A stretch of 64,000 nucleotides of DNA from Knoellia subterranea KCTC 19937 (GTDB lineage Bacteria > Actinomycetota > Actinomycetes > Actinomycetales > Dermatophilaceae), in the NCBI RefSeq assembly GCF_000768685.1, contig NZ_AVPK01000008.1:1-64000 (forward strand). Reading direction: 5' to 3'. The notes below the pieces were generated by a model. It was not told where the DNA came from. It made no database searches and was given only the letters and a program-made list of their open reading frames with translations. Positions 1 to 64,000 of this stretch are shown here, piece after piece. The stretch's first letter is position 1, and the number at the start of each line of letters is the position of its first letter. The translations under genes and the position numbers were made by a program.

Positions 1-167
1 CCTGGCACGACGATTGGCACGACGCCTGGGCTGACGACACCCACCTCGAAGACCGACCGCTCCCGCAGGATCCGCTGAACGGCTGGATCCCGGACCCACC
101 CGAACACTGGTTCGCCGAACACGACGACGACCATGACTACGACACCGACAACGCCTACGCGGCCTGA
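1..167 (+). CDS. C-terminal end of an unidentified protein, cut by the window edge
   Basis: An open frame enters from the left edge (codons starting at base 3) and ends at TGA 165-167. The visible 54 residues are unusually rich in Asp, His and Trp, with runs such as WHDDWHDAW near the edge and HDDDHDYD near the end, and they end in AYAA. No domain can be recognised in this tail. Acidic, low-complexity tails occur in several actinobacterial families (HNH/DUF222 proteins are one possibility), but nothing here decides. It reads towards the next gene, 11 nt downstream. Confidence 0.5.
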   Translation, partial: WHDDWHDAWADDTHLEDRPLPQDPLNGWIPDPPEHWFAEHDDDHDYDTDNAYAA

Positions 168-178
168 GGACGTGACAC

Positions 179-568
179 ATGAATGCCATCGAGCAGAACA
201 CCGCCGGGGAGCTGTTGGTTCGGTTCGCGACCCACATCGACGACGCGAACTGGGACGGGCTCGCGGACCTGCTGGCGGACGACTTCCGGGCGAGGTACTC
301 CACGACCGGTGAAGAGTTCGACAAACAGGGTTTCGTGGCGCTCAACCGGGACTATCCGGGGAGGTGGCGATTCGAACGCGAGGACGTCGTGGACGCCGGT
401 GACCGTGCAGTGCTGCGCGCACGTGTCTCCGACGCCACCGGAACAAGCGACGAGACCCACTTCGTCGCGACCTTCGCCACGGCGCGAGCCGGCCAGTTGA
501 CCGAGATCGTCGAGGTCTGGGCCGAAGTCGCTCAGGTCCCGCTCGATCGACGGCCGACGCCCTCCTGA
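179..568 (+). CDS. SnoaL/NTF2-like small protein
   Basis: 129 residues with an NTF2-like pattern: an N-terminal helix (LLVRFATHIDDANWDGLADLLADDF) that matches the usual 'amount of time, one step, loss of activity' helix of SnoaL-like proteins, then strands ending with EIVEVWAEV. This fold makes a cone-shaped pocket used by ketosteroid isomerases, polyketide cyclases and many proteins of unknown role. No conserved catalytic Asp/His pair can be assigned, so the substrate is unknown. The ATG at 179 is 11 nt after the stop of the upstream fragment. Its last 37 bases overlap the convergent gene ending at 532. Confidence 0.7.
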   Translation: MNAIEQNTAGELLVRFATHIDDANWDGLADLLADDFRARYSTTGEEFDKQGFVALNRDYPGRWRFEREDVVDAGDRAVLRARVSDATGTSDETHFVATFATARAGQLTEIVEVWAEVAQVPLDRRPTPS

Positions 569-1446
569 GCCACGGGGAGAGCGTCGAGGACCTTCAGGAG
601 GCGTGCGCGCAGAACGTTCGAGCGCTCGGAGAAGGCGCGCTGGCGCTCCATGTACTCGGCCTTGCCCGACGCGGTCTCGATCCTGACGGGCGCCACGGCA
701 TAGTCCGACAGGTCGTAGGGCGAGGCCTCCATGTCGAGGAGGCGGATCTCCCGAGCGAGGTCGAAGCAGTCCATCGTCAACTCACTGGGAACCACCGGGG
801 CCAGTTTCGTCGCCCACTTGTAGACGTCCATGCCGGCATGCAGGCATCCCGGCTGCTCCATCGCGACCTGTGACTCACGCGTCGGCTGAAGGGCATTGCG
901 CGACACCGCTTCTGGCGTGAAGAAGCGGAACGCGTCGAAGTGGCTGCACGTGATCTGGTGGCGTTCGACGACGGCGTCGGTCTCGGCCTGGCTGAGGCGC
1001 AACGGCACCTGCTCGTGGCGCACCTCGCCCTCGCGGGCGCGGTAGACCATCGCCCATTCGTGGAGTCCGAAGCAGCCCAGTCGCGCAGGTCGTGCAGAGG
1101 TGGCGGTCAAGAGGGCGCGCACGAAGTCGATGGTGCGTCCCCGAGCCGCGACGAACGAGTCCAGGTCGACCACGACATCGCCGTTCACGACGCGGTAGTG
1201 CTTCCACCCGGCCCGATCGAGGTCGCCCGCCCCTGCGAGCCGCACGCCCACTCCCGGATGCCACCGACGCAGCTGCGCCGGCTTGGTCGAGTAGTACGTG
1301 AAGAGGAAGTCCTCGATCGGGTGCGGCACGCCCGCACCGCGACGGGCCCGGTGGCCGGCGGTCGCCGCATCGACTCGTTCGGCGTGTGCGGCCTCGCGTG
1401 CAGTCCACGTGGCGCGATCGAGGACGGCGGCAACAGCATCAGACAT
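532..1446 (-). CDS. Conserved actinobacterial protein often labelled 3-methyladenine DNA glycosylase
   Basis: 304 residues. The N-terminal part has a helix of the type WTAREAAHAERVDA followed by HPIEDFLFTYYSTKPAQLRRWHPG, which I recognise from a widespread actinobacterial family. Databases often name it 3-methyladenine DNA glycosylase, but I see no helix-hairpin-helix motif or other feature that would support that activity, so the function should be treated as unknown. It is convergent with the SnoaL-like gene (37-bp overlap). A TACCCT box on the minus strand (1461-1456) lies 9 nt before the ATG and could be its -10 element. Confidence 0.75.
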   Translation of the reverse strand: MSDAVAAVLDRATWTAREAAHAERVDAATAGHRARRGAGVPHPIEDFLFTYYSTKPAQLRRWHPGVGVRLAGAGDLDRAGWKHYRVVNGDVVVDLDSFVAARGRTIDFVRALLTATSARPARLGCFGLHEWAMVYRAREGEVRHEQVPLRLSQAETDAVVERHQITCSHFDAFRFFTPEAVSRNALQPTRESQVAMEQPGCLHAGMDVYKWATKLAPVVPSELTMDCFDLAREIRLLDMEASPYDLSDYAVAPVRIETASGKAEYMERQRAFSERSNVLRARLLKVLDALPVAQEGVGRRSSGT

Positions 1447-1455
1447 GGCCCCTCA

Positions 1456-1461
1456 AGGGTA
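1456..1461 (-). promoter_or_regulatory. Putative -10 box TACCCT of the 532-1446 gene
   Basis: TACCCT on the minus strand, 9 nt before the ATG at 1446. It fits the TANNNT pattern seen before many starts in this window. The intervening TGAGGGGCC could also act as a weak ribosome binding site. Confidence 0.35.
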
Positions 1462-1563
1462 GGCGAGTCCGATCTCCCAACCTGACCCCCAAACGCGCGG
1501 CGGCGTGCGACGATCCGGTGAGGTCCGCAGCGTCGCGGGCCGTGACACCTTGGAGCTGGTCCC

Positions 1564-2412
1564 ATGCGTCGATTCCTCACCGTCATCTCCGCAGCGCTGC
1601 TCGTCCTCGTCGCGCCTTCGGCCGCGTTCGCCGGGCCGGGCAAGGGCGCGGACAAGCGCGCCGACAAGGCGACGAGCTGGTACCTCGCGCTCGGCGACTC
1701 CCTCGCCGCCGGCTACCAGCCGGGTGCGGGCGATGACCGTGCTGGCGGCTATGTCGGGGGAGTGCTCGATGCCCTCCAGGCGTCGGCTCCCAAGGCCAAA
1801 CTGCGCAACATCTCCTGCTCGGGCGCGACGACGACCTCGATGCTCGGCACGGACCGCTGCACCTACGAGGCCGGATCCCAGGTCGCTGCGGGCGTCGAGT
1901 TCCTCAAGGCCCACAAGGACAAGGTCGACCTCGTGACCATCGACATCGGCGCCAACGACGTCACGCCATGCGTCCGCGCCGCCGACCAGGTGACCTGCGC
2001 CCTCACGGTGCTCGGGACCATCCAGACCAACCTCACGTCGATCCTCGGCCAGTTGCGTGCCGCGACCGGGCCCGACACCCAGATCATCGTCCTCAACTAC
2101 TACAACCCGTTCCTCGCGTCGTGGCTCCAGGGGCCCGAAGGTCAGCAGCTCGCCGGATTGACGAGCTTCCTCCAAACCCTCCTGAACAACACCGTCTCCG
2201 CAGCTGCAGCCACCGTCCAGGCCGATGTCGCGGACGTCGCCACGGCGTTCCGGTCGACGGACACGACTCCAGTCTCGACGGCATACGGCACGATCCCGAC
2301 GAACGTCGCGACGATCTGCGCGTGGACCTGGATGTGCACGAAGCAGGACATTCACGCGAACGACGCAGGGTATGCCGTCCTCGCGGCGACCGTGTCCGCT
2401 CGCCTTTCCTGA
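1564..2412 (+). CDS. Secreted SGNH/GDSL-family esterase
   Basis: 282 residues. An N-terminal signal peptide (MRRFLTVISAALLVLVAPSAAFA, cleavage after AFA) is followed by a Lys/Asp-rich stretch and the block I motif LALGDSLAAGY with the nucleophile Ser. Block III is DIGANDVTPC (Gly and Asn of the oxyanion hole). The block V pair is KQDIHANDAGY, with Asp and His. All four SGNH residues are therefore present. Several Cys residues suggest disulfides outside the cell. Family members hydrolyse lipids or acylated sugars; the substrate here is not known. The ATG follows GGAGCT by a few bases. Confidence 0.85.
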   Translation: MRRFLTVISAALLVLVAPSAAFAGPGKGADKRADKATSWYLALGDSLAAGYQPGAGDDRAGGYVGGVLDALQASAPKAKLRNISCSGATTTSMLGTDRCTYEAGSQVAAGVEFLKAHKDKVDLVTIDIGANDVTPCVRAADQVTCALTVLGTIQTNLTSILGQLRAATGPDTQIIVLNYYNPFLASWLQGPEGQQLAGLTSFLQTLLNNTVSAAAATVQADVADVATAFRSTDTTPVSTAYGTIPTNVATICAWTWMCTKQDIHANDAGYAVLAATVSARLS

Positions 2413-2439
2413 CCGGTCGCCTGCGCCGCATCGCCGTCC

Positions 2440-2445
2440 TACGCT
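2440..2445 (+). promoter_or_regulatory. Putative leaderless -10 box TACGCT
   Basis: TACGCT ends 6 nt before the GTG at 2452. With a start site about 6-7 nt downstream, the transcript would begin at or next to the start codon. Confidence 0.4.
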
Positions 2446-2451
2446 GGCAGC

Positions 2452-2847
2452 GTGCCGATCCCACACGCCGTCACGAAGTTCAACAAGGCCGTCGGCAACC
2501 GGCTGCTCATCCACCTTGCCGGGCACGGCCCCTTCGTCGAGCTCGAGCACGTCGGGCGCCGCTCCGGCCGGACGTATCGGATCCCGCTCAACGCCTTCCG
2601 CCACAGCGATGTCGTCACGCTCGCGCTGACCTACGGGTCGCGCACCGACTGGTACCGCAACGTCGTCGCGGCGAAGGGGTGTCGCGTCCGCATGAGTGGG
2701 CACTGGCTCACCCTCGGCGCACCCCGTCCCGTCAGCACGGAGGAGGGCATGCGCCGGATGCCGTTGATCGCGCGACCGATCCTCCGCACCGCCCAGGTGA
2801 CCGAGTTCGTCGAACTGCCCGTCCTGTCGGAGGAGCCCGCGCCATGA
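2452..2847 (+). CDS. Nitroreductase/deazaflavin-dependent (DUF385, Ddn-like) protein
   Basis: 131 residues with the Ddn/DUF385 pattern: an N-terminal helix, then HVGRRSGRTYRIPLNAFRHSDVVTLALTYGSRTDWYRNVVAAKG. The G-R-R-S-G segment and the D-W-Y-R-N segment are typical of these split-barrel proteins, many of which bind F420 and reduce quinones or nitro compounds. The window also contains cofC, so the cell probably makes F420. GTG start. The stop overlaps the next ATG by 4 bases (ATGA), so it is probably cotranslated with the globin. Confidence 0.8.
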   Translation: MPIPHAVTKFNKAVGNRLLIHLAGHGPFVELEHVGRRSGRTYRIPLNAFRHSDVVTLALTYGSRTDWYRNVVAAKGCRVRMSGHWLTLGAPRPVSTEEGMRRMPLIARPILRTAQVTEFVELPVLSEEPAP

Positions 2848-3278
2848 CCACTGTCTACGAAGCCGCCGGTGGAGCCGACGGCATGCTGCGTCTCGCCGAC
2901 GCGTGGCATCGCCGGGTCATGGCCGATCCCGTTGTCTCACATGCCTTTTCGCACGGATTCCGGGCGGACCACACCGAACGTCTGGCCGCCTATCTGGGCG
3001 AGGCGCTCGGCGGCCCGCAGACCTACACAAAGTCGATGGGCACCGAGTCCGACGTCGTGCGCATGCACTCGGGCAACGGGGTCCACGAGGAGATGGACCG
3101 TCTCGCCCTCGTGGCCTGGGACCGGGCGATCGAGGACTGTGGCCTCGATGCCGACCCGGCACTCCGGGCGACGCTGCACGACTACTGGGCGGACGGCATA
3201 CGGAGAATGGCCGAGCACCACGAAACACCGGACACCGTCCCCGACGGTCTGCCGCTGCAGCGCTGGGTTCTAGGGTGA
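2844..3278 (+). CDS. Truncated globin (group II-like) family protein
   Basis: 144 residues. The sequence runs YEAAGGADGMLRLADAWHRRVMADPVVSHAF, then HTERLAAYLGEALGGPQTY and VVRMHSGNGVHEEMDRLALVAWDRA. The layout of helices and the His in RMHSGN fit the proximal-His region of bacterial truncated globins of the GlbO type. Such proteins bind oxygen or NO, or act in redox reactions. Heme binding is inferred from family resemblance only. The ATG at 2844 overlaps the stop of the F420-type gene, suggesting a functional pair. The stop overlaps a TAGGGT box of the next gene. Confidence 0.72.
   Translation: MTTVYEAAGGADGMLRLADAWHRRVMADPVVSHAFSHGFRADHTERLAAYLGEALGGPQTYTKSMGTESDVVRMHSGNGVHEEMDRLALVAWDRAIEDCGLDADPALRATLHDYWADGIRRMAEHHETPDTVPDGLPLQRWVLG
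3271..3276 (+). promoter_or_regulatory. Putative leaderless -10 box TAGGGT
   Basis: TAGGGT, 6 nt before the GTG at 3283, overlapping the stop codon of the globin gene. It offers the FAH gene an independent promoter inside an apparent operon. Confidence 0.45.
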
Positions 3279-3282
3279 TCCC

Positions 3283-4056
3283 GTGCGCATCGCGAGATTC
3301 ACGACAGGTGACGACCCCGTCTACGGGCTCGTCGACGGGGCCGGCGAGAAGATCGCCGAGATCACCGGCGACCCGCTCTACACAAAGATCGAGCTGACGG
3401 GGGCGACGCACCTCGTCGAAGATGTGCGCCTGCTCGCGCCGGTCATCCCGCGCAGCAAGGTCATCGGCATCGGCAAGAATTACGCCGAACACGCCAAGGA
3501 GATGGGCGGCGAGGCTCCCGAGACCCCGCTCATGTTCCTCATCCCGAACACCGCCGTCATCGGCCCCGGCGACCCCGTCGTCATCCCGCGCATCACCGAA
3601 GAGGTGAGCTACGAGGGCGAGCTCGCCGTCGTCATCGGCCGCCTCGCCAAGGACGTGCCGGTCGACCAGGCGCTCTCGACGGTCTTCGGCTACACCGTCG
3701 CCAACGACGTCACGGCCCGCGACCTCCAGCGGGGCGACGGCCAGTGGGCACGCGCCAAGGGCATGGACACGTTCTGCCCGCTCGGACCCTGGATCGAGAC
3801 GCAGCTCGACCCAGCGGCCTGCCGGATCCGCACGACCCTCGACGGGGACGTCGTCCAGGACGGGCCGACGTCGGACATGATCCACGGCGTCGCCGAGCTC
3901 ATCGCCCACGCCTCGCAGGCGTTCACGCTGCTGCCGGGCGACGTCATCCTCACCGGCACCCCGGCTGGCGTCGGTCCGGTCGTCTCGGGTCAGCGTGTCG
4001 ACGTCGAGATCGACCAGATCGGCACCCTGAGCAACCCCTTCGTCAGCGCGGAGTGA
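3283..4056 (+). CDS. Fumarylacetoacetate hydrolase (FAH) family protein
   Basis: 257 residues. A short N-terminal domain is followed by the FAH fold: IGIGKNYAEHAKEMG, then PTTP-like PETPLMFLIPNTAVIGPGDPVVIP, the metal-site Glu pair in VSYEGELAVVIG, NDVTARDLQ, and the terminal LLPGDVILTGTPAGVGPV. These are the residues that hold Mg2+ and the acid substrate in FAH-type hydrolases, decarboxylases and isomerases. The exact substrate cannot be read from sequence. In actinobacteria a gene of this kind often lies near gltX, as it does here (3.7 kb downstream). Confidence 0.88.
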   Translation: MRIARFTTGDDPVYGLVDGAGEKIAEITGDPLYTKIELTGATHLVEDVRLLAPVIPRSKVIGIGKNYAEHAKEMGGEAPETPLMFLIPNTAVIGPGDPVVIPRITEEVSYEGELAVVIGRLAKDVPVDQALSTVFGYTVANDVTARDLQRGDGQWARAKGMDTFCPLGPWIETQLDPAACRIRTTLDGDVVQDGPTSDMIHGVAELIAHASQAFTLLPGDVILTGTPAGVGPVVSGQRVDVEIDQIGTLSNPFVSAE

Positions 4057-4066
4057 GGAGTCAGGG

Positions 4067-4264
4067 ATGACCAGGTCGTTCGTCGTGGGACTCAGCATGT
4101 CGTGGGGCTTCGGGCTCTTCCTGGCTGGCTTCGCGCTGGCCAACTTCGGTCCGGCGAGCGCGCTGGGGCTTCTCGGCGTCACGGTCATGCTCGGCACCTA
4201 TGTCTGTCACACCATCGCCGGCTGGGAAGAGCGCGCGGCCGAGGCGTCGCGGGCCGAGTCCTGA
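4067..4264 (+). CDS. Small two-helix membrane protein
   Basis: 65 residues with two hydrophobic segments: about residues 5-26 (VVGLSMSWGFGLFLAGFALA) and 29-50 (ASALGLLGVTVMLGTYVCHT), then a charged C-terminus. GAGGAG sits about 8 nt before the ATG. It lies 10 nt after the FAH gene and is probably cotranscribed. Function unknown. Confidence 0.6.
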   Translation: MTRSFVVGLSMSWGFGLFLAGFALANFGPASALGLLGVTVMLGTYVCHTIAGWEERAAEASRAES

Positions 4265-4828
4265 TCAGCTCTCGGCTCGCCAGGTCGCTCCGTCGAGGTG
4301 GTAGCCGACGGTCTCGCTGAGGCGGTGCCCCGCCGGCACCTTGGGGTTCGGCCCTTCCCACCGCAGCGTCATCCCGAGTCGTTTCATCACAGCGGTCGAC
4401 GCGGTGTTGGACGCAACGGCCCACGACCAGACGTCGGAAAGACCAAGGCGTCGTATGCCGTCCGCGAGGCTTGCGCTCGCGGCTTCCGTCGCGAAGCCGC
4501 GCCCCCATGCAGACGGGGCGAGGCGCCAGCCCACCTCGACGCCGCCCGGTGAGGGTGAGCCCTCGGGCAGCGTCCACAGACCGGTGAAGCCGATGAACTC
4601 GCCGGTGTCGAGACGTTCGAGAGCCCAAAGGCCGTAGCCGCGCTCGGCGAAGCTCACTCCAATCCGTTCGACGAAGGTCGCCGTCGCAGCGGCGTCCTGG
4701 GCATCGGCGAAGAACTCCGTGACCCGTGGATCAGCGTTCATCGCGGCAAACGGAGCCACATCTGACTCGCGCCACCCGCGCAGCAGGAGGCGGTCGGTGT
4801 GGAGCAGCGGCGGGGGAGCGGACGGCAT
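4265..4828 (-). CDS. GNAT family N-acetyltransferase (RimJ/RimL type)
   Basis: 187 residues from the ATG at 4828. An upstream in-frame start would add 23 poorly conserved residues, so I prefer the one leading directly into LLHTDRLLLRGWRESDVAPFAAMNADPRVTEFF, the standard opening of the RimJ/RimL subgroup. VEVGWRLAPSAWGRGFATEAASA carries the acetyl-CoA binding loop (R/Q-x-x-G-x-G/A: WGRGFA), and NTASTAVMKRLGMTLRWEG is the usual C-terminal motif. Acceptor unknown. The octamer CGGCATAC overlaps the start codon region. Confidence 0.85.
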   Translation of the reverse strand: MPSAPPPLLHTDRLLLRGWRESDVAPFAAMNADPRVTEFFADAQDAAATATFVERIGVSFAERGYGLWALERLDTGEFIGFTGLWTLPEGSPSPGGVEVGWRLAPSAWGRGFATEAASASLADGIRRLGLSDVWSWAVASNTASTAVMKRLGMTLRWEGPNPKVPAGHRLSETVGYHLDGATWRAES

Positions 4829-4945
4829 ACAAAAAATTCTCGTCGACCCTGTCGTATCCCGTCGAGTCCATTCGTGGAGAGGATGAGACGACGTCACAGG
4901 GCGCCAGCAGAGGCGGCCCGTCGCTCATCCGACAGGAGAACCACC

Positions 4946-5302
4946 ATGACGCAGTACATGCTTTCGGTCCCCGGCAGCGTTGACGACGAGATGCCCTCCG
5001 ACGAGGTCATCCAGAAGATGTACGCGGACGTCGACGCCTTCAACCAGAAGGTGCGCGAAGCCGGCAAGTGGGTCTTCGCCGGCGGTCTCGAGCCGATCGA
5101 GACCGCGACGACGGTCGACGCCACGGGGGACAAGCCAACCTTCACCGACGGCCCCTTCTCGGAGGCCAAGGAGTTCCTCGGCGGCTTCTGGATCCTCGAG
5201 TGCGCCGACCTCGACGAGGCCCTGCAGTGGGCCAAGGAGGGTTCCGCCGCGTGCGGTGGAGCGGTGGAGGTTCGTCCGTTCCAGGCCGAACCGTCCGCGT
5301 GA
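4946..5302 (+). CDS. DGPF/YCII-related protein, partner of the ECF42-type sigma factor
   Basis: 118 residues, starting at the ATG preceded by AGGAG. It reads TQYMLSVPGSVDDEMPSDEVIQKM and contains TDGPFSEAKEFLGGFWILE, the D-G-P-F signature that gives this YCII subgroup its name. YCII folds are small dimeric alpha/beta barrels of largely unknown chemistry. DGPF proteins are known to occur beside ECF42 sigma factor genes, and this one overlaps such a gene by 4 bases (GTGA at 5299-5302). The pair is thus almost surely translated together. Confidence 0.88.
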   Translation: MTQYMLSVPGSVDDEMPSDEVIQKMYADVDAFNQKVREAGKWVFAGGLEPIETATTVDATGDKPTFTDGPFSEAKEFLGGFWILECADLDEALQWAKEGSAACGGAVEVRPFQAEPSA

Positions 5303-6549
5303 CCTCACCCGATTCCGCTGCCGCTCTCGGTGCGGACGCCGTCGCCGACGTCGTCCGCACCGAGTACGGCAAGGTCGTCGCCGGGCTCATCCGACGCTTC
5401 GGCGACATCGGCCTGGCCGAGGACTCCCTCGGCGAAGCCGTCCTCATCGCGCTCGAGCGGTGGCCGCAGGACGGTGTCCCACCCAACCCCGCCGGGTGGC
5501 TCACGACGACGGCCAGCCGCAAGGCGCTGGACCACCTGCGTCGCGAGAAGGTGCGCGACGAGAAGTACGCCGAGGCAGCCATGCTCACCGACGACACACC
5601 CCCGGAAGCCACCGGACCCGTCACCGACGACCGGCTCCGCCTGATCTTCACCTGCTGCCACCCGGCCCTCGCCGAACCGGCCCGGGTCGCGCTGACGCTG
5701 CGGCTGCTCGGCGGCCTCACGGTCGGCGAGATCGCGAGCGCTTTCCTCGTGCCCGAGACGACGATGGCGCAGCGCATCACTCGGGCGAAGGCCAAGATCG
5801 CCAAGGCCCGCATTCCCTATCGGGTCCCGGAACAGCAGGACCTCGCCGAGCGCCTCGCCGGCGTGCTCGCGGTCCTCTACCTCGTCTACAACGAGGGCTA
5901 CCTCAGCTCGAGCGCCGACAACGCCGACCGGCAGGACCTCGCCGACGAGGCCATCCGCCTGACGCGTGCCGTCCGCGGCATCAGCGAGGGCATCGGATCG
6001 CCGCCCGAGGTCGACGGGCTCCTCGCCCTCATGCTTCTGTCCCAGGCCCGCCGCCCCGCGCGGTTCGCCGACGACGGCACGCTCGTCACTCTGGACAATC
6101 AGGACCGCACGCAATGGGACAGCGTGCTCATCGACGAGGGCCACGCCATCGTGCGGGAATGCCTGCGCCGCAACGCTCCCGGGCCCTACCAGTTGCAGGC
6201 AGCCATCCAGGCGGTGCACACGGACGCCCTCGAAGCCTCGCTCACCGACTGGGACCAGATCGTGGCGCTCTACGACCAGCTCATGGCGGTGCAGCCAACC
6301 CCGATCGTCGCCCTCAACCGCGCCGTCGCCGTCGCCGAGCTCGACGGGCCGCAGGTGGCCCTGGCGGCGGTCGACGGACTGGGCCTCACGGCATACGCAC
6401 CGTGGCACGCAACCCGAGCGGACCTGCTGGGCCGTCTGGGACGTGACGACGACGCACGACGCGCGTATGCCGCCGCGATCGCGACCACGGACAACCCCGC
6501 CGAGCGTGCGTGGCTGGCGACGCGGCGCGAGTCGCTCGGTGGTCGCTGA
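5299..6549 (+). CDS. ECF sigma factor of the ECF42 (DGPF-associated) type with long C-terminal domain
   Basis: 416 residues from the GTG overlapping the YCII stop. Sigma region 2 lies near the start (IRRFGDIGLAEDSLGEAVLIALERWP, then NPAGWLTTTASRKALDHLRRE). Region 4 follows (LRLLGGLTVGEIASAFLVPETTMAQRITRAKAKI). After residue about 175 there is a roughly 230-residue helical extension (LAGVLAVLYLVYNEGYLSSSA and onwards) ending in TPR-like helices. ECF42 members are known for this extension and for lacking an obvious anti-sigma factor, and none is seen here. The sigma factor may be controlled through the extension. Confidence 0.9.
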   Translation: MTSPDSAAALGADAVADVVRTEYGKVVAGLIRRFGDIGLAEDSLGEAVLIALERWPQDGVPPNPAGWLTTTASRKALDHLRREKVRDEKYAEAAMLTDDTPPEATGPVTDDRLRLIFTCCHPALAEPARVALTLRLLGGLTVGEIASAFLVPETTMAQRITRAKAKIAKARIPYRVPEQQDLAERLAGVLAVLYLVYNEGYLSSSADNADRQDLADEAIRLTRAVRGISEGIGSPPEVDGLLALMLLSQARRPARFADDGTLVTLDNQDRTQWDSVLIDEGHAIVRECLRRNAPGPYQLQAAIQAVHTDALEASLTDWDQIVALYDQLMAVQPTPIVALNRAVAVAELDGPQVALAAVDGLGLTAYAPWHATRADLLGRLGRDDDARRAYAAAIATTDNPAERAWLATRRESLGGR

Positions 6550-6561
6550 GCGAGCGCGCTC

Positions 6562-6774
6562 CTACTTCTCGACGCGGAAGCCGAGCTTGATCCCGACCTG
6601 CCAGTCGGCGACCGCGCCGTCGTCGCCGAGGTGGCCGCGGATCTCGGTCACCTCGAACCAGTCGAGGTTGCGCACCGTCGAGCTCGCCGAGGCGAGGGCG
6701 TTGGACACGGCGGCCTCGACGCCCTCGGGGGAACTGCCGACGAGCTCGGAGATCGCGTAGACGTGATTGGCCAT
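6562..6774 (-). CDS. Dodecin family flavin-binding protein
   Basis: 70 residues from the ATG at 6774; an upstream ATG would add six atypical residues, and GGAGGC precedes the chosen one. The sequence HVYAISELVGSSPEGVEAAVSNALASASSTVRNLDWFEVTEIRGHL closely follows dodecins. The Trp in RNLDWFEV is the residue that stacks on the flavin, and GFRVEK is the normal end. Dodecins form hollow dodecamers that store or buffer riboflavin, FMN or related molecules. Confidence 0.92.
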   Translation of the reverse strand: MANHVYAISELVGSSPEGVEAAVSNALASASSTVRNLDWFEVTEIRGHLGDDGAVADWQVGIKLGFRVEK

Positions 6775-6890
6775 GAGGGTGCCTCCGGACATCGAGCCGG
6801 ACGCCGGTCGCCCGGTCCTTGGGCACCAACGTAGACCCAGTACCGGCCCTCAACCTCGCCGAACGTGTGTGGTTGACGATCCGGGGACGC

Positions 6891-6896
6891 TAGGTT
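6891..6896 (+). promoter_or_regulatory. Putative leaderless -10 box TAGGTT
   Basis: TAGGTT lies 6 nt before the ATG at 6903. A TTGACG is present at 6873-6878 but only 12 nt upstream, so it is probably too close to be the -35. Confidence 0.45.
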
Positions 6897-6902
6897 CACG
6901 CC

Positions 6903-7787
6903 ATGAATGACAGCGCCCTCATCACGGTCGGACTCCCCATCGCCCTCGCGATCATCATGTTCGGCCTGGGGCTGTCACTGACACCGGGAGACTTCCGTCG
7001 CGTGGCCCGGGCACCGCGCGCCGTTGTCGTGGCGCTCGTGGTGCAGGTTGTCATCCTGCCCCTGGTGGCGTTCGGGTTGATCAAGGGATTCGGCCTCGCG
7101 CCCCTGCTCGCGGTGGGTGTCATGCTGCTCGCCGCCTCGCCGGGAGGGACGACGGCCAACCTGTTCAGCCACCTCTTTCGCGGAGACGTCGCGCTCAACA
7201 TCAGCCTGACCGCGATCAACTCGGTCCTCGCCGCCTTCACCATCCCGCTCATCACGAACTTCGCCATCGGCCACTTCGACGCCGAGGGTGACCTCGGCCT
7301 GCAGTTCGGCAAGGTCGTCCAGGTCATCGCGATCGTGCTCGTGCCGGTGGCCATCGGCATGTTCGTCCGCAGCCGTGCCTCCGACTTCGCTGCTCGTGCC
7401 GACAAGCCGGTCCGCATCTTCTCGATCGTCGTCCTCGTCATCGTCGCCGTCGGTGCCCTGCTCGGGGAGCGTGAGAACCTCGCCGACTACATCCGTCAGG
7501 TCGGTCTCGTCACGGGGCTGTTCTGCCTCGCCAGCCTGACCATCGGGTACGTCGCGGCCCGACTGCTCAAGCTCGACGAACCGCAGGCCATCGCCACCTC
7601 GATGGAGGTGGGCATCCACAACACGACGATCGCCCTGACCATCGCCCTGAGCGTCCTGGACAGCACCGAGGTCGCGATCCCGAGTGCGATCTACTCGATC
7701 CTCATGTACGTCCTCGCCACGGCCTTCGGTTTCGTCATCACCCGGGGTCGCAAGCCGGCGACCGAGAGCGCACGCGCCAGCGTCTGA
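6903..7787 (+). CDS. Bile acid:sodium symporter (BASS) family transporter
   Basis: 294 residues, almost wholly hydrophobic, with eight to nine predicted membrane segments. It opens TVGLPIALAIIMFGLGLSLTPGDFRRVARAPRAVVVALVVQ, the usual start of BASS proteins. LLAASPGGTTANLFSHLFRGDVALNISLTAINS matches the family's conserved sodium-site loop, and MEVGIHNTTIALTIALSV is the second conserved loop. Bacterial members move organic anions with Na+; the substrate is unknown. No clear operon partner: gltX follows with its own -10-like box. Confidence 0.87.
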   Translation: MNDSALITVGLPIALAIIMFGLGLSLTPGDFRRVARAPRAVVVALVVQVVILPLVAFGLIKGFGLAPLLAVGVMLLAASPGGTTANLFSHLFRGDVALNISLTAINSVLAAFTIPLITNFAIGHFDAEGDLGLQFGKVVQVIAIVLVPVAIGMFVRSRASDFAARADKPVRIFSIVVLVIVAVGALLGERENLADYIRQVGLVTGLFCLASLTIGYVAARLLKLDEPQAIATSMEVGIHNTTIALTIALSVLDSTEVAIPSAIYSILMYVLATAFGFVITRGRKPATESARASV

Positions 7788-7790
7788 ATC

Positions 7791-7796
7791 TAGAAT
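7791..7796 (+). promoter_or_regulatory. Putative leaderless -10 box TAGAAT for gltX
   Basis: TAGAAT ends 9 nt before the gltX ATG at 7806. It is close to the TATAAT consensus. A transcript from it would start only a few bases before the gene. Confidence 0.5.
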
Positions 7797-7805
7797 CGGG
7801 GGACC

Positions 7806-9338
7806 ATGACTGAGCACCCCACCCCCGCAGCCAGCAGCCCTCGACTTCGCGTCGCCCCGTCCCCGACGGGTGACCCGCACGTCGGCACGGCATACATGTC
7901 GTTGTTCAACCTCGCGTTCGCGCGACAGCAGGGTGGGCGCTTCCTCCTGCGCATCGAGGACACCGACCGGGCGCGCTTCCGCGAGGACAGCGAGCAGCAG
8001 GTCTTCGACACGCTCCACTGGCTCGGGCTCACCTGGGACGAGGGCCCGGACATCGGCGGTCCCTACGCGCCCTACAAGCAGAGCGAGCGCCTCGACACCT
8101 ACCGTCCCTACGTCGAGCGGTTGCTGGAGGACGGCAAGGCCTATTACTGCTGGTGCTCCGGCGAGCGCCTCGCCCAGATGCGCGAGATGCAGCAGAAGAC
8201 GAAGCAGCCGACCGGCTACGACCGGCTCTGCCACGGCAAGACGCGCGAGGAGCGCGCCGCCCTGCCCGGGTTCACCGACAAGGACCCGGTCGTCCGCATG
8301 CTCATCCCGGACGACGCCCCGCTGACCTTCGACGACCTGATCCGTGGCACAGTCGCCGCGCCCCGCCCGGACGACCAGGTCATCCTCAAGGCCGACGGCT
8401 TCCCGACCTACCACCTGGCCGTCGTCGTCGACGACCACGAGATGGGCATCACCCACGTCGTCCGCGGCGAGGAGTGGATCAGCTCGACGCCGAAGCACGT
8501 CCTGCTCTACCAGTGGCTCGGTCTCGAGCCGCCGAAGTTCGCGCACATGCCGCTGCTGCGCAACGCCGACAAGTCGAAGATCTCCAAGCGCAAGAACCCG
8601 GCCGCGCGCCTCACGTGGTTCAAGGAGGAGGGCTACCTCCCCGAGGCGCTCGTGAACTTCCTTGCGCTGCTTGCGTATCCGCCGGTGCTCGAGGTGGACG
8701 GCACGGAGCGCGAGGTCTTCACGTTCCGCGAGTTCAGCGACGGCTTCGACTGGAAGAAGGTCAACCCGGTCGGCCCGATCTTCGACCTCAAGAAGCTCGA
8801 CTGGCTCAACGGTGTCTACATCCGCGAGCTCGATCTGGGCGACTTCACCTCGCGCCTCCTGCCGTTCCTCGAGCGTGACGAGGTGCTCTCCGGCAACCCG
8901 TCGCTCGGGGAGCTCGGTCGGCTCAAGGCCGTGGCCGAGCTCATCCAGACGCGCATCGCCCACCTCACCGAGGCCTCGGCTCTCGTCCGGCCGTTCTTCG
9001 TCGCCGATGACGCGCTGGAGATCGCCGAGGATGCCCGCGGTCAGCTCAAGGAGGACGCGGGTCAGGTCCTCGACGCGGCCATCGCGGCGCTCGGCGACAT
9101 CGACGACGCCGGCACGGGCCCACTCGGGTCGGACAGCGGCTTCAACGCCGCGGCGATCGAGGCATCCCTGCGCGAGTCCATCGTCGAGGGCCTCGGCATC
9201 AAGCCGAAGTTCGCGTTCGGGCCGCTGCGCACCGCCGTCTCCGGTCAGCGGATCAGCCCGCCGCTCTTCGAGTCGATGGAGATCCTCGGCAAGACCTCGA
9301 CGCTCGCACGCCTCCAGGGGCTGCGCGACTCGCTGTGA
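7806..9338 (+). CDS. gltX: Glutamyl-tRNA synthetase
   Basis: 510 residues, a normal class I GluRS. The HIGH-type motif is at residues 25-28 (SPTGDPHVGTAY) and the KMSKS-type loop at 256-260 (KSKISKRKN). LRIEDTDRARFRE and WDEGPDIGGPYAPYKQSERLDTY are typical GluRS blocks. Actinobacteria generally lack GlnRS and use a non-discriminating GluRS plus GatCAB to make Gln-tRNA. The location 0.8-1.0 kb upstream of tRNA-Gln and tRNA-Glu fits that use. The stop overlaps the HAD gene start (GTGA). Confidence 0.97.
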   Translation: MTEHPTPAASSPRLRVAPSPTGDPHVGTAYMSLFNLAFARQQGGRFLLRIEDTDRARFREDSEQQVFDTLHWLGLTWDEGPDIGGPYAPYKQSERLDTYRPYVERLLEDGKAYYCWCSGERLAQMREMQQKTKQPTGYDRLCHGKTREERAALPGFTDKDPVVRMLIPDDAPLTFDDLIRGTVAAPRPDDQVILKADGFPTYHLAVVVDDHEMGITHVVRGEEWISSTPKHVLLYQWLGLEPPKFAHMPLLRNADKSKISKRKNPAARLTWFKEEGYLPEALVNFLALLAYPPVLEVDGTEREVFTFREFSDGFDWKKVNPVGPIFDLKKLDWLNGVYIRELDLGDFTSRLLPFLERDEVLSGNPSLGELGRLKAVAELIQTRIAHLTEASALVRPFFVADDALEIAEDARGQLKEDAGQVLDAAIAALGDIDDAGTGPLGSDSGFNAAAIEASLRESIVEGLGIKPKFAFGPLRTAVSGQRISPPLFESMEILGKTSTLARLQGLRDSL

Positions 9339-10066
9339 CCTTCGCTGGCGTCCTGCTCGACGCCGACGACACGCTCTACGACACCCGCGCGGCGATGCAC
9401 CGCGCGGGTGCCGAGGTCGCGCACCGGCTCTGGCCGCACGCCGATCCGGCGCGCCTGGAGTTCGTCGGCGTCCGCTTCCGCGACGACCCGGAGGGGTGGT
9501 TCGCGGCCTACACGCGCGGCGAGCTCGACTTCGACGACATGCGCACCCGCCGCATCGACGAGATCGGGCGCTGGCTCGGGTCCGAGGAGGTCGTCGAACC
9601 GGCGCGCTTCTTCGCGCTCTACGAGCCGGCTTTCCACGAGGCGCTGGAGGCTTTTGACGACGTCCACCCAACAGTGGCGGCGTTGCGTGAGAGCGGCCGC
9701 GCGGTCGGCATCCTGACGAACTCCTCGGCCGACTACACCGACACGAAGCTGGCGGCCTCGGGTCTCGATGGCGTCTTCGACGTCATCTGCTCACGCGACA
9801 CGCTCGGCTTCGGCAAGCCCGACCCCCGGGCCTTCCATGAGGCGTGTCGTCGTCTCGGCACGGATCCCTCGGAGACGCTCTACGTCGGCGACGACCTGCA
9901 CACGGATCCGTTGGGAGCCAACGGCGCCGGTATGCCGGCCGCCTGGCTCGTGCGCGACGGTCACGTCGCTGAGGCGGACCGGAAGGTGGTCTCGGCACAC
10001 GGCATACCGGTCGTCTCCGGCCTCGCAGAGGTGGCCGATTTGGGCGCGGGGGAGGGACGCAGGTAG
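9335..10066 (+). CDS. HAD-superfamily hydrolase (phosphatase-like)
   Basis: 243 residues from a GTG that overlaps the gltX stop by 4 bases. HAD motif I is slightly changed: LLDADDTLYDT, with the nucleophile Asp and DxDxT replaced by DADDT. Motif II is GILTNSS, motif III the Lys in FGKPDPRAFHEACRRLG, and motif IV is YVGDDLHTDPLGA. A helical cap lies between motifs I and II. This is the subgroup with phosphoglycolate phosphatase-like and haloacid dehalogenase-like enzymes. Substrate unknown; coupling to gltX may only reflect shared transcription. Confidence 0.88.
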   Translation: MTFAGVLLDADDTLYDTRAAMHRAGAEVAHRLWPHADPARLEFVGVRFRDDPEGWFAAYTRGELDFDDMRTRRIDEIGRWLGSEEVVEPARFFALYEPAFHEALEAFDDVHPTVAALRESGRAVGILTNSSADYTDTKLAASGLDGVFDVICSRDTLGFGKPDPRAFHEACRRLGTDPSETLYVGDDLHTDPLGANGAGMPAAWLVRDGHVAEADRKVVSAHGIPVVSGLAEVADLGAGEGRR

Positions 10067-10117
10067 TATCGCTCCTCGGTTCACCGGCTTGTGAAAACAG
10101 GCCAGTGATACCCCCTT

Positions 10118-10189
10118 GGGGTATGGTGTAATTGGCAACACAGCTGATTCTGGTTCAGTCGTTCTAGGTTCGAGTCCTGGTACCCCAGC
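10118..10189 (+). tRNA. tRNA-Gln(CUG)
   Basis: Cloverleaf with acceptor TGGGGTA paired to TACCCCA, anticodon CTG at 10151-10153, T-arm GGTTCGAGTCC and discriminator G. An encoded CCA follows at 10190-10192. The gene starts about 50 nt after the HAD gene. Confidence 0.95.
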
Positions 10190-10292
10190 CAATCGAGAAG
10201 GTCCGCCTCCTCGATTCGGAGAAATCCACACCAGCAGGTATGGTTCATCTCCGTTGCCAGAGCGGCGAAAGTCGCTCGAGGCACGCGCTAGA

Positions 10293-10365
10293 GGCCCCGT
10301 TGTGTAGCGGCCTAGCACGCCGCCCTCTCAAGGCGGTAGCGCGGGTTCGAATCCCGTCGGGGCTA
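10293..10365 (+). tRNA. tRNA-Glu(CUC)
   Basis: Cloverleaf with acceptor GGCCCCG paired to CGGGGCT (first pair G-T), anticodon stem CCGCC/GGCGG around a CTCTCAA loop, anticodon CTC at 10327-10329, T-arm GGTTCGAATCC and discriminator A. No CCA is encoded, unlike the neighbouring tRNA-Gln. About 100 nt separate the two tRNAs, with nothing else recognisable between them. Confidence 0.95.
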
Positions 10366-10371
10366 CAAGCA

Positions 10372-10407
10372 GAAGTCCCCGTCACCCTTCAGGGTGACGG
10401 GGACTTC
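10372..10407 (+). terminator. Strong bidirectional terminator hairpin after tRNA-Glu
   Basis: Perfect 17-nt inverted repeat GAAGTCCCCGTCACCCT (10372-10388) and its complement (10391-10407), followed by TTC-rich bases. It sits between the tRNA-Glu gene and a convergent minus-strand gene ending at 10434, so it can end both transcripts. Confidence 0.85.
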
Positions 10408-10433
10408 TTCATTCTGTGTGCCGGGCGGCCGAC

Positions 10434-10796
10434 TCAGCTCCAGAAGTAGCCGCTCGCCGCGCCGCCAGCGATCTGGCCCATGTAGGACGTTGCGCGGAAG
10501 CGGTAGCGGGAGTCCTCGTAGGCGTACTTGAGGCCGTCCTTGCACGTCCAGGTCCTGCCGCCGGCAGCGTCCGTGACCCGGACCGTCGGGCCGACGCCGT
10601 TCACTGGCGAGACGACGACGGTGGCCGCGTAGCCGCCCGAGCCGCTGACGCAGATCTTGTCCTCGCCGTCGACGTACTTGACCGCGCCGTGGCGGAACGA
10701 GGTCGTGAACGTGTTGGCCTGCGCCGGTGCCGCGGCCGCGACCCCTCCGGCGACGACCGCCGCGATGGCGACTCCGCGAGCGAGTGTCTTCTTCAT
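10434..10796 (-). CDS. Small secreted protein of unknown function
   Basis: 120 residues from the ATG at 10796, which is preceded by AAGGGGG at good distance. A clear signal peptide (MKKTLARGVAIAAVVAGGVAAAAPAQA) is followed by about 90 residues rich in Gly, Ser, Tyr and Arg, with two Cys (KICVSG and WTCKDG) that may form a disulfide. The C-terminus is aromatic (SGYFWS). No family recognised. It has its own terminator downstream and faces the divergent-leuCD regulator from the same strand. Confidence 0.65.
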   Translation of the reverse strand: MKKTLARGVAIAAVVAGGVAAAAPAQANTFTTSFRHGAVKYVDGEDKICVSGSGGYAATVVVSPVNGVGPTVRVTDAAGGRTWTCKDGLKYAYEDSRYRFRATSYMGQIAGGAASGYFWS

Positions 10797-10921
10797 GGTG
10801 GTTCCCCCTTGGTGATTTCCGAGGTGGGCGTGTGCCCACATGAGGAAGTTAGGCAGGGGAGCCAGAAGTGGTCAAGCGCATCGGATGGGGAGAACTCCCC
10901 TGTCCCGCAACAGTATTCGGC

Positions 10922-11665
10922 TCAGGCCGAGTGCTGCTCCTCGGCGGTCTTCGCGTGGCGGGCCAGCACCTCGGTGAGCTTGTTGGCGCCGGCGATGACC
11001 GTCGCGGCGTGGAGTCGACCGGGCTGGCGCGACAGTCGCTCGATCGGTCCCGAGATCGAGACCGCAGCGATGACGCGGCCGGAGGGGGAGCGCACCGGTG
11101 CCGAGACGGAGGCCACTCCGGCCTCGCGCTCGCCGACGCTCTGAGCCCAGCCGCGCCGGCGCACGCCGGAGAGGGTCGTTGCGTTGAAGGCCGCACCCTG
11201 GAGGCCGCGGTGGAGCCGGTCGGGTTCCTCCCAGGCGAGGAGGATCTGGGCGGCCGAGCCGGCGAGCATCGACAGGCTCGCGCCGATCGGGATGGAGTCG
11301 CGCAGGCCGACCGGACGCTCGGCGGCGGACACGCAGATCCGGTGGTCGCCCTGTCGCCGGAAGAGCTGGGCGCTCTCGTTCGTGTGGTCGCGCAGCGCGC
11401 CCAGGACCGGGCCGGCGGCGGCCAGGAGGCGGTCCTCGCCCGCGGCGGCGGCGAGCTCACCCAGTCGCGGACCGAGGACGAAGCGCCCCTGCATGTCACG
11501 GCCCACCAGGCGGTGGTGCTCGAGCGCGACCGCAAGGCGGTGCGCCGTCGGGCGCGCCAGGCCGGTGGCCGTGACGAGCTGGGCGAGGGTCGAAGGTCCG
11601 GCTTCGAGGGCGCTCAAGACGATGGCGGCCTTGTCCAGAACGCCGACGCCACTGGTGTTGTCCAT
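10922..11665 (-). CDS. ndgR: IclR-family transcriptional regulator of leucine and nitrogen metabolism (NdgR/LtbR)
   Basis: 247 residues from the ATG at 11665 ([14 protein letters not shown]), the conserved start of NdgR/LtbR proteins; the earlier GTG adds seven residues. The winged HTH is at about residues 8-65 ([30 protein letters not shown]), followed by [25 protein letters not shown]. The C-terminal IclR effector domain runs to about residue 235 ([25 protein letters not shown]). In Streptomyces and Corynebacterium this regulator lies divergent from leuCD and controls leuCD and other amino-acid genes. The same arrangement is seen here. Confidence 0.93.
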
Positions 11666-11797
11666 GACTTGATACTGCCGTCCCAAGCGGTGAGACGCAA
11701 GTCCCGCGTTTCGGACCGCGTGCCAACCTCGTCACAGAGCGAGGTCGCCGACGATTCCGTGGGGCCTCTCCGACCGGGTTTCGTGGAGGTGGTGGCC
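11666..11797. promoter_or_regulatory. Divergent ndgR-leuCD control region
   Basis: 132 bp between the divergent starts of ndgR and leuC. By analogy with related genomes it should hold the NdgR operator and both promoters, but I could not pick out a convincing palindrome or matched -35/-10 pair. GGAGGT (11785-11790) is the leuC ribosome binding site. Confidence 0.5.
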
Positions 11798-13228
11798 GTG
11801 GGCAAGACCCTGGCAGAGAAGGTGTGGGACGCACATGTGGTGCGACGAGGCGAGGGTGAACCCGACCTCCTCTACATCGACCTCCACCTCCTCCACGAGG
11901 TGACCAGCCCGCAGGCCTTCGACGGTCTGCGGCTGTCCGACCGCCCTGTGCGCCGTCCCGATCTCACCCTGGCGACCGAGGACCACAACGTTCCCACCAC
12001 GCCGGGACCCATCACGGACCCGGTGAGCCTCACGCAGGTCCAGACGCTGCGCCGCAACTGCGACGAGTTCGGCATCAAGCTCTATCCGATGGGTGACGCC
12101 GAGCAGGGCATCGTCCACGTCGTCGGACCGCAGCTCGGTCTCACGCAGCCCGGCATGACCGTCGTCTGCGGCGACAGCCACACCTCGACCCACGGCGCCT
12201 TCGGCGCCCTCGCGTTCGGCATCGGCACGTCCGAGGTCGAGCACGTCCTCGCGACGCAGACGTTGCCGCTCAAGCCGTTCCGCACGATGGCCGTCACCGT
12301 CGACGGGGAGCTGCCCGCCGGGGTCACGTCCAAGGACATCGTCCTCGCGGTCATCGCCAGGATCGGCACGGGCGGCGGGCAGGGTTACGTGCTCGAATAC
12401 CGCGGCAGCGCCATCCGCAACCTCTCGATGGAGGCGCGGATGACGGTCTGCAACATGTCCATCGAGGCCGGTGCCCGCGCCGGCATGATCGCTCCGGACG
12501 AGACGACGTTCGCCTACCTCGAGGGCCGCGACCACGCACCCAAGGGGGAGGAGTGGGATGCCGCCCTCGCCGCGTGGCGGGAGCTGCGCACCGACGACGA
12601 CGCGGAGTTCGACGCCGAGGTGGTCATCGACGCAGCCTCGGTCACGCCCTTCGTCACGTGGGGCACGAACCCGGGTCAGGGCGCGCCCCTGGGCGATGCG
12701 GTTCCGGACCCTGCCCAGATGGAGGACTCCGAGCGGCAGGCCGCCGAGCGCGCTCTCGAATACATGGGCCTCGTCGCGGGCACCCCGCTGCGCAATATCT
12801 CCGTCGACACCGTCTTCGTTGGCTCCTGCACCAATGGCCGCATCGAGGACATGCGTGCCGCCGCTGAGGTCGTCAAGGGGCGCAGGGTCGCCGAGGGCGT
12901 GCGGATGCTCGTGGTCCCCGGTTCGGCCCGGGTGCGCCTGCAGGCCGAGGCCGAAGGGCTCGACCGCATCTTCACCGAGGCGGGAGCCGAATGGCGCCTG
13001 CCCGGCTGTTCGATGTGCCTTGCCATGAACCCCGACAAGCTCGCGCCGGGGGAGCGCAGTGCCTCGACCTCCAACCGCAACTTCGAGGGCCGCCAGGGCA
13101 AGGGCGGTCGCACTCACCTCGTCAGCCCGCTCGTCGCGGCTGCCACCGCGATCCGCGGCACACTGTCCAGCCCGTCCGACCTCGAGCCGGTCGCGGCTCC
13201 TGCCGAGTTCGCCACCCAGGAGGCCTGA
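11798..13228 (+). CDS. leuC: 3-isopropylmalate dehydratase, large subunit
   Basis: 476 residues. The GTG at 11798 is chosen because GGAGGT lies 7 nt upstream and because it gives the family start [14 protein letters not shown]; the frame stays open far upstream by chance. The three Cys ligands of the 4Fe-4S cluster are C344 (VGSCTNGR), C404 and C407 ([11 protein letters not shown]). [33 protein letters not shown] is the aconitase-family substrate block. With LeuD it converts 2-isopropylmalate to 3-isopropylmalate in leucine synthesis. leuD starts 1 nt after the stop. Confidence 0.97.
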
Positions 13229-13229
13229 G

Positions 13230-13817
13230 ATGGAAGCCTTCATCACCCACACCGGCATCGGCGTTCCCCTGCGCCGCAGCAACGTCGACACCGACCAGAT
13301 CATCCCGGCCGAATACCTCAAGCGCGTCACGAAGTCCGGCTTCGAGGACGGACTCTTCGCTGCGTGGCGCTCGGATGAGACGTTCATCCTCAACGACCCG
13401 GCGTATGCCGCAGGCTCGGTTCTCGTCGCCGGTCCCGATTTCGGCACCGGGAGTTCGCGAGAGCACGCGGTGTGGGCGCTCATGAACTACGGCTTCCGGG
13501 TCGTCATCTCCTCCCGGTTCGCCGACATCTTCCGGGGCAACAGCAGCAAGTCGGGGCTCCTCGCGGCGCAGTGCAGCCAGGACGACGTCGAGCTCCTCTG
13601 GAAGCTCCTCGAGAACGAGCCGGGCACGTCGGTCACGGTCGACCTCGAGTCGCGCACCGTGACCGCCGGAGATCTCACGGCCGCGTTCCAGGTCGACGAC
13701 TACGCCCGCTGGCGCCTGCTCGAAGGCCTCGACGACATCTCCCTGACGCTGCGTCACGAAGGTGACATCACGGCATACGAGTCCGGCCGCCCGGCCTGGA
13801 AGCCCGTCACGATCTGA
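13230..13817 (+). CDS. leuD: 3-isopropylmalate dehydratase, small subunit
   Basis: 195 residues, usual length. [44 protein letters not shown] and [21 protein letters not shown] are LeuD signatures; the G-x-G-S-S-R-E-H loop closes over the substrate. [15 protein letters not shown] is also typical. It forms the heterodimer with LeuC. The ATG is separated from the leuC stop by a single base, so translation is likely coupled. Confidence 0.97.
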
Positions 13818-14212
13818 GGCTCTCGCACGGCGACACGCCGTGTGGCAGTGGGGAATTCGCGCGCCGGCGGCGCCACCACTTCTGTGACTCATGTGACTGG
13901 TGGGATTGAGCGTGGTTGCGTTCGTGTGCGGCGCCCATGCTTGGTCTGATGTCTCGGGTTCGGTGAATTCGCCTGTTGCACAACCGAATTCGCCTGATAC
14001 GCCGCGACGTCGGGCTCGCTTGAACCGTCCCGCTGAGCACCAGTCGCGATCCTCGACATGTCTCGAAAGCCCTTGTGGGACAACGGAAACCGGCTCAACG
14101 GTGATGGACTCCGCACTCCCACCGTCCTACCGTCGTAACTGGATCAGGCGCCTGCCTGGTCGCCCAACACCTCGTCGGGTCGACCCGACGGCGACACCCT
14201 GATGGAGAGACA
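13818..14212. other. 395-bp gene-poor region upstream of the HU gene
   Basis: No convincing gene. It contains three GAATTCGC elements: 13853-13860, and an extended pair GAATTCGCCTG at 13965-13975 and 13986-13996 (21 bp apart, about two helical turns). It is less G+C-rich than the flanks. The promoter of the HU gene is expected here, and the repeats could be regulator sites. Confidence 0.45.
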
Positions 14213-14884
14213 GTGAACAAGGGAGAACTCGTCCGGGAGCTCGAGAAGCGACTCGGTAGCCGCAAGGCAGCGACCGAGGCCCTCGATGCGGTCCTCGACA
14301 CGATCGTCCGCGAGGTCGCCAAGGGTGGCAGCGTCGGGATCACCGGCTTCGGCACCTTCGACCGAGTCGAGCGGGCCGCCCGCACCGGCCGCAATCCACG
14401 CTCCGGCGAGAGCGTCCGGATCCCCAAGTCCAAGGCCCCGCGCTTCCGCGCCGGTGCCGCGTTCAAGGCCTACGTCAAGAAGCCCTCGACGCTGCCCAAG
14501 GCCGCACCCGCGGCCCAGCGCGCCAGCGCCGGAACGGCGGCGGCCGCCGCCAAGACCGCAGCTCCTGCCAAGAAGGCCGCCGCGAAGAAGACCGCCACCA
14601 AGGCAGTCGCCAAGAAGGCCCCGGCCAAGAAGGTCGCCACGAAGGCGGCTCCCGCCAAGAAGGCGGCACCCGTCAAGGCGGCTGCGAAGAAGGCCCCCGC
14701 CAAGAAGGTCGCCACGAAGGCCGCGGTCACCAAGGCCGTCGCCAAGAAGGCTCCGGCCAAGAAGGTCGCGACGAAGGCCGTCGCCAAGAAGGCGCCCGCC
14801 AAGAAGGTCGCCACCAAGGCCGTCGCCAAGAAGGCCCCGGCGAAGAAGGCTCCCGCCAAGAAGGCCCCGGCGAAGAAGAAGTGA
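14213..14884 (+). CDS. hup: HU-type nucleoid protein with long Lys/Ala-rich tail
   Basis: 223 residues. Residues 1 to about 92 are a normal HU domain: [31 protein letters not shown], then [26 protein letters not shown], where GFGTF and the RNP arm insert into DNA. From about residue 95 on, the protein is an extended tail made of repeats such as [13 protein letters not shown], like the histone H1-like tail of mycobacterial HupB and streptomycete HupS. The tail should bind DNA loosely and may be modified. GTG start with GGAGAG upstream. Repeats at DNA level could cause length changes. Confidence 0.94.
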
Positions 14885-14913
14885 GCGGCTGAGCACCGCT
14901 CGCACCGCACAGA

Positions 14914-14946
14914 GACAGGGCCGGCGCCTCAGGCGCCGGCCCTGTC
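14914..14946. terminator. Bidirectional terminator hairpin after hup
   Basis: GACAGGGCCGGCGCCT (14914-14929) is followed, after one base, by its exact complement (14931-14946). It lies 30 nt after hup and 22 nt before the convergent gene ending at 14969. Confidence 0.85.
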
Positions 14947-14968
14947 GTCGTCCATCACGAGCGGTGCG

Positions 14969-15178
14969 TCAGCGGATCGTCTCGCCCTCGCCGATCCCGA
15001 CGATCCAGAGACGGGTGACCGAGGTGCCGTCGAGTTCCACGCTGACCCGTTGGCCGATCCGCACGTGCCGCAGCGCACTCCCGGCGAAGACCTCACTCGG
15101 CCAGGTGACGAGTTGGCCGTCATCGAGCAGCGCGGAGCCGGAACCGGATTCGTCGAAGGTGTGGATGCTTGCCTGCAC
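14969..15178 (-). CDS. Small hypothetical protein downstream of cofC
   Basis: 69 residues, GTG start at 15178, 9 nt downstream of the cofC stop. The sequence has alternating strands (GSALLDDGQLVTWPSEVFAGSALRHVRIGQRVSVELDG), which suggests a small beta barrel distantly like cold-shock or OB proteins, but nucleic-acid binding motifs are absent. Its position suggests cotranscription with cofC. Function unknown. Confidence 0.6.
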   Translation of the reverse strand: MQASIHTFDESGSGSALLDDGQLVTWPSEVFAGSALRHVRIGQRVSVELDGTSVTRLWIVGIGEGETIR

Positions 15179-15187
15179 ACCCCGACG

Positions 15188-15811
15188 CTATCGCCCCAGC
15201 GCATGTCGCGTGCGCGGACCCAGCGTCCGCTGCACGGCTCGCTCCGCGAGGGAGGCTTCGTCGTCGACGTCATGGCGAAGCCCCGGCAGGTCGAGGTCGA
15301 GTCGTGTGTGCCCCAGGCCTTCGTGACGGGCGGCGCTGCCCGCGCCGAACGACACCTCGGGTGCCACTCCGGCCGTCGTGGCGAGGAGTGCCGTTCCCGT
15401 CCCGTCGGCGTCCGGGACGAAGCACGTCGTATGCCGTGATCCGGCTTTCAGTGCTGCCGTGAGTTCCACTGGGGTCAGGGCCGGGTGGTCGCCGAGGAGG
15501 ACGGCGACCCGCAGGGCGCCATGGCCGAGGGCATGCTCGACGCCGACGAGACAGGCCCCGTCGATCCCGGCGCCCGGATCGGCGACGACGGCGTGCCCCT
15601 CGGCGCGGGCGTACTCCGTCTCGTGTGCGTCGCCGGTGACCACCACGACCCGCGCAGAACCGACCACGGACGTCGCCACGGCCAGGGTGTCGTGGACGAT
15701 GGCGGCGACGAGAGTCGCGTCGTCGAGCGAGGCGCGAAGGCGCGACTTGGCGGAGGGGCCGCCCTTGACCGGCACCACGACCCACCATGCGTGGGGATCG
15801 GGTTCGTGCAT
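15188..15811 (-). CDS. cofC: 2-phospho-L-lactate guanylyltransferase (F420 pathway)
   Basis: 207 residues from the ATG at 15811. WWVVVPVKGGPSAKSRLR is the CofC nucleotide-binding start (V-P-V-K-x2-x-x-K-S-R-L). VVTGDAHETEYARAEGHAVVADPGAGIDGACLVG and VAVLLGDHPALTPVEL follow, all typical of CofC/FbiD. It activates phospholactate or phosphoenolpyruvate with GTP, making the precursor for coenzyme F420. The Ddn-like protein at 2452 may use that cofactor. Its start codon is only 15 bp from the divergent acyltransferase start. Confidence 0.9.
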   Translation of the reverse strand: MHEPDPHAWWVVVPVKGGPSAKSRLRASLDDATLVAAIVHDTLAVATSVVGSARVVVVTGDAHETEYARAEGHAVVADPGAGIDGACLVGVEHALGHGALRVAVLLGDHPALTPVELTAALKAGSRHTTCFVPDADGTGTALLATTAGVAPEVSFGAGSAARHEGLGHTRLDLDLPGLRHDVDDEASLAERAVQRTLGPRTRHALGR

Positions 15812-15826
15812 GGGACGATCCTCCCC

Positions 15827-16657
15827 ATGAGATTCGGTCCACGCCACTCGCCCCCGGCCTACCGATTCGCCGTGACCGTCGTGCGCCCGCTCCTCATGTC
15901 CCTGACGAGGCGCAGGTGGAGGGGGCAGGAGCACCTCCCGCGTGACCGCGGATTCGTCGCGGTCTCCAACCACATCTCGCACATCGATCCGTTCGTCTTC
16001 GCCCACTTCCTCAATGACGAGGGCATCGTGCCCCACTTCCTCGGCAAGGTGGAGGTCTTCGACATCCCCGTCATCGGGGCGGTCCTGCGCGGCGCCGAGC
16101 AGATCCCGGTCTATCGCGAGACGGGGCAGGCCTCGGATGCCTTCCGGGCCGCCGTCGACGCGATCGGCGAGGGCAAGTGCGTGGCGATCTATCCCGAGGG
16201 GACGGTCACCCGCGAACCCGATCTCTGGCCCATGAGGGGCAAGACCGGAGCCGCCCGGATCGCGCTCGAGACCGGATGTCCGGTCATCCCCATCGCGCAG
16301 TGGGGCGCACAGCAGATCCTCGCGCCCTACGGTCGCGTTCCGCACGTCCTGCCACGGCACACGATGCAGGTCAGCGCGGGCGACCCCGTGGACTTCGATG
16401 ACCTGCTTGGTCGACCCGTCACGGCCGAGGTGCTCGCGGAGGCGACCGAGCGGATCATGGCGGCCCTCACGAGCCAGCTCGAGGTCCTGCGGGGTGAGAC
16501 CGCTCCCGAGGGTCGATTCGACCCCAAGATCGAGGGGCTGACCGTGACCGGTCGCCCGAAAGCGGTGCGACCGTCCGACCGTTCCGGCCCGCCACGGGGC
16601 GAGCAACCGACACAATGGCCCGACGATCATCGAGGCGAAGCGGAGGATGGCGCGTGA
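15827..16657 (+). CDS. 1-acylglycerol-3-phosphate acyltransferase (PlsC-like)
   Basis: 276 residues from the ATG at 15827. Acyltransferase motif I is NHISHIDPF (H-x4-D), motif II lies around AEQIPVYRETGQASDAF, motif III is IYPEGTVTREP and motif IV is GCPVIPIAQWG. The C-terminal 50 residues are polar and probably disordered. The enzyme should acylate lysophosphatidate at the membrane. It overlaps gpsA by 4 bases (GTGA), joining glycerol-3-phosphate formation to phospholipid synthesis in one transcript. Confidence 0.9.
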   Translation: MRFGPRHSPPAYRFAVTVVRPLLMSLTRRRWRGQEHLPRDRGFVAVSNHISHIDPFVFAHFLNDEGIVPHFLGKVEVFDIPVIGAVLRGAEQIPVYRETGQASDAFRAAVDAIGEGKCVAIYPEGTVTREPDLWPMRGKTGAARIALETGCPVIPIAQWGAQQILAPYGRVPHVLPRHTMQVSAGDPVDFDDLLGRPVTAEVLAEATERIMAALTSQLEVLRGETAPEGRFDPKIEGLTVTGRPKAVRPSDRSGPPRGEQPTQWPDDHRGEAEDGA

Positions 16658-17652
16658 CCACAGCAGCGGTATTCGGCACGGGCAGTTGGGGCACGGCGTT
16701 CGCGTCGGTCCTGGCCGACTCGGGCACGGACGTGACCATGTGGGGCCGTCGGAGCGAGGTCGTCGACGCGATCAACGCCGGCTGCAACGAGGAGTACCTC
16801 CCCGAACTGCGCCTGTCGGAGCGCATCTCGGCCACGGCCGACCCGGCCGAGGCGGCCTCCGGCGCTGACATCGTCGTGCTCGCCGTGCCGTCCCAGACCC
16901 TGCGAGCCAACCTCGGTGACTGGGGCTCGACCCTGCCGACGGACGCCGCTGTCGTCTCCCTCATGAAGGGCGTCGAGCTCGGCACGACGCAACGCATGAG
17001 CGAGGTCATCGCCGACGCCGGGGGAGTCGAACCCGCGCGCATCGTCGTCGTGTCCGGTCCCAACCTGGCCCGTGAGATCGCGGTCAAGCAGCCTGCCGCC
17101 AGCGTCGTCGCGGCGTCGGACGAGCGGATGGCGCAGCGGGTCGCGGACGCCTGCGCTGCGGCATACTTCCGGCCCTACACGCACACCGACGTAGTCGGGA
17201 CGGAGATCGCGGGGGCGACCAAGAACGTCATCGCCCTCGCCGTCGGCATGGCCGAGGGCCTCGGCATGGGTGACAACTCCAAGTCGTCGATCATCACCCG
17301 TGGGCTCGCCGAGACGACCCGTCTCGGCACGGCGCTGGGCGGAGACGCCGTGACGTTCGCGGGCCTCGCGGGCGTCGGTGACCTCATCGCAACCTGCATG
17401 TCCCCGCTGTCGCGCAACCACAGCTTTGGTGTCCGGCTCGGTCAGGGCATGACCGTGGCCGAGGTCGTGGCCGTGACGAACCAGACCGCCGAGGGCGTGA
17501 AGTCGTGCACGTCCATCCTCGACCTCGCGCGACAGCACGGCGTCGACGTGCCGATCATCGAGCAGGTCAACGCGATGATCACCGAGGGCAAGTCCACCCC
17601 GGAGGTCGTCGAGGCGCTCCTGTCGCGGCCACGCAAGGCCGAGACGGGCTGA
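16654..17652 (+). CDS. gpsA: Glycerol-3-phosphate dehydrogenase [NAD(P)+]
   Basis: 332 residues from the GTG that overlaps the upstream stop; this start gives VTTAAVFGTGSWGTAFASVLADSG, the Rossmann GxGxxG. SMKGVELGT, VVVSGPNLAREIAVKQPAA (with the catalytic-site Lys region) and EIAGATKNVIALAVGMAEGLGMGDNSKSSIITRG are GpsA signatures. It reduces dihydroxyacetone phosphate to glycerol 3-phosphate, the substrate for phospholipid synthesis, and is cotranslated with the acyltransferase. Confidence 0.96.
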   Translation: MTTAAVFGTGSWGTAFASVLADSGTDVTMWGRRSEVVDAINAGCNEEYLPELRLSERISATADPAEAASGADIVVLAVPSQTLRANLGDWGSTLPTDAAVVSLMKGVELGTTQRMSEVIADAGGVEPARIVVVSGPNLAREIAVKQPAASVVAASDERMAQRVADACAAAYFRPYTHTDVVGTEIAGATKNVIALAVGMAEGLGMGDNSKSSIITRGLAETTRLGTALGGDAVTFAGLAGVGDLIATCMSPLSRNHSFGVRLGQGMTVAEVVAVTNQTAEGVKSCTSILDLARQHGVDVPIIEQVNAMITEGKSTPEVVEALLSRPRKAETG

Positions 17653-17653
17653 G

Positions 17654-18730
17654 TCAGGCCGATCCGAGCGCTGCGTCGAGGTCGCTCCAGAGGTCCTCGA
17701 CGTCCTCGATCCCGACGGACAGCCGAAGGAGGTTCTCGGGAACGGCCTCCGGCTCGCCGGGCTGGCGACGGCGACGCTCCACCTGGCTCTCGACCCCGCC
17801 GAGGCTCGTCGAGTGCACCCAGATCTGGGTGGCCGCCGCGACCCGTTCGGCCGCCTCGACACCCCCGGCCACGTCGATCGAGATCATCGCGCCGAAGCCC
17901 GGGTAGCGCACCCGCTCAACACGGTCGTGGTCGGCGAGCCGGGTGGCGAGGATCGTGGCGTTGGCGCTGGCCCGCTCGAGGCGCACCGACAGCGTCCGCA
18001 GGCCGCGCAGCGCGAGCCACGTCTCCATCGGCCCGGCGATGGCCCCGTGCAGCTGGCGGTGGCGCCGCATCCGCTCGTGCAGAGCCCGGCCGGAGTCGGT
18101 GCGCGCGGTCACGACGGCGCCGAGGAGCAGGTCGCTGTGCCCGGAGAGGTACTTCGTCGCCGAGTGCACGACGATGTCGGCACCGAGCTCGAGCGGTCGT
18201 TGGAGCAGGGGAGTGGCAAAGGTGTTGTCGACCACGACGAGGACGCCACGCGCCCGGGCCGCCTCGGCGAGGGTCGCGAGGTCGGCGACCTCGAGCAGCG
18301 GGTTCGTCGGGGACTCGATCCACATCACGGCGGCGCCGTCGAGGGCCGCGACGACTGCGGCGGTGTCGGTGATCTCCACCCGGCTCACCGCGACCTCACC
18401 GGCCTCCTCACGGTCGGCGAGGGTCACGAGCGTCCCGTTGTAGGCGGCCGTCGGCACGACGACCCGGCCACCGTGAGGCACGAGTGACAGCGCTGCCGCG
18501 ACGGCTGCCATGCCCGAGGCGACGACGAGCGCCTCGCCGCCCTCGAGGGAGCCGAGTGCCTCCTCGAAGGCGCTCCACGTCGGGTTGCCGCCGCGCGCGT
18601 AGTTCACCGGACCGTCCGCGTGGAACGTCGAGGTCATCACGAGCGGAGCGCCGACCTGGGCGCCGGGCTCACGATCGACCCGTCCAAGGGCGACGACACG
18701 GGTGGCCGGGCTGAGCTCGTTGTGGTTCAC
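17654..18730 (-). CDS. metB: Trans-sulfuration PLP enzyme, probably cystathionine gamma-synthase
   Basis: 358 residues, GTG start at 18730. The PLP-binding Lys is K193 in HSATKYLSGHSD. Other family marks are YARGGNPTWSAFEEALGSLEGGEA, WIESPTNPLLEV, VVVDNTFATPLLQRPLELGAD and the terminal HSTSLGGVESQVERR followed by LLRLSVGIEDVEDLWSDLD. The family includes synthases, lyases and O-acetylhomoserine sulfhydrylases, which are hard to separate by eye; I lean to cystathionine gamma-synthase because of size and overall pattern. It stands alone and convergent with gpsA. Confidence 0.82.
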   Translation of the reverse strand: MNHNELSPATRVVALGRVDREPGAQVGAPLVMTSTFHADGPVNYARGGNPTWSAFEEALGSLEGGEALVVASGMAAVAAALSLVPHGGRVVVPTAAYNGTLVTLADREEAGEVAVSRVEITDTAAVVAALDGAAVMWIESPTNPLLEVADLATLAEAARARGVLVVVDNTFATPLLQRPLELGADIVVHSATKYLSGHSDLLLGAVVTARTDSGRALHERMRRHRQLHGAIAGPMETWLALRGLRTLSVRLERASANATILATRLADHDRVERVRYPGFGAMISIDVAGGVEAAERVAAATQIWVHSTSLGGVESQVERRRRQPGEPEAVPENLLRLSVGIEDVEDLWSDLDAALGSA

Positions 18731-18736
18731 CGGCGC

Positions 18737-18742
18737 AGCGTA
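18737..18742 (-). promoter_or_regulatory. Putative leaderless -10 box TACGCT for metB
   Basis: TACGCT on the minus strand, 6 nt before the GTG at 18730. Its first three bases are the end of a CGGCATAC octamer, so octamer and -10 box share bases. Confidence 0.45.
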
Positions 18743-18781
18743 TGCCGGGTGCTCGAGGCCGTGCTCGCGTGTCCGCCGGGA

Positions 18782-18787
18782 TAGGGT
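18782..18787 (+). promoter_or_regulatory. Putative leaderless -10 box TAGGGT for ddl
   Basis: TAGGGT, 8 nt before the ATG at 18796. It supports that ATG over the longer in-frame reading that starts at 18742. Confidence 0.45.
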
Positions 18788-18795
18788 CGCCTGCG

Positions 18796-19917
18796 ATGAG
18801 TACCGAGAAGAGCCGCAAGCTGCGTGTCGCCCTCGTCTTCGGAGGGCGTTCGTCCGAGCACGCCGTCTCGTGCGCGACCGCCGCGAGCGTCATGTCGGCA
18901 CTCGACCCGGAGCGCTACGACGTCATCCCGATCGGTATCGCCAAGGACGGCAGCTGGGTGCTCGCACCCAACGACCCCGAGCCCCTGCGCCTCGCGCCCG
19001 GGCACATCCCGGAGGTCGACGCGTCCGGACCCGGCGTCCTCGTCCCGACGAGCGCCACGGCCCGTCACCTCATCGTCCACGAGGCCGGACAGGCCCCGCG
19101 CGAACTGAACGAGGTCGACGTCGTCTTCCCGCTGCTCCACGGCCCGTTCGGCGAAGACGGCACCATCCAGGGGATGCTCGACCTCGCCGATGTCCGCTAC
19201 GTCGGGTCGGGCGTCACCGCGTCCGCGGTGATGATGGACAAGCACATGATGAAGGTCGTCTTCCAGGCGGCCGGCCTGCCCGTCGGCCCCTACACGGTCA
19301 TCACCGACCGGGAGTGGCAGCGCGACCCCGAGGCGGCGCTCGACGCGGTGGGCGCGCTGGACTTCCCGGTCTTCGTCAAGCCGGCCCGGGCCGGCTCGAG
19401 CATGGGGATCTCCAAGGTCGACCACCGCCAGGACCTGCGGTCCGCCGTCGAGGCCGCGCGCGAGCACGACCCCAAGGTCGTCATCGAGCAGGGCATCGTC
19501 GGCCGCGAGATCGAGTGCGGCGTCCTCGACGGTCACGGCACCGATGCGCCGCGCACGAGCCCGCTGGGGGAGTGCATCGTCGTCCAGAACCACGCCTTCT
19601 ACGACTTCGAGGCGAAGTACCTCGCCGCCGACGACATTCGCCTCGAGGCCCCGGCCGACGTGCCGCCCGAGATCGCCGAGCAGATCTCGCGGATGGCGGT
19701 CACGGCCTTCGAGGCAGCCGGTTGCGAGGGCCTGGCCCGCTGCGACTTCTTCCTCACCGAGGACGGCGAGCTCCTCATCAACGAGATCAACACGATGCCC
19801 GGCTTCACGCCGAGCTCGATGTACCCGCGGATGTGGGCGGCGGCCGGCGTCAGCTATCCCGAACTCATCGACGAGCTCATCAGCCTCGCGATGGAGCGCC
19901 GCGTCGGTCTGCGCTGA
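18796..19917 (+). CDS. ddl: D-alanine--D-alanine ligase
   Basis: 373 residues. VALVFGGRSSEHAVSCATAASV is the Ddl start, followed by HGPFGEDGTIQGMLDLADVRYVGSGVTASAVMMDKHMMK, FPVFVKPARAGSSMGISKV (ATP-grasp loop) and ARCDFFLTEDGELLINEINTMPGFTPSSMYP (Mg2+ ligands and D-Ala site). It makes D-Ala-D-Ala for peptidoglycan in the cytoplasm. The TAGGGT box 8 nt upstream fixes the start. It is convergent with the DUF3515 lipoprotein gene, with 1 nt between stops. Confidence 0.96.
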   Translation: MSTEKSRKLRVALVFGGRSSEHAVSCATAASVMSALDPERYDVIPIGIAKDGSWVLAPNDPEPLRLAPGHIPEVDASGPGVLVPTSATARHLIVHEAGQAPRELNEVDVVFPLLHGPFGEDGTIQGMLDLADVRYVGSGVTASAVMMDKHMMKVVFQAAGLPVGPYTVITDREWQRDPEAALDAVGALDFPVFVKPARAGSSMGISKVDHRQDLRSAVEAAREHDPKVVIEQGIVGREIECGVLDGHGTDAPRTSPLGECIVVQNHAFYDFEAKYLAADDIRLEAPADVPPEIAEQISRMAVTAFEAAGCEGLARCDFFLTEDGELLINEINTMPGFTPSSMYPRMWAAAGVSYPELIDELISLAMERRVGLR

Positions 19918-19918
19918 G

Positions 19919-20371
19919 TCAGCGGCAGGCGAGCGAGTTCTGGGGGAGCAGCTCCGCGGCGGCGGTGAAGGCCGGCAGCAGCAGCGGTTCGGGTGCGTAG
20001 TCCTTGGGGACGAGCACCTCTATCGCCGGATCGCGACCGAACGTCGTGAAGCGGGTGCCGTCACTCAGTGGGCTGGCCACCCAGCCCATGCCGTCGACCT
20101 CGATGCAGTCTTTGGTCGTCGGGCCGAGTGCCGGGAGACCGCACCTCGCGATGATCGCCGGATCCCCGTATGCCGCACCCGCACTCGCGTCGGACACCTC
20201 CCGCCGCTCGTGGTTGCCGACGGTCGCGGGCCACGCGGAGGCGACCTCACGGCATACCTCACCGTCGGCGAGGGGAGTGGGCGCGATCTCTACGGCGGAC
20301 GAACACCCCGACAGCACGACGACGGCGGTGGCGCAGAGCGCCACCGCCGTCGTGCGGGTCAGTCGGGCCAC
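19919..20371 (-). CDS. DUF3515-type lipoprotein
   Basis: 150 residues from the GTG at 20371. The N-terminus is a lipoprotein signal (VARLTRTTAVALCATAVVVLSGC) with lipobox LSGC, then SSAVEIAPTPLADGEVCREVASAWPATVG. The length, Cys pattern and placement between ddl and thiL match the actinobacterial DUF3515 family. The role is unknown; the repeated neighbourhood with ddl hints at the cell envelope. It starts 1 nt after the stop of the RAM-domain gene, so the two form an operon. Confidence 0.82.
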   Translation of the reverse strand: MARLTRTTAVALCATAVVVLSGCSSAVEIAPTPLADGEVCREVASAWPATVGNHERREVSDASAGAAYGDPAIIARCGLPALGPTTKDCIEVDGMGWVASPLSDGTRFTTFGRDPAIEVLVPKDYAPEPLLLPAFTAAAELLPQNSLACR

Positions 20372-20372
20372 G

Positions 20373-20606
20373 TCAGACGTGGACCACCGTGCAGGTGAGG
20401 GTGCGGGTGATGCCCTCGACCTCCTGGATCTTGGCAATGACGAGCTTGCCGAGCTCGTCGACGGTCTCGGCCTCGACGCGCGCAATGCAGTCGTAGGGGC
20501 CGGTGACGTCCTCGGCGAGCGCCACTCCCGGGATCGCTCCGATCGCCTGCGCGACGGCTGCTGCGCGACCGACCTCGGTCTGAATCAGGATGTAGGCCTG
20601 AACCAC
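20373..20606 (-). CDS. Stand-alone Lrp/AsnC ligand-binding (RAM) domain protein
   Basis: 77 residues. AYILIQTEVGRAAAVAQAIGAIPGVALAEDVTGPYDCIARVEAETVDELGKLVIAKIQEVEGITRTLTCTVV is a complete RAM domain without the DNA-binding HTH of Lrp/AsnC proteins. Such domains form dimers that bind amino acids; without an HTH it probably senses metabolites or joins another Lrp protein. GAGGTGACACCC precedes the ATG. A 14-bp palindrome lies 50 bp upstream. Confidence 0.88.
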   Translation of the reverse strand: MVQAYILIQTEVGRAAAVAQAIGAIPGVALAEDVTGPYDCIARVEAETVDELGKLVIAKIQEVEGITRTLTCTVVHV

Positions 20607-20655
20607 TGGGTGTCACCTCACTGTCGTTGGGCGCGGCATCGGTGCCGCGGTGCCT

Positions 20656-20669
20656 GCACGGTACCGTGC
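20656..20669. promoter_or_regulatory. Palindrome GCACGGTACCGTGC between the RAM-domain gene and thiL
   Basis: Perfect 14-bp palindrome in the 104-bp divergent gap, well placed to act as an operator for either gene. Confidence 0.45.
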
Positions 20670-20710
20670 CCGTGGTCCTTGCGTCTCGGGTGGTTCAGGA
20701 GGTGGGAAGT

Positions 20711-21748
20711 GTGGTCGCACACACGACGATCGGCTCGGTGAGCGAGTCCGATCTCCTGTCGCGGATCATCCCGATGTTCGGGGTGAGCGCGTTCGCGGGA
20801 CAGGGGGTCGTGGTGCCGCCGGGCGACGACGCCGCGGTGGTGACGGCACGCGACTCCGTGGTCGTGACGACCGACTCGATGGTGCGCGGACGCGACTGGC
20901 GCGATGACTGGTCGACCGGGCACGACGTGGGCATCAAGGTCGTCGCCCAGAACGTTTCCGACGTCGCGGCCATGGGTGCGGTGCCGACCGGCCTCCTCGT
21001 CTCCGTGGCCGCCGATCCCGAAACCTCGCTCGACTGGGTCATCGACCTCACCCGCGGCATCGCGTTCGGGGCCGAGGACGCCCGCTGCCCCGTCGTCGGC
21101 GGAGACCTCTCGTCGGCGCCAGCCGGTGTCGTCATCGTTGCGGTCACGGCGTTCGGCGACCTCGAGGGACGGTCGCCGGTGCTGCGGTCGGGGGCGCGAC
21201 CGGGTGACGTCGTGGCGGTCGCGGGTGACCTCGGGTGGTCCGGAGCTGGGCTTCGCCTCTACGAACTGGGCTTGGTGGACACCACGCCGTCCCGACCTGC
21301 CCGTGACCACACGGACCGGGAGAAGGCGGTGTCGGTGCTCCAGTGGTACCACCGCTCGCCGCGTCCGCCATGGGAGTCGGGGCCTGTCGCCGCCGATGGG
21401 GGAGCGACGTCGATGATCGACATCTCCGACGGGCTCGTGCGCGACGGCGGGCGCATCGCCACGGCGAGCGGCGTCGAACTGGCCCTGGACGAGCAGGCTC
21501 TGCGCGAGCACTTCCTCGCCGGGCCCATCGAGCTCGCTCTGGGAGCCGAGGACGGCTGGCGTCAGGTCCTGGCCGGGGGAGAAGAGCACTCGCTGCTCGC
21601 GACGTTTCCCGAAGGGTCGGTGCCGGTCGACGAGCGCGCGCCGTGGACGGTCATCGGACGCGTCGTCGAGGCAGGTCCGGAGGGGCCTCGGCTCACCGTC
21701 GGTGGAGCCGTCCCGAGCGTGACCGGCTGGGACCACTTCGCCGGCTGA
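20711..21748 (+). CDS. thiL: Thiamine-monophosphate kinase
   Basis: 345 residues. The GTG at 20711 is chosen because AGGAGGT (20697-20703) lies 7 nt upstream and because it gives the ThiL start VSESDLLSRIIPMF. VVPPGDDAAVV, TTDSMVRGRDW (Asp metal ligands), AQNVSDVAAMGAVPTGLLVSVAAD and the C-terminal MIDISDGLVRDGGRIA are ThiL signatures. It phosphorylates thiamine monophosphate to the active cofactor. A strong terminator follows 30 nt after the stop. Confidence 0.95.
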   Translation: MVAHTTIGSVSESDLLSRIIPMFGVSAFAGQGVVVPPGDDAAVVTARDSVVVTTDSMVRGRDWRDDWSTGHDVGIKVVAQNVSDVAAMGAVPTGLLVSVAADPETSLDWVIDLTRGIAFGAEDARCPVVGGDLSSAPAGVVIVAVTAFGDLEGRSPVLRSGARPGDVVAVAGDLGWSGAGLRLYELGLVDTTPSRPARDHTDREKAVSVLQWYHRSPRPPWESGPVAADGGATSMIDISDGLVRDGGRIATASGVELALDEQALREHFLAGPIELALGAEDGWRQVLAGGEEHSLLATFPEGSVPVDERAPWTVIGRVVEAGPEGPRLTVGGAVPSVTGWDHFAG

Positions 21749-21777
21749 CCGGCATACGCCACGCGCCGCAGGCATGC

Positions 21778-21815
21778 GAAAGGGGCGCCGACCGCGAACG
21801 GTCGGCGCCCCTTTC
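21778..21815. terminator. Bidirectional terminator between thiL and rpmB
   Basis: Perfect 17-bp stem GAAAGGGGCGCCGACCG (21778-21794) and complement (21799-21815) with a CGAA loop. A-rich and T-rich ends on the two sides let it work in both directions. Confidence 0.88.
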
Positions 21816-21829
21816 CGGGAACAGCAGGG

Positions 21830-22024
21830 TCAGCGCTTGACCTTGCCCGCCTTGAGGCAGGAGGTGCAGACGTTGAGACGCTTCGGGGTCACACCCTTGT
21901 CACCGACAAGAGCCTTGACGCGCTGGATGTTGGGGTTCCAGCGACGCTTGGTGCGGCGGTGCGAGTGCGAGATGCTGTGGCCGAAGCCGGGTCCCTTGCC
22001 GCAGACATCGCAGTTGGCAGCCAC
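21830..22024 (-). CDS. rpmB: 50S ribosomal protein L28
   Basis: 64 residues from the GTG at 22024, preceded by AAGGAGA. The frame is open further upstream but the L28 fold begins at AANCDVCGKGPGFGHSISHSHRRTKRRWNPNIQ. Two CxxC pairs are present (CDVC and CTSC), so this is the zinc-binding (C+) form. Actinobacteria often carry an additional zinc-free copy elsewhere, used under zinc starvation; none is in the window. Confidence 0.96.
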   Translation of the reverse strand: MAANCDVCGKGPGFGHSISHSHRRTKRRWNPNIQRVKALVGDKGVTPKRLNVCTSCLKAGKVKR

Positions 22025-22182
22025 GGGTGATCTCCTTGAGTCAGATTGCATGCGAAACGGCTGGATTGCCAGCCGTCTCAGGGTCGAGGTTTTCCGGTGC
22101 CCGCCCCGGAGGGGGCTCACGCGGAACCGTCCAAGAGTAGCCGAGTTCGGGTGTGGCTCCAAAACGAGGCCGCAGCGCCAGA

Positions 22183-22188
22183 TAGCCT
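22183..22188 (+). promoter_or_regulatory. Putative leaderless -10 box TAGCCT
   Basis: TAGCCT, 6 nt before the GTG at 22195. Confidence 0.45.
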
Positions 22189-22194
22189 GCCAGC

Positions 22195-23853
22195 GTGCCA
22201 GCCGTTCTCGACGCCGACCGCGCCCGCCTCTGGGGGGCACTGACGCGCGCCGCTTTCGCGGCCCGACGGAGCGAGATCGACGCCCTCAACGTCTTCCCCG
22301 TGCCTGATGGGGACACGGGCACCAACCTCTACCTCACCATGGACGCCGCCATCACCGAGGTTGGCCGGCTCCACACGGCAGAGGGGACTCTCGGCACGGC
22401 GACCCTCGTCGAGGAGGCGCGCGACCTCGCGAGGGCCCTGCTGTTGTCGGCGCGCGGCAACTCGGGGGTCATCCTCAGCCAGATCATCGCCGGAGTGGCC
22501 GAGGTGATCGTCGACGGCGACTACGCCGAGCTCGACGGACAGGCCCTGGCCGCGGCACTGCGTCGCGGAGCGCAGAAGGCCCGCGAGAGCGTCGCCCACC
22601 CGCAGGAGGGCACGATCCTCAGCGTCGCGGACGCCGTCGCCGACGCCGCCGACCAGCGAGCCGCCGCCGGTGGCGGCGCGGTCGAGGTCGCACTCACGTC
22701 CGTCGAGGCGGCCGAAGCGGCACTGGCACGCACCCCGGAGCAGTTGGAGACCCTCGCGCGAGCCGGCGTCGTCGACGCAGGCGGAGCCGGGTGCCTCCTC
22801 ATGGTCGAGGCACTGCACCGGGCCCTCACCGGCGACTGGGCAGCCGAAGGGCCCCTGCACCACGCGTCGGACGACCTCATCCCGCGGGCGTCCTGGGGCT
22901 CGGCCGCCTTGACCCAGGACCCGCTCGACGCCCTGCACGAGGGGACGGGCGGGCCGGCGTTCGAGGTGATGTTCCTCCTCGACGGGAGCGACCCCGCACG
23001 AGTGGCGATGATGCGGACCGCGCTCGACGGCCTCGGGGACTCACTCCTCGTCGTCGGCGGGCCGGACCTCTGGAACGTCCACGTGCACGTCGACGACGTG
23101 GGTGCGGCGATCGAGTCCGGAATCCTCGCCGGCCGTCCGCATCGCATCAAGGTCACGCACTTCGCCACCCAGATCGCCCACCAGCAGCCGCAGGAGTTCG
23201 CCGTCATCGCCTGCGCGGCAGGGCCCGGCATGGCGTCGATCCTTGGCGAGGCCGGTGCCCACGTCGTGCCGAGCGCACCCGGGGCGCGCGCGTCCGCCGG
23301 CCAGCTGCTCGAGGCCATCCGTCGGACCGGAGCCTCGTCGGTCGTGGTCCTCCCCAACGACAAGGACACCCTCATGGCGGCCGAGGTCGCCTGCCGCGCG
23401 GCCACCGACGACGGGATCGATACGGCCATCGTTCCGGCCCGCACGGCGGTGCAGGGCCTCGCTGCCCTCGCGGTCGTGGACTTCGACAAGGGGCCGCGCG
23501 AGAACGCGATCTCGATGACGAGTGCTGCCGTCGCGACTCGCCACGGCGCCGTGTCCATCGCATCGCGCGAGGTGCTCACGTGGGCCGGATCGGTGTCGAT
23601 CGGCGACATCCTCGGCATCGTGAGCGGCGACGTGGCGCTCATCGGGGACGACCTCACCGCCACCGCTGTCGAGGTGCTGGACCGGCTGCTGTCGGGCGGT
23701 GGCGAGCTCGTCACCCTCGTGACCGGTGCGGACGCGGCACCCGGGTTCGTCGACGCCGTCGAGGAGGCGGTCTCCAGGAAACATCCCGAGGTCGAGGTCG
23801 TGCGCATCGACGGCGGTCAGCAGGTCTACCCGCTCCTCGTGGGGGTGGAGTAG
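22195..23853 (+). CDS. DAK2-domain fatty-acid kinase-like protein (YloV/FakA type)
   Basis: 552 residues. Residues about 10-200 are a DAK2 domain: LTRAAFAARRSEIDALNVFPVPDGDTGTNLYLTM holds the Asp residues that bind Mg2+ and ADP, then LLLSARGNSGVILSQIIAG. The middle and C-terminal parts (VEVMFLLDG..., VVVLPNDKDTLMAA...) match the FakA partner-binding halves. In Firmicutes FakA with FakB phosphorylates exogenous fatty acids. No FakB (DegV) gene is in the window. The order with recG, rsmD and coaD immediately downstream is typical of actinobacteria. It ends 4 nt before recG. Confidence 0.88.
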   Translation: MPAVLDADRARLWGALTRAAFAARRSEIDALNVFPVPDGDTGTNLYLTMDAAITEVGRLHTAEGTLGTATLVEEARDLARALLLSARGNSGVILSQIIAGVAEVIVDGDYAELDGQALAAALRRGAQKARESVAHPQEGTILSVADAVADAADQRAAAGGGAVEVALTSVEAAEAALARTPEQLETLARAGVVDAGGAGCLLMVEALHRALTGDWAAEGPLHHASDDLIPRASWGSAALTQDPLDALHEGTGGPAFEVMFLLDGSDPARVAMMRTALDGLGDSLLVVGGPDLWNVHVHVDDVGAAIESGILAGRPHRIKVTHFATQIAHQQPQEFAVIACAAGPGMASILGEAGAHVVPSAPGARASAGQLLEAIRRTGASSVVVLPNDKDTLMAAEVACRAATDDGIDTAIVPARTAVQGLAALAVVDFDKGPRENAISMTSAAVATRHGAVSIASREVLTWAGSVSIGDILGIVSGDVALIGDDLTATAVEVLDRLLSGGGELVTLVTGADAAPGFVDAVEEAVSRKHPEVEVVRIDGGQQVYPLLVGVE

Positions 23854-23857
23854 CCCG

Positions 23858-26065
23858 GTGTACTCGGAGTCCACTCCGCTCAGCAAGGTCCTCGGGAAGC
23901 GTGAGGCCACGAAGTTCCGGACCGCACGCAACATCTCGACGGTGGGCGACCTGCTCGGCTACTGGCCGCGCCGCTACGAGAGTCCCGAGAGCAACCTCGC
24001 GGCCGCAAAGGTCGGCTCCTACATCGTCGCCGTCGCCGAGGTGAAGACCGCGACGACCCGCTCGATGAAGGCCCGGCGCGGGAAGATGCTCCAGGCAGTC
24101 ATCACCGACGGTTCACGCGACCTCGAGGTGACGTTCTTCTCCTCCCACGGGCACGAGGGGAAGCTCGTCCCCGGAGCCCGGGCGCTCTTCGCCGGCAAGG
24201 TGTCGTCCTTCAACAACCGGCTCCAGTTGGCGCACCCCGGCTACTCGCTCCTCAGCGACTTCGACGGCGGCGAGCGACGCGACCTCATCCCGATCTACAA
24301 GGCGGTCGGCAACCTCCACACGTGGACGGTCACCGAGTGCGTCCGGATGGTCCTCGACCTGCTCGACGAGACCCCGGAGGCGATCCCCGAGACGATCCTG
24401 GACCGCCGCGACCTCATGGACCGCATGGCCGCACTGCGCGGGATCCACACACCGAACACCCACGAGGAGGTCGCCGCCGCGCAGCGGCGCATGTCCTTCG
24501 AGGAGGCGTTCGTCCTCCAGGTGGCGCTCGCGCAGCGCCGGCTTCGCCAGGCGGAGGAATCCACGCTCGCTCGCACCCCGAGGCCCGGCGGACTTCTCGA
24601 TGCGTTCGACGGGCGGCTGCCGTTCACGCTCACGGCCGGGCAGCAGGAGGTGGGGGTGACCCTCGCCGCCGAGATGGCCCGGGACGTCCCGATGCACCGT
24701 CTCCTCCAGGGTGAGGTCGGCTCGGGCAAGACCGTCGTCGCGCTGCGCGCCATGCTCGCTGCGGTCGACTCCGGCGGTCAGGCAGCTCTCCTCGCTCCGA
24801 CCGAAGTCCTCGCCGCCCAGCACCACCGGTCCATCACGGCCATGCTCGGTGACCTCGCCGAGGGCGGCATGCTCGGCGGCAGCGAGTTCGGCACCCGCGT
24901 CACCCTGCTCACCGGAAGCATGTCCACTGCGGCCCGGCGCAAGGCGCTCCTCGACATCGCGAGCGGTGACGCCGGAATCGTCGTGGGCACCCACGCCCTC
25001 ATCCAGGAGCACGTGAGTTTCCAGGACCTGGCCCTCGTCGTCGTCGACGAGCAACACCGCTTCGGCGTGGAGCAACGAGATGCGTTGCGCGGCAAGGCTG
25101 CTCACCCTCCGCACGTGCTCGTCATGACCGCGACCCCCATTCCGCGCACGGTGGCGATGACGGTGTTCGGTGACATGGAGACGTCGACCCTGAGCGAGCT
25201 CCCGTCCGGGCGAGCGCCGATCACGACCCACGTCGTCCCGGAGGCCAAGCCGGGCTGGCTGCAACGGACCTGGGTCCGGATCGCCGAGGAGTGCGCCCAA
25301 GGGCGGCAGGCCTACGTCGTCTGCCCGCGCATCGGCGACGACGACGACCCTGACGAGGAGACCGAGATCTTCGCCCCCGAGTCCGCGGCGGACGCGGACG
25401 GCGACGATGGCGGTGACGGTGACGGGGGAGAGGCCGACGCGCCGCCACCGCGCCCGCTGGCCTCCGTCCGAGCCGTGCACGCCGACCTCGTCGCCAACCC
25501 GGCTCTCGAGGGTCTGCGCATCGAGATCCTCCACGGCCGGCTCCCCGCGGAGGAGAAGGACGCCTTCATGCGCGAGTTCGCGGACGGCGACATCGACGTC
25601 CTCGTCTCGACGACCGTGATCGAGGTCGGCGTCGACGTCCCCAACGCGAGCGTCATGGTCGTCATGGACGCGGACCGCTTCGGCGTCTCTCAGCTGCACC
25701 AGCTCCGCGGGCGCGTCGGACGTGGCGGGCTGCCGGGACTGTGCCTCCTCGTCCACGCCGGTGCCCCGGACGCGCCCCACGAGAGACTCGATGCGGTGGC
25801 CGGCACGACCGATGGCTTCGAGCTCGCCCGGATCGACCTGCGCCAACGCCGCGAGGGCGACATCCTCGGGTCCTCGCAGCACGGCGTCCGCAGTCAGCTT
25901 CAGTTCCTCCATGTCCTCGAGGACGAGGACCTCATCGAGGCCGCTCGCGAGGACGCCCACGACGTGGTGACCCAGGATCCGGACCTGACCACGCACAGCC
26001 AACTGGCCGCTCTTGTCGAGGCGCGTGTGGACGCCGAGCAGGCGGCATACCTGGAAAGGGGTTGA
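23858..26065 (+). CDS. recG: ATP-dependent DNA helicase RecG
   Basis: 735 residues from the GTG at 23858. The N-terminal wedge domain includes NISTVGDLLGYWPRRYES. Walker A is at about residues 284-291 (LLQGEVGSGKT), the DEQH box at 397-400 (VVVDEQHRFGVEQRDAL), then MTATPIPRTVAMT, and motifs V-VI near VLVSTTVIEVGVDVPNASVMVVMDADRFGVSQLHQLRGRVGRGG. Between helicase halves there is an acidic Asp/Glu-rich insert around residues 492-535 that E. coli RecG lacks. RecG remodels stalled forks and branched DNA. Confidence 0.96.
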   Translation: MYSESTPLSKVLGKREATKFRTARNISTVGDLLGYWPRRYESPESNLAAAKVGSYIVAVAEVKTATTRSMKARRGKMLQAVITDGSRDLEVTFFSSHGHEGKLVPGARALFAGKVSSFNNRLQLAHPGYSLLSDFDGGERRDLIPIYKAVGNLHTWTVTECVRMVLDLLDETPEAIPETILDRRDLMDRMAALRGIHTPNTHEEVAAAQRRMSFEEAFVLQVALAQRRLRQAEESTLARTPRPGGLLDAFDGRLPFTLTAGQQEVGVTLAAEMARDVPMHRLLQGEVGSGKTVVALRAMLAAVDSGGQAALLAPTEVLAAQHHRSITAMLGDLAEGGMLGGSEFGTRVTLLTGSMSTAARRKALLDIASGDAGIVVGTHALIQEHVSFQDLALVVVDEQHRFGVEQRDALRGKAAHPPHVLVMTATPIPRTVAMTVFGDMETSTLSELPSGRAPITTHVVPEAKPGWLQRTWVRIAEECAQGRQAYVVCPRIGDDDDPDEETEIFAPESAADADGDDGGDGDGGEADAPPPRPLASVRAVHADLVANPALEGLRIEILHGRLPAEEKDAFMREFADGDIDVLVSTTVIEVGVDVPNASVMVVMDADRFGVSQLHQLRGRVGRGGLPGLCLLVHAGAPDAPHERLDAVAGTTDGFELARIDLRQRREGDILGSSQHGVRSQLQFLHVLEDEDLIEAAREDAHDVVTQDPDLTTHSQLAALVEARVDAEQAAYLERG

Positions 26066-26066
26066 G

Positions 26067-26624
26067 GTGACCCGCATCATCGCCGGAACGGCGGGGGGAC
26101 GAGAACTGCGCACCCCACCCGGGCGCGGAACGCGACCGACGAGTGATCGCGTCCGTGAGGCGCTCTTCTCGTCGCTCGCCGCTCGCGACGCGCTCTCCGG
26201 AGCGCGTGTCATGGACCTGTATGCCGGCTCCGGTGCCCTCGGTCTCGAGGCCGCCAGCCGCGGCGCGTCCGACGTGCTCCTGGTCGAGTCCGACCGGGTC
26301 GCGGCCGGGGTGATCCGCGACAACGTGAAGCGCCTTGGCCTCACGGCACAGGTCCTGTCCATGACCGTGTCGTCCGCGCTGGCCGGCCCGGCGCAGACCC
26401 GTGACCTCGTCTTCATCGACCCGCCCTACGACCTCGGTGAGGAGGCCCTCGGGCACAACCTCGAGACCCTCGTGGGCCGGGAGTGGCTCGCGGACAGAGC
26501 GCTCGTGGTGGTGGAGCGGTCCAAGCGTTCCGCCGAACCCGCGTGGCCGGCCGGACTGGAGGCGGAGAAGGTCAAGAAGTACGGCGAGACGGTCCTCTGG
26601 TTTGCCGAGCGCGTGTCCGACTGA
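26067..26624 (+). CDS. rsmD: 16S rRNA (guanine(966)-N(2))-methyltransferase RsmD
   Basis: 185 residues from the GTG at 26067, one base after the recG stop. RIIAGTAGGRELRTPPGRGTRPTSDRVREALFSSL is the conserved RsmD start, VMDLYAGSGALGLEAASRGA the SAM-binding motif I, and FIDPPYDL (residues 116-123) the catalytic DPPY. It methylates G966 of 16S rRNA in the 30S subunit. Next to coaD, as in many bacteria, with the hemerythrin gene inserted between. Confidence 0.95.
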   Translation: MTRIIAGTAGGRELRTPPGRGTRPTSDRVREALFSSLAARDALSGARVMDLYAGSGALGLEAASRGASDVLLVESDRVAAGVIRDNVKRLGLTAQVLSMTVSSALAGPAQTRDLVFIDPPYDLGEEALGHNLETLVGREWLADRALVVVERSKRSAEPAWPAGLEAEKVKKYGETVLWFAERVSD

Positions 26625-26641
26625 TCCGACAGGATGGCCAC

Positions 26642-27280
26642 ATGAGCGACTACGAGATTCCCCGCCCGACCAACGGTGACGTGCTCGAACTCATCCTCGA
26701 CGACCACCGTCGCTTCGAGGACCTCCTCCGGTTGGCCCGGCGCAACGACGTCGACCGCGAGGCGGCCCGCACCGCCCTGTGCGAACTGCTCGTGGCCCAT
26801 GCCGAGGCCGAGGAGGAGATGGTCTATCCAACGCTGCGCCGCAAGCGCGCGATCGGTGCCCACGAGGAGGAGCACGGCGAGGAGGAGCACGCCGAGATCA
26901 CCGAGGCCATCGTCGGCTTCCTCGAGGCCAAGGGCACCGACACGCAGAAGTACGACTCGGCCCTCGAGGAACTTGCCACCGTGGTGAACCACCACAGCAA
27001 CGAGGAAGAGCAGACGATCATCAACCCGGCCCGCGAGGACGTCTCCGCCGGGGTGAGGGCCGAGCTCGGGGTCGCCTGGGCGACGCGCCGCAACCAGCTG
27101 CTCGAGGAGGGCTGCGCCAGCCTCGAGCAGGTCAGGGCCCTGCTCGAGCGCGCGGAGGACGAGGGCACGATCGCCTCCGAGGAGGCACGCGCCGAGGCCG
27201 ACGAGATCAAGGAGAAGGCCAAGGAGGAGGCCAAGGAGATCGAGGAGGCTTCCAAGGAGGCGGAGAAGGCCGACGGCTGA
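26642..27280 (+). CDS. Hemerythrin HHE-domain protein with charged helical tail
   Basis: 212 residues. Residues about 12-150 make the HHE four-helix bundle: ELILDDHRRFEDLLRLA, LLVAHAEAEEEMVYPTLRR, EEHGEEEHAEITEAI and ATVVNHHSNEEEQTIINPA provide the His and Glu ligands for a di-iron site. The last 45 residues are almost only Glu, Lys and Ala (EEARAEADEIKEKAKEEAKEIEE), probably a long helix or coiled coil. Such proteins bind oxygen or sense oxidative stress. It sits inside the rsmD-coaD interval. Confidence 0.87.
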   Translation: MSDYEIPRPTNGDVLELILDDHRRFEDLLRLARRNDVDREAARTALCELLVAHAEAEEEMVYPTLRRKRAIGAHEEEHGEEEHAEITEAIVGFLEAKGTDTQKYDSALEELATVVNHHSNEEEQTIINPAREDVSAGVRAELGVAWATRRNQLLEEGCASLEQVRALLERAEDEGTIASEEARAEADEIKEKAKEEAKEIEEASKEAEKADG

Positions 27281-27282
27281 CC

Positions 27283-27288
27283 TAGGCT
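27283..27288 (+). promoter_or_regulatory. Putative leaderless -10 box TAGGCT for coaD
   Basis: TAGGCT, 7 nt before the GTG at 27296. Confidence 0.45.
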
Positions 27289-27295
27289 GGCGCGC

Positions 27296-27802
27296 GTGAC
27301 TGACCAGCAGATTCGACGAGCCGTCTGTCCCGGATCGTTCGACCCCGTGACCGCGGGCCACGTGGACATCTTCGTCCGCGCGGCCGCTCTCTACGACGAG
27401 GTCGTCGTCGCGATCCTGCACAACCCGGCGAAGGTCGGCACCTTCACAGTGGAGGAGCGGATCGGCTTCATCGAGCGCGCCCTTCCCGAGGCGATCGCCT
27501 CGTGCGTGCGGGTCGAGGCCTTCGCGGGTCGCCTTCTTGTCGATGTATGCCGTGAGGTCGGCGCCGAGGTCCTGCTCAAGGGTCTGCGCGGGGAGACCGA
27601 CTACGCCTACGAGGTGCCCATGGCGCTCATGAACCGGCACCTCAGCGGCGTGGAGACGGTCTTCCTGCCGGGGGCACCGCAGTTCGAGCACGTGTCGAGC
27701 TCGCTCGTCAAGGAGGTCGCGCGCTTCGGCGGTGACGTGTCCGGTCTCGTCCCCGACGAGGTCCGTGACGCACTCCTGGCTCGTGGTGACGGCGGTCGCT
27801 AG
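27296..27802 (+). CDS. coaD: Phosphopantetheine adenylyltransferase
   Basis: 168 residues. AVCPGSFDPVTAGHVDIFVRAAALYDEVVVAI carries the TxGH nucleotidyl-transfer motif, LLKGLRGETDYAYEVPMALMNRHL the pantetheine site, and HVSSSLVKEVARFGGDVSGLVP the ISSTxVRE-like end. It makes dephospho-CoA from phosphopantetheine and ATP. GTG start. The acyltransferase gene starts within its last codons. Confidence 0.96.
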   Translation: MTDQQIRRAVCPGSFDPVTAGHVDIFVRAAALYDEVVVAILHNPAKVGTFTVEERIGFIERALPEAIASCVRVEAFAGRLLVDVCREVGAEVLLKGLRGETDYAYEVPMALMNRHLSGVETVFLPGAPQFEHVSSSLVKEVARFGGDVSGLVPDEVRDALLARGDGGR

Positions 27803-29921
27803 GACGGAGCGGGCGCCTCGCCGCGCGGACATCGAGGGTCTGCGCGCCGTCGCGGTGCTGGCCGTGCTCGCCCACCACGCGGGGCTGCCGGTCACCGGCG
27901 GCTACGTCGGTGTCGACGTCTTCTTCGTCATCTCCGGCTACCTCATCACGGGGCTGCTCGTGACCGAGCTCTGGTCGACCGGTCGGATCGGGTGGGGCGC
28001 CTTCGTCGGTCGCCGCATCCGCCGCCTGTTGCCCGCCGCGCTCCTCGTCCTCGTCGTCACGGCCGTGGTGAGCGCGCTCATCGTCCCCGGGCTGAGGCGC
28101 CGCGAGATCGCGACGGACATCGCCGGGTCGGCGGGCTACGTCGTCAACTGGGTTCTGGCCCGTCGTGGCGTGGACTACCTGGCGAGCGACAGCCAACCGT
28201 CCCCCGTGCAGCACTACTGGTCGCTGGCGGTCGAGGAGCAGTTCTACGTCGTCTGGCCGGTCCTGCTCATGCTTCTCGCGTTCGTCGTGCGCCGGCTGGG
28301 TCGAGGACAGCACTCGGGTGGCCCCTCGCGCGGGCTCGTGTTCGGGGTCCTCGCGCTCCCGGTCGCGGCATCCTTCGGCTGGTCCGTGCACCTCGCCCGG
28401 ACCTCCCCGGCAGAGGGGTACTTCGTCACGACGACCCGGGCGTGGGAACTCGGCGTCGGAGCCCTGCTCGCCGTGGCCCTCGCCGGGCGCGAGCGGCCAG
28501 CGCTCGCGCCACGCTGCTCGGCGGCATGGGGCTGGGCTGCTCTCGGGGTGCTCCTCGTGGTGGTCCTGAGCCTCCCGGAGGGCCTGGCCTGGCCGGGCGC
28601 ATGGGCGCTGCTCGTCACCCTGCCGACGGCCGCCCTGCTCTGGATCGGCTGGCTCGGGCCGACGCGCGGCCCGGTCGCCGTGCTCGGGACGGCACCCATG
28701 CTGTGGGTCGGCGCCCTGTCCTACTCCCTCTACCTCTGGCACTGGCCGTTCGTCGTGCTCGGGGACGCCGTCGCGGTGCGCTTCGACCTCGACTTCCCGG
28801 TGGTGGCACCACTCCTGTTGACCCTCGCCTCCGTCGTTCCCGCCTGGCTGTCGTGGCGCTTCGTCGAGACCCCGATCCACCACGGCTCGTGGCTGCGCAG
28901 TCGCCCTCGGGCAGTGCTCGCCGCGGGTCTGGCCGCGTCGGCCGTGACGGCCCTGGCCGCGCTACCGCTCCTCCACGTCTCGACGCCGTTCCGCGACCGC
29001 CCCGCAATGGGGGACCGGCCGCCCCTCGCCCAACTCGGGGCGGCAGCCGTGCATCCGGGCGACGATGCTGCGCCGGTCGACTCCGTCGAGTGGGTCGTCC
29101 CCGACCCGCTGCGCTCCGGTGAGGACCGTCCGGCCGCCGACGTCGACCACTGCCAGGTCGACGACAAGAGCACCACGGCAGTGGCCTGCGTCTTTGGCGA
29201 GGCCGGGTCCGGGACGACGATCGCGCTCGTCGGAGACTCCAAGGCGATGCAGTGGCTCCCCGCACTGGAGGAGGCAGCAGCGGCGCGCGGATGGCGGATC
29301 GTCACGTTCGGGAAGTCCCTGTGCACGTTCGCCGAGGGCGCCACGGAAGTCGGCGGGACGGCATACCCGGCGTGTGATCGATGGAACGCAGAGGTGACCC
29401 GCGCGCTGGAAGCCGAGCGCCCCGACCTCGTCGTGACGTCGGGGAGCGCCCGCGTGGCCTGGGCGGAAGGCGACCGCGTCGCCGGTCGGGAGCGCCTCGT
29501 CGAGGGCTACGCCGCGAGATGGCGGCAGCTCGTGTCAGCCGGCACGCCGGTCGTCGTGGTCGGCGACAGCCCCCGCTCGCCGGACGACCTCGACGTCTGC
29601 GCTGCCCTGCACCCGGACCGGTTGAGCCGCTGCGCCTTCGATCGGGACGCCGCCATCGGAGGGAGTGGTCTGCCGGTGCAGCGCGAGGCCGCGCAGCAGG
29701 TGGAGCGTGGCGTGACGTTCGTGGACCTCACGCCGTGGCTGTGCCCCGGTCGGCAGTGCCCGGTCGTCGTCGGCCACGTGACCGTGCACCGACCCGGAGA
29801 CCACGTCACCGCGACCTACGCGCGGACGCTCGGTCCCGTGCTCGGCGAGGCAGTGGCGGCTGCATTTGGGGAGGCGGCACCCCCTCCGGTACCTTTGACC
29901 TTCGGTCTGCGTCAGCCGTGA
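27783..29921 (+). CDS. Acyltransferase-3 membrane protein with C-terminal SGNH domain (first of two)
   Basis: About 712 residues; GTG at 27783 or 27786 overlaps the end of coaD, and the exact start is uncertain. The N-terminal half is an acyltransferase-3 domain of about ten membrane helices: RADIEGLRAVAVLAVLAHHAGLP with H-H, GGYVGVDVFFVISGYLITGLL, VQHYWSLAVEEQFYVVWP and ALSYSLYLWHWPFVV. From about residue 470 there is an extracellular SGNH domain: IALVGDSKAMQWLPALEEA (GDS) and HRPGDHVTATYARTL (Asp and His). OafA-type fusions of this kind O-acetylate cell-surface polysaccharides. It may be transcribed with coaD. Confidence 0.9.
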   Translation: MVTAVARTERAPRRADIEGLRAVAVLAVLAHHAGLPVTGGYVGVDVFFVISGYLITGLLVTELWSTGRIGWGAFVGRRIRRLLPAALLVLVVTAVVSALIVPGLRRREIATDIAGSAGYVVNWVLARRGVDYLASDSQPSPVQHYWSLAVEEQFYVVWPVLLMLLAFVVRRLGRGQHSGGPSRGLVFGVLALPVAASFGWSVHLARTSPAEGYFVTTTRAWELGVGALLAVALAGRERPALAPRCSAAWGWAALGVLLVVVLSLPEGLAWPGAWALLVTLPTAALLWIGWLGPTRGPVAVLGTAPMLWVGALSYSLYLWHWPFVVLGDAVAVRFDLDFPVVAPLLLTLASVVPAWLSWRFVETPIHHGSWLRSRPRAVLAAGLAASAVTALAALPLLHVSTPFRDRPAMGDRPPLAQLGAAAVHPGDDAAPVDSVEWVVPDPLRSGEDRPAADVDHCQVDDKSTTAVACVFGEAGSGTTIALVGDSKAMQWLPALEEAAAARGWRIVTFGKSLCTFAEGATEVGGTAYPACDRWNAEVTRALEAERPDLVVTSGSARVAWAEGDRVAGRERLVEGYAARWRQLVSAGTPVVVVGDSPRSPDDLDVCAALHPDRLSRCAFDRDAAIGGSGLPVQREAAQQVERGVTFVDLTPWLCPGRQCPVVVGHVTVHRPGDHVTATYARTLGPVLGEAVAAAFGEAAPPPVPLTFGLRQP

Positions 29922-29953
29922 CGAGGACCGAACCACTCGACCAAGGCAAGGCA

Positions 29954-30535
29954 ATGAACCGTCTCGATCCTCGGTCTCCGATGGTGCTCGACACCAAGGA
30001 GGTCGGCCGGCGTCCCGGCTCGATGGCGGAGTTCTCTCGTGAGGTCGAGGCACCAGCCGAATTCGGCACGGAGGTGTTGCGCGTCGCCGAGGGGGAACCC
30101 TTGGACGTCGACGTGCGGCTCGAGTCCGTTGTCGAAGGAGTCCTGGTCACCGGTTCGGTGCAAGGCACGGCGACCGGCGCCTGCGTGCGGTGCCTGGATC
30201 CGATCAGCCACGAAGTGGACGGCCGGTTCCAGGAATTGTTCGCCTACGCCGATCGCAATGCCCACCACCAAGAGGTGGGCGACGAGGATGCGGCCGAGGA
30301 GTACCTCATCGAGGATGGTCTGATCGACCTCGAGCCGGTGCTCCGGGACGCGGTGGTGCCCGCACTGCCGTTCCAGCCCGTGTGTCGCCCGGACTGCCCG
30401 GGGTTGTGTTCCGAATGCGGAATCCACCTCGCGGACGATCCGGGCCACGCACATGACGTGATCGACCCCAGGTGGGCGGCTCTCACGGACCTCGCGTCCG
30501 AGTCGTCCACGACGCAGACAGAGAAGAGGACCTGA
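29954..30535 (+). CDS. YceD/DUF177 family protein
   Basis: 193 residues from the ATG at 29954, which gives the family start NRLDPRSPMVLDTKEVGRRPGS. A GTG at 29918 overlapping the upstream stop is possible and adds 12 residues. The DUF177 pattern shows in CVRCLDPISHEVDGRFQELFAY and the C-terminal VCRPDCPGLCSECG, whose Cys residues may bind metal. YceD lies directly upstream of rpmF in most bacteria and is linked to 23S rRNA handling. The rpmF start is 1 nt downstream. Confidence 0.9.
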   Translation: MNRLDPRSPMVLDTKEVGRRPGSMAEFSREVEAPAEFGTEVLRVAEGEPLDVDVRLESVVEGVLVTGSVQGTATGACVRCLDPISHEVDGRFQELFAYADRNAHHQEVGDEDAAEEYLIEDGLIDLEPVLRDAVVPALPFQPVCRPDCPGLCSECGIHLADDPGHAHDVIDPRWAALTDLASESSTTQTEKRT

Positions 30536-30536
30536 C

Positions 30537-30731
30537 GTGGCTGTTCCGAAGCGGAAGACGTCGCGCTCCAACACCCGCTCGCGCCGTGCGAACTGGAAGG
30601 CCACGCCGGTCACCCTGACCGCGTGCCCCCAGTGCAAGGCCCCGACGCAGCCGCACATCGCGTGCCCGTCGTGCGGGAACTACAACGGCCGCCACTACGG
30701 CGTCGCCGAGCGCACCGAGCACCAGGGCTGA
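30537..30731 (+). CDS. rpmF: 50S ribosomal protein L32
   Basis: 64 residues, GTG start 1 nt after the yceD stop. [21 protein letters not shown] is the L32 N-terminus, and two CxxC pairs (CPQC, CPSC) form a zinc ribbon. Part of the yceD-rpmF-rnc-mutM group. Confidence 0.97.
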
Positions 30732-30742
30732 GCCCACTCCTC

Positions 30743-31516
30743 ATGGGGAGGGGCTCGACCGGCCCTGCGGCCAGAACGCCACAGCGCCCCGTCGCTGAAC
30801 TCCGCCAGCACCTCGCCGAGGTGACCGGTGGAGACATCGACGAGGCGCTGCTCGGTCGTGCCCTGACCCACCGCTCGTACGCCTACGAGGCCGGAGGGAT
30901 CCCGCACAACGAGCGACTCGAGTTCCTCGGCGACTCCGTGCTCGGACTCGTCGTCACCGACACGCTCTACACGACGCACCCCGACCTCACCGAGGGGCAG
31001 CTCGCGAAGCTGCGGGCTGCGGTGGTCAACATGCGTGCCCTCGCGGCGGTCGGCCGCACCCTCGGACTGGGGGACTACCTCCACCTCGGACGGGGCGAGG
31101 AGTCGACCGGCGGTCGCGACAAGGACTCGATCCTTGCCGACACCGTCGAGGCCGTCATCGGCGCGACGTTCACGAGCGCGGGTCTCGAGGCGGCCGGTGC
31201 GCTCGTCCACCACATGCTCGACCCGCTGATGGCACGTTCGGCGACCCTCGGAGCGGGCCTGGACTGGAAGACGAGCCTCCAGGAGATCAGCGCCCTGCAC
31301 AACGCGGGCCCGGTCGAGTACGTCCTCGAGGAGGACGGCCCCGAGCACGCCAAGACGTTCACTGCCCGCGTCCTCGTCGGCGGCGAGGAGCACGGCACGG
31401 GCGAGGGTCGCACCAAGAAGGACGCCGAGCAGAAGGCCGCCGCCCAGGCATGGCAGGCCCTGCGCGAGCGTCACGGCGACGGCCTGTCCACCGCGCCCCT
31501 GCCCGACATCTCCTGA
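30743..31516 (+). CDS. rnc: Ribonuclease III
   Basis: 257 residues from the ATG at 30743. The catalytic signature is [17 protein letters not shown], with acidic metal ligands there and at [11 protein letters not shown]. The C-terminal double-stranded RNA-binding domain begins at about residue 175 ([21 protein letters not shown]) and ends [21 protein letters not shown]. It processes rRNA precursors and double-stranded RNAs. The cluster with rpmF and mutM is widespread in actinobacteria. Confidence 0.97.
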
Positions 31517-31531
31517 CGGACCGACTCCTTC

Positions 31532-32410
31532 GTGCCCGAACTGCCCGAGGTCGAAGTCGTCCGCCGTGGTCTCCAGGACCACGTCGTCGGTCGGCGCATC
31601 CGCACGGCCTCGTTCACCGGGGCCAGGGTGGCCCGCCGGCACCTGCCCGGTCCGGTCGACCTGGCCGAACGCATCGTCGGTCTCGACATCGCGCAGGCCC
31701 GGCGCCGGGGCAAGTACCTCTGGCTCGTTCTCAGTGAGGGTGAGCAGCCGGTGCACGGCCTCATCGCCCACCTCGGGATGAGTGGGCAGCTCCTCGTCGA
31801 AGCTGCGGACGCACCGGACGAGAAGCACCTGCACGCGCGGTTCACCTTCGCCGACGGAGACCCCGAGCTGCGGTTCGTCGACCAGCGCACCTTCGGTGGC
31901 TTCGCCCTCGACGACCTCGCCGACGATGGTGTGCCGCACCAGATCCGGCACATCGCCCCGGATCCGTTCGAGCCGGCATACGACCAGGCATCGGTCGTGC
32001 GACGCGTGAAGGCGAGCGACAGCGCGATCAAGCGGATGCTGCTCCACCAGGGCGTGGTCTCCGGCATCGGCAACATCTATGCCGACGAGGCGCTCTGGCG
32101 GGCGCAGGTCCATGGCGAACGCCCGTCGAGCAGCCTGACCAAGCCGACGATCGCGCGGGTCCTTGACCATGCGCGCGACGTCATGGCCGCGGCCCTGCTC
32201 GAGGGTGGGACGAGCTTCGACGCGCTCTATGTCAACGTCAACGGGGCGTCCGGCTACTTCGACCGGTCACTGCATGCCTACGGCCAGGAGGGTGAGCCGT
32301 GTGCGCGGTGCGGCACGCCGATCCGGCGCGAGCACTTCATGAACCGCTCGTCGTTCAGCTGCCCGAGGTGTCAGCCTCGTCCACGTGGTTCTCGCGCCAC
32401 CCGGTCCTGA
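31532..32410 (+). CDS. mutM: Formamidopyrimidine-DNA glycosylase (Fpg)
   Basis: 292 residues, GTG start. [13 protein letters not shown] supplies the catalytic Pro after Met removal and the Glu; GKYLWLVL contains the beta-lyase Lys, and [14 protein letters not shown] the helix-two-turns-helix. A zinc finger is formed by CARCGTP and CPRC near the end, followed by about 13 extra residues. It removes 8-oxoguanine and opened purines. Its last 56 bases overlap the convergent DUF1801 gene. Confidence 0.96.
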
Positions 32411-32801
32411 TCAGCTCGCGGAGCACGCCCTCGTCGACGTCGGCGAGCCGCTTGAGATAGACGCAGCCCTTGCCGGTCGTGTGCGGTCCGAGACGGTCGA
32501 GCACGTCGGTGTTCGTGCCGTAGAACGTCAGGCCGTAGAGGGTGAGGGCGGCCTTGCGCGGTGCGAAGCCGACGGCGAACCACTCCCGTTCCTTGCCGTC
32601 GGCCGTCGTGTAGGGCTGGCGCCCGAAGCCGACCATCGAGCCCCACAGGACGGGGTCGGCACCGGTCTCCTCGCGCATGATGTCGAGCAGGGTGAGGGCG
32701 TCGTCGCGTCGCCCCGCCGGCTGGACCGCGTCGAGGTGTGCCTCGACCGACGCGTCCGTCGGCTTGGTCGTGCGGTCGCCGTGGTCGGGTGTCGTCGTCA
32801 T
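32355..32801 (-). CDS. DUF1801 family protein
   Basis: 148 residues. The pattern SVEAHLDAV..., [29 protein letters not shown] and [22 protein letters not shown], then [26 protein letters not shown], is that of DUF1801 (YdhG-like) proteins. Their biochemical role is unknown. Its ATG overlaps the stop of the upstream acyltransferase/SGNH gene by 4 bases, so the two are translated together. It overlaps the 3' end of mutM on the other strand. Confidence 0.85.
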
Positions 32802-34777
32802 GGCAGCGGGAGTTCCTTGAGGGTGACTTTCGTGCCGGTATGCCGTTCACTCAGGTCCGCGAACGCCTGCCGGATCGTCTTGGAGTAGAGGTGGGCCCCC
32901 TTGAGGGAGGGGTGCATGCCGTCGGACTGGAGCTGTCCGGTCGTGTCGACGAGGGCCGCGTCCCAGTCGGCGAGGGCGACGTTGTCGCGGCCTGCCACGA
33001 GTTCGCGCAGTTTGGCGTTGTCGGAGGCGATGCGGTTGATCCGACCGTGGAGGGTGACGATGACGACCATGCGCTGGGGGCCGAGGGCGTCGAGGACCTG
33101 GCGTGCACGGTCGAGGTCGGTTCCGGCGTTGGTGCCGAGGGCGAGGACGACGGCTCGCCGGTTGCCGTTCCCGCGAGCCTGGACGACCTTGAGGCCCTCG
33201 CTCCACTGCCGGTTGGAGCGGGCGTCGATGCGGATGCCCGGGAAGTAGTAGCGCAGGGCGTGCAGGCTCCCGACCATCATGGAGTCGCCGTAGGCATCGA
33301 TCTCGGCACCCGTCGGCATCGCCCACGACTGGCCACCGGTCGCAGGTTTTCCGCCGGTGGTGGCGGGCTGGGTGCTCGTGGCGGGTGGCGTGGCGCCCTT
33401 GGTGGCGGAGGCCCCCGTGGGGGTGGGCGTTGAGGGTGCCGCGGTGGGGATCGTGGCGGTCGCCGCGGCCGCATTGGCGTCGAGGAGCTCTTGGACCCGC
33501 GTGCGTGAAGGCGCGGTCACCATGACGGCGGTGAGGGCGATGGCGAGAACCGCGACGGAGGCCCAGACCGCGCGTGCGGTGCGTGTGCCCGACCACCGGA
33601 TGACGTGGAGGATGTGCCGTCCCGTGCCCCGGAAACCACGTCGGCGCACGGGAGTCTCGATGAAGCGGTAGGACAGGTCAGCGATGGCGGCCGTGACGAC
33701 GACGCACCACAGGCGGGACCACACGTAGTCGTCGGCACCGCGCGAGGCCCATGACAGGTCGGCCTCGACGATGAGGATGACCGGCCAGTGCCAGAGGTAG
33801 AGGCCATAGGACCGTTCGCCGATCCAGCGCAGCACGGGGAGGTCGAGCGCGGACCGCAGGGGGCTGGGTCGCTCCACGACACCGAGGACGAGGACGGTCG
33901 TGGCGAGCGATGCCAGCAGGATGCCGCCGCGGAAGGTCAGGGGCGTGGATTCGTCGAGGAGGGCCACGAGGGCCGCGAGCACGATGGCCGCACCGGCAAC
34001 GACCGGCACGCGGAGGCGCTGCCAGAGGTCGGTCGACGTCCAGGCGCGGTGAGGGGCGGCCCAGGCGAAGGCGAGCGCGGCGCCGAGCATGAGCCCCATG
34101 AGGTGGGTGTCGGTGCCGTAGTAGACGCGGGTCGCGCCGAGCTCGGGGTCGTATCGGCTCGCCATGAGGACGGCCGATCCGAGTGCCAGCGCCACGGCGA
34201 TCCCGGCCCGCGCGCGTGACGAACGGACGAAGAACATCAGCCCGATGGCCACGAGCGGCCACACGAGATAGAACTGCTCCTCGACCGCGAGTGACCAGAG
34301 GTTCATCAAGAGCTGCGGCGAAGTGCTGTGGAAGTAGTCCGACCCGGCGCCGATCTCGAGCCAGTTGCTCGTGAAGGTCAGCGCGCCGATCGCCTGCCGG
34401 CCGATGCCGACGAGCAGATCGGTCTCGACGAGTCGGGCGAGCAGAATGACGCTCGGCACGAGGACGAGGAGGGCGGGGAGCAGGCGGCGGGCGCGTCGGG
34501 TCCAGAAGCCGCGGAGGTCGATCCGGCCCTCGCTCGCGCGCTCGCGCACGAGAAGAGTCGTGATGAGGAAGCCCGAGATGACGAAGAAGACGTCGACGCC
34601 GAGGAAGCCGCCGGGCAGCCACCGCGGGTCTAGGTGGAAGGCCAGCACGGCGAGGATGGCGATGGCACGCAGCCCGTCGAGTCCGGGCAGGCGCCCGTCC
34701 GGGTGTGCAGCGACGCCGCGCGACGGGGTCGACGTCGTCGTGACCCCGTGCCCGGAGCCAGAGCTCTCCACGGTCAT
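32798..34777 (-). CDS. Acyltransferase-3 membrane protein with C-terminal SGNH domain (second of two)
   Basis: 659 residues from the ATG at 34777, supported by a TAGCCT box 7 nt upstream; the longer open frame is not used. LPGLDGLRAIAILAVLAFHLDPRWLPGGFLGVDVFFVISGFLITTLL and LMNLWSLAVEEQFYLVWP mark the acyltransferase-3 domain, with about ten membrane helices to residue about 400. A Pro/Thr/Ala-rich linker (about residues 415-470) leads to an SGNH domain: IDAYGDSMMVGSLHAL and DGMHPSLKGAHLYS. Likely O-acylation of cell-wall or surface sugars. It resembles the gene at 27783 but differs much in linker and SGNH part. Confidence 0.9.
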   Translation of the reverse strand: MTVESSGSGHGVTTTSTPSRGVAAHPDGRLPGLDGLRAIAILAVLAFHLDPRWLPGGFLGVDVFFVISGFLITTLLVRERASEGRIDLRGFWTRRARRLLPALLVLVPSVILLARLVETDLLVGIGRQAIGALTFTSNWLEIGAGSDYFHSTSPQLLMNLWSLAVEEQFYLVWPLVAIGLMFFVRSSRARAGIAVALALGSAVLMASRYDPELGATRVYYGTDTHLMGLMLGAALAFAWAAPHRAWTSTDLWQRLRVPVVAGAAIVLAALVALLDESTPLTFRGGILLASLATTVLVLGVVERPSPLRSALDLPVLRWIGERSYGLYLWHWPVILIVEADLSWASRGADDYVWSRLWCVVVTAAIADLSYRFIETPVRRRGFRGTGRHILHVIRWSGTRTARAVWASVAVLAIALTAVMVTAPSRTRVQELLDANAAAATATIPTAAPSTPTPTGASATKGATPPATSTQPATTGGKPATGGQSWAMPTGAEIDAYGDSMMVGSLHALRYYFPGIRIDARSNRQWSEGLKVVQARGNGNRRAVVLALGTNAGTDLDRARQVLDALGPQRMVVIVTLHGRINRIASDNAKLRELVAGRDNVALADWDAALVDTTGQLQSDGMHPSLKGAHLYSKTIRQAFADLSERHTGTKVTLKELPLP

Positions 34778-34784
34778 GATTCTC

Positions 34785-34790
34785 AGGCTA
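34785..34790 (-). promoter_or_regulatory. Putative leaderless -10 box TAGCCT
   Basis: TAGCCT on the minus strand, 7 nt before the ATG at 34777. It favours this start over the long upstream open frame. Confidence 0.45.
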
Positions 34791-34839
34791 TGGAGCCGCA
34801 CCGACAGGGTCGGGGAGGCGCGCGGGGGAGTGACCGACC

Positions 34840-34845
34840 TAGCAT
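34840..34845 (+). promoter_or_regulatory. Putative leaderless -10 box TAGCAT for the acylphosphatase gene
   Basis: TAGCAT, 7 nt before the ATG at 34853. It lies back to back with the minus-strand box at 34785-34790. Confidence 0.45.
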
Positions 34846-34852
34846 CGCCTCC

Positions 34853-35176
34853 ATGGAGACCAGCCTCGACCCCGATGCGGAGGGTCTGCGTCCTGTCCGC
34901 GTGACCCTGGCCGTCCGGGGTCGCGTGCAGGGTGTCGGCTTCCGGTGGTGGACGCGGGCGCGCGCGCTCGAGCTCGGCCTCGTGGGACACGCCCGCAACA
35001 CCGCTGACGGTCGCGTCGAGGTCGTCGCACAGGGCTCGCGCGGCGCCGTCAATCGTCTGGTCGACCTCCTCCGCGAGGACCCGTCGACGACACACCGCCC
35101 CGGTCAGGTCGTGTCCGTCTCGACCCCGCTGGAGTCCGAGCCCCGTGCGGGAGTGACGGGCTTCGTCGAGAGGTGA
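34853..35176 (+). CDS. acyP: Acylphosphatase
   Basis: 107 residues from the ATG at 34853. VRGRVQGVGFRWWTRARALELGL contains the phosphate-binding Arg (R31), and GHARNTADGRVEVVAQG the catalytic Asn (N49). Both essential residues are present, so it should be active. The enzyme cleaves acyl phosphates in the cytoplasm. An acylphosphatase next to smc and mutM/rnc is common in actinobacteria. Confidence 0.94.
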   Translation: METSLDPDAEGLRPVRVTLAVRGRVQGVGFRWWTRARALELGLVGHARNTADGRVEVVAQGSRGAVNRLVDLLREDPSTTHRPGQVVSVSTPLESEPRAGVTGFVER

Positions 35177-35229
35177 GCGGACGGCATACCGGGTCGTGGG
35201 ACGCACGAACCGCGGCAGGTGCGCCTTCC

Positions 35230-35235
35230 TAGGAT
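35230..35235 (+). promoter_or_regulatory. Putative leaderless -10 box TAGGAT
   Basis: TAGGAT, 6 nt before the ATG at 35242. The GGAG that follows could also act as a weak ribosome binding site. Confidence 0.42.
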
Positions 35236-35241
35236 GGAGCG

Positions 35242-35529
35242 ATGAGCGACGTTCCTCCCGAGCTGGCCCGCCTGCGTTCGAGCATCGACAACATCGATGC
35301 GGCTCTCGTGCACCTGCTCGCCGAACGTTTCAAGTGCACCCAGCAGGTCGGCGAGCTCAAGGCGAACGAGGGTATGCCGCCCGCTGACCCCGCGCGCGAG
35401 GAGCGGCAGGTTGCGCGGTTGCGCGCGTTGGCGGACGACAGCGGCCTCGACCCGGAGTTCGCCGAGAAGTTCATCAACTTCGTCATCGCCGAGGTCATCC
35501 ACCACCACGAGTCCATCGCGAAGGGCTGA
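35242..35529 (+). CDS. Chorismate mutase (AroQ class)
   Basis: 95 residues, all helical: ELARLRSSIDNIDAALVHLLAERFKCTQQVGELKANEG matches the AroQ helix 1 (R...D..L..LL..R), and the remainder (REERQVARLRALADDSGLDPEFAEKFINFVIAEVIHHHESI) completes the bundle. It converts chorismate to prephenate for Phe and Tyr. It stands alone, not fused to prephenate dehydratase. Weak similarity between AroQ proteins means the assignment rests on pattern and size. Confidence 0.87.
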   Translation: MSDVPPELARLRSSIDNIDAALVHLLAERFKCTQQVGELKANEGMPPADPAREERQVARLRALADDSGLDPEFAEKFINFVIAEVIHHHESIAKG

Positions 35530-35654
35530 GTCCAGACACTCCAGCCACTCCCGTCACAGGCAACGCAGGTGGCGACCGACGTCCCCGGACGGGGTGTTTC
35601 GCGCCGGTACAGTGAGCGGTCAACCAGTCGTCGTCCAGAACCGAGAGCCATCGC

Positions 35655-38600
35655 GTGTACGTCAAGAGCCTGACCCTCAAGGGGTTCAAGTCCTTCGCCT
35701 CGGCCACCAACATGCGCCTCGAGCCCGGCATCACCTGCATCGTCGGGCCCAACGGATCGGGCAAGTCCAACGTCGTCGACGCGCTGGCCTGGGTGATGGG
35801 TGAGCAGGGTGCCAAGACCCTGCGCGGCGGCAAGATGGAGGACGTCATCTTCGCCGGGACGGCCGGCCGCCCGCCGCTCGGCCGCGCCGAGGTCAGCCTG
35901 ACGATCGACAACACCGACGGCGCGCTGCCGATCGACTACGCCGAGGTGACGATCACCCGGACGATGTTCCGCAACGGCGGCTCCGAGTACGCCATCAACG
36001 GCACCCCCTCGCGTCTGCTCGACATCCAGGAACTGTTGTCCGACAGCGGAATTGGCCGCGAGATGCACGTCATCGTGGGTCAGGGCCAGCTCGACGCCGT
36101 GCTGCGTGCGACACCCGAGGAGCGTCGCGGGTTCATCGAGGAGGCCGCCGGCGTCCTCAAGCACCGCAAGCGCAAGGAGCGAGCCCTCCGCAAGCTCGAC
36201 GCGATGGAGGCCAACCTCACCCGCGTCCACGACCTCACCGGTGAGATCCGCCGCCAACTCGGCCCCTTGGGACGCCAGGCCGAAGCCGCCCGCAAGGCCG
36301 CGGTCATCCAGGCCGAGGCGCGTGACGCCCGGCAGCGACTGCTCGCCGACGACCTCGTCCAGCTCACCGCGACCCTCGAGCAGGAGGTCGCCGACGAGAC
36401 CGCGCTCATCGAGCGCCGGACCGCCGTCGAGAACGCCCTCGAGTCCTATCGCTCACGTATCACCGAGATCGAGCGACAGGCGACGGACGCCGCGCCCGAG
36501 CTCGGGCGAGCCCAGGACCGATTCGTCCGGCTCCAGTCCTTGCGCGACCGCCTCGAGTCCACGGCTTCCGTGGCCCGCGAGCGGGTTCGCCTCCTGGGCC
36601 AGGACGACGCCGACGAGACCACCACGGGCCGCGACCCCGAGGAGTTGAGGGCGCAGGCAGCGCAGGCGCGCGAGGCCGAGCAGAAGCTCGTGGCCGAGGT
36701 CGCTGCGGCTGCCGCCGAGCTTGCCGCCGCCGTCACCGCGCGGGAGGAGGCCGAGAAGGCGTATGCCGGTGAGCAGGATCGCTTGTCGCGTCTCGCCCGC
36801 GCTGCGGCCGACCGACGTGAGGGTCTCGCGAAGCTCGCCGGTCAGGTGGGTGCACGCCGCAGCCGGATCGAGGCCCGAGAGGCCGAGATCGGTCGTCTGC
36901 AGGGAGTGATTGCGTCATCGACCGCTCGAGCCGTCGAGGCCGAGAAGGCCTTTTCACAACTCGAGGGAACCGTCGCCCACGACGAAGAGGGTGAGGAGGG
37001 CCTCGACAGTGCCTACGAGACGGCGGCCGAGGAGCTCGCCGAGATCGAGGCACGCATCACCGCCCTCGAGGCGACCGAGCGCGAGGCCGAGCGGGACAAG
37101 TCGTCGGCGTCGGCCCGGGTCGAGGCGCTGGGCCTGAGCCTGCGTCGCAAGGACGGCGCCGCAACGCTGCTCGCCGCAGCCGAGGCAGATGGCGGCACGG
37201 GTGACCACGGCATCGTCGGCACGGTGGCCTCGCTGCTCCAGGTCAAGGGCGGGCACGAGGGCGCCGTCGCGGCGGCCCTCGGTTGGGCCTCCGAGGCGCT
37301 CGCGGTCGGTTCCGCCGATCACGCGGCACGCGCTGTCGACCGCCTCCGCCGCGACGACCAGGGTCAGGCGACCCTGCTCGTCGGAGAGACGGCCGTCGCC
37401 TCCGATCGTGGGTCGTGGCCCGATCTCGACGGGTCGGGAGTGTGGGCGCGCGACGTCGTGTCGGCCCCGGCGGACGTTCTGCCGGCCGTCGAGCAGTTGC
37501 TCGACCGGGTCGCCCTCGTGAGCACCACCGAACACGCCCTTGCCCTCGTCGCCCGAGGTGAAGGCATCACGGCCGTGACCGAGGACGGCGACGTCTTCGC
37601 CCCGGGCTGGGTGCGCGGAGGGTCGAGCAGCGGCGAGTCGTTGCTCGAGATCCAGTCGGCGCTCGAGGAGGCGCAGGGGGCCGTCGCTGCCGCCACGACC
37701 AAGGGGGAGCAGACCCGCTTCACCCTTGCGAGTGAGCGCGAGCAGGCCGCGTCCGTCACCGAGCGGGTCGAGGCGGCGCTCGAGGCGCTCCACGACAGTG
37801 ATGCCCGGATGGCCGCACTCGCCGAGCAGCTCGGCGGTCTCCAGACCACGATCCGCACCAGCCGGGCCGAGATCGAACGCACCGAACGGACCATCGCCGA
37901 AGCCGAGGCGGCCCTCGAGGCCGATCGGGTCGAGGAGGCCGCTCTGGCGGCGCGCCTCGAGGAGGCCAGTGCCGAGCCCGCCGAGGCCGAGGAGCCGTCG
38001 ACCGACGACCGCGACGCCCTCGAGCTCGCCGCGAGCCGTGCCCGCACGGCCGAGACCGAGCTCCGCCTCACCCTGCGCACCAAGGAGGAGCGGGCCCGTT
38101 CGCTCAAGGGACGTGCCGACTCGCTCGAGGGCGCGGCGCGCAACGAGATCCAGGCTCGCGAGAAGCTCCGCCAACGGCAGGAACGCCGTCGCCGCGAGGC
38201 GACGATCGCCGACGCCGTGAGCCAGGCCGCGGCATACGCCACCGATCGGATGGCGACCGCGCTGGAACGGGCCGGTCGACTGCGTGAGGAGGCCGAACGC
38301 GCCCGCGCCGAGCGCGACACCGCCGTCCAGGCGTTGCGCGCCGAGATGAGCACCCACCAGGACGAACTGCGCGAGCTCACCGACTCCGCGCACCGCGACG
38401 AAGTGGCCCGGGCTCGCCAGATCGCCCGGATCGAGCAGCTCCAGGCCAAGGCGCTCGAGGAGCTCGGCGTCGACCCCGAGGTCCTCATGGAGGACTACGG
38501 TCCGCACCAGCCGATCCCGTTCATCGTCGGCCCCGACCACGAGGGCGACGTGCCGATGCCCTCGGCGTTCGTGCGCGAGGAGCAGGAGAAGCGGCTGCGC

Positions 38601-39236
38601 AAGGCCGAGCGAGGCCTCTCGGCCCTCGGACGCGTCAACCCGCTCGCCCTCGAGGAGTTCGCCGCACTCGAGGAGCGGCACAAGTTCCTGACCGAGCAGC
38701 TCGAGGACCTCAAGAACTCCAAGCGCGACCTCCTCGACATCGTCAAGTCCGTCGACGAGCGCGTCGAGCAGGTCTTCACGGAGGCCTTCCACGACACGGC
38801 CGAGCAGTTCGAGCGCGTCTTCCAGCGGCTCTTCCCCGGAGGCGCCGGCAAGCTCATCCTCACCGACCCGAGCGACATGCTCACGACCGGCATCGAGGTC
38901 GAGGCGCGCCCGCCGGGCAAGAAGGTCAAGCGGCTCTCGCTGCTCTCCGGTGGCGAGCGCTCGCTCGTCGCGGTGGCGCTGCTCGTCTCGATCTTCAAGG
39001 CCCGGCCGAGCCCGTTCTACATCATGGACGAGGTCGAGGCCGCGCTCGACGACACCAACCTGGGTCGCCTCATCACGCTCTTCGAGGAACTGCGCGACTC
39101 GAGCCAGCTCATCGTCATCACCCACCAGAAGAAGACGATGGAGATCGCCGACGCCCTCTACGGCGTGAGCATGCGCGGCGACGGCATCACGACGGTGGTG
39201 TCGCAGCGCATCCGCGACGTCGCCGCCACGGCCTGA
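35655..39236 (+). CDS. smc: Chromosome segregation protein SMC
   Basis: 1193 residues, normal for SMC. The N-terminal head has YVKSLTLKGFKSFASAT and Walker A at residues 31-38 (GPNGSGKS). A coiled coil runs to about residue 500, a hinge (GIVGTVASLLQVKGGHEGAVAAALGWASEALAV) lies around residues 510-640, and a second coiled coil follows. The C-terminal head has the signature LLSGGERSLVAVALLVSIF and Walker B PSPFYIMDEVEAALD. SMC with ScpA/B condenses and segregates the chromosome. GTG start; a weak TACAGT box lies about 40 nt upstream. Confidence 0.97.
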   Translation: MYVKSLTLKGFKSFASATNMRLEPGITCIVGPNGSGKSNVVDALAWVMGEQGAKTLRGGKMEDVIFAGTAGRPPLGRAEVSLTIDNTDGALPIDYAEVTITRTMFRNGGSEYAINGTPSRLLDIQELLSDSGIGREMHVIVGQGQLDAVLRATPEERRGFIEEAAGVLKHRKRKERALRKLDAMEANLTRVHDLTGEIRRQLGPLGRQAEAARKAAVIQAEARDARQRLLADDLVQLTATLEQEVADETALIERRTAVENALESYRSRITEIERQATDAAPELGRAQDRFVRLQSLRDRLESTASVARERVRLLGQDDADETTTGRDPEELRAQAAQAREAEQKLVAEVAAAAAELAAAVTAREEAEKAYAGEQDRLSRLARAAADRREGLAKLAGQVGARRSRIEAREAEIGRLQGVIASSTARAVEAEKAFSQLEGTVAHDEEGEEGLDSAYETAAEELAEIEARITALEATEREAERDKSSASARVEALGLSLRRKDGAATLLAAAEADGGTGDHGIVGTVASLLQVKGGHEGAVAAALGWASEALAVGSADHAARAVDRLRRDDQGQATLLVGETAVASDRGSWPDLDGSGVWARDVVSAPADVLPAVEQLLDRVALVSTTEHALALVARGEGITAVTEDGDVFAPGWVRGGSSSGESLLEIQSALEEAQGAVAAATTKGEQTRFTLASEREQAASVTERVEAALEALHDSDARMAALAEQLGGLQTTIRTSRAEIERTERTIAEAEAALEADRVEEAALAARLEEASAEPAEAEEPSTDDRDALELAASRARTAETELRLTLRTKEERARSLKGRADSLEGAARNEIQAREKLRQRQERRRREATIADAVSQAAAYATDRMATALERAGRLREEAERARAERDTAVQALRAEMSTHQDELRELTDSAHRDEVARARQIARIEQLQAKALEELGVDPEVLMEDYGPHQPIPFIVGPDHEGDVPMPSAFVREEQEKRLRKAERGLSALGRVNPLALEEFAALEERHKFLTEQLEDLKNSKRDLLDIVKSVDERVEQVFTEAFHDTAEQFERVFQRLFPGGAGKLILTDPSDMLTTGIEVEARPPGKKVKRLSLLSGGERSLVAVALLVSIFKARPSPFYIMDEVEAALDDTNLGRLITLFEELRDSSQLIVITHQKKTMEIADALYGVSMRGDGITTVVSQRIRDVAATA

Positions 39237-39258
39237 GGCACCCGGCGCAATGCCTGCG

Positions 39259-40011
39259 TCAGTCGTGGGCGTTGACGCGCCCGAAGGTCCCCAACGGCCA
39301 GATCCGGAAGACGACCGGGCCGACGACGCGGTTGATCGGCACGAACCGGGCGCACCCGTCGGCATCGGTGCCGCCGCGACAGTTCGCGACCGAGTCGGCC
39401 GACTGAGAGCGGTGGTCGCCGAGCACGAGGAGCCGGTCGGTCGGGACCCGGATCTCGGGGAAGCAGCGCGAGGAGCGGGGCGTCGACTCACACGTGAGCT
39501 CCGGGCTGCGGAACGCGTGGTCCTCGAAGATGTACGGCTCGTCGAGGGGCTCGTTCTCGACGAGGACCCGCCCCTGCTCGTCGCAGCACTTGACCCGGTC
39601 GCCGGGCAGTCCGATGACCCGCTTGACCGTGTATGCCGTGTTGGACGGCCCGATGCCGGTCAGTTCGCCGACCTTGCGGGCCACCTTGACGAGCGGGTTG
39701 TCGGACTCGGGCAGGTGCGCCTGCTGCCAGGAATCTCCGTGGGAGAAGACGACGATGTCGCCGCGCTTCACGGCGTCGTTGGTGCGGTTGACGATGATGC
39801 GATCACCGATGCGCAGGGTCTGCTCCATCGACTGCGACGGCACCCCGAACGGCTTGACGACGAAGCCCTGGATCAGAGCCACGGCGAGGATCGCGAGCAC
39901 GATCTCGAGGCCTGCGGGAAGCCTTCGGCGCGGCCGCTCTGGGCTCTGCTCAGGAGGTGTCGCGCTCACTCGCGGCAGACTACGCGGCGTCGGCGCGTGC
40001 ACGCGCGCCAT
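39259..40011 (-). CDS. lepB: Signal peptidase I
   Basis: 250 residues. One N-terminal membrane helix (LEIVLAILAVALIQGFVVKPF, about residues 35-55) is followed by the catalytic Ser61 in VPSQSMEQTL and the general base Lys130 in YTVKRVIGLPGD. VLGDHRSQSADS is box E. It cuts signal peptides on the outer face of the membrane. In many actinobacteria lepB lies downstream of rplS near trmD; here it is on the opposite strand between smc and the M13 peptidase gene. A GTG at about residue 15 is another possible start. Confidence 0.95.
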   Translation of the reverse strand: MARVHAPTPRSLPRVSATPPEQSPERPRRRLPAGLEIVLAILAVALIQGFVVKPFGVPSQSMEQTLRIGDRIIVNRTNDAVKRGDIVVFSHGDSWQQAHLPESDNPLVKVARKVGELTGIGPSNTAYTVKRVIGLPGDRVKCCDEQGRVLVENEPLDEPYIFEDHAFRSPELTCESTPRSSRCFPEIRVPTDRLLVLGDHRSQSADSVANCRGGTDADGCARFVPINRVVGPVVFRIWPLGTFGRVNAHD

Positions 40012-40067
40012 CTCACTGCCGGGGTGTCGTTTTGCGACGGGGCGCGTGCTGGGAGACCCTTGTGACC

Positions 40068-40283
40068 ATGGTTGCGCTCATCATCGGCATGCTCATCTGC
40101 GTCGGATTGGCTCTGGTCGTCGTCGCACTCGTCGCCGTGCCGGCCCGCCGCGACGGCCGGGACCTGCTCACACCCAAGGGTGAAGAGGTCGTGAGCGCGC
40201 TCAAGGACCGCCAGCAGGCGGCCCGGCAACGCCTCGAACGCGGCGAGCCCGACGAGGCCGACTCGTCGGCGAGCGTCTCCTGA
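40068..40283 (+). CDS. Small single-helix membrane protein coupled to the M13 peptidase
   Basis: 71 residues from the ATG at 40068 (a GTG 6 nt earlier is possible). One hydrophobic helix (MVALIIGMLICVGLALVVVALVAVPA) is followed by a charged cytoplasmic tail (ARRDGRDLLTPKGEEVVSALKDRQQAARQRLERGEPDEADS). The stop and the next start share a base (TGATG), so it is probably cotranslated with the peptidase. Function unknown. Confidence 0.6.
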   Translation: MVALIIGMLICVGLALVVVALVAVPARRDGRDLLTPKGEEVVSALKDRQQAARQRLERGEPDEADSSASVS

Positions 40284-42244
40284 TGCGGTCCGGGATCGAC
40301 CACTCGGCCCGGGACCCGAAGGTTCGTCCGCAGGACGACCTCTTCGCCCACGTCAACGGTGGCTGGGTCGCCCGCACCGAGATCCCTGCCGACCGTGGCC
40401 GCTACGGCTCGTTCGACGTCCTGCGCGAGAGCGCGGAGCAGCAGGTCCGCGACATCATCACCTCCGTCGCCGAGGGCAACCCCGAGCCGGGCACGGTCGC
40501 GCGCAAGGTCGGTGACCTCTACAGCTCCTTCATGGACGAGGAGCGCATCGAGCAGCGCGGCGTCGAGCCGCTGGCGCCCTGGTTCGCCGCCATCGACGAC
40601 GTGGCTTCGCCGCAGGACGTCGTCGTGCTGCTCGGCCGATTCCTCCGCTCCGGAGTCGACGGACTCGTCCACCCGATCGTCAACACCGACGACCGGGACT
40701 CGTCTCGCTACGTCGTCTACTTCGAGCAGGCCGGCATCGGCCTGCCCGATGAGGCCTACTACCGCGACCCGCAGCACGAGTCCATCCGGGCGGCCTACCC
40801 CGGTCACGTCGCGCGGATGCTCACCCTCGCCGGCCTGTATGCCGGTGACGCGGCCGCTGCTGCCGCCGATCGGATCGTGGAGCTCGAGACCCGGATCGCG
40901 GCCTCGCACTGGGACCAGGTGAGCAACCGCGACGCCGTCAAGACCTACACGCTCGTGGACCGGGCCGGTCTCGCCGAGCTCACGCCCGGCATCGACTGGG
41001 ATGCCTACCTCGCGGCGGCGCAGGCCCCGACCACCGCGTTCGACCAGGTCATCGCGCGGCAGCCGGACCACCTCCGCTCCATCGCGGCCGCCCTGGCCGA
41101 GGTCGACGTCGCGACGTGGCAGGACTGGCTCCGCTGGCGGGTCGTCCACGCCCTCGCCGCCTACCTGCCGGGCGCGATCGTCGAGGAGAACTTCGACTTC
41201 TACGGTCGGACCCTCTCCGGCGTCCCGCAGATCCGGGACCGCTGGAAGCGTGGCGTCGGGCTCGTCGAGGACGCACTCGGTGAGGCCGTGGGGCAGCTCT
41301 ACGTCGAGAAGCACTTTCCGCCCCGGGCCAAGGAGCGCATGGTCGAACTCGTCGACAACCTCGTCGAGGCCTTCCGCCGGGACTTCCTCGGGCTCGAGTG
41401 GATGCACCTGGAGACCCGGCGCGAGGCCCTGGCCAAGCTCGACGCGTTCACCCCCAAGATCGGCTACCCCGAGACGTGGCGTGACTACTCTGGCCTCGAG
41501 GTCGACGCCGACGATCTCGTCGGCAACGTCGCCCGGGCCACCGCCTTCGAGGTGGACCGCAACCTCGCCAAGCTCGGTGGCCCCGTCGACCGCGACGAGT
41601 GGTTCATGACCCCGCAGATGGTCAACGCCTACTACAACCCCGGCCTCAACGAGATCGTCTTCCCGGCCGCGATCCTCCAGCCGCCGTTCTTCGACGTGGA
41701 CGCCGACGACGCGGTCAACTACGGCGGTATCGGTGCCGTGATCGGTCACGAGATCGGCCACGGCTTCGACGACCAGGGATCCCAGTTCGACGGCAAGGGC
41801 AACCTGCGCAACTGGTGGACCGACGAGGACCGCGTCAACTTCGACGGCCGCGCCCAGCGCCTCATCGCCCAGTTCAACGACCTCGAGTCGCGCGACGCAC
41901 CCGGCCACAAGGTCAACGGCGCGCTCACGGTCGGCGAGAACATCGGTGACCTCGGCGGGCTCACCATCGGCCACGCGGCATACCGGATCTCCACAGAGGG
42001 TGGCGAGGCCCCGGTCATCGACGACCTCACGGGCGACCAGCGGTTCTTCATCGGATGGGCCCAGGTCTGGTGTGGGGCCGCGCGCGAGGCGGAGGCGATC
42101 CGGCTGCTCGCGATCGACCCGCACGCGCCGATGGACCTGCGCGCCAACGCCGTTCGCAACCTCAGCGAGTTCCACGAGGCCTTCGACGTCGTCGAGGGTG
42201 ACGGCATGTGGGTGCCCGAGGACGAGCGCGTCCGGATCTTCTGA
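40283..42244 (+). CDS. M13 (neprilysin/PepO-type) zinc metallopeptidase
   Basis: 653 residues, typical length. The zinc motif HEIGH is at residues 489-493 (AVIGHEIGHGFDDQG); the third ligand Glu is near residue 552 in VGENIGDLGGL. VNAYYNPGLNEIVFPAAILQPPFF is the substrate-binding N-A-x-Y block. The N-terminus (DDLFAHVNGGWVARTEIPADRGRYGSFDVLRE) is also standard. No signal peptide is visible, so it probably works in the cytoplasm as an oligopeptidase. Confidence 0.95.
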   Translation: MRSGIDHSARDPKVRPQDDLFAHVNGGWVARTEIPADRGRYGSFDVLRESAEQQVRDIITSVAEGNPEPGTVARKVGDLYSSFMDEERIEQRGVEPLAPWFAAIDDVASPQDVVVLLGRFLRSGVDGLVHPIVNTDDRDSSRYVVYFEQAGIGLPDEAYYRDPQHESIRAAYPGHVARMLTLAGLYAGDAAAAAADRIVELETRIAASHWDQVSNRDAVKTYTLVDRAGLAELTPGIDWDAYLAAAQAPTTAFDQVIARQPDHLRSIAAALAEVDVATWQDWLRWRVVHALAAYLPGAIVEENFDFYGRTLSGVPQIRDRWKRGVGLVEDALGEAVGQLYVEKHFPPRAKERMVELVDNLVEAFRRDFLGLEWMHLETRREALAKLDAFTPKIGYPETWRDYSGLEVDADDLVGNVARATAFEVDRNLAKLGGPVDRDEWFMTPQMVNAYYNPGLNEIVFPAAILQPPFFDVDADDAVNYGGIGAVIGHEIGHGFDDQGSQFDGKGNLRNWWTDEDRVNFDGRAQRLIAQFNDLESRDAPGHKVNGALTVGENIGDLGGLTIGHAAYRISTEGGEAPVIDDLTGDQRFFIGWAQVWCGAAREAEAIRLLAIDPHAPMDLRANAVRNLSEFHEAFDVVEGDGMWVPEDERVRIF

Positions 42245-42266
42245 CGCCTGATGGGAGGATGGCCGC

Positions 42267-43487
42267 GTGAGTGCCATCGACACCTTCTGGGAATTCTTCG
42301 CCATCGCGGTCGGCCTGCTGGTCGTCCTCGGTGGACTCGCCGCGACCTTCCTCCGTGGACGTGGGGGTGCCACCAAGGAGCTGCCGCGCGAGCAGCCGAC
42401 CCGGCCGACTGGGTCGGCCCCGTCGGCACCAGCGGAGACCTCGGAGCGTGACGACGCCGGATCCGTCGACACCCTCCCGGCGCCCAGCGAGGACTCGACG
42501 GTCGGTGACACCACGGTCGAGGAGACGCTGCCCCCGGCGACCGTCCCCGACCTCGATCGCCCGGAAGCCCCACAGACCCGCCTCCAGCGGCTGCGGGCAC
42601 GCCTCTCGCGGTCCAACACCGCCCTGGGCAAGGGCCTGCTCGCGTTGCTCTCGCGCGGCGATCTCGACGAAGAGGCCTGGGAGGACGTCGAGGACACCCT
42701 CCTCACCGCCGACCTCGGCGTCGAGGCCACGACCGAACTCGTCGACTCGCTCCGCACCCGACTCAAGGTCCACGGCAACGCCGACGAGGCCACCGTCCGA
42801 GGCTGGCTGCGCGAGGAGCTCCTGACCCTCGTCGACCCATCGATGGACCGCAGCATCGCGTCGTCCCGGGTCGAGGGCCGTCCCGCCGTCATCGTCGTCG
42901 TCGGCGTCAACGGCACGGGCAAGACCACGACGGTCGGCAAGCTCGCGCGCGTCCTCGTCGCAGAGGACAAGGACGTCGTGCTCGGCGCCGCGGACACCTT
43001 CCGGGCCGCCGCCGCGGACCAGCTCCAGACCTGGGGCGAGCGCGTCGGTGTCCCCACCATCCGCTCCGACCGTGAGGGTGCTGACCCGGCCGCCGTCGCG
43101 TTCGACGCCGTCAAGGGTGCCGCTGAGCTCGAGGCCGACGTCGTCCTCATCGACACGGCCGGCCGCCTGCACAACAAGGTCGGCCTCATGGACGAGCTCG
43201 GCAAGGTCAAGCGCGTCATCGAGAAGCAGAGCCCCCTCGACGAGGTGCTGCTCGTCCTCGACGCCACGACCGGCCAGAACGGCCTGCGCCAGGCCGAGGT
43301 CTTCAGCGAGGTTGTCGGCATCACCGGCATCGTCCTCACCAAGCTCGACGGCACCGCCAAGGGAGGCATCGTCGTCGCGGTCCAGCGCAGGCTCGGCGTC
43401 CCCGTGAAGCTCATCGGGCTCGGAGAAGGCCCGGACGACCTCGCGCCCTTCGACCCCGCCGGATTCGTCGACGCCATCATCGAGTGA
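42267..43487 (+). CDS. ftsY: Signal recognition particle receptor FtsY
   Basis: 406 residues, GTG start. An N-terminal membrane helix (FFAIAVGLLVVLGGLAATFL, about residues 8-28) and an acidic, Pro/Thr-rich linker precede the NG domain from about residue 105. GTPase motifs: GVNGTGKTTTVGKLA, DTFRAAAADQLQTW, LIDTAGRLHNKVGLMDEL, LTKLDGTAKGGIVV. It docks ribosome-SRP complexes at the membrane. Its partner Ffh is encoded 6 kb downstream. The membrane helix is typical of actinobacterial FtsY. Confidence 0.96.
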   Translation: MSAIDTFWEFFAIAVGLLVVLGGLAATFLRGRGGATKELPREQPTRPTGSAPSAPAETSERDDAGSVDTLPAPSEDSTVGDTTVEETLPPATVPDLDRPEAPQTRLQRLRARLSRSNTALGKGLLALLSRGDLDEEAWEDVEDTLLTADLGVEATTELVDSLRTRLKVHGNADEATVRGWLREELLTLVDPSMDRSIASSRVEGRPAVIVVVGVNGTGKTTTVGKLARVLVAEDKDVVLGAADTFRAAAADQLQTWGERVGVPTIRSDREGADPAAVAFDAVKGAAELEADVVLIDTAGRLHNKVGLMDELGKVKRVIEKQSPLDEVLLVLDATTGQNGLRQAEVFSEVVGITGIVLTKLDGTAKGGIVVAVQRRLGVPVKLIGLGEGPDDLAPFDPAGFVDAIIE

Positions 43488-43557
43488 CACCTGCGCGGAT
43501 CGTCGCGGTGACCCACGACGATCCGCGCGGTTGGCCGCGCGAGGTGCGCGGACGGCA

Positions 43558-43563
43558 TACCCT
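43558..43563 (+). promoter_or_regulatory. Putative leaderless -10 box TACCCT
   Basis: TACCCT, 6 nt before the GTG at 43570. The first three bases belong to the octamer CGGCATAC at 43553-43560. Confidence 0.42.
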
Positions 43564-43569
43564 GTGTCG

Positions 43570-44046
43570 GTGAATCAGGGGGACAACGGGTCGGGAGTGC
43601 TCCGGCTCAGTCGCATCGGACGGGCGTGGCGCGCCGCCGTCGTCGTGGCTCTCATCGCGCTCTTCTGTGCGGGATCGCTCGTCGGGAACGACCACTGGTG
43701 GCCGTTCAGCCCATGGCGGATGTTCGCGACGTCGCAGGCTGCGACCGGCTCGGTGTGGTCGACCGGGATCGAGGTGCGCACGGCGGATGAGCCGGGGGAG
43801 TGGGTCCGGGCTCCGCTGACGCCGGAGAACGTCGGGGTCAACCGTGCCGAGGTCGAGGGGCGGATCCCGCAGATCGAGGCCGACCCGGCCCGGCTGGGCA
43901 CCCTTGCAGAGAGCCACGCGAAATTGCGCCCGGGCGCCGCGGCGTGGATCGGCCTGCGTGTCGTCCGGCACAAGATCGTCGTCGTCGACCGCGAGCCCAC
44001 CGGTGAGGTCGAGACCGAGGTCCTCGCCGAATGGGCGGCGTCATGA
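43570..44046 (+). CDS. Membrane-anchored protein of unknown function, partner of the HTTM protein
   Basis: 158 residues from the GTG at 43570. One hydrophobic helix (AWRAAVVVALIALFCAGSLVG) is followed by DHWWPFSPWRMFATSQAATG and an outward-facing soluble part. The W-P-F-S-x-W-R-M-F segment is striking and resembles N-P-F-x-P-M-F-type segments seen in small partners of HTTM proteins (from memory, not verified). Its stop overlaps the next ATG by 4 bases (ATGA), so the two are cotranslated. Confidence 0.6.
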   Translation: MNQGDNGSGVLRLSRIGRAWRAAVVVALIALFCAGSLVGNDHWWPFSPWRMFATSQAATGSVWSTGIEVRTADEPGEWVRAPLTPENVGVNRAEVEGRIPQIEADPARLGTLAESHAKLRPGAAAWIGLRVVRHKIVVVDREPTGEVETEVLAEWAAS

Positions 44047-44987
44047 GCGTCATGGGCCGGCTCTCCGCCTGGCTGTTCACTCCGATGCCCCTTGCGCGGG
44101 TGGCCGTGCTCCGGTGGCTCGTCTACGCCTTCGTCATCATCGACGTGCTCCTGCTCCACACGAGCGGCTGGTACCACGGATTTGCTGACCCGGTCTGGTA
44201 CGAACCGCTCATCATGGGTGAGGTCTTCCGCCTCCCCGCGGCGTCCGTCCTGCTCGTCGAGACGCTCAAGTGGGGGTGTGTGCTCGGCGCTCTCGCAGCG
44301 CTGACCGGCAAGGCCCCTCGAGTGCTCGGCTGGACCGTGGCGGTGTGCTGGATCTGGTACCAATACGTCGCCTTCAGCTACGGCAAGGTCGACCACGACC
44401 GGGCCGACTTCGTCGTGGCGCTCGCCCTGCTGCCCACGGTGGGGCTGGCCCACCTGTCGGACCGGCGGCGATCCGAGGCGGCCGGGATGGCCCTGCGCGC
44501 GATCCAGATGGCGGCGATCGCGACGTACTTCCTCTCGGCATGGGCCAAGTTGCGCTTCGGCGGCCCCGAGTGGGTCAACTCCGCGACGATGGTGCGCGCG
44601 GTGGTCCGGCGCGGGACGCCGTGGGCGCAGTGGCTGCTCGAGATCCCGTGGACCCTGCATTGGTTCCAGTGGGTGCTCATGGCGGCCGAACTCACCGCCC
44701 CTGTGATCTTCCTGCTCTCCGAGAAATGGCGGCGCCGGGTCGTCGCCGCGTGGTTCGCGTTCCACGCCATGACGTATGCCGCGATCACGATCGCGTTCTG
44801 GCCGCACCTCGTGATGATGCTGGCCTTCCTCCCGCTGGAGGAGTATGCCGACCGGTTGCGGTCGTGGTGGACCCGCCGGTTCAGCTCGGGCGCTGCGCCG
44901 CCGGGAGAGAGCAGGCCGGCGTCCCGCCCGGGAGCCGGTGTCGGTTGCGCGCGACCCAGCGATAGACGACGCCGGCGAGGGCGTTGA
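44043..44987 (+). CDS. HTTM-domain (vitamin K-dependent carboxylase-like) membrane protein
   Basis: 314 residues from the ATG at 44043. Several membrane helices: ARVAVLRWLVYAFVIIDVLLLH at the start, TVAVCWIWYQYVAFSYGKVDHDR, AGMALRAIQMAAIATYFLSAWAKLRFGGPEWVNS and AFHAMTYAAITIAFWPHLVMMLAFLPLEEY. The latter two blocks match the HTTM pattern of bacterial relatives of gamma-glutamyl carboxylase. The last 35 residues are Arg/Pro/Gly-rich and overlap the convergent DCC gene for 107 bp, so the true end might be earlier in related strains. The DCC neighbour is a known companion of HTTM proteins. Confidence 0.75.
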   Translation: MSVMGRLSAWLFTPMPLARVAVLRWLVYAFVIIDVLLLHTSGWYHGFADPVWYEPLIMGEVFRLPAASVLLVETLKWGCVLGALAALTGKAPRVLGWTVAVCWIWYQYVAFSYGKVDHDRADFVVALALLPTVGLAHLSDRRRSEAAGMALRAIQMAAIATYFLSAWAKLRFGGPEWVNSATMVRAVVRRGTPWAQWLLEIPWTLHWFQWVLMAAELTAPVIFLLSEKWRRRVVAAWFAFHAMTYAAITIAFWPHLVMMLAFLPLEEYADRLRSWWTRRFSSGAAPPGESRPASRPGAGVGCARPSDRRRRRGR

Positions 44988-45273
44988 TCCCCGGCACGAG
45001 GATGACCGCGCCCAGAGGCTTGAAGGGCGCTCGTCCGGCGAGGAGCACTCGCGCCACCGCGTCCTGCGCGGAGCTGATCCGACCATCGGCCGCCACCCAC
45101 TGCAGCGCCTCGTCGGACTGCTCTGGGGTGAGGCCCAGTGCGTCGAGGTCTGCGTCCTGGTAGGCGCTCACCGCAAAGTCCGCGCCGCGGCGTCGGACCG
45201 AGGTGGTGACGAACCTCGAGAGCTTCGTGCACACGCCACAGTCGCCGTCATAGATGAGCACCGAGGTCGTCAT
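44881..45273 (-). CDS. DCC-family (DUF393) thiol-disulfide oxidoreductase
   Basis: 130 residues from the ATG at 45273. LIYDGDCGVCTKLSRFV carries the D-x-x-C-x-x-C motif that names the family. The remainder (LDALGLTPEQSDEALQWVAADGRISSAQDAVARVLLAGRAPFKPLGAVILVPGINALAGVVYRWVARNR) is the usual DCC layout, with GINALAGVVYRWVARNRHRLPGG at the end. DCC proteins are thioredoxin-like and often adjacent or fused to HTTM proteins, as here in convergent orientation with a 107-bp overlap. Confidence 0.88.
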   Translation of the reverse strand: MTTSVLIYDGDCGVCTKLSRFVTTSVRRRGADFAVSAYQDADLDALGLTPEQSDEALQWVAADGRISSAQDAVARVLLAGRAPFKPLGAVILVPGINALAGVVYRWVARNRHRLPGGTPACSLPAAQRPS

Positions 45274-45381
45274 GCCTCCAGTGTCGCACCGGCGCGCCGA
45301 GCGCCGAACGGGGGCGGACGGCATACGCCGTAGTGATCCGGGACCACGACGAAACGTGATTCTTACAGCCGCGGGGAACGT

Positions 45382-45419
45382 GCAACATCGACGTAACACA
45401 ACGACGCGGGACGTGAAAC
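45382..45419 (+). promoter_or_regulatory. GlnR-like binding site upstream of amt
   Basis: GCAAC (45382-45386), GTAAC (45393-45397) and GAAAC (45415-45419) are spaced at 11 bp and 22 bp, that is with 6-nt gaps and one weak unit in between. This matches the n6-spaced gTnAC/GaAAC half-site plan of actinobacterial GlnR. The amt ATG is 24 nt downstream. Confidence 0.5.
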
Positions 45420-45443
45420 GGGCGGATCGCAGGATCTCTCGCC

Positions 45444-47215
<1,772 letters not shown>

Positions 47216-47221
47216 TCACCC

Positions 47222-47283
47222 CGACTTCCTGCCCCGTTGGGACGGCGAGCGCCAGCGAGTTGTCCCAACGGGGCAAGAAGTCG
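47222..47283 (+). other. Long hairpin between glnK and glnD
   Basis: CGACTTC-CT-GCCCCGTTGGGAC (47222-47243) pairs with GTCCCAACGGGGC-AA-GAAGTCG (47262-47283), with one mismatch and an 18-nt loop. A stem of about 22 bp occupies most of the 91-bp intergenic gap. No T-run follows directly. It could reduce glnD expression relative to amt-glnK, mark an RNase III site, or be a repeat element. Confidence 0.7.
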
Positions 47284-47306
47284 GAGACGGGGAGTGAGAG
47301 GACGAC

Positions 47307-49685
47307 ATGGGTGAGGGCGTGAACGTGTGTGACGTCGCGGCACGACGGCTCGACCTCGCGGGCACTCGGGCCTTCGAGACGGTCGGCTCGGGAGTGGAGC
47401 GCCGCGAGCGCCTCGCGGAGTTCAACCGCACCTGGATCGGTGGGCTCTGGGAGGAGGCGACTCGCGGTCAGCGCGTGGACGGTGTTGCGCTCGCGGCCGT
47501 CGGCAGCGTCGGGCGTGGGGACGCCGGGCCGCTGTCGGACTACGACCTGGTCCTCCTGCACTACGGCCGGACGCTCTCCACGGAGGAGATCACCCGGCTG
47601 GCCGACCGCATCTGGTACCCGATCTGGGATGCGGGGGTGCGCCTTGACCACAGCGTTCGCACCGTGAACCAGTGCCGCACGGTCGCCGCGGACGATCTCA
47701 CCGCGGCTGTCGGGCTCCTCGACATCGCACCGCTCGCCGGCGACCGCGAAGTGGTGGCCGCGGCCCGGGCCACGGTGAGCCACGACTGGCGAGCGAACGC
47801 CCGCAAGCGCCTGCCCCAGCTCACCGAGGCGATGGCGGTCCGCCACCACCGGCACGGCGACCTGGCGCAGTCGATCGAGCCGGAGCTCAAGGAAGCCCAC
47901 GGTGGGCTGCGCGACATGACGATCCTCAAGGCCCTGGCCGAGGCGTGGCTGGCCGACCGCCCCCGGGGTGAGGTCGACGCGGCTCACGGACTCCTCCTCG
48001 ACGTGCGCGACGCCGTGCATGTCGTCACGGGCCGGGGACGGGACCGCCTTGGGCGCGAGGACCACGACGCCGTTGCCGCCCTCCTCGGCTACGGCGACCC
48101 GGACGACCTGCTCGCCGACGTCTCCGATGCTGGCAGGACCATCGCGTATGCCGTGGACGGCACCGTCCGTCGGGCCGGCCAGTCCCAGCGCGCTCGCGTC
48201 CTGCGGGTGGGGCCGCGGCGCCCACAGATGACCCCACTGGGTTATGGCCTCTTCGAGAGTGACGGCGAGGTCGTGCTCGGATCCGGGCGGCTCGTCGACA
48301 GCGACCCGAACCTGCCGCTGCGTGCCGCGGTGATCGCGGCCCGGGCCAACCTGCCCATTGCCCCGACGACCCTCGAGAACCTCGCGACGAAATGCGCTGA
48401 CCTCCCCACGCCGTGGACGCCTCTGGCGCGAGGCCTGCTCAGCGACCTCCTCGCCTCCGGTCCGGGACTCGTGACCGTCTGGGAGGGCCTGGACCAGCAG
48501 GGCATCGTCGAGAAATGGTTGCCGGAGTGGGCTGCCGTGCGCTCGCGCCCGCAACGCAACGCCGTCCACCGGCACACGGTCGACCGCCACCTCATCGAGA
48601 CGGTGGTCCACGCGACCGGTCTGCTGCGCGGGGTCGGTCGGGCCGATCTGCTGCTCCTCGCTGCCCTGCTACACGACATCGGCAAGGTGCCTGGTGCCCA
48701 CGACCACTCTGCGACCGGCGCCCCGATCGCCGAGGCGGTCATGCGTCGCCTTGGGCACTCCGATGACGACGTCGCGACCGTCGTGTCGCTCGTGCGCGAG
48801 CACCTCACCCTCATCGAACTCGCCACCCGCCGCGACCACTCGGACCCCCTCACGATCGATGCGGCGCTCGCAGCGGTCGACGGCGACCGGGAGCGCTTCG
48901 AACTGCTCGTCGCGCTGACCGAGGCCGATGCCGTGGCTGCCGGGCCCAAGGCCTGGACCGATTGGCGGGCCGCGCTCCTGGGTCAGCTCGCCACGGCGGT
49001 GCGGGCTCGCCTGGATCCGGCCACGCCAGCGTTCGGCGAGGCCGAACCCTCCCTGGTGCCCGATGACCTCGTCACGACCCTCGCCGCGGGTGAGCCCTTC
49101 GTCGACGTCGTGCCCAACGGTGGCTCGTATCGCATCGACATCGCCGACCGCGATCGGCTCGGACTCTTCGCCGACACGGCCGGCCTCCTCGCCGCCGAGG
49201 GCCTCGTCGTCCGCACCGCGGTCCTGCGCACCGTCGAAGGAGTCGCCGTGAACGAGTGGCACGTCGAGAGCCCGAGCGACGCAGTGCCCGAGAAGGACCG
49301 CCTCGTCCGCGGCCTCATGCGGCTCGCCACCGGTGATCGCGGTCCACTCAGCCTGCTCGATCGTCGACGCCAGTTCGCGGCCCGGCCGAGCGGTGCGTCG
49401 ACGATCGGCACCCCCGGACAGCCGCGCGCCCTGGTCGTCCCGGGCGCGAGCACCGACGCCACGGTCATCGAGGTGCGCGCCCACGACCGTCCCGGGCTCC
49501 TGCACGAGCTCGGCATGGCCTTCGCGAAGGCAGGAGTTTCGGTGCGCTCCGCGCACATTGCCACGTATGCCGGCCAGACTCTTGACACCTTCTATGTCTC
49601 GGACTTCTCCGGTCGCCCTCTCGAACCGGCGAAGGTGGCGCAGGTCGTCGCGGTCGTCATCGACACGTGTGACGGGACCACCTGA
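47307..49685 (+). CDS. glnD: PII nucleotidyltransferase/deadenylylase GlnD
   Basis: 792 residues. The N-terminal nucleotidyltransferase domain has AAVGSVGRGDAGPLSDYDLVLLH. The HD hydrolase domain follows at about residues 440-560 (LLLLAALLHDIGKVPGAHDHSATG). Two ACT domains close the protein (RIDIADRDRLGLFADTAGLLA and VIEVRAHDRPGLLHELGMAFAKAGVSVRSAHI). It modifies and demodifies GlnK in response to glutamine. Third gene of the amt operon, separated from glnK by the long hairpin. Confidence 0.96.
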   Translation: MGEGVNVCDVAARRLDLAGTRAFETVGSGVERRERLAEFNRTWIGGLWEEATRGQRVDGVALAAVGSVGRGDAGPLSDYDLVLLHYGRTLSTEEITRLADRIWYPIWDAGVRLDHSVRTVNQCRTVAADDLTAAVGLLDIAPLAGDREVVAAARATVSHDWRANARKRLPQLTEAMAVRHHRHGDLAQSIEPELKEAHGGLRDMTILKALAEAWLADRPRGEVDAAHGLLLDVRDAVHVVTGRGRDRLGREDHDAVAALLGYGDPDDLLADVSDAGRTIAYAVDGTVRRAGQSQRARVLRVGPRRPQMTPLGYGLFESDGEVVLGSGRLVDSDPNLPLRAAVIAARANLPIAPTTLENLATKCADLPTPWTPLARGLLSDLLASGPGLVTVWEGLDQQGIVEKWLPEWAAVRSRPQRNAVHRHTVDRHLIETVVHATGLLRGVGRADLLLLAALLHDIGKVPGAHDHSATGAPIAEAVMRRLGHSDDDVATVVSLVREHLTLIELATRRDHSDPLTIDAALAAVDGDRERFELLVALTEADAVAAGPKAWTDWRAALLGQLATAVRARLDPATPAFGEAEPSLVPDDLVTTLAAGEPFVDVVPNGGSYRIDIADRDRLGLFADTAGLLAAEGLVVRTAVLRTVEGVAVNEWHVESPSDAVPEKDRLVRGLMRLATGDRGPLSLLDRRRQFAARPSGASTIGTPGQPRALVVPGASTDATVIEVRAHDRPGLLHELGMAFAKAGVSVRSAHIATYAGQTLDTFYVSDFSGRPLEPAKVAQVVAVVIDTCDGTT

Positions 49686-49695
49686 GCGCGGCAGT

Positions 49696-49701
49696 TAACC
49701 T
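49696..49701 (+). promoter_or_regulatory. Putative leaderless -10 box TAACCT for ffh
   Basis: TAACCT, 6 nt before the GTG at 49708. It would separate ffh transcription from the nitrogen operon. Confidence 0.45.
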
Positions 49702-49707
49702 TGTCCG

Positions 49708-51306
49708 GTGTTCAACAGCCTCTCCGACCGCCTGACGTCGACCTTCAAGAATCTCCGCAGCAAGGGGCGCTTGACCGAGTCCGACGTCAACAAGACCGTC
49801 CGCGACATCCGCCTGGCGCTGCTCGACGCCGACGTGGCCCTGCCCGTCGTCAAGGAGTTCACGTCTGCCGTCCGTGAGCGCGCCCTCGGTGCGGAGGTGT
49901 CCCAGGCGCTCAACCCGGGCCAGCAGGTCGTCAAGATCGTCAACGACGAGCTCGTCGACATCCTCGGCGGTGAGACGCGCACGATCCGCTTCGCCAAGAG
50001 CGGGCCGACGGTCATCATGCTCGCCGGCCTCCAGGGTGCGGGCAAGACCACGCTCGCGGGCAAGCTCGCCTACTGGCTCAAGGAGCAGGGCCACACGCCG
50101 ATGCTCGTAGCGGCCGACCTCCAGCGACCCAACGCCGTCACGCAGCTCCAGGTCGTCGGCGAGCGGGCCGGCGTTCCAGTCTTCGCGCCGGAGCAGGGCA
50201 ACGTCGGTGGCCACGACGCGGTCGGGCCCACGGGGGAGGGGACCCGCAGCTTTGGTGACCCGGTCGCGGTGTCTCGGGACGGCATACGCGAAGCCGTGTC
50301 CAAGCACCACGACGTCGTCATCGTCGACACCGCCGGCCGGCTCGCCGTCGACGCCGACCTCATGGCGCAGGCCGGTCAGATCCGCGAGGCGATCAACCCC
50401 GACGAGGTCCTGTTCGTCATCGACGCGATGATCGGTCAGGCGGCCGTCGAGACCGCGACTGCGTTCCTCGACGGCGTCGACTTCACCGGTGTCGTCCTCT
50501 CCAAGCTCGACGGTGACGCCCGCGGTGGTGCGGCGCTGTCCGTCGCCGGAGTGACCGGCCGTCCGATCATGTTCGCCAGCACCGGCGAGGGCGTGAAGGA
50601 CTTCGAGGTCTTCCACCCCGACCGCATGGCCTCGCGCATCCTCGACATGGGTGACGTGCTCACCCTCATCGAGCAGGCCGAGAAGGCGTTCGACCGTGGC
50701 CAGGCTGCCGAGATGGAGCGCAAGTTCCTCGCGGCCGAGGACTTCACCTTCGACGACTTCCTCCAGCAGACTGCGGCCATCAAGAAGATGGGCTCGCTCA
50801 AGTCGATGCTCAAGATGATGCCGGGCATGGGCCAGATGGCGTCCCAGCTCGACAACCTCGACGAGCGCGAGTTCGACCGCGTCGAGGCCATGGTCCGCTC
50901 GATGACGCCGTTCGAGCGCAACCACCCGAAGCAGATCAACGGCTCTCGCCGCGCCCGCATCGCCGGCGGTTCCGGTGTGACCGTGTCCGAGGTCAACCAA
51001 CTGCTCGAGCGCTTCGGTGAGGCGCAGAAGATGATGAAGCAGCTCGCCCGCGGCGGTGGCATTCCGGGCATGCCCGGCATGGGTGGCGGCAAGAAGGCGC
51101 GTCAGCAGCAACAGCAGGTGCGCGGCAAGAAGTCGAAGTCGGGCAACCCCGCCAAGCGCGCCGCCGAGGCCAAGGCGGCGGCCGAGCGCTCGTCGTCCAA
51201 GCCCGCGGGTTCGGCGTTCGGTGGCGGCGCCGCCGGTGGGCTCGACCCCGCTGCCATGGACCCGTCCCAGTTGCCGAAGGGCTTCGAGAAGTTCCTCGGC
51301 AAGTGA
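49708..51306 (+). CDS. ffh: Signal recognition particle protein Ffh
   Basis: 532 residues, GTG start. N-domain FNSLSDRLTSTFKNLRSKGRLTESDVNKTVRDIRLALLDADV; G-domain with GLQGAGKTTLAGKLA, DLQRPNAVTQL, IVDTAGRLAVDADLMAQ and LSKLDGDARGGAALS. The Met-rich M-domain starts at about residue 320 (MGSLKSMLKMMPGMGQMASQLDNLDE) with SGVTVSEVNQLLERF for SRP RNA and signal peptide binding, then a Gly/Lys/Gln-rich tail. Between FAPEQGN and FGDPVAVSRDGI there are about 14 extra residues absent from common Ffh proteins. The stop overlaps the next start. Confidence 0.97.
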   Translation: MFNSLSDRLTSTFKNLRSKGRLTESDVNKTVRDIRLALLDADVALPVVKEFTSAVRERALGAEVSQALNPGQQVVKIVNDELVDILGGETRTIRFAKSGPTVIMLAGLQGAGKTTLAGKLAYWLKEQGHTPMLVAADLQRPNAVTQLQVVGERAGVPVFAPEQGNVGGHDAVGPTGEGTRSFGDPVAVSRDGIREAVSKHHDVVIVDTAGRLAVDADLMAQAGQIREAINPDEVLFVIDAMIGQAAVETATAFLDGVDFTGVVLSKLDGDARGGAALSVAGVTGRPIMFASTGEGVKDFEVFHPDRMASRILDMGDVLTLIEQAEKAFDRGQAAEMERKFLAAEDFTFDDFLQQTAAIKKMGSLKSMLKMMPGMGQMASQLDNLDEREFDRVEAMVRSMTPFERNHPKQINGSRRARIAGGSGVTVSEVNQLLERFGEAQKMMKQLARGGGIPGMPGMGGGKKARQQQQQVRGKKSKSGNPAKRAAEAKAAAERSSSKPAGSAFGGGAAGGLDPAAMDPSQLPKGFEKFLGK

Positions 51307-52133
51307 GCGCCGAACCGGCCGTGACCGACCCGCTGCACACGCTGTCGGTCGGCACTGCCGGTCCGCGCATCGCGTTCCTGCACGGCCTGTTCGGTCAGGG
51401 CCGCAACTGGTCGACGATCGCCAAGGGCCTGGCTGGGCCGTCGCTCGACGGAGTCCGCGCGACGCTCGTCGACCTTCCTGATCACGGTCGCAGTCCGTGG
51501 TCGGCCGGCTTCTCCTTCGAGGGGTATGCCGTGTCCGTCGCCTCGACCTTGCGCGCCATCGACGCCGGGCCCTGGATCGTCGTGGGGCACTCGCTCGGCG
51601 GCAAGGTCGCCATGACCCTGGCACTGACCGAGCCCGACCTCGTCTCGAAGCTCGTCGTCGTCGACATCGCACCCAAGAGCTACGGCAACCTCGACCGGTT
51701 CACCGGCTACATGGACGAGATGCAGCGGCTACCGCTGGGGGAGCTGCGCGATCGAGCGGACGCCGAGGCGCGATTCGACGAGCAGGATCCCGGGGTCAAG
51801 GCCTTCCTTTTGCAGAACCTCCGGAGGGAGGGTGCAGCCTGGCGCTGGCAGGCCAATCTCGACCTGTTCACCGCCGACGGGGCGCGTGGCGACGAGTCCG
51901 TCATCGCCGACTTCCCCTTCGAGCCGGGGGAGGTCGAACCGTTCGACGGCCCGGTGCTCTGGATCAAAGGTGGCGAGAGTCGCTACATCAAGGACGAGGA
52001 CTCCGAGCGCATGCGCGGTTTCTTCCCCCGGGTGCGGCTGCTCACGGTCAAGGGTGCCTCGCACTGGGTGCACAGTGACGCGCCCGCGGTCGTCACCGAA
52101 GCGCTGCGTCGTGTCGTGCAGTCGGAGTCCTGA
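51303..52133 (+). CDS. Alpha/beta-hydrolase (YbfF-like esterase)
   Basis: 276 residues from a GTG overlapping the ffh stop (GTGA). IAFLHGLFGQGRNWSTIAKGL holds the oxyanion HG motif, VDLPDHGRSPW is the strand before the nucleophile, and VVGHSLGGKVAM has the nucleophile Ser97. The acid is probably in the LWIKGGESRYIKDED strand and the catalytic His is in GASHWVHSDAP. It resembles YbfF-type esterases. Native substrate unknown; coupling to ffh may not be functional. Confidence 0.88.
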   Translation: MSAEPAVTDPLHTLSVGTAGPRIAFLHGLFGQGRNWSTIAKGLAGPSLDGVRATLVDLPDHGRSPWSAGFSFEGYAVSVASTLRAIDAGPWIVVGHSLGGKVAMTLALTEPDLVSKLVVVDIAPKSYGNLDRFTGYMDEMQRLPLGELRDRADAEARFDEQDPGVKAFLLQNLRREGAAWRWQANLDLFTADGARGDESVIADFPFEPGEVEPFDGPVLWIKGGESRYIKDEDSERMRGFFPRVRLLTVKGASHWVHSDAPAVVTEALRRVVQSES

Positions 52134-52234
52134 CTCGCGAAACTGGGCCGCTCAGCCTGTTGCCCTGTGGCTCCGGAAGGAGTCTGCTGGTCCCATGGCG
52201 TCCGTCCGGGCGTCACCGTGGATGGAGGTCAGGT

Positions 52235-52657
52235 ATGAGCAGTGAGGTCGACGCGCTTCCGGAGGAGATCGACGACGAACCACAGGTGGGGGTACGGGCC
52301 ACCGCGGCCTTCCCGGCAGAGCCGGGCGCGGTCTGGACGCACCTGACGAGCACGGCCGGGGCAGAGGCACTCCTCGGCGAGGGCGCACGCTTCGGCAGCA
52401 AGGGCGAGCCGTGGCGGGCCGGGGACGGGTCCCACGGCGTGGTCCGCAGCTTCCACCCGATCGAGCAGGTGCGCGTCACGTGGCACCCGCACGAAGACGG
52501 CCCGCTGAGCATGCTCGACGTGCAGCTGAGCCCCGAGGGCGACGGCACCCGGGTCAACGTCTATCACGAGGGCCGCGGCATCGTCGGTGACCCGCGCGGC
52601 GACCATCAGCACTGGCAGGATGCGCTCGAGCGACTCGGTCAGGGCCTGTCGAGCTGA
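52235..52657 (+). CDS. SRPBCC/AHSA1-like small protein
   Basis: 140 residues from the ATG at 52235, preceded by GGAGGT. The pattern VGVRATAAFPAEPGAVWTHLTSTAGAEALLGEGARFG followed by VVRSFHPIEQVRVTWHPHEDGPLSMLDVQLSPEGDGTRVNVYHEG is a helix-grip (SRPBCC) fold as in Aha1-like proteins. It should have a hydrophobic ligand pocket. Function unknown. Confidence 0.82.
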   Translation: MSSEVDALPEEIDDEPQVGVRATAAFPAEPGAVWTHLTSTAGAEALLGEGARFGSKGEPWRAGDGSHGVVRSFHPIEQVRVTWHPHEDGPLSMLDVQLSPEGDGTRVNVYHEGRGIVGDPRGDHQHWQDALERLGQGLSS

Positions 52658-52686
52658 CGGTCCCGTCGCCCACCCCGGGCCATCGC

Positions 52687-52692
52687 TAGGGT
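52687..52692 (+). promoter_or_regulatory. Putative leaderless -10 box TAGGGT
   Basis: TAGGGT, 7 nt before the ATG at 52700. A GGAGG also falls within the gap and could serve as a ribosome binding site for a leadered transcript. Confidence 0.4.
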
Positions 52693-52699
52693 CGGAGGC

Positions 52700-53788
52700 A
52701 TGACGGGTTCGGTGCTGCACCTGGTGGGAGAGGTCCTCGTCGGACCGGAGGACGTGCGACCCGAGGCGTGGGTCATCGGGGGTCGACTGACCTTCGAGCG
52801 ACCGACCGGTGCGGGGCACGACGTCGAGACGCTCCGTGGCTGGTTCGTGCCCGGGATGGTCGACGCCCACTGCCACGTCGGCCTCGATCGCCACGGAGCC
52901 GTCGACGACGCGACCGCCGAGCAGCAGGCCACGACCGACCGCGACAACGGCACCCTGCTCATCCGGGACGCCGGGTCACCTCTCGACACGCACTGGGTCG
53001 ACGAGCGCGACGACCTGCCCAAGATCATCCGGGCCGGACGCCACATCGCCCGCCCCAAGCGCTACATCCGCAACTTCGCCTGGGAGGTCGAGCCCGAGCA
53101 GCTCGTCGAGCGCGTGCGGATCGAGGCCCGCGCCGGCGACGGCTGGGTCAAGCTCGTCGGCGACTGGATCGATCGGGAAACCGGCGACCTCGAGCCGTGC
53201 TGGCCCGCCGACGTCCTCGCCGAGGCCATCGCCGCCGCGCACGAGGAGGGTGCCCGCACGACCGCGCACTGCTTCGGGCCGGACTCACTGCGCGACTTCG
53301 CGGCGGCAGGCACCGACTGCATCGAGCACGCCACCGGACTCGAGGCCGACACGATCGATTCCTTTGCGGCACAGGGGGTTGCCATCGTCCCGACGCTCGT
53401 CAACATCGCCACGTTCCCGGCCATCGCCGAGCCCGCGAGGGAGAAGTTCCCCGACTACCACCGGCGGATGCTTGATCTGCACGCCCGACGCTACGAGACG
53501 TTCGGCGCGGCGCGAGAGGCCGGCATACCCATCTATCTCGGAACCGACGCGGGCGGTTCGATCGCCCACGGACTCGCGGCGCAGGAAGCCGTCGAGCTGT
53601 CCCGGATCGGGTTCAGCAACACCGAGGTGCTGGGCGCGGCGACGTGGGGGGCGCGCGAGTGGCTCGGGCGGCCGGGTCTCGAGGAGGGTGCCGACGCAGA
53701 CTTCCTCGCCCTCGATCGGGACCCCCGACAGGACATCACCGCGCTGGGCGAACCCAGCGCGGTGGTCCTGCGCGGTGTGACCTGGTGA
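52700..53788 (+). CDS. Amidohydrolase-superfamily enzyme
   Basis: 362 residues. The metal site starts with HxH in GMVDAHCHVGLD; then a candidate carboxylated Lys in DGWVKLVGDW, His in RTTAHCFG and IEHATG, and the Asp in IYLGTDAGGSIAHG. This is the imidazolonepropionase/prolidase-like layout of a TIM-barrel hydrolase. All metal ligands appear to be present. The substrate (cyclic amide, dipeptide or similar) is not predictable. Confidence 0.87.
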   Translation: MTGSVLHLVGEVLVGPEDVRPEAWVIGGRLTFERPTGAGHDVETLRGWFVPGMVDAHCHVGLDRHGAVDDATAEQQATTDRDNGTLLIRDAGSPLDTHWVDERDDLPKIIRAGRHIARPKRYIRNFAWEVEPEQLVERVRIEARAGDGWVKLVGDWIDRETGDLEPCWPADVLAEAIAAAHEEGARTTAHCFGPDSLRDFAAAGTDCIEHATGLEADTIDSFAAQGVAIVPTLVNIATFPAIAEPAREKFPDYHRRMLDLHARRYETFGAAREAGIPIYLGTDAGGSIAHGLAAQEAVELSRIGFSNTEVLGAATWGAREWLGRPGLEEGADADFLALDRDPRQDITALGEPSAVVLRGVTW

Positions 53789-53812
53789 ACCAGGCCCGGT
53801 GAACCGGAAAGG

Positions 53813-54745
53813 TCAGACGGGGTCCGCCTCGAGCTCGCGCTCCCGAACCGGGGCCTCGTCGAAGGTGGCCGGAGCCAGGTCGCGCTCGGCGCGGTGGGCG
53901 CGGACGGACCAGGCGACGGCGGCGGCCCACACTGCGTAGATCGCGGCGTACGCGATCCACCGGGTCCCGGAGGAAGCATCGATCCAGTCCGACTTCAGCA
54001 GCGTGCGGGCGTTGGTGATGACGATGACGCCGCCGACGAGCGAGCCGAGGACGCGCGGCGGAATGTGCCGGACGAGCCACGCGGCGATGGGAGCGGCGAT
54101 GAGGCCGCCGAGGAGCAGTGCCCCGACCCAGGCGAAGTCGATGCCCTGGCTGCCGAGAGCGAGGAGGAAGCCGAGGCTCGCGGCGACGGAGACCAGGAAC
54201 TCGCTGGTGTCGATCGAGCCGATGACCTTGCGCGGCTCCAGGCGTCCGCTCGCCAGGATGGCCGGCGTGCCCACGGGTCCCCAGCCGCCGCCTCCAGTGG
54301 CGTCGACGAAGCCGGCGACGAGTCCCAGCGGAGCGAGGAAACGCTTGCGGAGAGGGTGCCCGAGGCGGTCGGTCCGCAGGCCGCGCACGGTGAACCGGAC
54401 GAGGACATAGAGGCCGAGGGTGAGCAGGATGAGGGACATCACCGGGGCCGCGACGGAGGTGTCGAGGCTGGCAAGGAAGGTGGCGCCGGCGAAGGCGCCG
54501 AACGCACCGGGGATACCGATCTTCGCGACGACGGGCCAATTGACGTTGCCGAACTTCCAGTGGGACGCACCAGAGGCGAGGGTCGTGCCGATCTCGGCGA
54601 GATGGACTGTCGCCGACGCAGCCGCCGGGTTCGTGCCGATGGCAAGCAGCAGCGTCGTGGACGTGACGCCGTAGGCCATGCCGAGGCTGCCGTCGACGAG
54701 TTGGGCGCCGAGGCCGACGAGGGCGAGAAGGACGAGCTTGCGCAT
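53813..54745 (-). CDS. TauE/SafE family sulfite/organosulfonate-type exporter
   Basis: 310 residues from the ATG at 54745. Eight or so membrane helices. The start KLVLLALVGLGAQLVDGSLGMAYGVTSTTLLLAIGTNPAAASATVHLAE and the repeat GLVAGFVDATGGGGWGPVGTPAILASGRLEPRKVIGSIDTSEFLVSVA are the two TauE half-signatures. Members export sulfite, sulfoacetate or similar anions. The gene is divergent from an Rrf2 regulator, which is the likely controller. Confidence 0.9.
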   Translation of the reverse strand: MRKLVLLALVGLGAQLVDGSLGMAYGVTSTTLLLAIGTNPAAASATVHLAEIGTTLASGASHWKFGNVNWPVVAKIGIPGAFGAFAGATFLASLDTSVAAPVMSLILLTLGLYVLVRFTVRGLRTDRLGHPLRKRFLAPLGLVAGFVDATGGGGWGPVGTPAILASGRLEPRKVIGSIDTSEFLVSVAASLGFLLALGSQGIDFAWVGALLLGGLIAAPIAAWLVRHIPPRVLGSLVGGVIVITNARTLLKSDWIDASSGTRWIAYAAIYAVWAAAVAWSVRAHRAERDLAPATFDEAPVRERELEADPV

Positions 54746-54812
54746 GGGTGGTCCTGTCGAAGGAGTGGAGCCGGCATATCCGACTGGTTGAGTAGGAGTT
54801 TGGATGCCCAAG

Positions 54813-54841
54813 CGTTATGGAGCAAGTAACAAGACGTTATG
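54813..54841. promoter_or_regulatory. Putative Rrf2-type operator between tauE-like gene and Rrf2 gene
   Basis: CGTTATG occurs twice (54813-54819, 54835-54841), 22 bp apart. The arms also form inverted half-sites: GTTA (54814-54817), TAAC (54827-54830), GTTA (54836-54839). The stretch is distinctly AT-rich for this genome and lies in the divergent gap. Confidence 0.4.
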
Positions 54842-54868
54842 TCTCACATCGTGGGAGAGAATGTGCCC

Positions 54869-55336
54869 GTGGACATCTCGGCGCGCACGGAGTACGCGGT
54901 GCGCGCGATGCTCCTGCTGGCCCAGGCCGCCTCTCGGGATGCGGGGCCGGTGAGCGTCGACGGACTTGCCACGGCCCAGTCCTTGCCGCGCAAGTTCCTC
55001 GAAGCCATCGCCGCGGACCTGCGCGCCGCCGGGCTCGTCACGAGCACGCGTGGCGCCCGCGGCGGCTACGCTCTGGCGCGACCCGCGGAGGACATCGCCC
55101 TCGGCGACGTCTTTCGCGCCGTGGACGGACCCCTCGCGGAGGTGAGGGGACTGCGTCCGCACGAGACGGCATACGACGGCGTCGCCGAGCACCTCCCCAC
55201 CGTGTGGGTCGCCGTGCGTGCAGCCTTGCGGGCCGTCCTCGACGAAACCTCGCTCGCCGATGTCCTGAGCGGCGACCTGCCCACCACCGTCCGTGACCTC
55301 ACCGCCGACCCGGAAGCCTGGATGAACCGCGCATGA
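54869..55336 (+). CDS. Rrf2-family transcriptional regulator without cysteines
   Basis: 155 residues from the GTG at 54869 (VDISARTEYAVRAMLLLAQAA), the usual Rrf2 start; an ATG at 54839 would add ten residues and overlap the putative operator. SVDGLATAQSLPRKFLEAIAADLRAAGLVTSTRGARGGYALARP is the winged HTH. The three Cys that bind Fe-S in IscR or NsrR are absent, so this is not an iron-sulfur sensor but may resemble CymR-type members that answer to sulfur metabolism. The TauE neighbour fits sulfur control. It overlaps the SDR gene by 4 bases. Confidence 0.87.
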   Translation: MDISARTEYAVRAMLLLAQAASRDAGPVSVDGLATAQSLPRKFLEAIAADLRAAGLVTSTRGARGGYALARPAEDIALGDVFRAVDGPLAEVRGLRPHETAYDGVAEHLPTVWVAVRAALRAVLDETSLADVLSGDLPTTVRDLTADPEAWMNRA

Positions 55337-56904
55337 CCGATACCCCCGACACTCCTCGTCGCACGCTCCCCGTCGACGTCCACCCGACGGACAACGACCC
55401 GGCGGACTTCGGCCCCGGGCTGGATCCCGACGACCTCGCCACGGTGCTGCGCGTCCTCGAGTCGCTGCCCGAGCTCGAGGCCGGACACCCCGATCTCCAG
55501 ACGGTCAAGCGGGCGACGGGGCGGATGTACAAGCAGGTCCGCAAGGCCCGCCGACGCGAGGCCAAGCGGCCGCAGATCGAGCACGACGAGGCGATCCTCG
55601 CGAAGACCGCGACCGGCTCGCCCATGCGCATCGACGACGAGACCAAAGGCATCCTGCTCGAGGTCCCGCCGGCCGGCACGATCGCCGGGGAGCTCCTCGA
55701 GCCGCGCGGCTGCTACATCTGCAAGGCCGACTACACGACCGTCGACGCGTTCTACCACTGGCTCTGCCCGGACTGTGCCGCCAAGAGCCACCTCAAGCGC
55801 AACCAGCGCGTCGACCTCACGGGCAAGCGCGCGCTGCTCACCGGCGGCCGCGCCAAGATCGGCATGTACATCGCGCTCATGCTCCTGCGCGACGGCGCCC
55901 ACCTCACGATCACGACGCGCTTCCCGCACGACGCCGCGCGGCGCTTCGCGGCCCAGGAGGACAGCGCGGACTGGATCGACCGTCTCAAGGTCGTCGGCAT
56001 CGACCTGCGCGACCCCACCCAGGTCGTCGCGCTCGCCGACGAGGTCGCCGCGGCCGGCCCGCTCGACATCCTCATCAACAACGCGGCCCAGACCGTGCGC
56101 CGCTCGCCCGGGTCCTACTCGCACCTCGTGGACGGCGAGAAAGTGCCGCTGGAGCGCAACGTCCGCTACCCAGAGCTCGTGACCTTCGACCGGATCAGCG
56201 AGGCCCACCCGGCCAACCTGCTCGGCACGCTCGCGCAGCACCAGATCGCGCACCACGAGGGCGAGTCCGACGAGGAAGCGGCCCAGTCGCTGGCCCAGCG
56301 CACGGCGGCTTCGATGACGGAGATGGCCCTTACCGCCGGCCACGCGAGCCTGGACCGGCACCTGGCGGGGACCGCAGTCGACGCCGGCGGCCTCCTGCCC
56401 GACGTCCAGACCAACAACTCGTGGACCCAGGTCGTCGACGAGGTCGACCCGCTCGAGCTCCTCGAGGTGCAGCTGTGCAACTCGACGGCGCCGTTCATCC
56501 TCGTTTCCCGGCTCCGTCCGTCGTTGCGAGCAGCGGTGCAGGCGGGGGCGCGTCGCGCCTACGTCGTCAACGTGTCGGCGATGGAGGGCCAGTTCACCCG
56601 CCGCTACAAGGGCGCCGGCCACCCGCACACCAACATGGCCAAGGCCGCGCTCAACATGCTCACCCGCACGAGCTCGGGCGAGATGTTCGAGAAGGACAGG
56701 ATCCTCATGACGGCCGTCGACACCGGCTGGATCACAGACGAGCGACCGCACCACGAGAAGCTCCGCATCGCCGCCGAGGGGTGGCACGCACCGCTCGACC
56801 TCGTCGACGGCGCTGCGCGCGTCTATGACCCCATCGTGCGGGGCGAGGCCGGAGAGGACATCTACGGCTGCTTCGTCAAGGACTTCGAGCCCAGTCCCTG
56901 GTGA
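55333..56904 (+). CDS. Long SDR-type oxidoreductase with N-terminal zinc-ribbon-like extension
   Basis: 523 residues, about twice the usual SDR length. Residues 1 to about 125 are helical and charged. A CxxC pair set follows (C127/C130 and C145/C148), probably a zinc site. The SDR Rossmann domain starts near residue 160: LTGKRALLTGGRAKIGMYIALMLLRDGAHLTITTRFP, then LDILINNAAQTV. The conserved Ser could be S415, but at the usual YxxxK place the sequence is HTNMAK, so the Tyr is Thr433 with Lys437. There is a 100-residue insert between. A distinct SDR branch; reaction unknown. Cotranslated with the Rrf2 gene. Confidence 0.8.
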   Translation: MTDTPDTPRRTLPVDVHPTDNDPADFGPGLDPDDLATVLRVLESLPELEAGHPDLQTVKRATGRMYKQVRKARRREAKRPQIEHDEAILAKTATGSPMRIDDETKGILLEVPPAGTIAGELLEPRGCYICKADYTTVDAFYHWLCPDCAAKSHLKRNQRVDLTGKRALLTGGRAKIGMYIALMLLRDGAHLTITTRFPHDAARRFAAQEDSADWIDRLKVVGIDLRDPTQVVALADEVAAAGPLDILINNAAQTVRRSPGSYSHLVDGEKVPLERNVRYPELVTFDRISEAHPANLLGTLAQHQIAHHEGESDEEAAQSLAQRTAASMTEMALTAGHASLDRHLAGTAVDAGGLLPDVQTNNSWTQVVDEVDPLELLEVQLCNSTAPFILVSRLRPSLRAAVQAGARRAYVVNVSAMEGQFTRRYKGAGHPHTNMAKAALNMLTRTSSGEMFEKDRILMTAVDTGWITDERPHHEKLRIAAEGWHAPLDLVDGAARVYDPIVRGEAGEDIYGCFVKDFEPSPW

Positions 56905-56919
56905 GAGTGGGTATGCCGC

Positions 56920-57900
56920 ATGGTCGCCTTCGCTGAGTGGGTCCGGTCCGAATTCGGGCTCGGCACAGGCCCGCTCACGTTCGTGGTCGGTGGGCGAGGT
57001 GCTGTCGGCGAGGTGTATCGGCTCTCGGTTGGTGGCGTCGAGTTCGCGGTGAAGCGACCGTTCCGCGGGGTCGATGTCGATGCGATCCGGCGGGAGGCGC
57101 TCCTGCTCGATCACCTTGCGGCGCAGGGGATCGACGTCCCGACGCACGTCGTGGCGTCGGGCGGTCGGCTCGTTGTCGAGGTGCCGAGCGACCTCGGCGG
57201 CGGCAGCGCCCGCGTCAGCCACTGGGTCGAGGGTGAGCCCGTCGGCAACGGTGGCTCTGCTGTGGCCGAGCAGCTCGGAGCCCTTCTCGCACAGCTGCAT
57301 CGGGCTGGCCCATCGACCGATGAGGTGCCGCCGAACTGGTACACGACGATGGTCCCCGCCGACGAGTGGGCGGCCCTCGTGCAGCGTTCCGTCGGCCAGC
57401 CCTGGCACGAAGCCCTCGTGGCACGGGAAGGCGACCACGCGGCATACCGGAGCGTTGTCGACCGGGCCGGCCCGGGAACGGGGCCGTTCGTCCTCGGGCA
57501 CCGCGACTTCCACCCCGACAACGCGGTCATCGCTCCGGACGGCAGTCTGCGTGCGCTCGACTGGGAGTGCTGCGGACCGCTCGATCCCACACGGGAACTC
57601 GCGAAGACGCTCGTGCAGTGGCATGTGTTGGGGGAGGTCATTGACGAGGACGCTGTGGCGCGGACTGTCACTGCGTATGTCGAAGCGGGCGGGACGGGAG
57701 TGGTGAGGGCGATCGACGACTTCGCGATGGTCATGTGCACCGAGACCAACTTCCTCGCCAGCCAGATCAGGCTGGCCCTCGCCGACGCCGCGCCCGACGA
57801 GCGCAGAGCCCAGGCGCGCGGTGAGATCGAGGAGTCGCTGGCCGGCTACCTGCCGAGCCTCGCCGCGCTGGAGCGGGTGCTCGACATCGCCACGGCATAG
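56920..57900 (+). CDS. Aminoglycoside phosphotransferase (APH)-family kinase-like protein
   Basis: 326 residues. A Gly-rich N-lobe GGRGAVGEVYRLSVGGVEFAVKRP contains the Lys; VLGHRDFHPDNAVI is the Brenner motif with the catalytic Asp and Asn; and LRALDWECCGPLDPTREL holds the metal Asp. APH folds phosphorylate small molecules such as sugars, homoserine, or amino-glycosides, and resistance is not implied. The last 55 bases overlap the convergent membrane-protein gene. GTATGCCG lies immediately before the ATG. Confidence 0.86.
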   Translation: MVAFAEWVRSEFGLGTGPLTFVVGGRGAVGEVYRLSVGGVEFAVKRPFRGVDVDAIRREALLLDHLAAQGIDVPTHVVASGGRLVVEVPSDLGGGSARVSHWVEGEPVGNGGSAVAEQLGALLAQLHRAGPSTDEVPPNWYTTMVPADEWAALVQRSVGQPWHEALVAREGDHAAYRSVVDRAGPGTGPFVLGHRDFHPDNAVIAPDGSLRALDWECCGPLDPTRELAKTLVQWHVLGEVIDEDAVARTVTAYVEAGGTGVVRAIDDFAMVMCTETNFLASQIRLALADAAPDERRAQARGEIEESLAGYLPSLAALERVLDIATA

Positions 57901-58316
57901 AGGACGACCGACACACCCGCGATGAGGGCAGCGGCACCCATCCACGGCGCAGCAGCGACCCAGTCCACGGAGTCGGGGTCGATGACCCGGCCGTGCGACG
58001 TGCAGACCGTGGGCTGGTTCGATCCGCCAGAGCACGAGAGCTCGTCGAAGCGGGCCGACCCGGCGACCGTCCAGCCGAGCCACGCCACCCCCACAGCGAA
58101 GGCCACTCCCAGGCCGGCCAGCGCGGGCCAGCCGTCCGGCCGCCGAGTGGTCAGGACGATCGAGACGACGAGCAGCACCACCGCGACCGGGAGGACGAAG
58201 ATGCCGATCGAGAACATCCCCATGAAGGTGAGGACGAAGGCGAGGCCGGTGAGCACCCACAGGCCGAAGAGGACGGGCACCCCACGAGCGTCCCACCGCT
58301 CGATGGTCAGGACCAC
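57846..58316 (-). CDS. Membrane protein of unknown function
   Basis: About 156 residues if started at the GTG at 58316 (a GTG at 58322 is equally possible). The longer open frame is not used, as it would run into the rpsP promoter region. Three to four hydrophobic helices: VPVLFGLWVLTGLAFVLTFMGMFSIGIFVLPVAVVLLVVSIVL, ALAGLGVAFAVGVAWLGWTVAG and AAPWMGAAALIAGVSVVLYAVAM. A two-Cys loop (LSCSGGSNQPTVCTSHG) faces one side. Function unknown. It overlaps the APH gene by 55 bp. Confidence 0.65.
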   Translation of the reverse strand: MVLTIERWDARGVPVLFGLWVLTGLAFVLTFMGMFSIGIFVLPVAVVLLVVSIVLTTRRPDGWPALAGLGVAFAVGVAWLGWTVAGSARFDELSCSGGSNQPTVCTSHGRVIDPDSVDWVAAAPWMGAAALIAGVSVVLYAVAMSSTRSSAARLGR

Positions 58317-58458
58317 CCCCACAGGTCTGGCAGAATGGTCCGCTGTACACCTTCTGGCTGGCGCCGATGTCGGCCGGATGCCTACCTCGGGCATCGGTAC
58401 CCCGCGTGTTTGCTCCCGCGGTCTCGCCGTGCCCACAACCTGAACGGAGACCACACTC

Positions 58459-59115
58459 GTGGCCGTCAAGATTCGTCTCAAGCGGATGGGCAAGATCCGC
58501 ACCGCCATCTACCGTGTCGTCGTCATGGACTCGCGCACCAAGCGCGACGGTCGTGCGATCGAGGAGATCGGCAAGTACGACCCCAACCAGGAGCCGTCGC
58601 TCATCGAGATCGACATGGACCGCGCCAACTACTGGCGTGGCCAGGGCGCGCAGCCGACCGAGGCCGTCGCCGCGCTCCTGAAGATCATGGACGAGGGCAC
58701 CCTCAAGGTCGCCGAGCCCAAGGCCAGCAAGAAGGACCTCTACGAGGCCGCTCTCGCTGCTGCGGGCAAGGGTGACGGTGCCGACACGTCCGGCGCCACC
58801 ACCGCCAAGAAGAAGGCCGCCAAGAAGGCCGACGCTGCCGAGGCTCCGGCCGAGGAGAAGGTCGAGGAGGCCCCCAAGGCCGAGGAGACCACCGAGGCTC
58901 CGGCCGAGGCTGCTCCGGTTGCCGACCTTCCCGAGGGCGCGGCTGCCGCGCTCGAGGATGGCGCCGCCCCCGAGGGCTACACCATCAAGGGCAACAAGGA
59001 CTCGATGAAGTACCACGAGCCGGACGGCCAGTGGTTCGAGCAGACCGTTGCCGAGGTCTGGTTCAAGACGGCTGCCGACGCCGAGGCCGCCGGCTTCGTC
59101 AAGGCTGGGTCCTGA
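58459..59115 (+). CDS. rpsP: 30S ribosomal protein S16 with long C-terminal extension
   Basis: 218 residues, against about 80-160 for most S16 proteins. Residues 1 to about 85 are normal S16 ([50 protein letters not shown], then [14 protein letters not shown]). A Lys/Ala/Glu/Pro-rich linker (about 95-160) leads to a compact end, [18 protein letters not shown]..., then [18 protein letters not shown]. That K-G-N...Y-H-x-P...E-V-W-F pattern resembles a small domain that database annotation calls 'sunset' (from memory). First gene of the rpsP-khpA-rimM-trmD operon. Confidence 0.95.
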
Positions 59116-59117
59116 CC

Positions 59118-59360
59118 GTGCTCGAGGAGGCGCTGGAGCACCTCGTCACCGGGATCGTCGACCACAAGGACGACGTCCAGGTGAAGCGCAAGGAGCTCCG
59201 TCGCGGCGAGATCATCGAGGTTCGGGTGCACCCGGATGATCTTGGTCGCGTCATCGGCCGCTCCGGCCGCACCGCCAGTGCCCTGCGCACCGTGCTCACC
59301 GCCCTCGCGGGTGGTCGCCCCGTCCGGATCGACATCGTCGACACCGACCGGGTGCGCTGA
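59118..59360 (+). CDS. khpA: KH-domain RNA-binding protein (KhpA type)
   Basis: 80 residues from the GTG at 59118, 2 nt after the rpsP stop. A single KH domain: VTGIVDHKDDVQVKRKELRRGEIIEVRVHPDDLGRVIGRSGRTASALRTVLTAL, with the GxxG loop in IGRSGR. KhpA binds RNA with KhpB in Gram-positive bacteria. Its place between rpsP and rimM is conserved in many phyla. Confidence 0.95.
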   Translation: MLEEALEHLVTGIVDHKDDVQVKRKELRRGEIIEVRVHPDDLGRVIGRSGRTASALRTVLTALAGGRPVRIDIVDTDRVR

Positions 59361-59377
59361 GCCCGACGCCTGACACC

Positions 59378-59412
59378 GAACGCGCCGCGTCCCTCCGGGG
59401 CGCGGCGCGTTC
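59378..59412 (+). terminator. Hairpin between khpA and rimM, possible internal terminator
   Basis: GAACGCGCCGCG (59378-59389) and its exact complement (59401-59412) with an 11-nt loop, 17 nt after khpA. There is only weak T-richness after the stem, so it may slow rather than stop the polymerase within the operon. Confidence 0.6.
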
Positions 59413-59450
59413 GTGCGTCCAGCCACACCCCGCCTGAGAGGATCAGACCC

Positions 59451-60005
59451 ATGGCCAGCAACTCCGACGCCCTCCTCGTCGCCCGCATCGGCAAACCCCA
59501 CGGACTCCGTGGCGAGGTGACCGTGCAGGTGCACACCGACGACCCGATGGGGCGCTTCGTCGCGGGTCAGGTCTTCGACACCGAGGCGGCCCCGGGGACA
59601 GGCGTGCCGCGCCGTCTCACACTCGCCACGGCCCGGAAGCACCGCGAGATCTGGCTCCTAGGCTTTGCCGAGATTCCCGACCGCACCGGCGCCGAGTCGC
59701 TGCGTGGGACGCGTCTGCTCCTCGATGTCACCTCCGCCGACATCGAGGGCGAGGAGGACGAGGACGAGGGCTTCTACGAGCACGACCTCGTCGGGCTCGC
59801 TGTGCACGACCCTTCGGGTGCCGCCCTGGGTGAAGTCACCGGGCTGCTCGTCGGTGCCGCGCAGGACCTGCTCGAGGTGCGCCTCAGCGACGGCCGCGAC
59901 GTGCTCGTGCCGTTCGTCGAAGCGATCGTGACCGAAGTGGACCTCGACGGCGGTCACGTCGTCGTCGACGCCCCGGCCGGCCTGTTCGACCTCGACGAGG
60001 CGTGA
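59451..60005 (+). CDS. rimM: Ribosome maturation factor RimM
   Basis: 184 residues. [25 protein letters not shown] is the RimM N-terminal domain, then [12 protein letters not shown]. The second part is a PRC barrel ([76 protein letters not shown]). It binds S19 during 30S assembly. Its stop touches the trmD region. Confidence 0.96.
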
Positions 60006-60019
60006 GGGGCGAACGCACC

Positions 60020-61225
60020 ATGCGCCTGGACGTCGTCTCGATCTTCCCGGACTACCTCGCACCACTCGACCTCTCGCTCATCGGCAAGGCCCGCCGGGAC
60101 GGCCTGCTCGACCTCACGGTCCACGACCTGCGCGACTTCGCCCACGATCGGCACCGCACCGTCGACGACACGCCCTACGGAGGGGGCGCCGGGATGGTCA
60201 TGAAGCCACAGCCGTGGTCGGAGGCGCTGGATCACGTTGTGGCACAGGGCAGTTCGGCGTTCCCCGGAGCCGCAGAACGCGTTCCCACCCTCATCGTCCC
60301 CGGTCCCGGTGGCGAGCCGTTCACGCAGCAGATCGCCAAGGACCTGGCCGAGGAGCCCTGGCTCGCGTTCGCCTGCGGCCGCTACGAGGGCATCGACGAA
60401 CGCGTCTACGAATGGGCGGGGGAGCGCATGCCCGTGCGCATCCTCTCGCTCGGCGACTACGTCCTCAACGGGGGAGAAGTCGCGGTGCTCGCCATGGTCG
60501 AAGCCATCGCTCGGCTCCTCCCCGGTGTCATCGGCAACGCCGAGTCGCTCATCGAGGAGTCGCACGAGGACGGCCTGCTCGAGTATCCCGTCTACACCAA
60601 GCCCGCCGAGTGGGACGGCCGCGCCGTGCCCGAGGTGCTGCTCGGCGGCAACCACCGGGCCATCGCGGAGTGGCGTCACGAGCAGCGGGTCCAACGGACT
60701 GCGGCGCGTCGTCCGGACCTGCTTCCGCCGGTTGCTGCGGCCGCGGCGCTCGCCGACCTCGAGGAGCGGGTCGCGACCCCCGCCGATGCCCCCGACCTCC
60801 AGGTGCTCACCCGGGCCTGCTGGGCGCCGGAGTTCGCCCGCTACGGCATGTTCGGGGCAGGCGAGGAGGACCTCGAAACGGTGCGGGACGGCATACAGGA
60901 ATGGGACACGCGCGTGTGGCGCCGAGACGGCACCCTGATCGCCTCCGTCCGCGTCCGACCGCACCCGACCCGGGAAGCGACGTGGCAGATCGGGCGGCTC
61001 ATGGTTGCGCCGTATCTCCAGGGCCGTGGCCTGGGACGCGAACTGCTGGCGTATGCCGAGTCGCTGGCTCCCGAGGACATCCGCACGTTCTGGCTCAACA
61101 CCGGTGCGAAGTCGACGGAGAACCTCCGGATGTATCGCAAGGCGGGGTATCGCGTGCGCCCGGGTGAGGGCGAGTTCCCCGGCACCGTCGACCTCACGAA
61201 GCGGCTGGTGTCGGCGGGGGACTGA
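60020..61225 (+). CDS. trmD: tRNA (guanine37-N1)-methyltransferase TrmD fused to a GNAT domain
   Basis: 401 residues from the ATG at 60020 (a GTG at 60002 overlapping rimM would add six). Residues 1 to about 240 are a full Trm[51 protein letters not shown] and [21 protein letters not shown] with the SAM-binding knot. From about residue 255 there is a GNAT acetyltransferase: [56 protein letters not shown] (acetyl-CoA loop GRGLGR) and [15 protein letters not shown]. TrmD makes m1G37 and prevents frameshifts. rplS, the usual next gene, does not follow. Confidence 0.94.
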
Positions 61226-61528
61226 TTCCCCGGTTGGGCTGACGAACGGACCTCACCCCTCCTACACTCGTAGCGCCACAAGAGTGCTTGTGGTGGTCCA
61301 CGGCCGGACGATGGCACCGGCGCCCAGGGGGAATCTCCGGGGGCGTCCGGGGCGCGCAGGATCTCGTCGGCGCAGTTCTCGCGGATGCGCCCACCGAACG
61401 TCTCGTTCCTCGCCCATTCATGCGCTGTCCGCCGTGTCCCACGTCGATCCCTCGACGACTCGATGCCTCCGTGCGTCTGGCCCCCGTGGGCAGCGTTCCT
61501 CCTGTGCTCCACTCGAGAGAGGGAACCC
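61226..61528 (+). promoter_or_regulatory. 303-bp gap with promoter-like box and hairpin before the subtilase-like gene
   Basis: TACACT (61263-61268) is a fair -10 box. A perfect hairpin follows, CCACAAG (61276-61282), AGTG loop, CTTGTGG (61287-61293), at about the expected start of the RNA. The rest could be a structured leader of roughly 250 nt, including G-rich runs near 61315-61350. No known riboswitch class was recognised. GAGAGAGGGAACCC gives the ribosome binding site. Confidence 0.45.
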
Positions 61529-64000
61529 ATGCCCATCACGCGAACTCCGCTGCGGCGGTTGGCCGTTGTCGCGAGTGCCCTGGCGCTCGCGGCGACCGGA
61601 GCCGGCCCTGCCCTCGCCGCCCCCGCACTCGGCCCCGTGACCTCGTCGGCCGCTGCGGCTCCCACGGCGGCTCCTTCGGCATCGAGTCCCGGCCAGCAGG
61701 CCGCGTCCAAGGTGCCGTCCATCGTCAGCCAGCGGGCCGCCAAGGTCCGGACAGCAGCCAAGAACGGACACTCGCTCGGTGCAGCATCCCGGCGAGTCCT
61801 GAGTGACGACCTGCTCGCGGTCGATGCCGACGCCCGGCTCGATCTCGAGATCCACGCACTCACGACCCTCAGGGGCCCCGAACGCGCCGACCTGACGCGA
61901 CTTGGGGTGCGGGTCCTCAGTGGTTCGGACCAGTGGGTCCGACCGTCCAAGGTGAAGGCTCTGCCTGCGGCCGGTGTCCTGCGGGCGCTCGTGCCCTATG
62001 ACAAGGTTGATGCCGTCGCCGGACTGAGCTGGGTGGCTGCGGTGCGGCCCACCGAGATGTCGCCGCCCGACGCGGGGTCCTTCCTCAGTGAGGGCGTCTC
62101 GCTGCACCGAGCCGACGACGCCCAGGCCATCGGAGTCGATGGTGGCGGGGTGTCCGTGGGAGTCATCTCCGACGGCGTCACCAGCATCGCGGCCGCCCAG
62201 GCGCTCGGGGACCTTCCCGCGGGCGTCACCGTCCTCAACGCCGGTGGTGGCGACGAGGGCACCTCGATGCTCGAGATCGTGCACGACATGGCGCCCGGAG
62301 CGGATCTGCTCTTCCACGGCACAGGCGGAGGAGTCGCCGGACACGTGACTGCCCAGAACGCTCTTGCGGCGGCTGGCGCCGACCTCATCACCGAGGACAT
62401 ACCGTTCGACGGCGAGCCGGCCTTCCAGAAGGGCCTGGCCGCGACCAACGCGGAGACTCTGGCGGCTTCCGGTGTGTGGATGAGTTCGTCGGCCGGCAAC
62501 CTCAACGACAGCCACGCCCCACGCGTGGCGGCCACCAGCACGGGGACGTTCCCCGACGGCGCGGCCGCGGCGCCAGCGGGATGCCCGGGGATCAACGCCA
62601 ACGCGATCGCCCTCAACGGGACCGACACGACGTTCGACGTCAGCGTGGCCGCCGGTGCATCGATCGGTGCGACGCTCCAGTGGAGCGAACCCCGCGCGAT
62701 CTTCCCGACGGCGGGTGCCGGTGGGTTCACCAACCTCGACCTCTACATCCTCGATGCCGGTGCTGCCAATTGCCTGGCCTCGAGCACGGGTGCACAGGGT
62801 GGTGGCGCCGGGGACACGATCGAGCAGGCGTCCTGGACCAACGGCGGCGCCGCCGCCGCGACGGTCAAGCTCGTCGTCAACCGGACCGGTGCGACCGGTG
62901 CCAAGGGTGTCCCGACCCTCGACCTGCGCTGGCGCGGGAACGCCGGCGCGATCGACGCCACCGGCGATGCCGGATCCCTCAACCCGGACAGCAACTACAC
63001 CGACTTCGCCACCTCGGCCGGAGCGGTGAACGGTGGAGCGAGTCAGGATCCGGGAGCGGTCGGGCTGGAGAACTTCAGCGGCCAGGGCCCTGTGACACTC
63101 CTCGGCAGCACGGTGTGCTCGATCAGCTACCCGTGCCCTGCCTCCGCCCCGGCGGGACAGAACCAGAGCGTCATGGGTGCTGCCGGACGCACCGTCATCG
63201 CACCGACCTACTCGGCTGCCGATGGTGTGTCGGTGAGTGGTGTGGGTGACTTCGGTGCGGGCAGCTGTCCCGCCGTCGCCCAGGGCGATTGCCGCTTCTT
63301 CGGCACCTCGGCGGCCACACCGTCGGCTGCCGGTGTCGCGGCCCTCGTCCTCGACGCATCCGGTGGTCCCGGCTCGCTCACCACGAGCCAACTCACCGCG
63401 GTGCTGGCCGCCAACGCCCGCGACCGAGGCCCTGCCGGTGCCGACAACGCCTGGGGCGCCGGCGTGCTCGACGCCTTCTCGGCAGCGACGAACCGAGCCG
63501 ACCTGCGGGTGGCAAAGAACTGCCTCCCCGACGGTGACGCCCCGGCTGGGGTGGCGCACCCGTGCACCATCACCGTGACGAACGACGGCCCGGCCATCGC
63601 ACGCGCCGTCACCGTCAGCGATCAGGTCCTCGGCAGTGGCAGCTTCACGCTGGCCACCACGTCGAGCGGATGCACGGCGCCTGCGGGTCCGCAGACCGGT
63701 TCGGCCACCGCGACGTGCGCGCTCGGTGACCTCGCCTCCGGGGCCTCCGTCGCCGTCGTGATCAGTGAACGCTCCGACGAGCCGCAGGATCTCGCCGACA
63801 CTGCGACGGTGGGCGCGGGCACGCTCGACCCGAACCTCGGCAACAACGTCGCGTCCGACACCCTGCACGTCGCCGGATCGGCCGACGTCGGCATCACCAA
63901 GACGGCGCCGGCGACCGCTCTGGCGGGCAACCAGATCACCTGGACGAGCACTGTCACCAATGACGGCCCGTCGACGGCCACCTCCGTGGTCGTTCGGGAC
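61529..64000 (+). CDS. Secreted subtilase-like protein with DUF11 repeats, truncated by the window edge
   Basis: 824 codons are open to base 64000 with no stop. A signal peptide (MPITRTPLRRLAVVASALALAATGAGPALA) and a 130-residue pro-region precede an S8-like domain. The Asp motif is SVGVISDGV (D215), and the Ser motif is FFGTSAATPSAAGVAALV (S594), which is canonical. In the place of the His motif there is DEGTSMLEIVHDMAPGADLLFH with Glu243. From about residue 657 one DUF11 repeat (DLRVAKNCLPDG...ITVTNDGPA) and from 785 a second (DVGITKTAPATALAGNQITW) begin. DUF11 repeats extend surface proteins. Probably wall-associated or secreted. Confidence 0.85.
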   Translation, partial: MPITRTPLRRLAVVASALALAATGAGPALAAPALGPVTSSAAAAPTAAPSASSPGQQAASKVPSIVSQRAAKVRTAAKNGHSLGAASRRVLSDDLLAVDADARLDLEIHALTTLRGPERADLTRLGVRVLSGSDQWVRPSKVKALPAAGVLRALVPYDKVDAVAGLSWVAAVRPTEMSPPDAGSFLSEGVSLHRADDAQAIGVDGGGVSVGVISDGVTSIAAAQALGDLPAGVTVLNAGGGDEGTSMLEIVHDMAPGADLLFHGTGGGVAGHVTAQNALAAAGADLITEDIPFDGEPAFQKGLAATNAETLAASGVWMSSSAGNLNDSHAPRVAATSTGTFPDGAAAAPAGCPGINANAIALNGTDTTFDVSVAAGASIGATLQWSEPRAIFPTAGAGGFTNLDLYILDAGAANCLASSTGAQGGGAGDTIEQASWTNGGAAAATVKLVVNRTGATGAKGVPTLDLRWRGNAGAIDATGDAGSLNPDSNYTDFATSAGAVNGGASQDPGAVGLENFSGQGPVTLLGSTVCSISYPCPASAPAGQNQSVMGAAGRTVIAPTYSAADGVSVSGVGDFGAGSCPAVAQGDCRFFGTSAATPSAAGVAALVLDASGGPGSLTTSQLTAVLAANARDRGPAGADNAWGAGVLDAFSAATNRADLRVAKNCLPDGDAPAGVAHPCTITVTNDGPAIARAVTVSDQVLGSGSFTLATTSSGCTAPAGPQTGSATATCALGDLASGASVAVVISERSDEPQDLADTATVGAGTLDPNLGNNVASDTLHVAGSADVGITKTAPATALAGNQITWTSTVTNDGPSTATSVVVRD

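Follow-up and report, generated by a model that had tools for sequence, protein, structure and literature searches.

The Chi site of Escherichia coli, GCTGGTGG, is an over-represented, non-palindromic octamer which is read directionally, as an octamer on single-stranded DNA, and lies mostly on the leading strand. Polar motifs of the KOPS/FtsK type are likewise non-palindromic octamers, and HIP1 of cyanobacteria is a palindromic octamer that recurs very frequently, within genes and between them. The portions of the literature consulted describe uptake sequences from Neisseriaceae (DUS) and Pasteurellaceae (USS), and no actinobacterial one was among the literature matches listed. In these sources, DUS are reported at about one per 1.1–1.5 kb, with paired copies in gaps and with dialects among the Neisseriaceae; uptake in H. 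influenzae is reportedly independent of orientation, and whether USS are evenly spaced is disputed, one author asserting it and a second doubting it.

The window analysed here, the whole 64-kb stretch of DNA, carries 45 exact copies of the octamer CGGCATAC, 23 on the plus and 22 on the minus strand; a sequence-only reading had put them at about 45, split 22 to 23 by orientation. Dinucleotide shuffles predict 0.62 copies in the window and a motif-masked second-order model about one (7.3 per 464 kb), and by excess over a first-order model the word ranks first among the octamers of the window. This extreme excess holds for the whole 3.57-Mb genome, where 2,444 copies (1,211 + 1,233) compare with 54 of the reversed word (32 + 22), a count far from expectation. 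Long copy-free stretches, to which attention had been drawn, are indeed present in the window, but at 3–4 kb they have the usual gap size for such a density and are not remarkable. One 15-kb low-GC island of polysaccharide type is free of copies.

The octamer forms the core of a longer motif, approximately AGGYGRGCGGA-CGGCATAC-C followed by a T-rich stretch, much as the USS has a short core with flanks that include a T-rich downstream part. The flank consensus is most pronounced at intergenic sites (A at -11, -6 and -1, T at +12 and +15 to +19); at coding sites, A-11 and T+16 recur in both main frames and A-1 in the Ala-Tyr frame. In the window, the full 11/11 flank is found at 35182..35189 (plus; AGGTGAGCGGA), and 10/11 positions match at 43553..43560 (plus, outside called genes). 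Nine match at 4823..4830 and, outside called genes, at 45319..45326 (both plus), and eight at 3194..3201, 20250..20257 and 29359..29366 on the plus and at 4453..4460, 9930..9937 and 35372..35379 on the minus strand. The core itself is all-or-none, since, among the 71 places whose flank matches in 10 or all 11 positions, the core is perfect in 26 and differs by one or two mismatches in none. Sites are also maintained one by one: among orthologous alignable octamers, CGGCATAC is perfect in 157 of 208 cases, compared with 29% for all octamers. The copy at 31974..31981 (plus) is listed as absent from all seven congeners, and those at 48146..48153 and 44843..44850 (both minus) are listed as lost in six and in three (G003, G005 and G006) of the seven, respectively.

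On the scale of the chromosome the two strands are balanced, with 135 and 119 copies over 400 kb, eight 50-kb bins without trend and, across 81 genomes, strand differences that do not exceed 2.3 sigma. The sequence-only reading had taken the balance within the window (23/22) to argue against a polar element. This holds for chromosome polarity, but locally the octamer is polar: over a range of about 1 kb, neighbours of the same orientation are excluded and those of the opposite orientation are not. Neighbours 110–1000 bp apart in genome G000 comprise 20 same-orientation and 91 opposite pairs; the exclusion was also found in seven congeners and in other genera pooled, and 54 control octamers did not show it. 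Each strand therefore carries its own set of sites, which in this genome tile it with a mean of 3 kb and with few sites closer than 1 kb, and spacing with strand ignored is random (CV 0.96 versus 0.995 ± 0.06). Evenness was absent from three of seven sets, and in the mixed genome G051 no exclusion was seen between its two words (37 same, 39 opposite at 110–1000 bp). The close inverted pairs named earlier (2279/2370, 6389/6465, 9930/10000 and 20168/20250), whose coordinates proved correct along with the others given, form part of the exclusion pattern. The window also has one close same-orientation pair, 44774..44781 with 44843 (both minus), the only one less than 130 bp apart.

As had been proposed, copies lie in genes as well as in gaps and force rare codons on the genes. 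GCA is rare among Ala codons (1,346 of 17,418), and Ala-Tyr after an xCG codon is written GCA-TAC in 74 of 122 cases, with GCA in 7 of 233 other Ala-Tyr pairs; Tyr-Ala is TAT-GCC in 104 of 129 cases in a G_G context and in 40 of 223 elsewhere. In the window, the Ala-Tyr frame is used by the plus-strand copies at 2279..2286, 6389..6396, 13771..13778, 17159..17166, 26043..26050, 55167..55174 and 57440..57447, and the Tyr-Ala frame by the minus-strand copies at 2370..2377, 6465..6472, 13403..13410, 26219..26226, 49565..49572, 51524..51531 and 61051..61058. Further copies lie within smc (36761..36768, minus; 38230..38237, plus), within a peptidase M13 gene (40837..40844, minus; 41976..41983, plus) and within the class-I (Glu/Gln) tRNA synthetase ORF 7806-9338 (7888..7895, plus), a copy which the gene caller had placed outside. 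The copy at 18740..18747 (minus) overlaps the D-Ala-D-Ala ligase-like ORF 18742-19917 at its start, that at 21750..21757 (plus) begins two bases past the end of ORF 20642-21748, and those at 15429..15436 and 56911..56918 (both minus) are outside called genes. The remaining copies are found at 10000..10007, 50280..50287, 53521..53528 and 60889..60896 on the plus and at 20168..20175, 27545..27552, 32838..32845 and 39631..39638 on the minus strand.

The frames spelling Ala-Tyr or Tyr-Ala hold 178 of 299 sites, as would suit an artefact of codon pairs or composition. However, 47 of the 299 lie outside even extended open frames, where 22.3 were expected, and the flank consensus peaks in gaps; because this intergenic excess and these flanks remain, a codon-pair model fails to account for the copies. 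The scarcity of the reversed word (54 versus 2,444), the control octamers without same-orientation exclusion and the 23-kb loci of other families, which hold 0–2 copies although many have 70–75% GC, likewise speak against an artefact, which as a full explanation of CGGCATAC is already refuted and retains next to no probability. Paired copies occur at 14 of 77 intergenic sites.

The octamer is present in all nine genomes of the genus. Comparison with related genera, which had been suggested as a check, revealed at least 600 copies in 81 of 149 genomes of the family and at most 150 in 54; in the same order, 19 further families contributed 229 genomes, not one of which is enriched. The carrier family corresponds to genome family f1, whose closest named relatives are Intrasporangiaceae-type genera. 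Some relatives, in at least two lineages, use CGGCATCC instead, and mixed intermediates exist; CGNCATAC is another such changed word, or dialect, and one change of dialect occurs inside a single genus (g44).

Among the functions suggested for the octamer from the sequence, an uptake-like signal is the best-fitting reading we found, owing to the density, the core with degenerate flanks, the dialects, the pairs in gaps and the copy-free low-GC island. Judged from these patterns, CGGCATAC could well lie at the core of a self-recognition signal, about 20–30 bp long and spread genome-wide, most likely a strand-specific DNA uptake sequence that serves natural transformation. Its density of 0.42–0.95 copies per kb in the seven carrier genomes sampled falls in the range given for DUS in the sources consulted and was counted in favour. 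So were the matches to ComEC in 145, to ComEA in 144 (75 above the curated cut-off) and to the pilus ATPase in 148 of 149 family genomes, together with a reported precedent, the actinobacterium Micrococcus luteus, which needs Flp pili for transformation. The all-or-none core, the site conservation and the same-orientation exclusion point the same way. Counting against an uptake signal, the ComEA and ComEC trees show no grouping by dialect, no convincing replacement word emerged in the low-copy genomes G075 and G128, which neighbour high-copy ones, and a limited literature search found no carrier species described as transformable. Lost sites showed no sign of compensation either (7 of 43 lost versus 16 of 135 kept), and neither Flexivirga alone (8 same, 11 opposite) nor G024 alone (14/13) shows the exclusion. 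Near-matches in G000 are not in excess, CGGCATAG excepted, which also counts against uptake; in contrast, near-matches to the H. influenzae USS are in excess.

In one-membrane bacteria, an uptake signal would presumably be read strand-specifically: it might decide which strand of a fragment passes through ComEC or, alternatively, be read on the single strand. Any stretch of strand one to a few kb long would need one rightly oriented copy, and a second would bring no gain. If tagged fragments recombine into relatives more often, the tag would spread by biased gene conversion, within codon limits, and drift of receptor specificity would yield dialects. It is conceivable, and we suggest it with some reserve, that the motif represents a new kind of tag which is read on single strands, tiles each strand separately and marks the cell's own single-stranded DNA. 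Such a self-recognition tag would belong to Gram-positive bacteria, with dialects that shift between close relatives, and possibly reaches into the Nocardioidaceae as CGGCGTAC; a codon-pair or composition effect may account for CGGCGTAC in G087.

No gene was found that tracks the motif across genomes. The presence of competence and pilus genes is unrelated to copy number, as high- and low-copy genomes alike have both, which also counts against an uptake signal; RecC, absent from all nine genomes of the genus, is found in 24 of 81 high-copy and 29 of 54 low-copy genomes. The lack of a tie to competence genes and of RecC in the genus would suit the main rival, a Chi-like recombination hotspot which AdnAB, the end-processing nuclease of actinobacteria, would read from one direction and at which it would switch from degradation to recombination. 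After a random double-strand break, both sides would need a site in their own orientation, and another of the same orientation within processing range would be redundant, which predicts strand-wise independence and a same-orientation redundancy unrelated to opposite sites. We nevertheless regard this as rather unlikely: E. coli Chi itself showed no same-orientation exclusion (12 pairs below 1 kb versus 13.1 expected; 83 sites in 400 kb) and favours the leading strand, whereas no strand bias was seen here on the scales tested; a flank consensus of 20–30 bp is unexpected for an octamer read on a single strand, and the dialect change inside g44 would be odd for a repair enzyme.

An evenly spaced set on each strand, a reach of about 1 kb, independence between orientations and strong conservation would also follow if each strand needed a nickable site within a repair range of about 1–2 kb, i.e. 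if the motif marked strands for mutation repair by MutH/GATC-like logic with a non-palindromic site. Here every dialect change would have to convert the whole genome with no drive behind its spread, and we consider this quite improbable. Thousands of copies across genes and gaps with conserved flanks could, furthermore, be sites for a nucleoid protein or one that organises the chromosome, or else a HIP1-like word with no known use. This seems improbable as well, as it offers no reason for same-orientation exclusion or strand-specific evenness, and spacing with strand ignored is random.

If the motif is an uptake signal, sequence-specific DNA exchange would extend to one-membrane bacteria, dialect maps would predict gene-exchange partners, and a handle on strand choice in uptake would be gained. 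If it is Chi-like instead, it would bear on AdnAB switching, an open question according to a 2026 paper, which states that how AdnAB manages a Chi-like stage is unclear. Moreover, same-orientation exclusion is a simple test that could reveal strand-read signals in other genomes.

The octamer shares its non-palindromic form with KOPS-type motifs, but it lacks their chromosome polarity (135/119 over 400 kb, no trend across eight 50-kb bins). A HIP1-like iterated sequence, which had also been proposed, is a poor match because HIP1 (GCGATCGC) is palindromic and CGGCATAC is not; the strand logic and dialects found here also set CGGCATAC apart from HIP1. Like Chi, the octamer is over-represented and non-palindromic; unlike Chi, it shows same-orientation exclusion, a longer motif and no strand bias, in a genus without RecC. 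With the DUS, as portrayed in the portions of the literature consulted, it has in common a short non-palindromic word, genic as well as intergenic, at about one per 1–1.5 kb, inverted pairs as terminators and dialects among relatives; the opposite strand of its consensus reads ATGCCGTCCG, beside ATGCCGTCTG for DUS, by chance or not. It differs from DUS in its actinobacterial hosts, in that 144 of the 149 family genomes have no match to PilM, in its all-or-none core and in same-orientation exclusion (DUS control: 148 same, 168 opposite at 110–1000 bp). The USS, according to the same partial sources, likewise has many copies on both strands, but its word is different and the left flank here is GC-rich. 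A small, partly redundant USS control gave 23 same and 9 opposite pairs at 110–400 bp and 32/61 at 400–1000 bp, without consistent exclusion overall (55/70). Since the DUS control shows no exclusion, the USS control is mixed and H. influenzae uptake is reportedly independent of orientation, the octamer is not merely another DUS or USS.

The octamer CGGCATAC heads the octamer table of the window, with 45 exact copies (23 on the plus and 22 on the minus strand) where dinucleotide shuffles give 0.62. The Illumina P7 adapter contains CGGCATAC, but the flanks of the 45 copies differ, and adapter contamination was rejected. A second recurrent word, CCAAGAAGG/CCTTCTTGG, occurs 13 times in the window against 0.16 expected under a first-order model and may reflect codon pairs. 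Across the whole genome of K. subterranea KCTC 19937 (G000; 3.57 Mb, 33 contigs), CGGCATAC occurs 1,211 + 1,233 times on the two strands versus 32 + 22 times for the reversed word, the same octamer read backwards. The genome-wide count, named in the sequence-only reading as a possible refutation, thus supports the excess.

All nine genomes of the genus carry 982–1,655 copies per strand. Within the family, sampled as 149 genomes from 53 genera drawn evenly from a larger group, counts summed over both strands are bimodal: at least 600 in 81 genomes, at most 150 in 54 and intermediate in 14. Relative to the reversed word, the motif is at least 2.5 times as frequent in each of the 81 high-copy genomes and no more than 5 times as frequent in any of the 54 low-copy ones. 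In 19 other families of the order, represented by 229 genomes, no genome showed enrichment; the maximum there was 94 copies per strand, with 44 and 91 of the reversed word. Five of 80 named SMC loci, each spanning about 23.6 kb, hold 11–17 copies (those of an unnamed Micrococcales MAG, UBA4719, Terrabacter, Flexivirga and Serinicoccus), one Phycicoccus and two Janibacter loci have none, and the remaining 72 have 0–2. From these copy-rich named loci, the closest ones, we infer a family of Intrasporangiaceae type; in the NCBI taxonomy, Terrabacter belongs to Intrasporangiaceae and Flexivirga to Dermacoccaceae. A 23.6-kb Janibacter indicus locus (L011) has recurrent words of its own, CCCCTTCG/CGAAGGGG (17 copies, 2.2 expected) and CCCCCTTC (11 copies, 1.1 expected).

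The anatomy of the motif was studied at 299 sites in 464 kb of the K. subterranea genome, and conservation extends into its flanks. At sites beyond called genes, the consensus reads AGGYGRGCGGA-CGGCATAC-C; T occupies positions +12 and +15 to +19, numbered from the first C. Intergenic sites match the 11-base left flank at 7.45 positions on average, sites in coding frames at 4.5–6.5 and randomly chosen places at 3.7. A reverse partner octamer lies within 40 bp upstream of 14 of 77 intergenic sites, which could form hairpins. Termination alone does not account for the flanks, however, since A-11 and T+16 rise above the level set by codon use in the two main coding frames, as does A-1 in the Ala-Tyr frame. 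Among 71 places matching the flank at 10 or more of 11 positions, the core is perfect in 26 and has one or two mismatches in none. One-mismatch words occur near expectation (332 versus 300), with the exception of CGGCATAG (24 versus 5.6).

Within genes, 74 sites spell Ala-Tyr and 104 spell Tyr-Ala. The earlier claim that the motif imposes rare codons, GCA before TAC and TAT before GCC, was borne out: after an xCG codon, 74 of 122 Ala-Tyr pairs are GCA-TAC, while GCA serves in just 7 of 233 other Ala-Tyr pairs, and TAT-GCC encodes 104 of 129 Tyr-Ala pairs in the G_G context versus 40 of 223 otherwise. Copies also lie in gaps, as that reading had noted, and are enriched there: 47 of the 299 sites fall beyond even extended open frames, compared with 22.3 expected (p = 1.4e-6). 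The intergenic figure of 77 of 299 is an upper one beside this strict 47, because our home-made gene caller misplaces gene starts (the in-gene site 7888 was called outside). Composition or codon pairs were rejected as the full cause on the strength of the reversed-word counts, the control octamers and the excess in gaps, and REP-like mobile elements because the coding copies come from codon choice.

The motif is also held in place. Seven congeners, 81–83% identical, provide 208 aligned orthologous octamers (315 site-by-congener cells less 101 unaligned and 6 gapped), of which 157 are perfect, compared with 28.8% of all octamers and 45–48% of CGGCATG/CGGCATC. Some sites are recent, such as 31974, which is missing in all seven congeners; a test for compensation of lost sites in the congener comparison found nothing. 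A 15.1-kb stretch of contig C1 (209842–224975; loci L099–L100) has no copy and a GC content of 62.5%. Judged by their first residues, its genes resemble glycosyltransferase, chain-length and nucleotide-sugar dehydrogenase genes, and the stretch looks like an acquired polysaccharide island.

When orientation is ignored, the spacing of all sites is random (CV 0.96 versus 0.995 ± 0.06). Taken by strand it is not: at 110–1000 bp, 20 neighbouring pairs have the same and 91 the opposite orientation (p = 5e-12, with roughly 86 of either kind expected), with both opposite arrangements present, and beyond about 2 kb the two kinds are equal in number. Same-strand gaps average 3.05 kb with a CV of 0.709 versus 0.993 ± 0.057 at random, a value reached in none of 2000 trials, and gaps shorter than 1 kb or longer than 8 kb are under-represented. 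Congeners give 21 same and 82 opposite pairs, although their regions are mutually orthologous and the pairs not independent. Other carrier genera pooled (491 sites) give 89 and 195 at 110–1000 bp (p = 3e-10), and Flexivirga by itself 8 and 11. Same-strand gaps are even in genomes G148, G104 and G033 and not in G067, G015 and G108.

Control words behave differently. In the same genome, 54 octamers of similar frequency form 4,114 same and 3,573 opposite pairs, and the lowest same-orientation fraction among them is 0.41 versus 0.18 for the motif. Escherichia coli Chi has 12 same pairs below 1 kb versus 13.1 expected. The Neisseria DUS yields 148 same and 168 opposite pairs at 110–1000 bp, and the Haemophilus-type USS 55 and 70, made up of 23/9 at 110–400 bp and 32/61 at 400–1000 bp; both were counted in IMG/VR contig stretches with at least 0.5 words per kb that are partly prophage and partly redundant. 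The preponderance of opposite USS pairs in the 400–1000 bp range thus comes from a redundant sample. Pairs closer than 60 bp are mainly opposite in these controls (DUS 109/112, USS 19/19). Same-orientation exclusion is therefore absent from the DUS and Chi controls and mixed in USS. We conclude from the pattern and its controls that the exclusion is the mark of a feature that is read on each strand separately and acts over about 1 kb.

Some genomes poor in CGGCATAC carry a changed word instead. CGGCATCC occurs 1,805–2,258 times per strand in G024, G071, G033, G108 and G122, and 111–674 times in 142 others. Its density is 171 per 140 kb in G108 (13.8 expected), 88 per 100 kb in G033 (8.4) and 58 per 80 kb in G024 (5.7). 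In genus g44, CGGCATCC predominates in G108 and G122, and both words are abundant in G051 and G085 (983–1,116 CGGCATCC and 566–623 CGGCATAC per strand), as if these two were caught in the middle of a dialect change. Exclusion is weaker for CGGCATCC, with 111 same and 180 opposite pairs at 110–1000 bp in G108, G033 and G024 pooled, and is not seen in G024 alone (14/13). Related words are enriched elsewhere, CGHCATAC also in Flexivirga and G067 and CGYCATAC in G104. No exclusion appeared between dialect words at 110–1000 bp (37/39 same/opposite in G051; 52/67 in G067, G104 and Flexivirga). Gene trees place G033 and G024 near G032/G075, and G108 and G051 beside the window's genus; since the CGGCATCC genomes fall in separate groups, the word has changed at least twice. 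The ComEC tree repeats this grouping, and the ComEA tree, as far as its rows allow, shows no grouping by dialect.

Low-copy G075 and G128 adjoin high-copy G032 and G104 in the trees. Octamer searches gave no convincing replacement word for either, and the status of GGTCTACG in G128 is unclear. CGGCGTAC, one letter off the motif, looks like a codon effect in G087, where 69 of 91 copies lie in two frames and 3 are intergenic. Under a third-order model it is the most enriched octamer in seven Nocardioides loci (L025, L029, L030, L033, L035, L036 and L046), and within 400 bp its same-orientation neighbours are scarce (4 against 23). It is also the top word of the 12 Nocardioidaceae loci among nine locus groups scanned; there, 23 same and 47 opposite pairs at 60–1000 bp (p = 0.003 in a set of 406 words, a value that does not survive correction) are only suggestive of mild exclusion.

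What reads the motif was sought among genes. ComEC (145/149), ComEA (144/149) and the pilus ATPase (148/149) are nearly universal in the family sample, PilM is present in 5 of 149, and none of the four covaries with motif number in the 149 genomes. Because PilM is so rare, a type IV pilus of the PilM kind was rejected as the site of the receptor. By eye, no gene tracked the motif in 14 pilus-ATPase loci (seven high-copy, seven low-copy) and six com loci, in which gene names beyond ComEA and ComEC are guesses. Most of the 14 loci (L115–L128) share a Flp/Tad-type pilus cluster in a common neighbourhood, with the motif present or absent; in Micrococcus luteus, transformation is reported to require Flp pili. 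The ComEC match is split into adjacent pieces in a few genomes (high-copy G095; low-copy G096 and G146).

Several other readings were weighed. Replication polarity of the KOPS kind is rejected by the lack of chromosome-scale strand bias. A RecBCD-Chi system is rejected because no RecC turned up in the nine genomes of the genus; in the family, fewer high-copy than low-copy genomes have RecC (24/81 versus 29/54, p = 0.007, uncorrected for kinship). If AdnAB used the motif as a Chi-like site, redundancy between same-orientation copies would likewise be expected, and one paper remarks that AdnAB handling of a Chi-like stage is unclear, but E. coli Chi lacks exclusion and the motif here lacks strand bias. 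A strand-discrimination site for repair would also fit the geometry but calls for a hypothetical enzyme, and a nucleoid-protein site or HIP1-like word offers no reason for strand logic.

We tentatively regard the motif as a putative strand-specific uptake or self-recognition signal, a reading we hold at somewhat below even probability. A single imported strand would have to carry the motif; a new copy would help only if no same-orientation copy lay within the imported length, and opposite copies would be irrelevant. The observed spacing is what such import would be expected to produce. Among the open-licence PMC papers, the matches listed included none on this word or on any actinobacterial uptake sequence. 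Uptake sequences, as described in the literature, share with the motif its density, a core with flanks, dialects, paired copies in gaps and, possibly, a copy-free island, and it is this match that suggests the uptake-like reading. The strand logic differs from that of the Neisseria DUS, whose control lacks same-orientation exclusion; with uptake itself putative, we therefore liken the motif to DUS and USS and do not class it with them. For Haemophilus influenzae, a receptor for double-stranded DNA without orientation dependence is reported, and such a receptor would exclude neighbours whatever their orientation.
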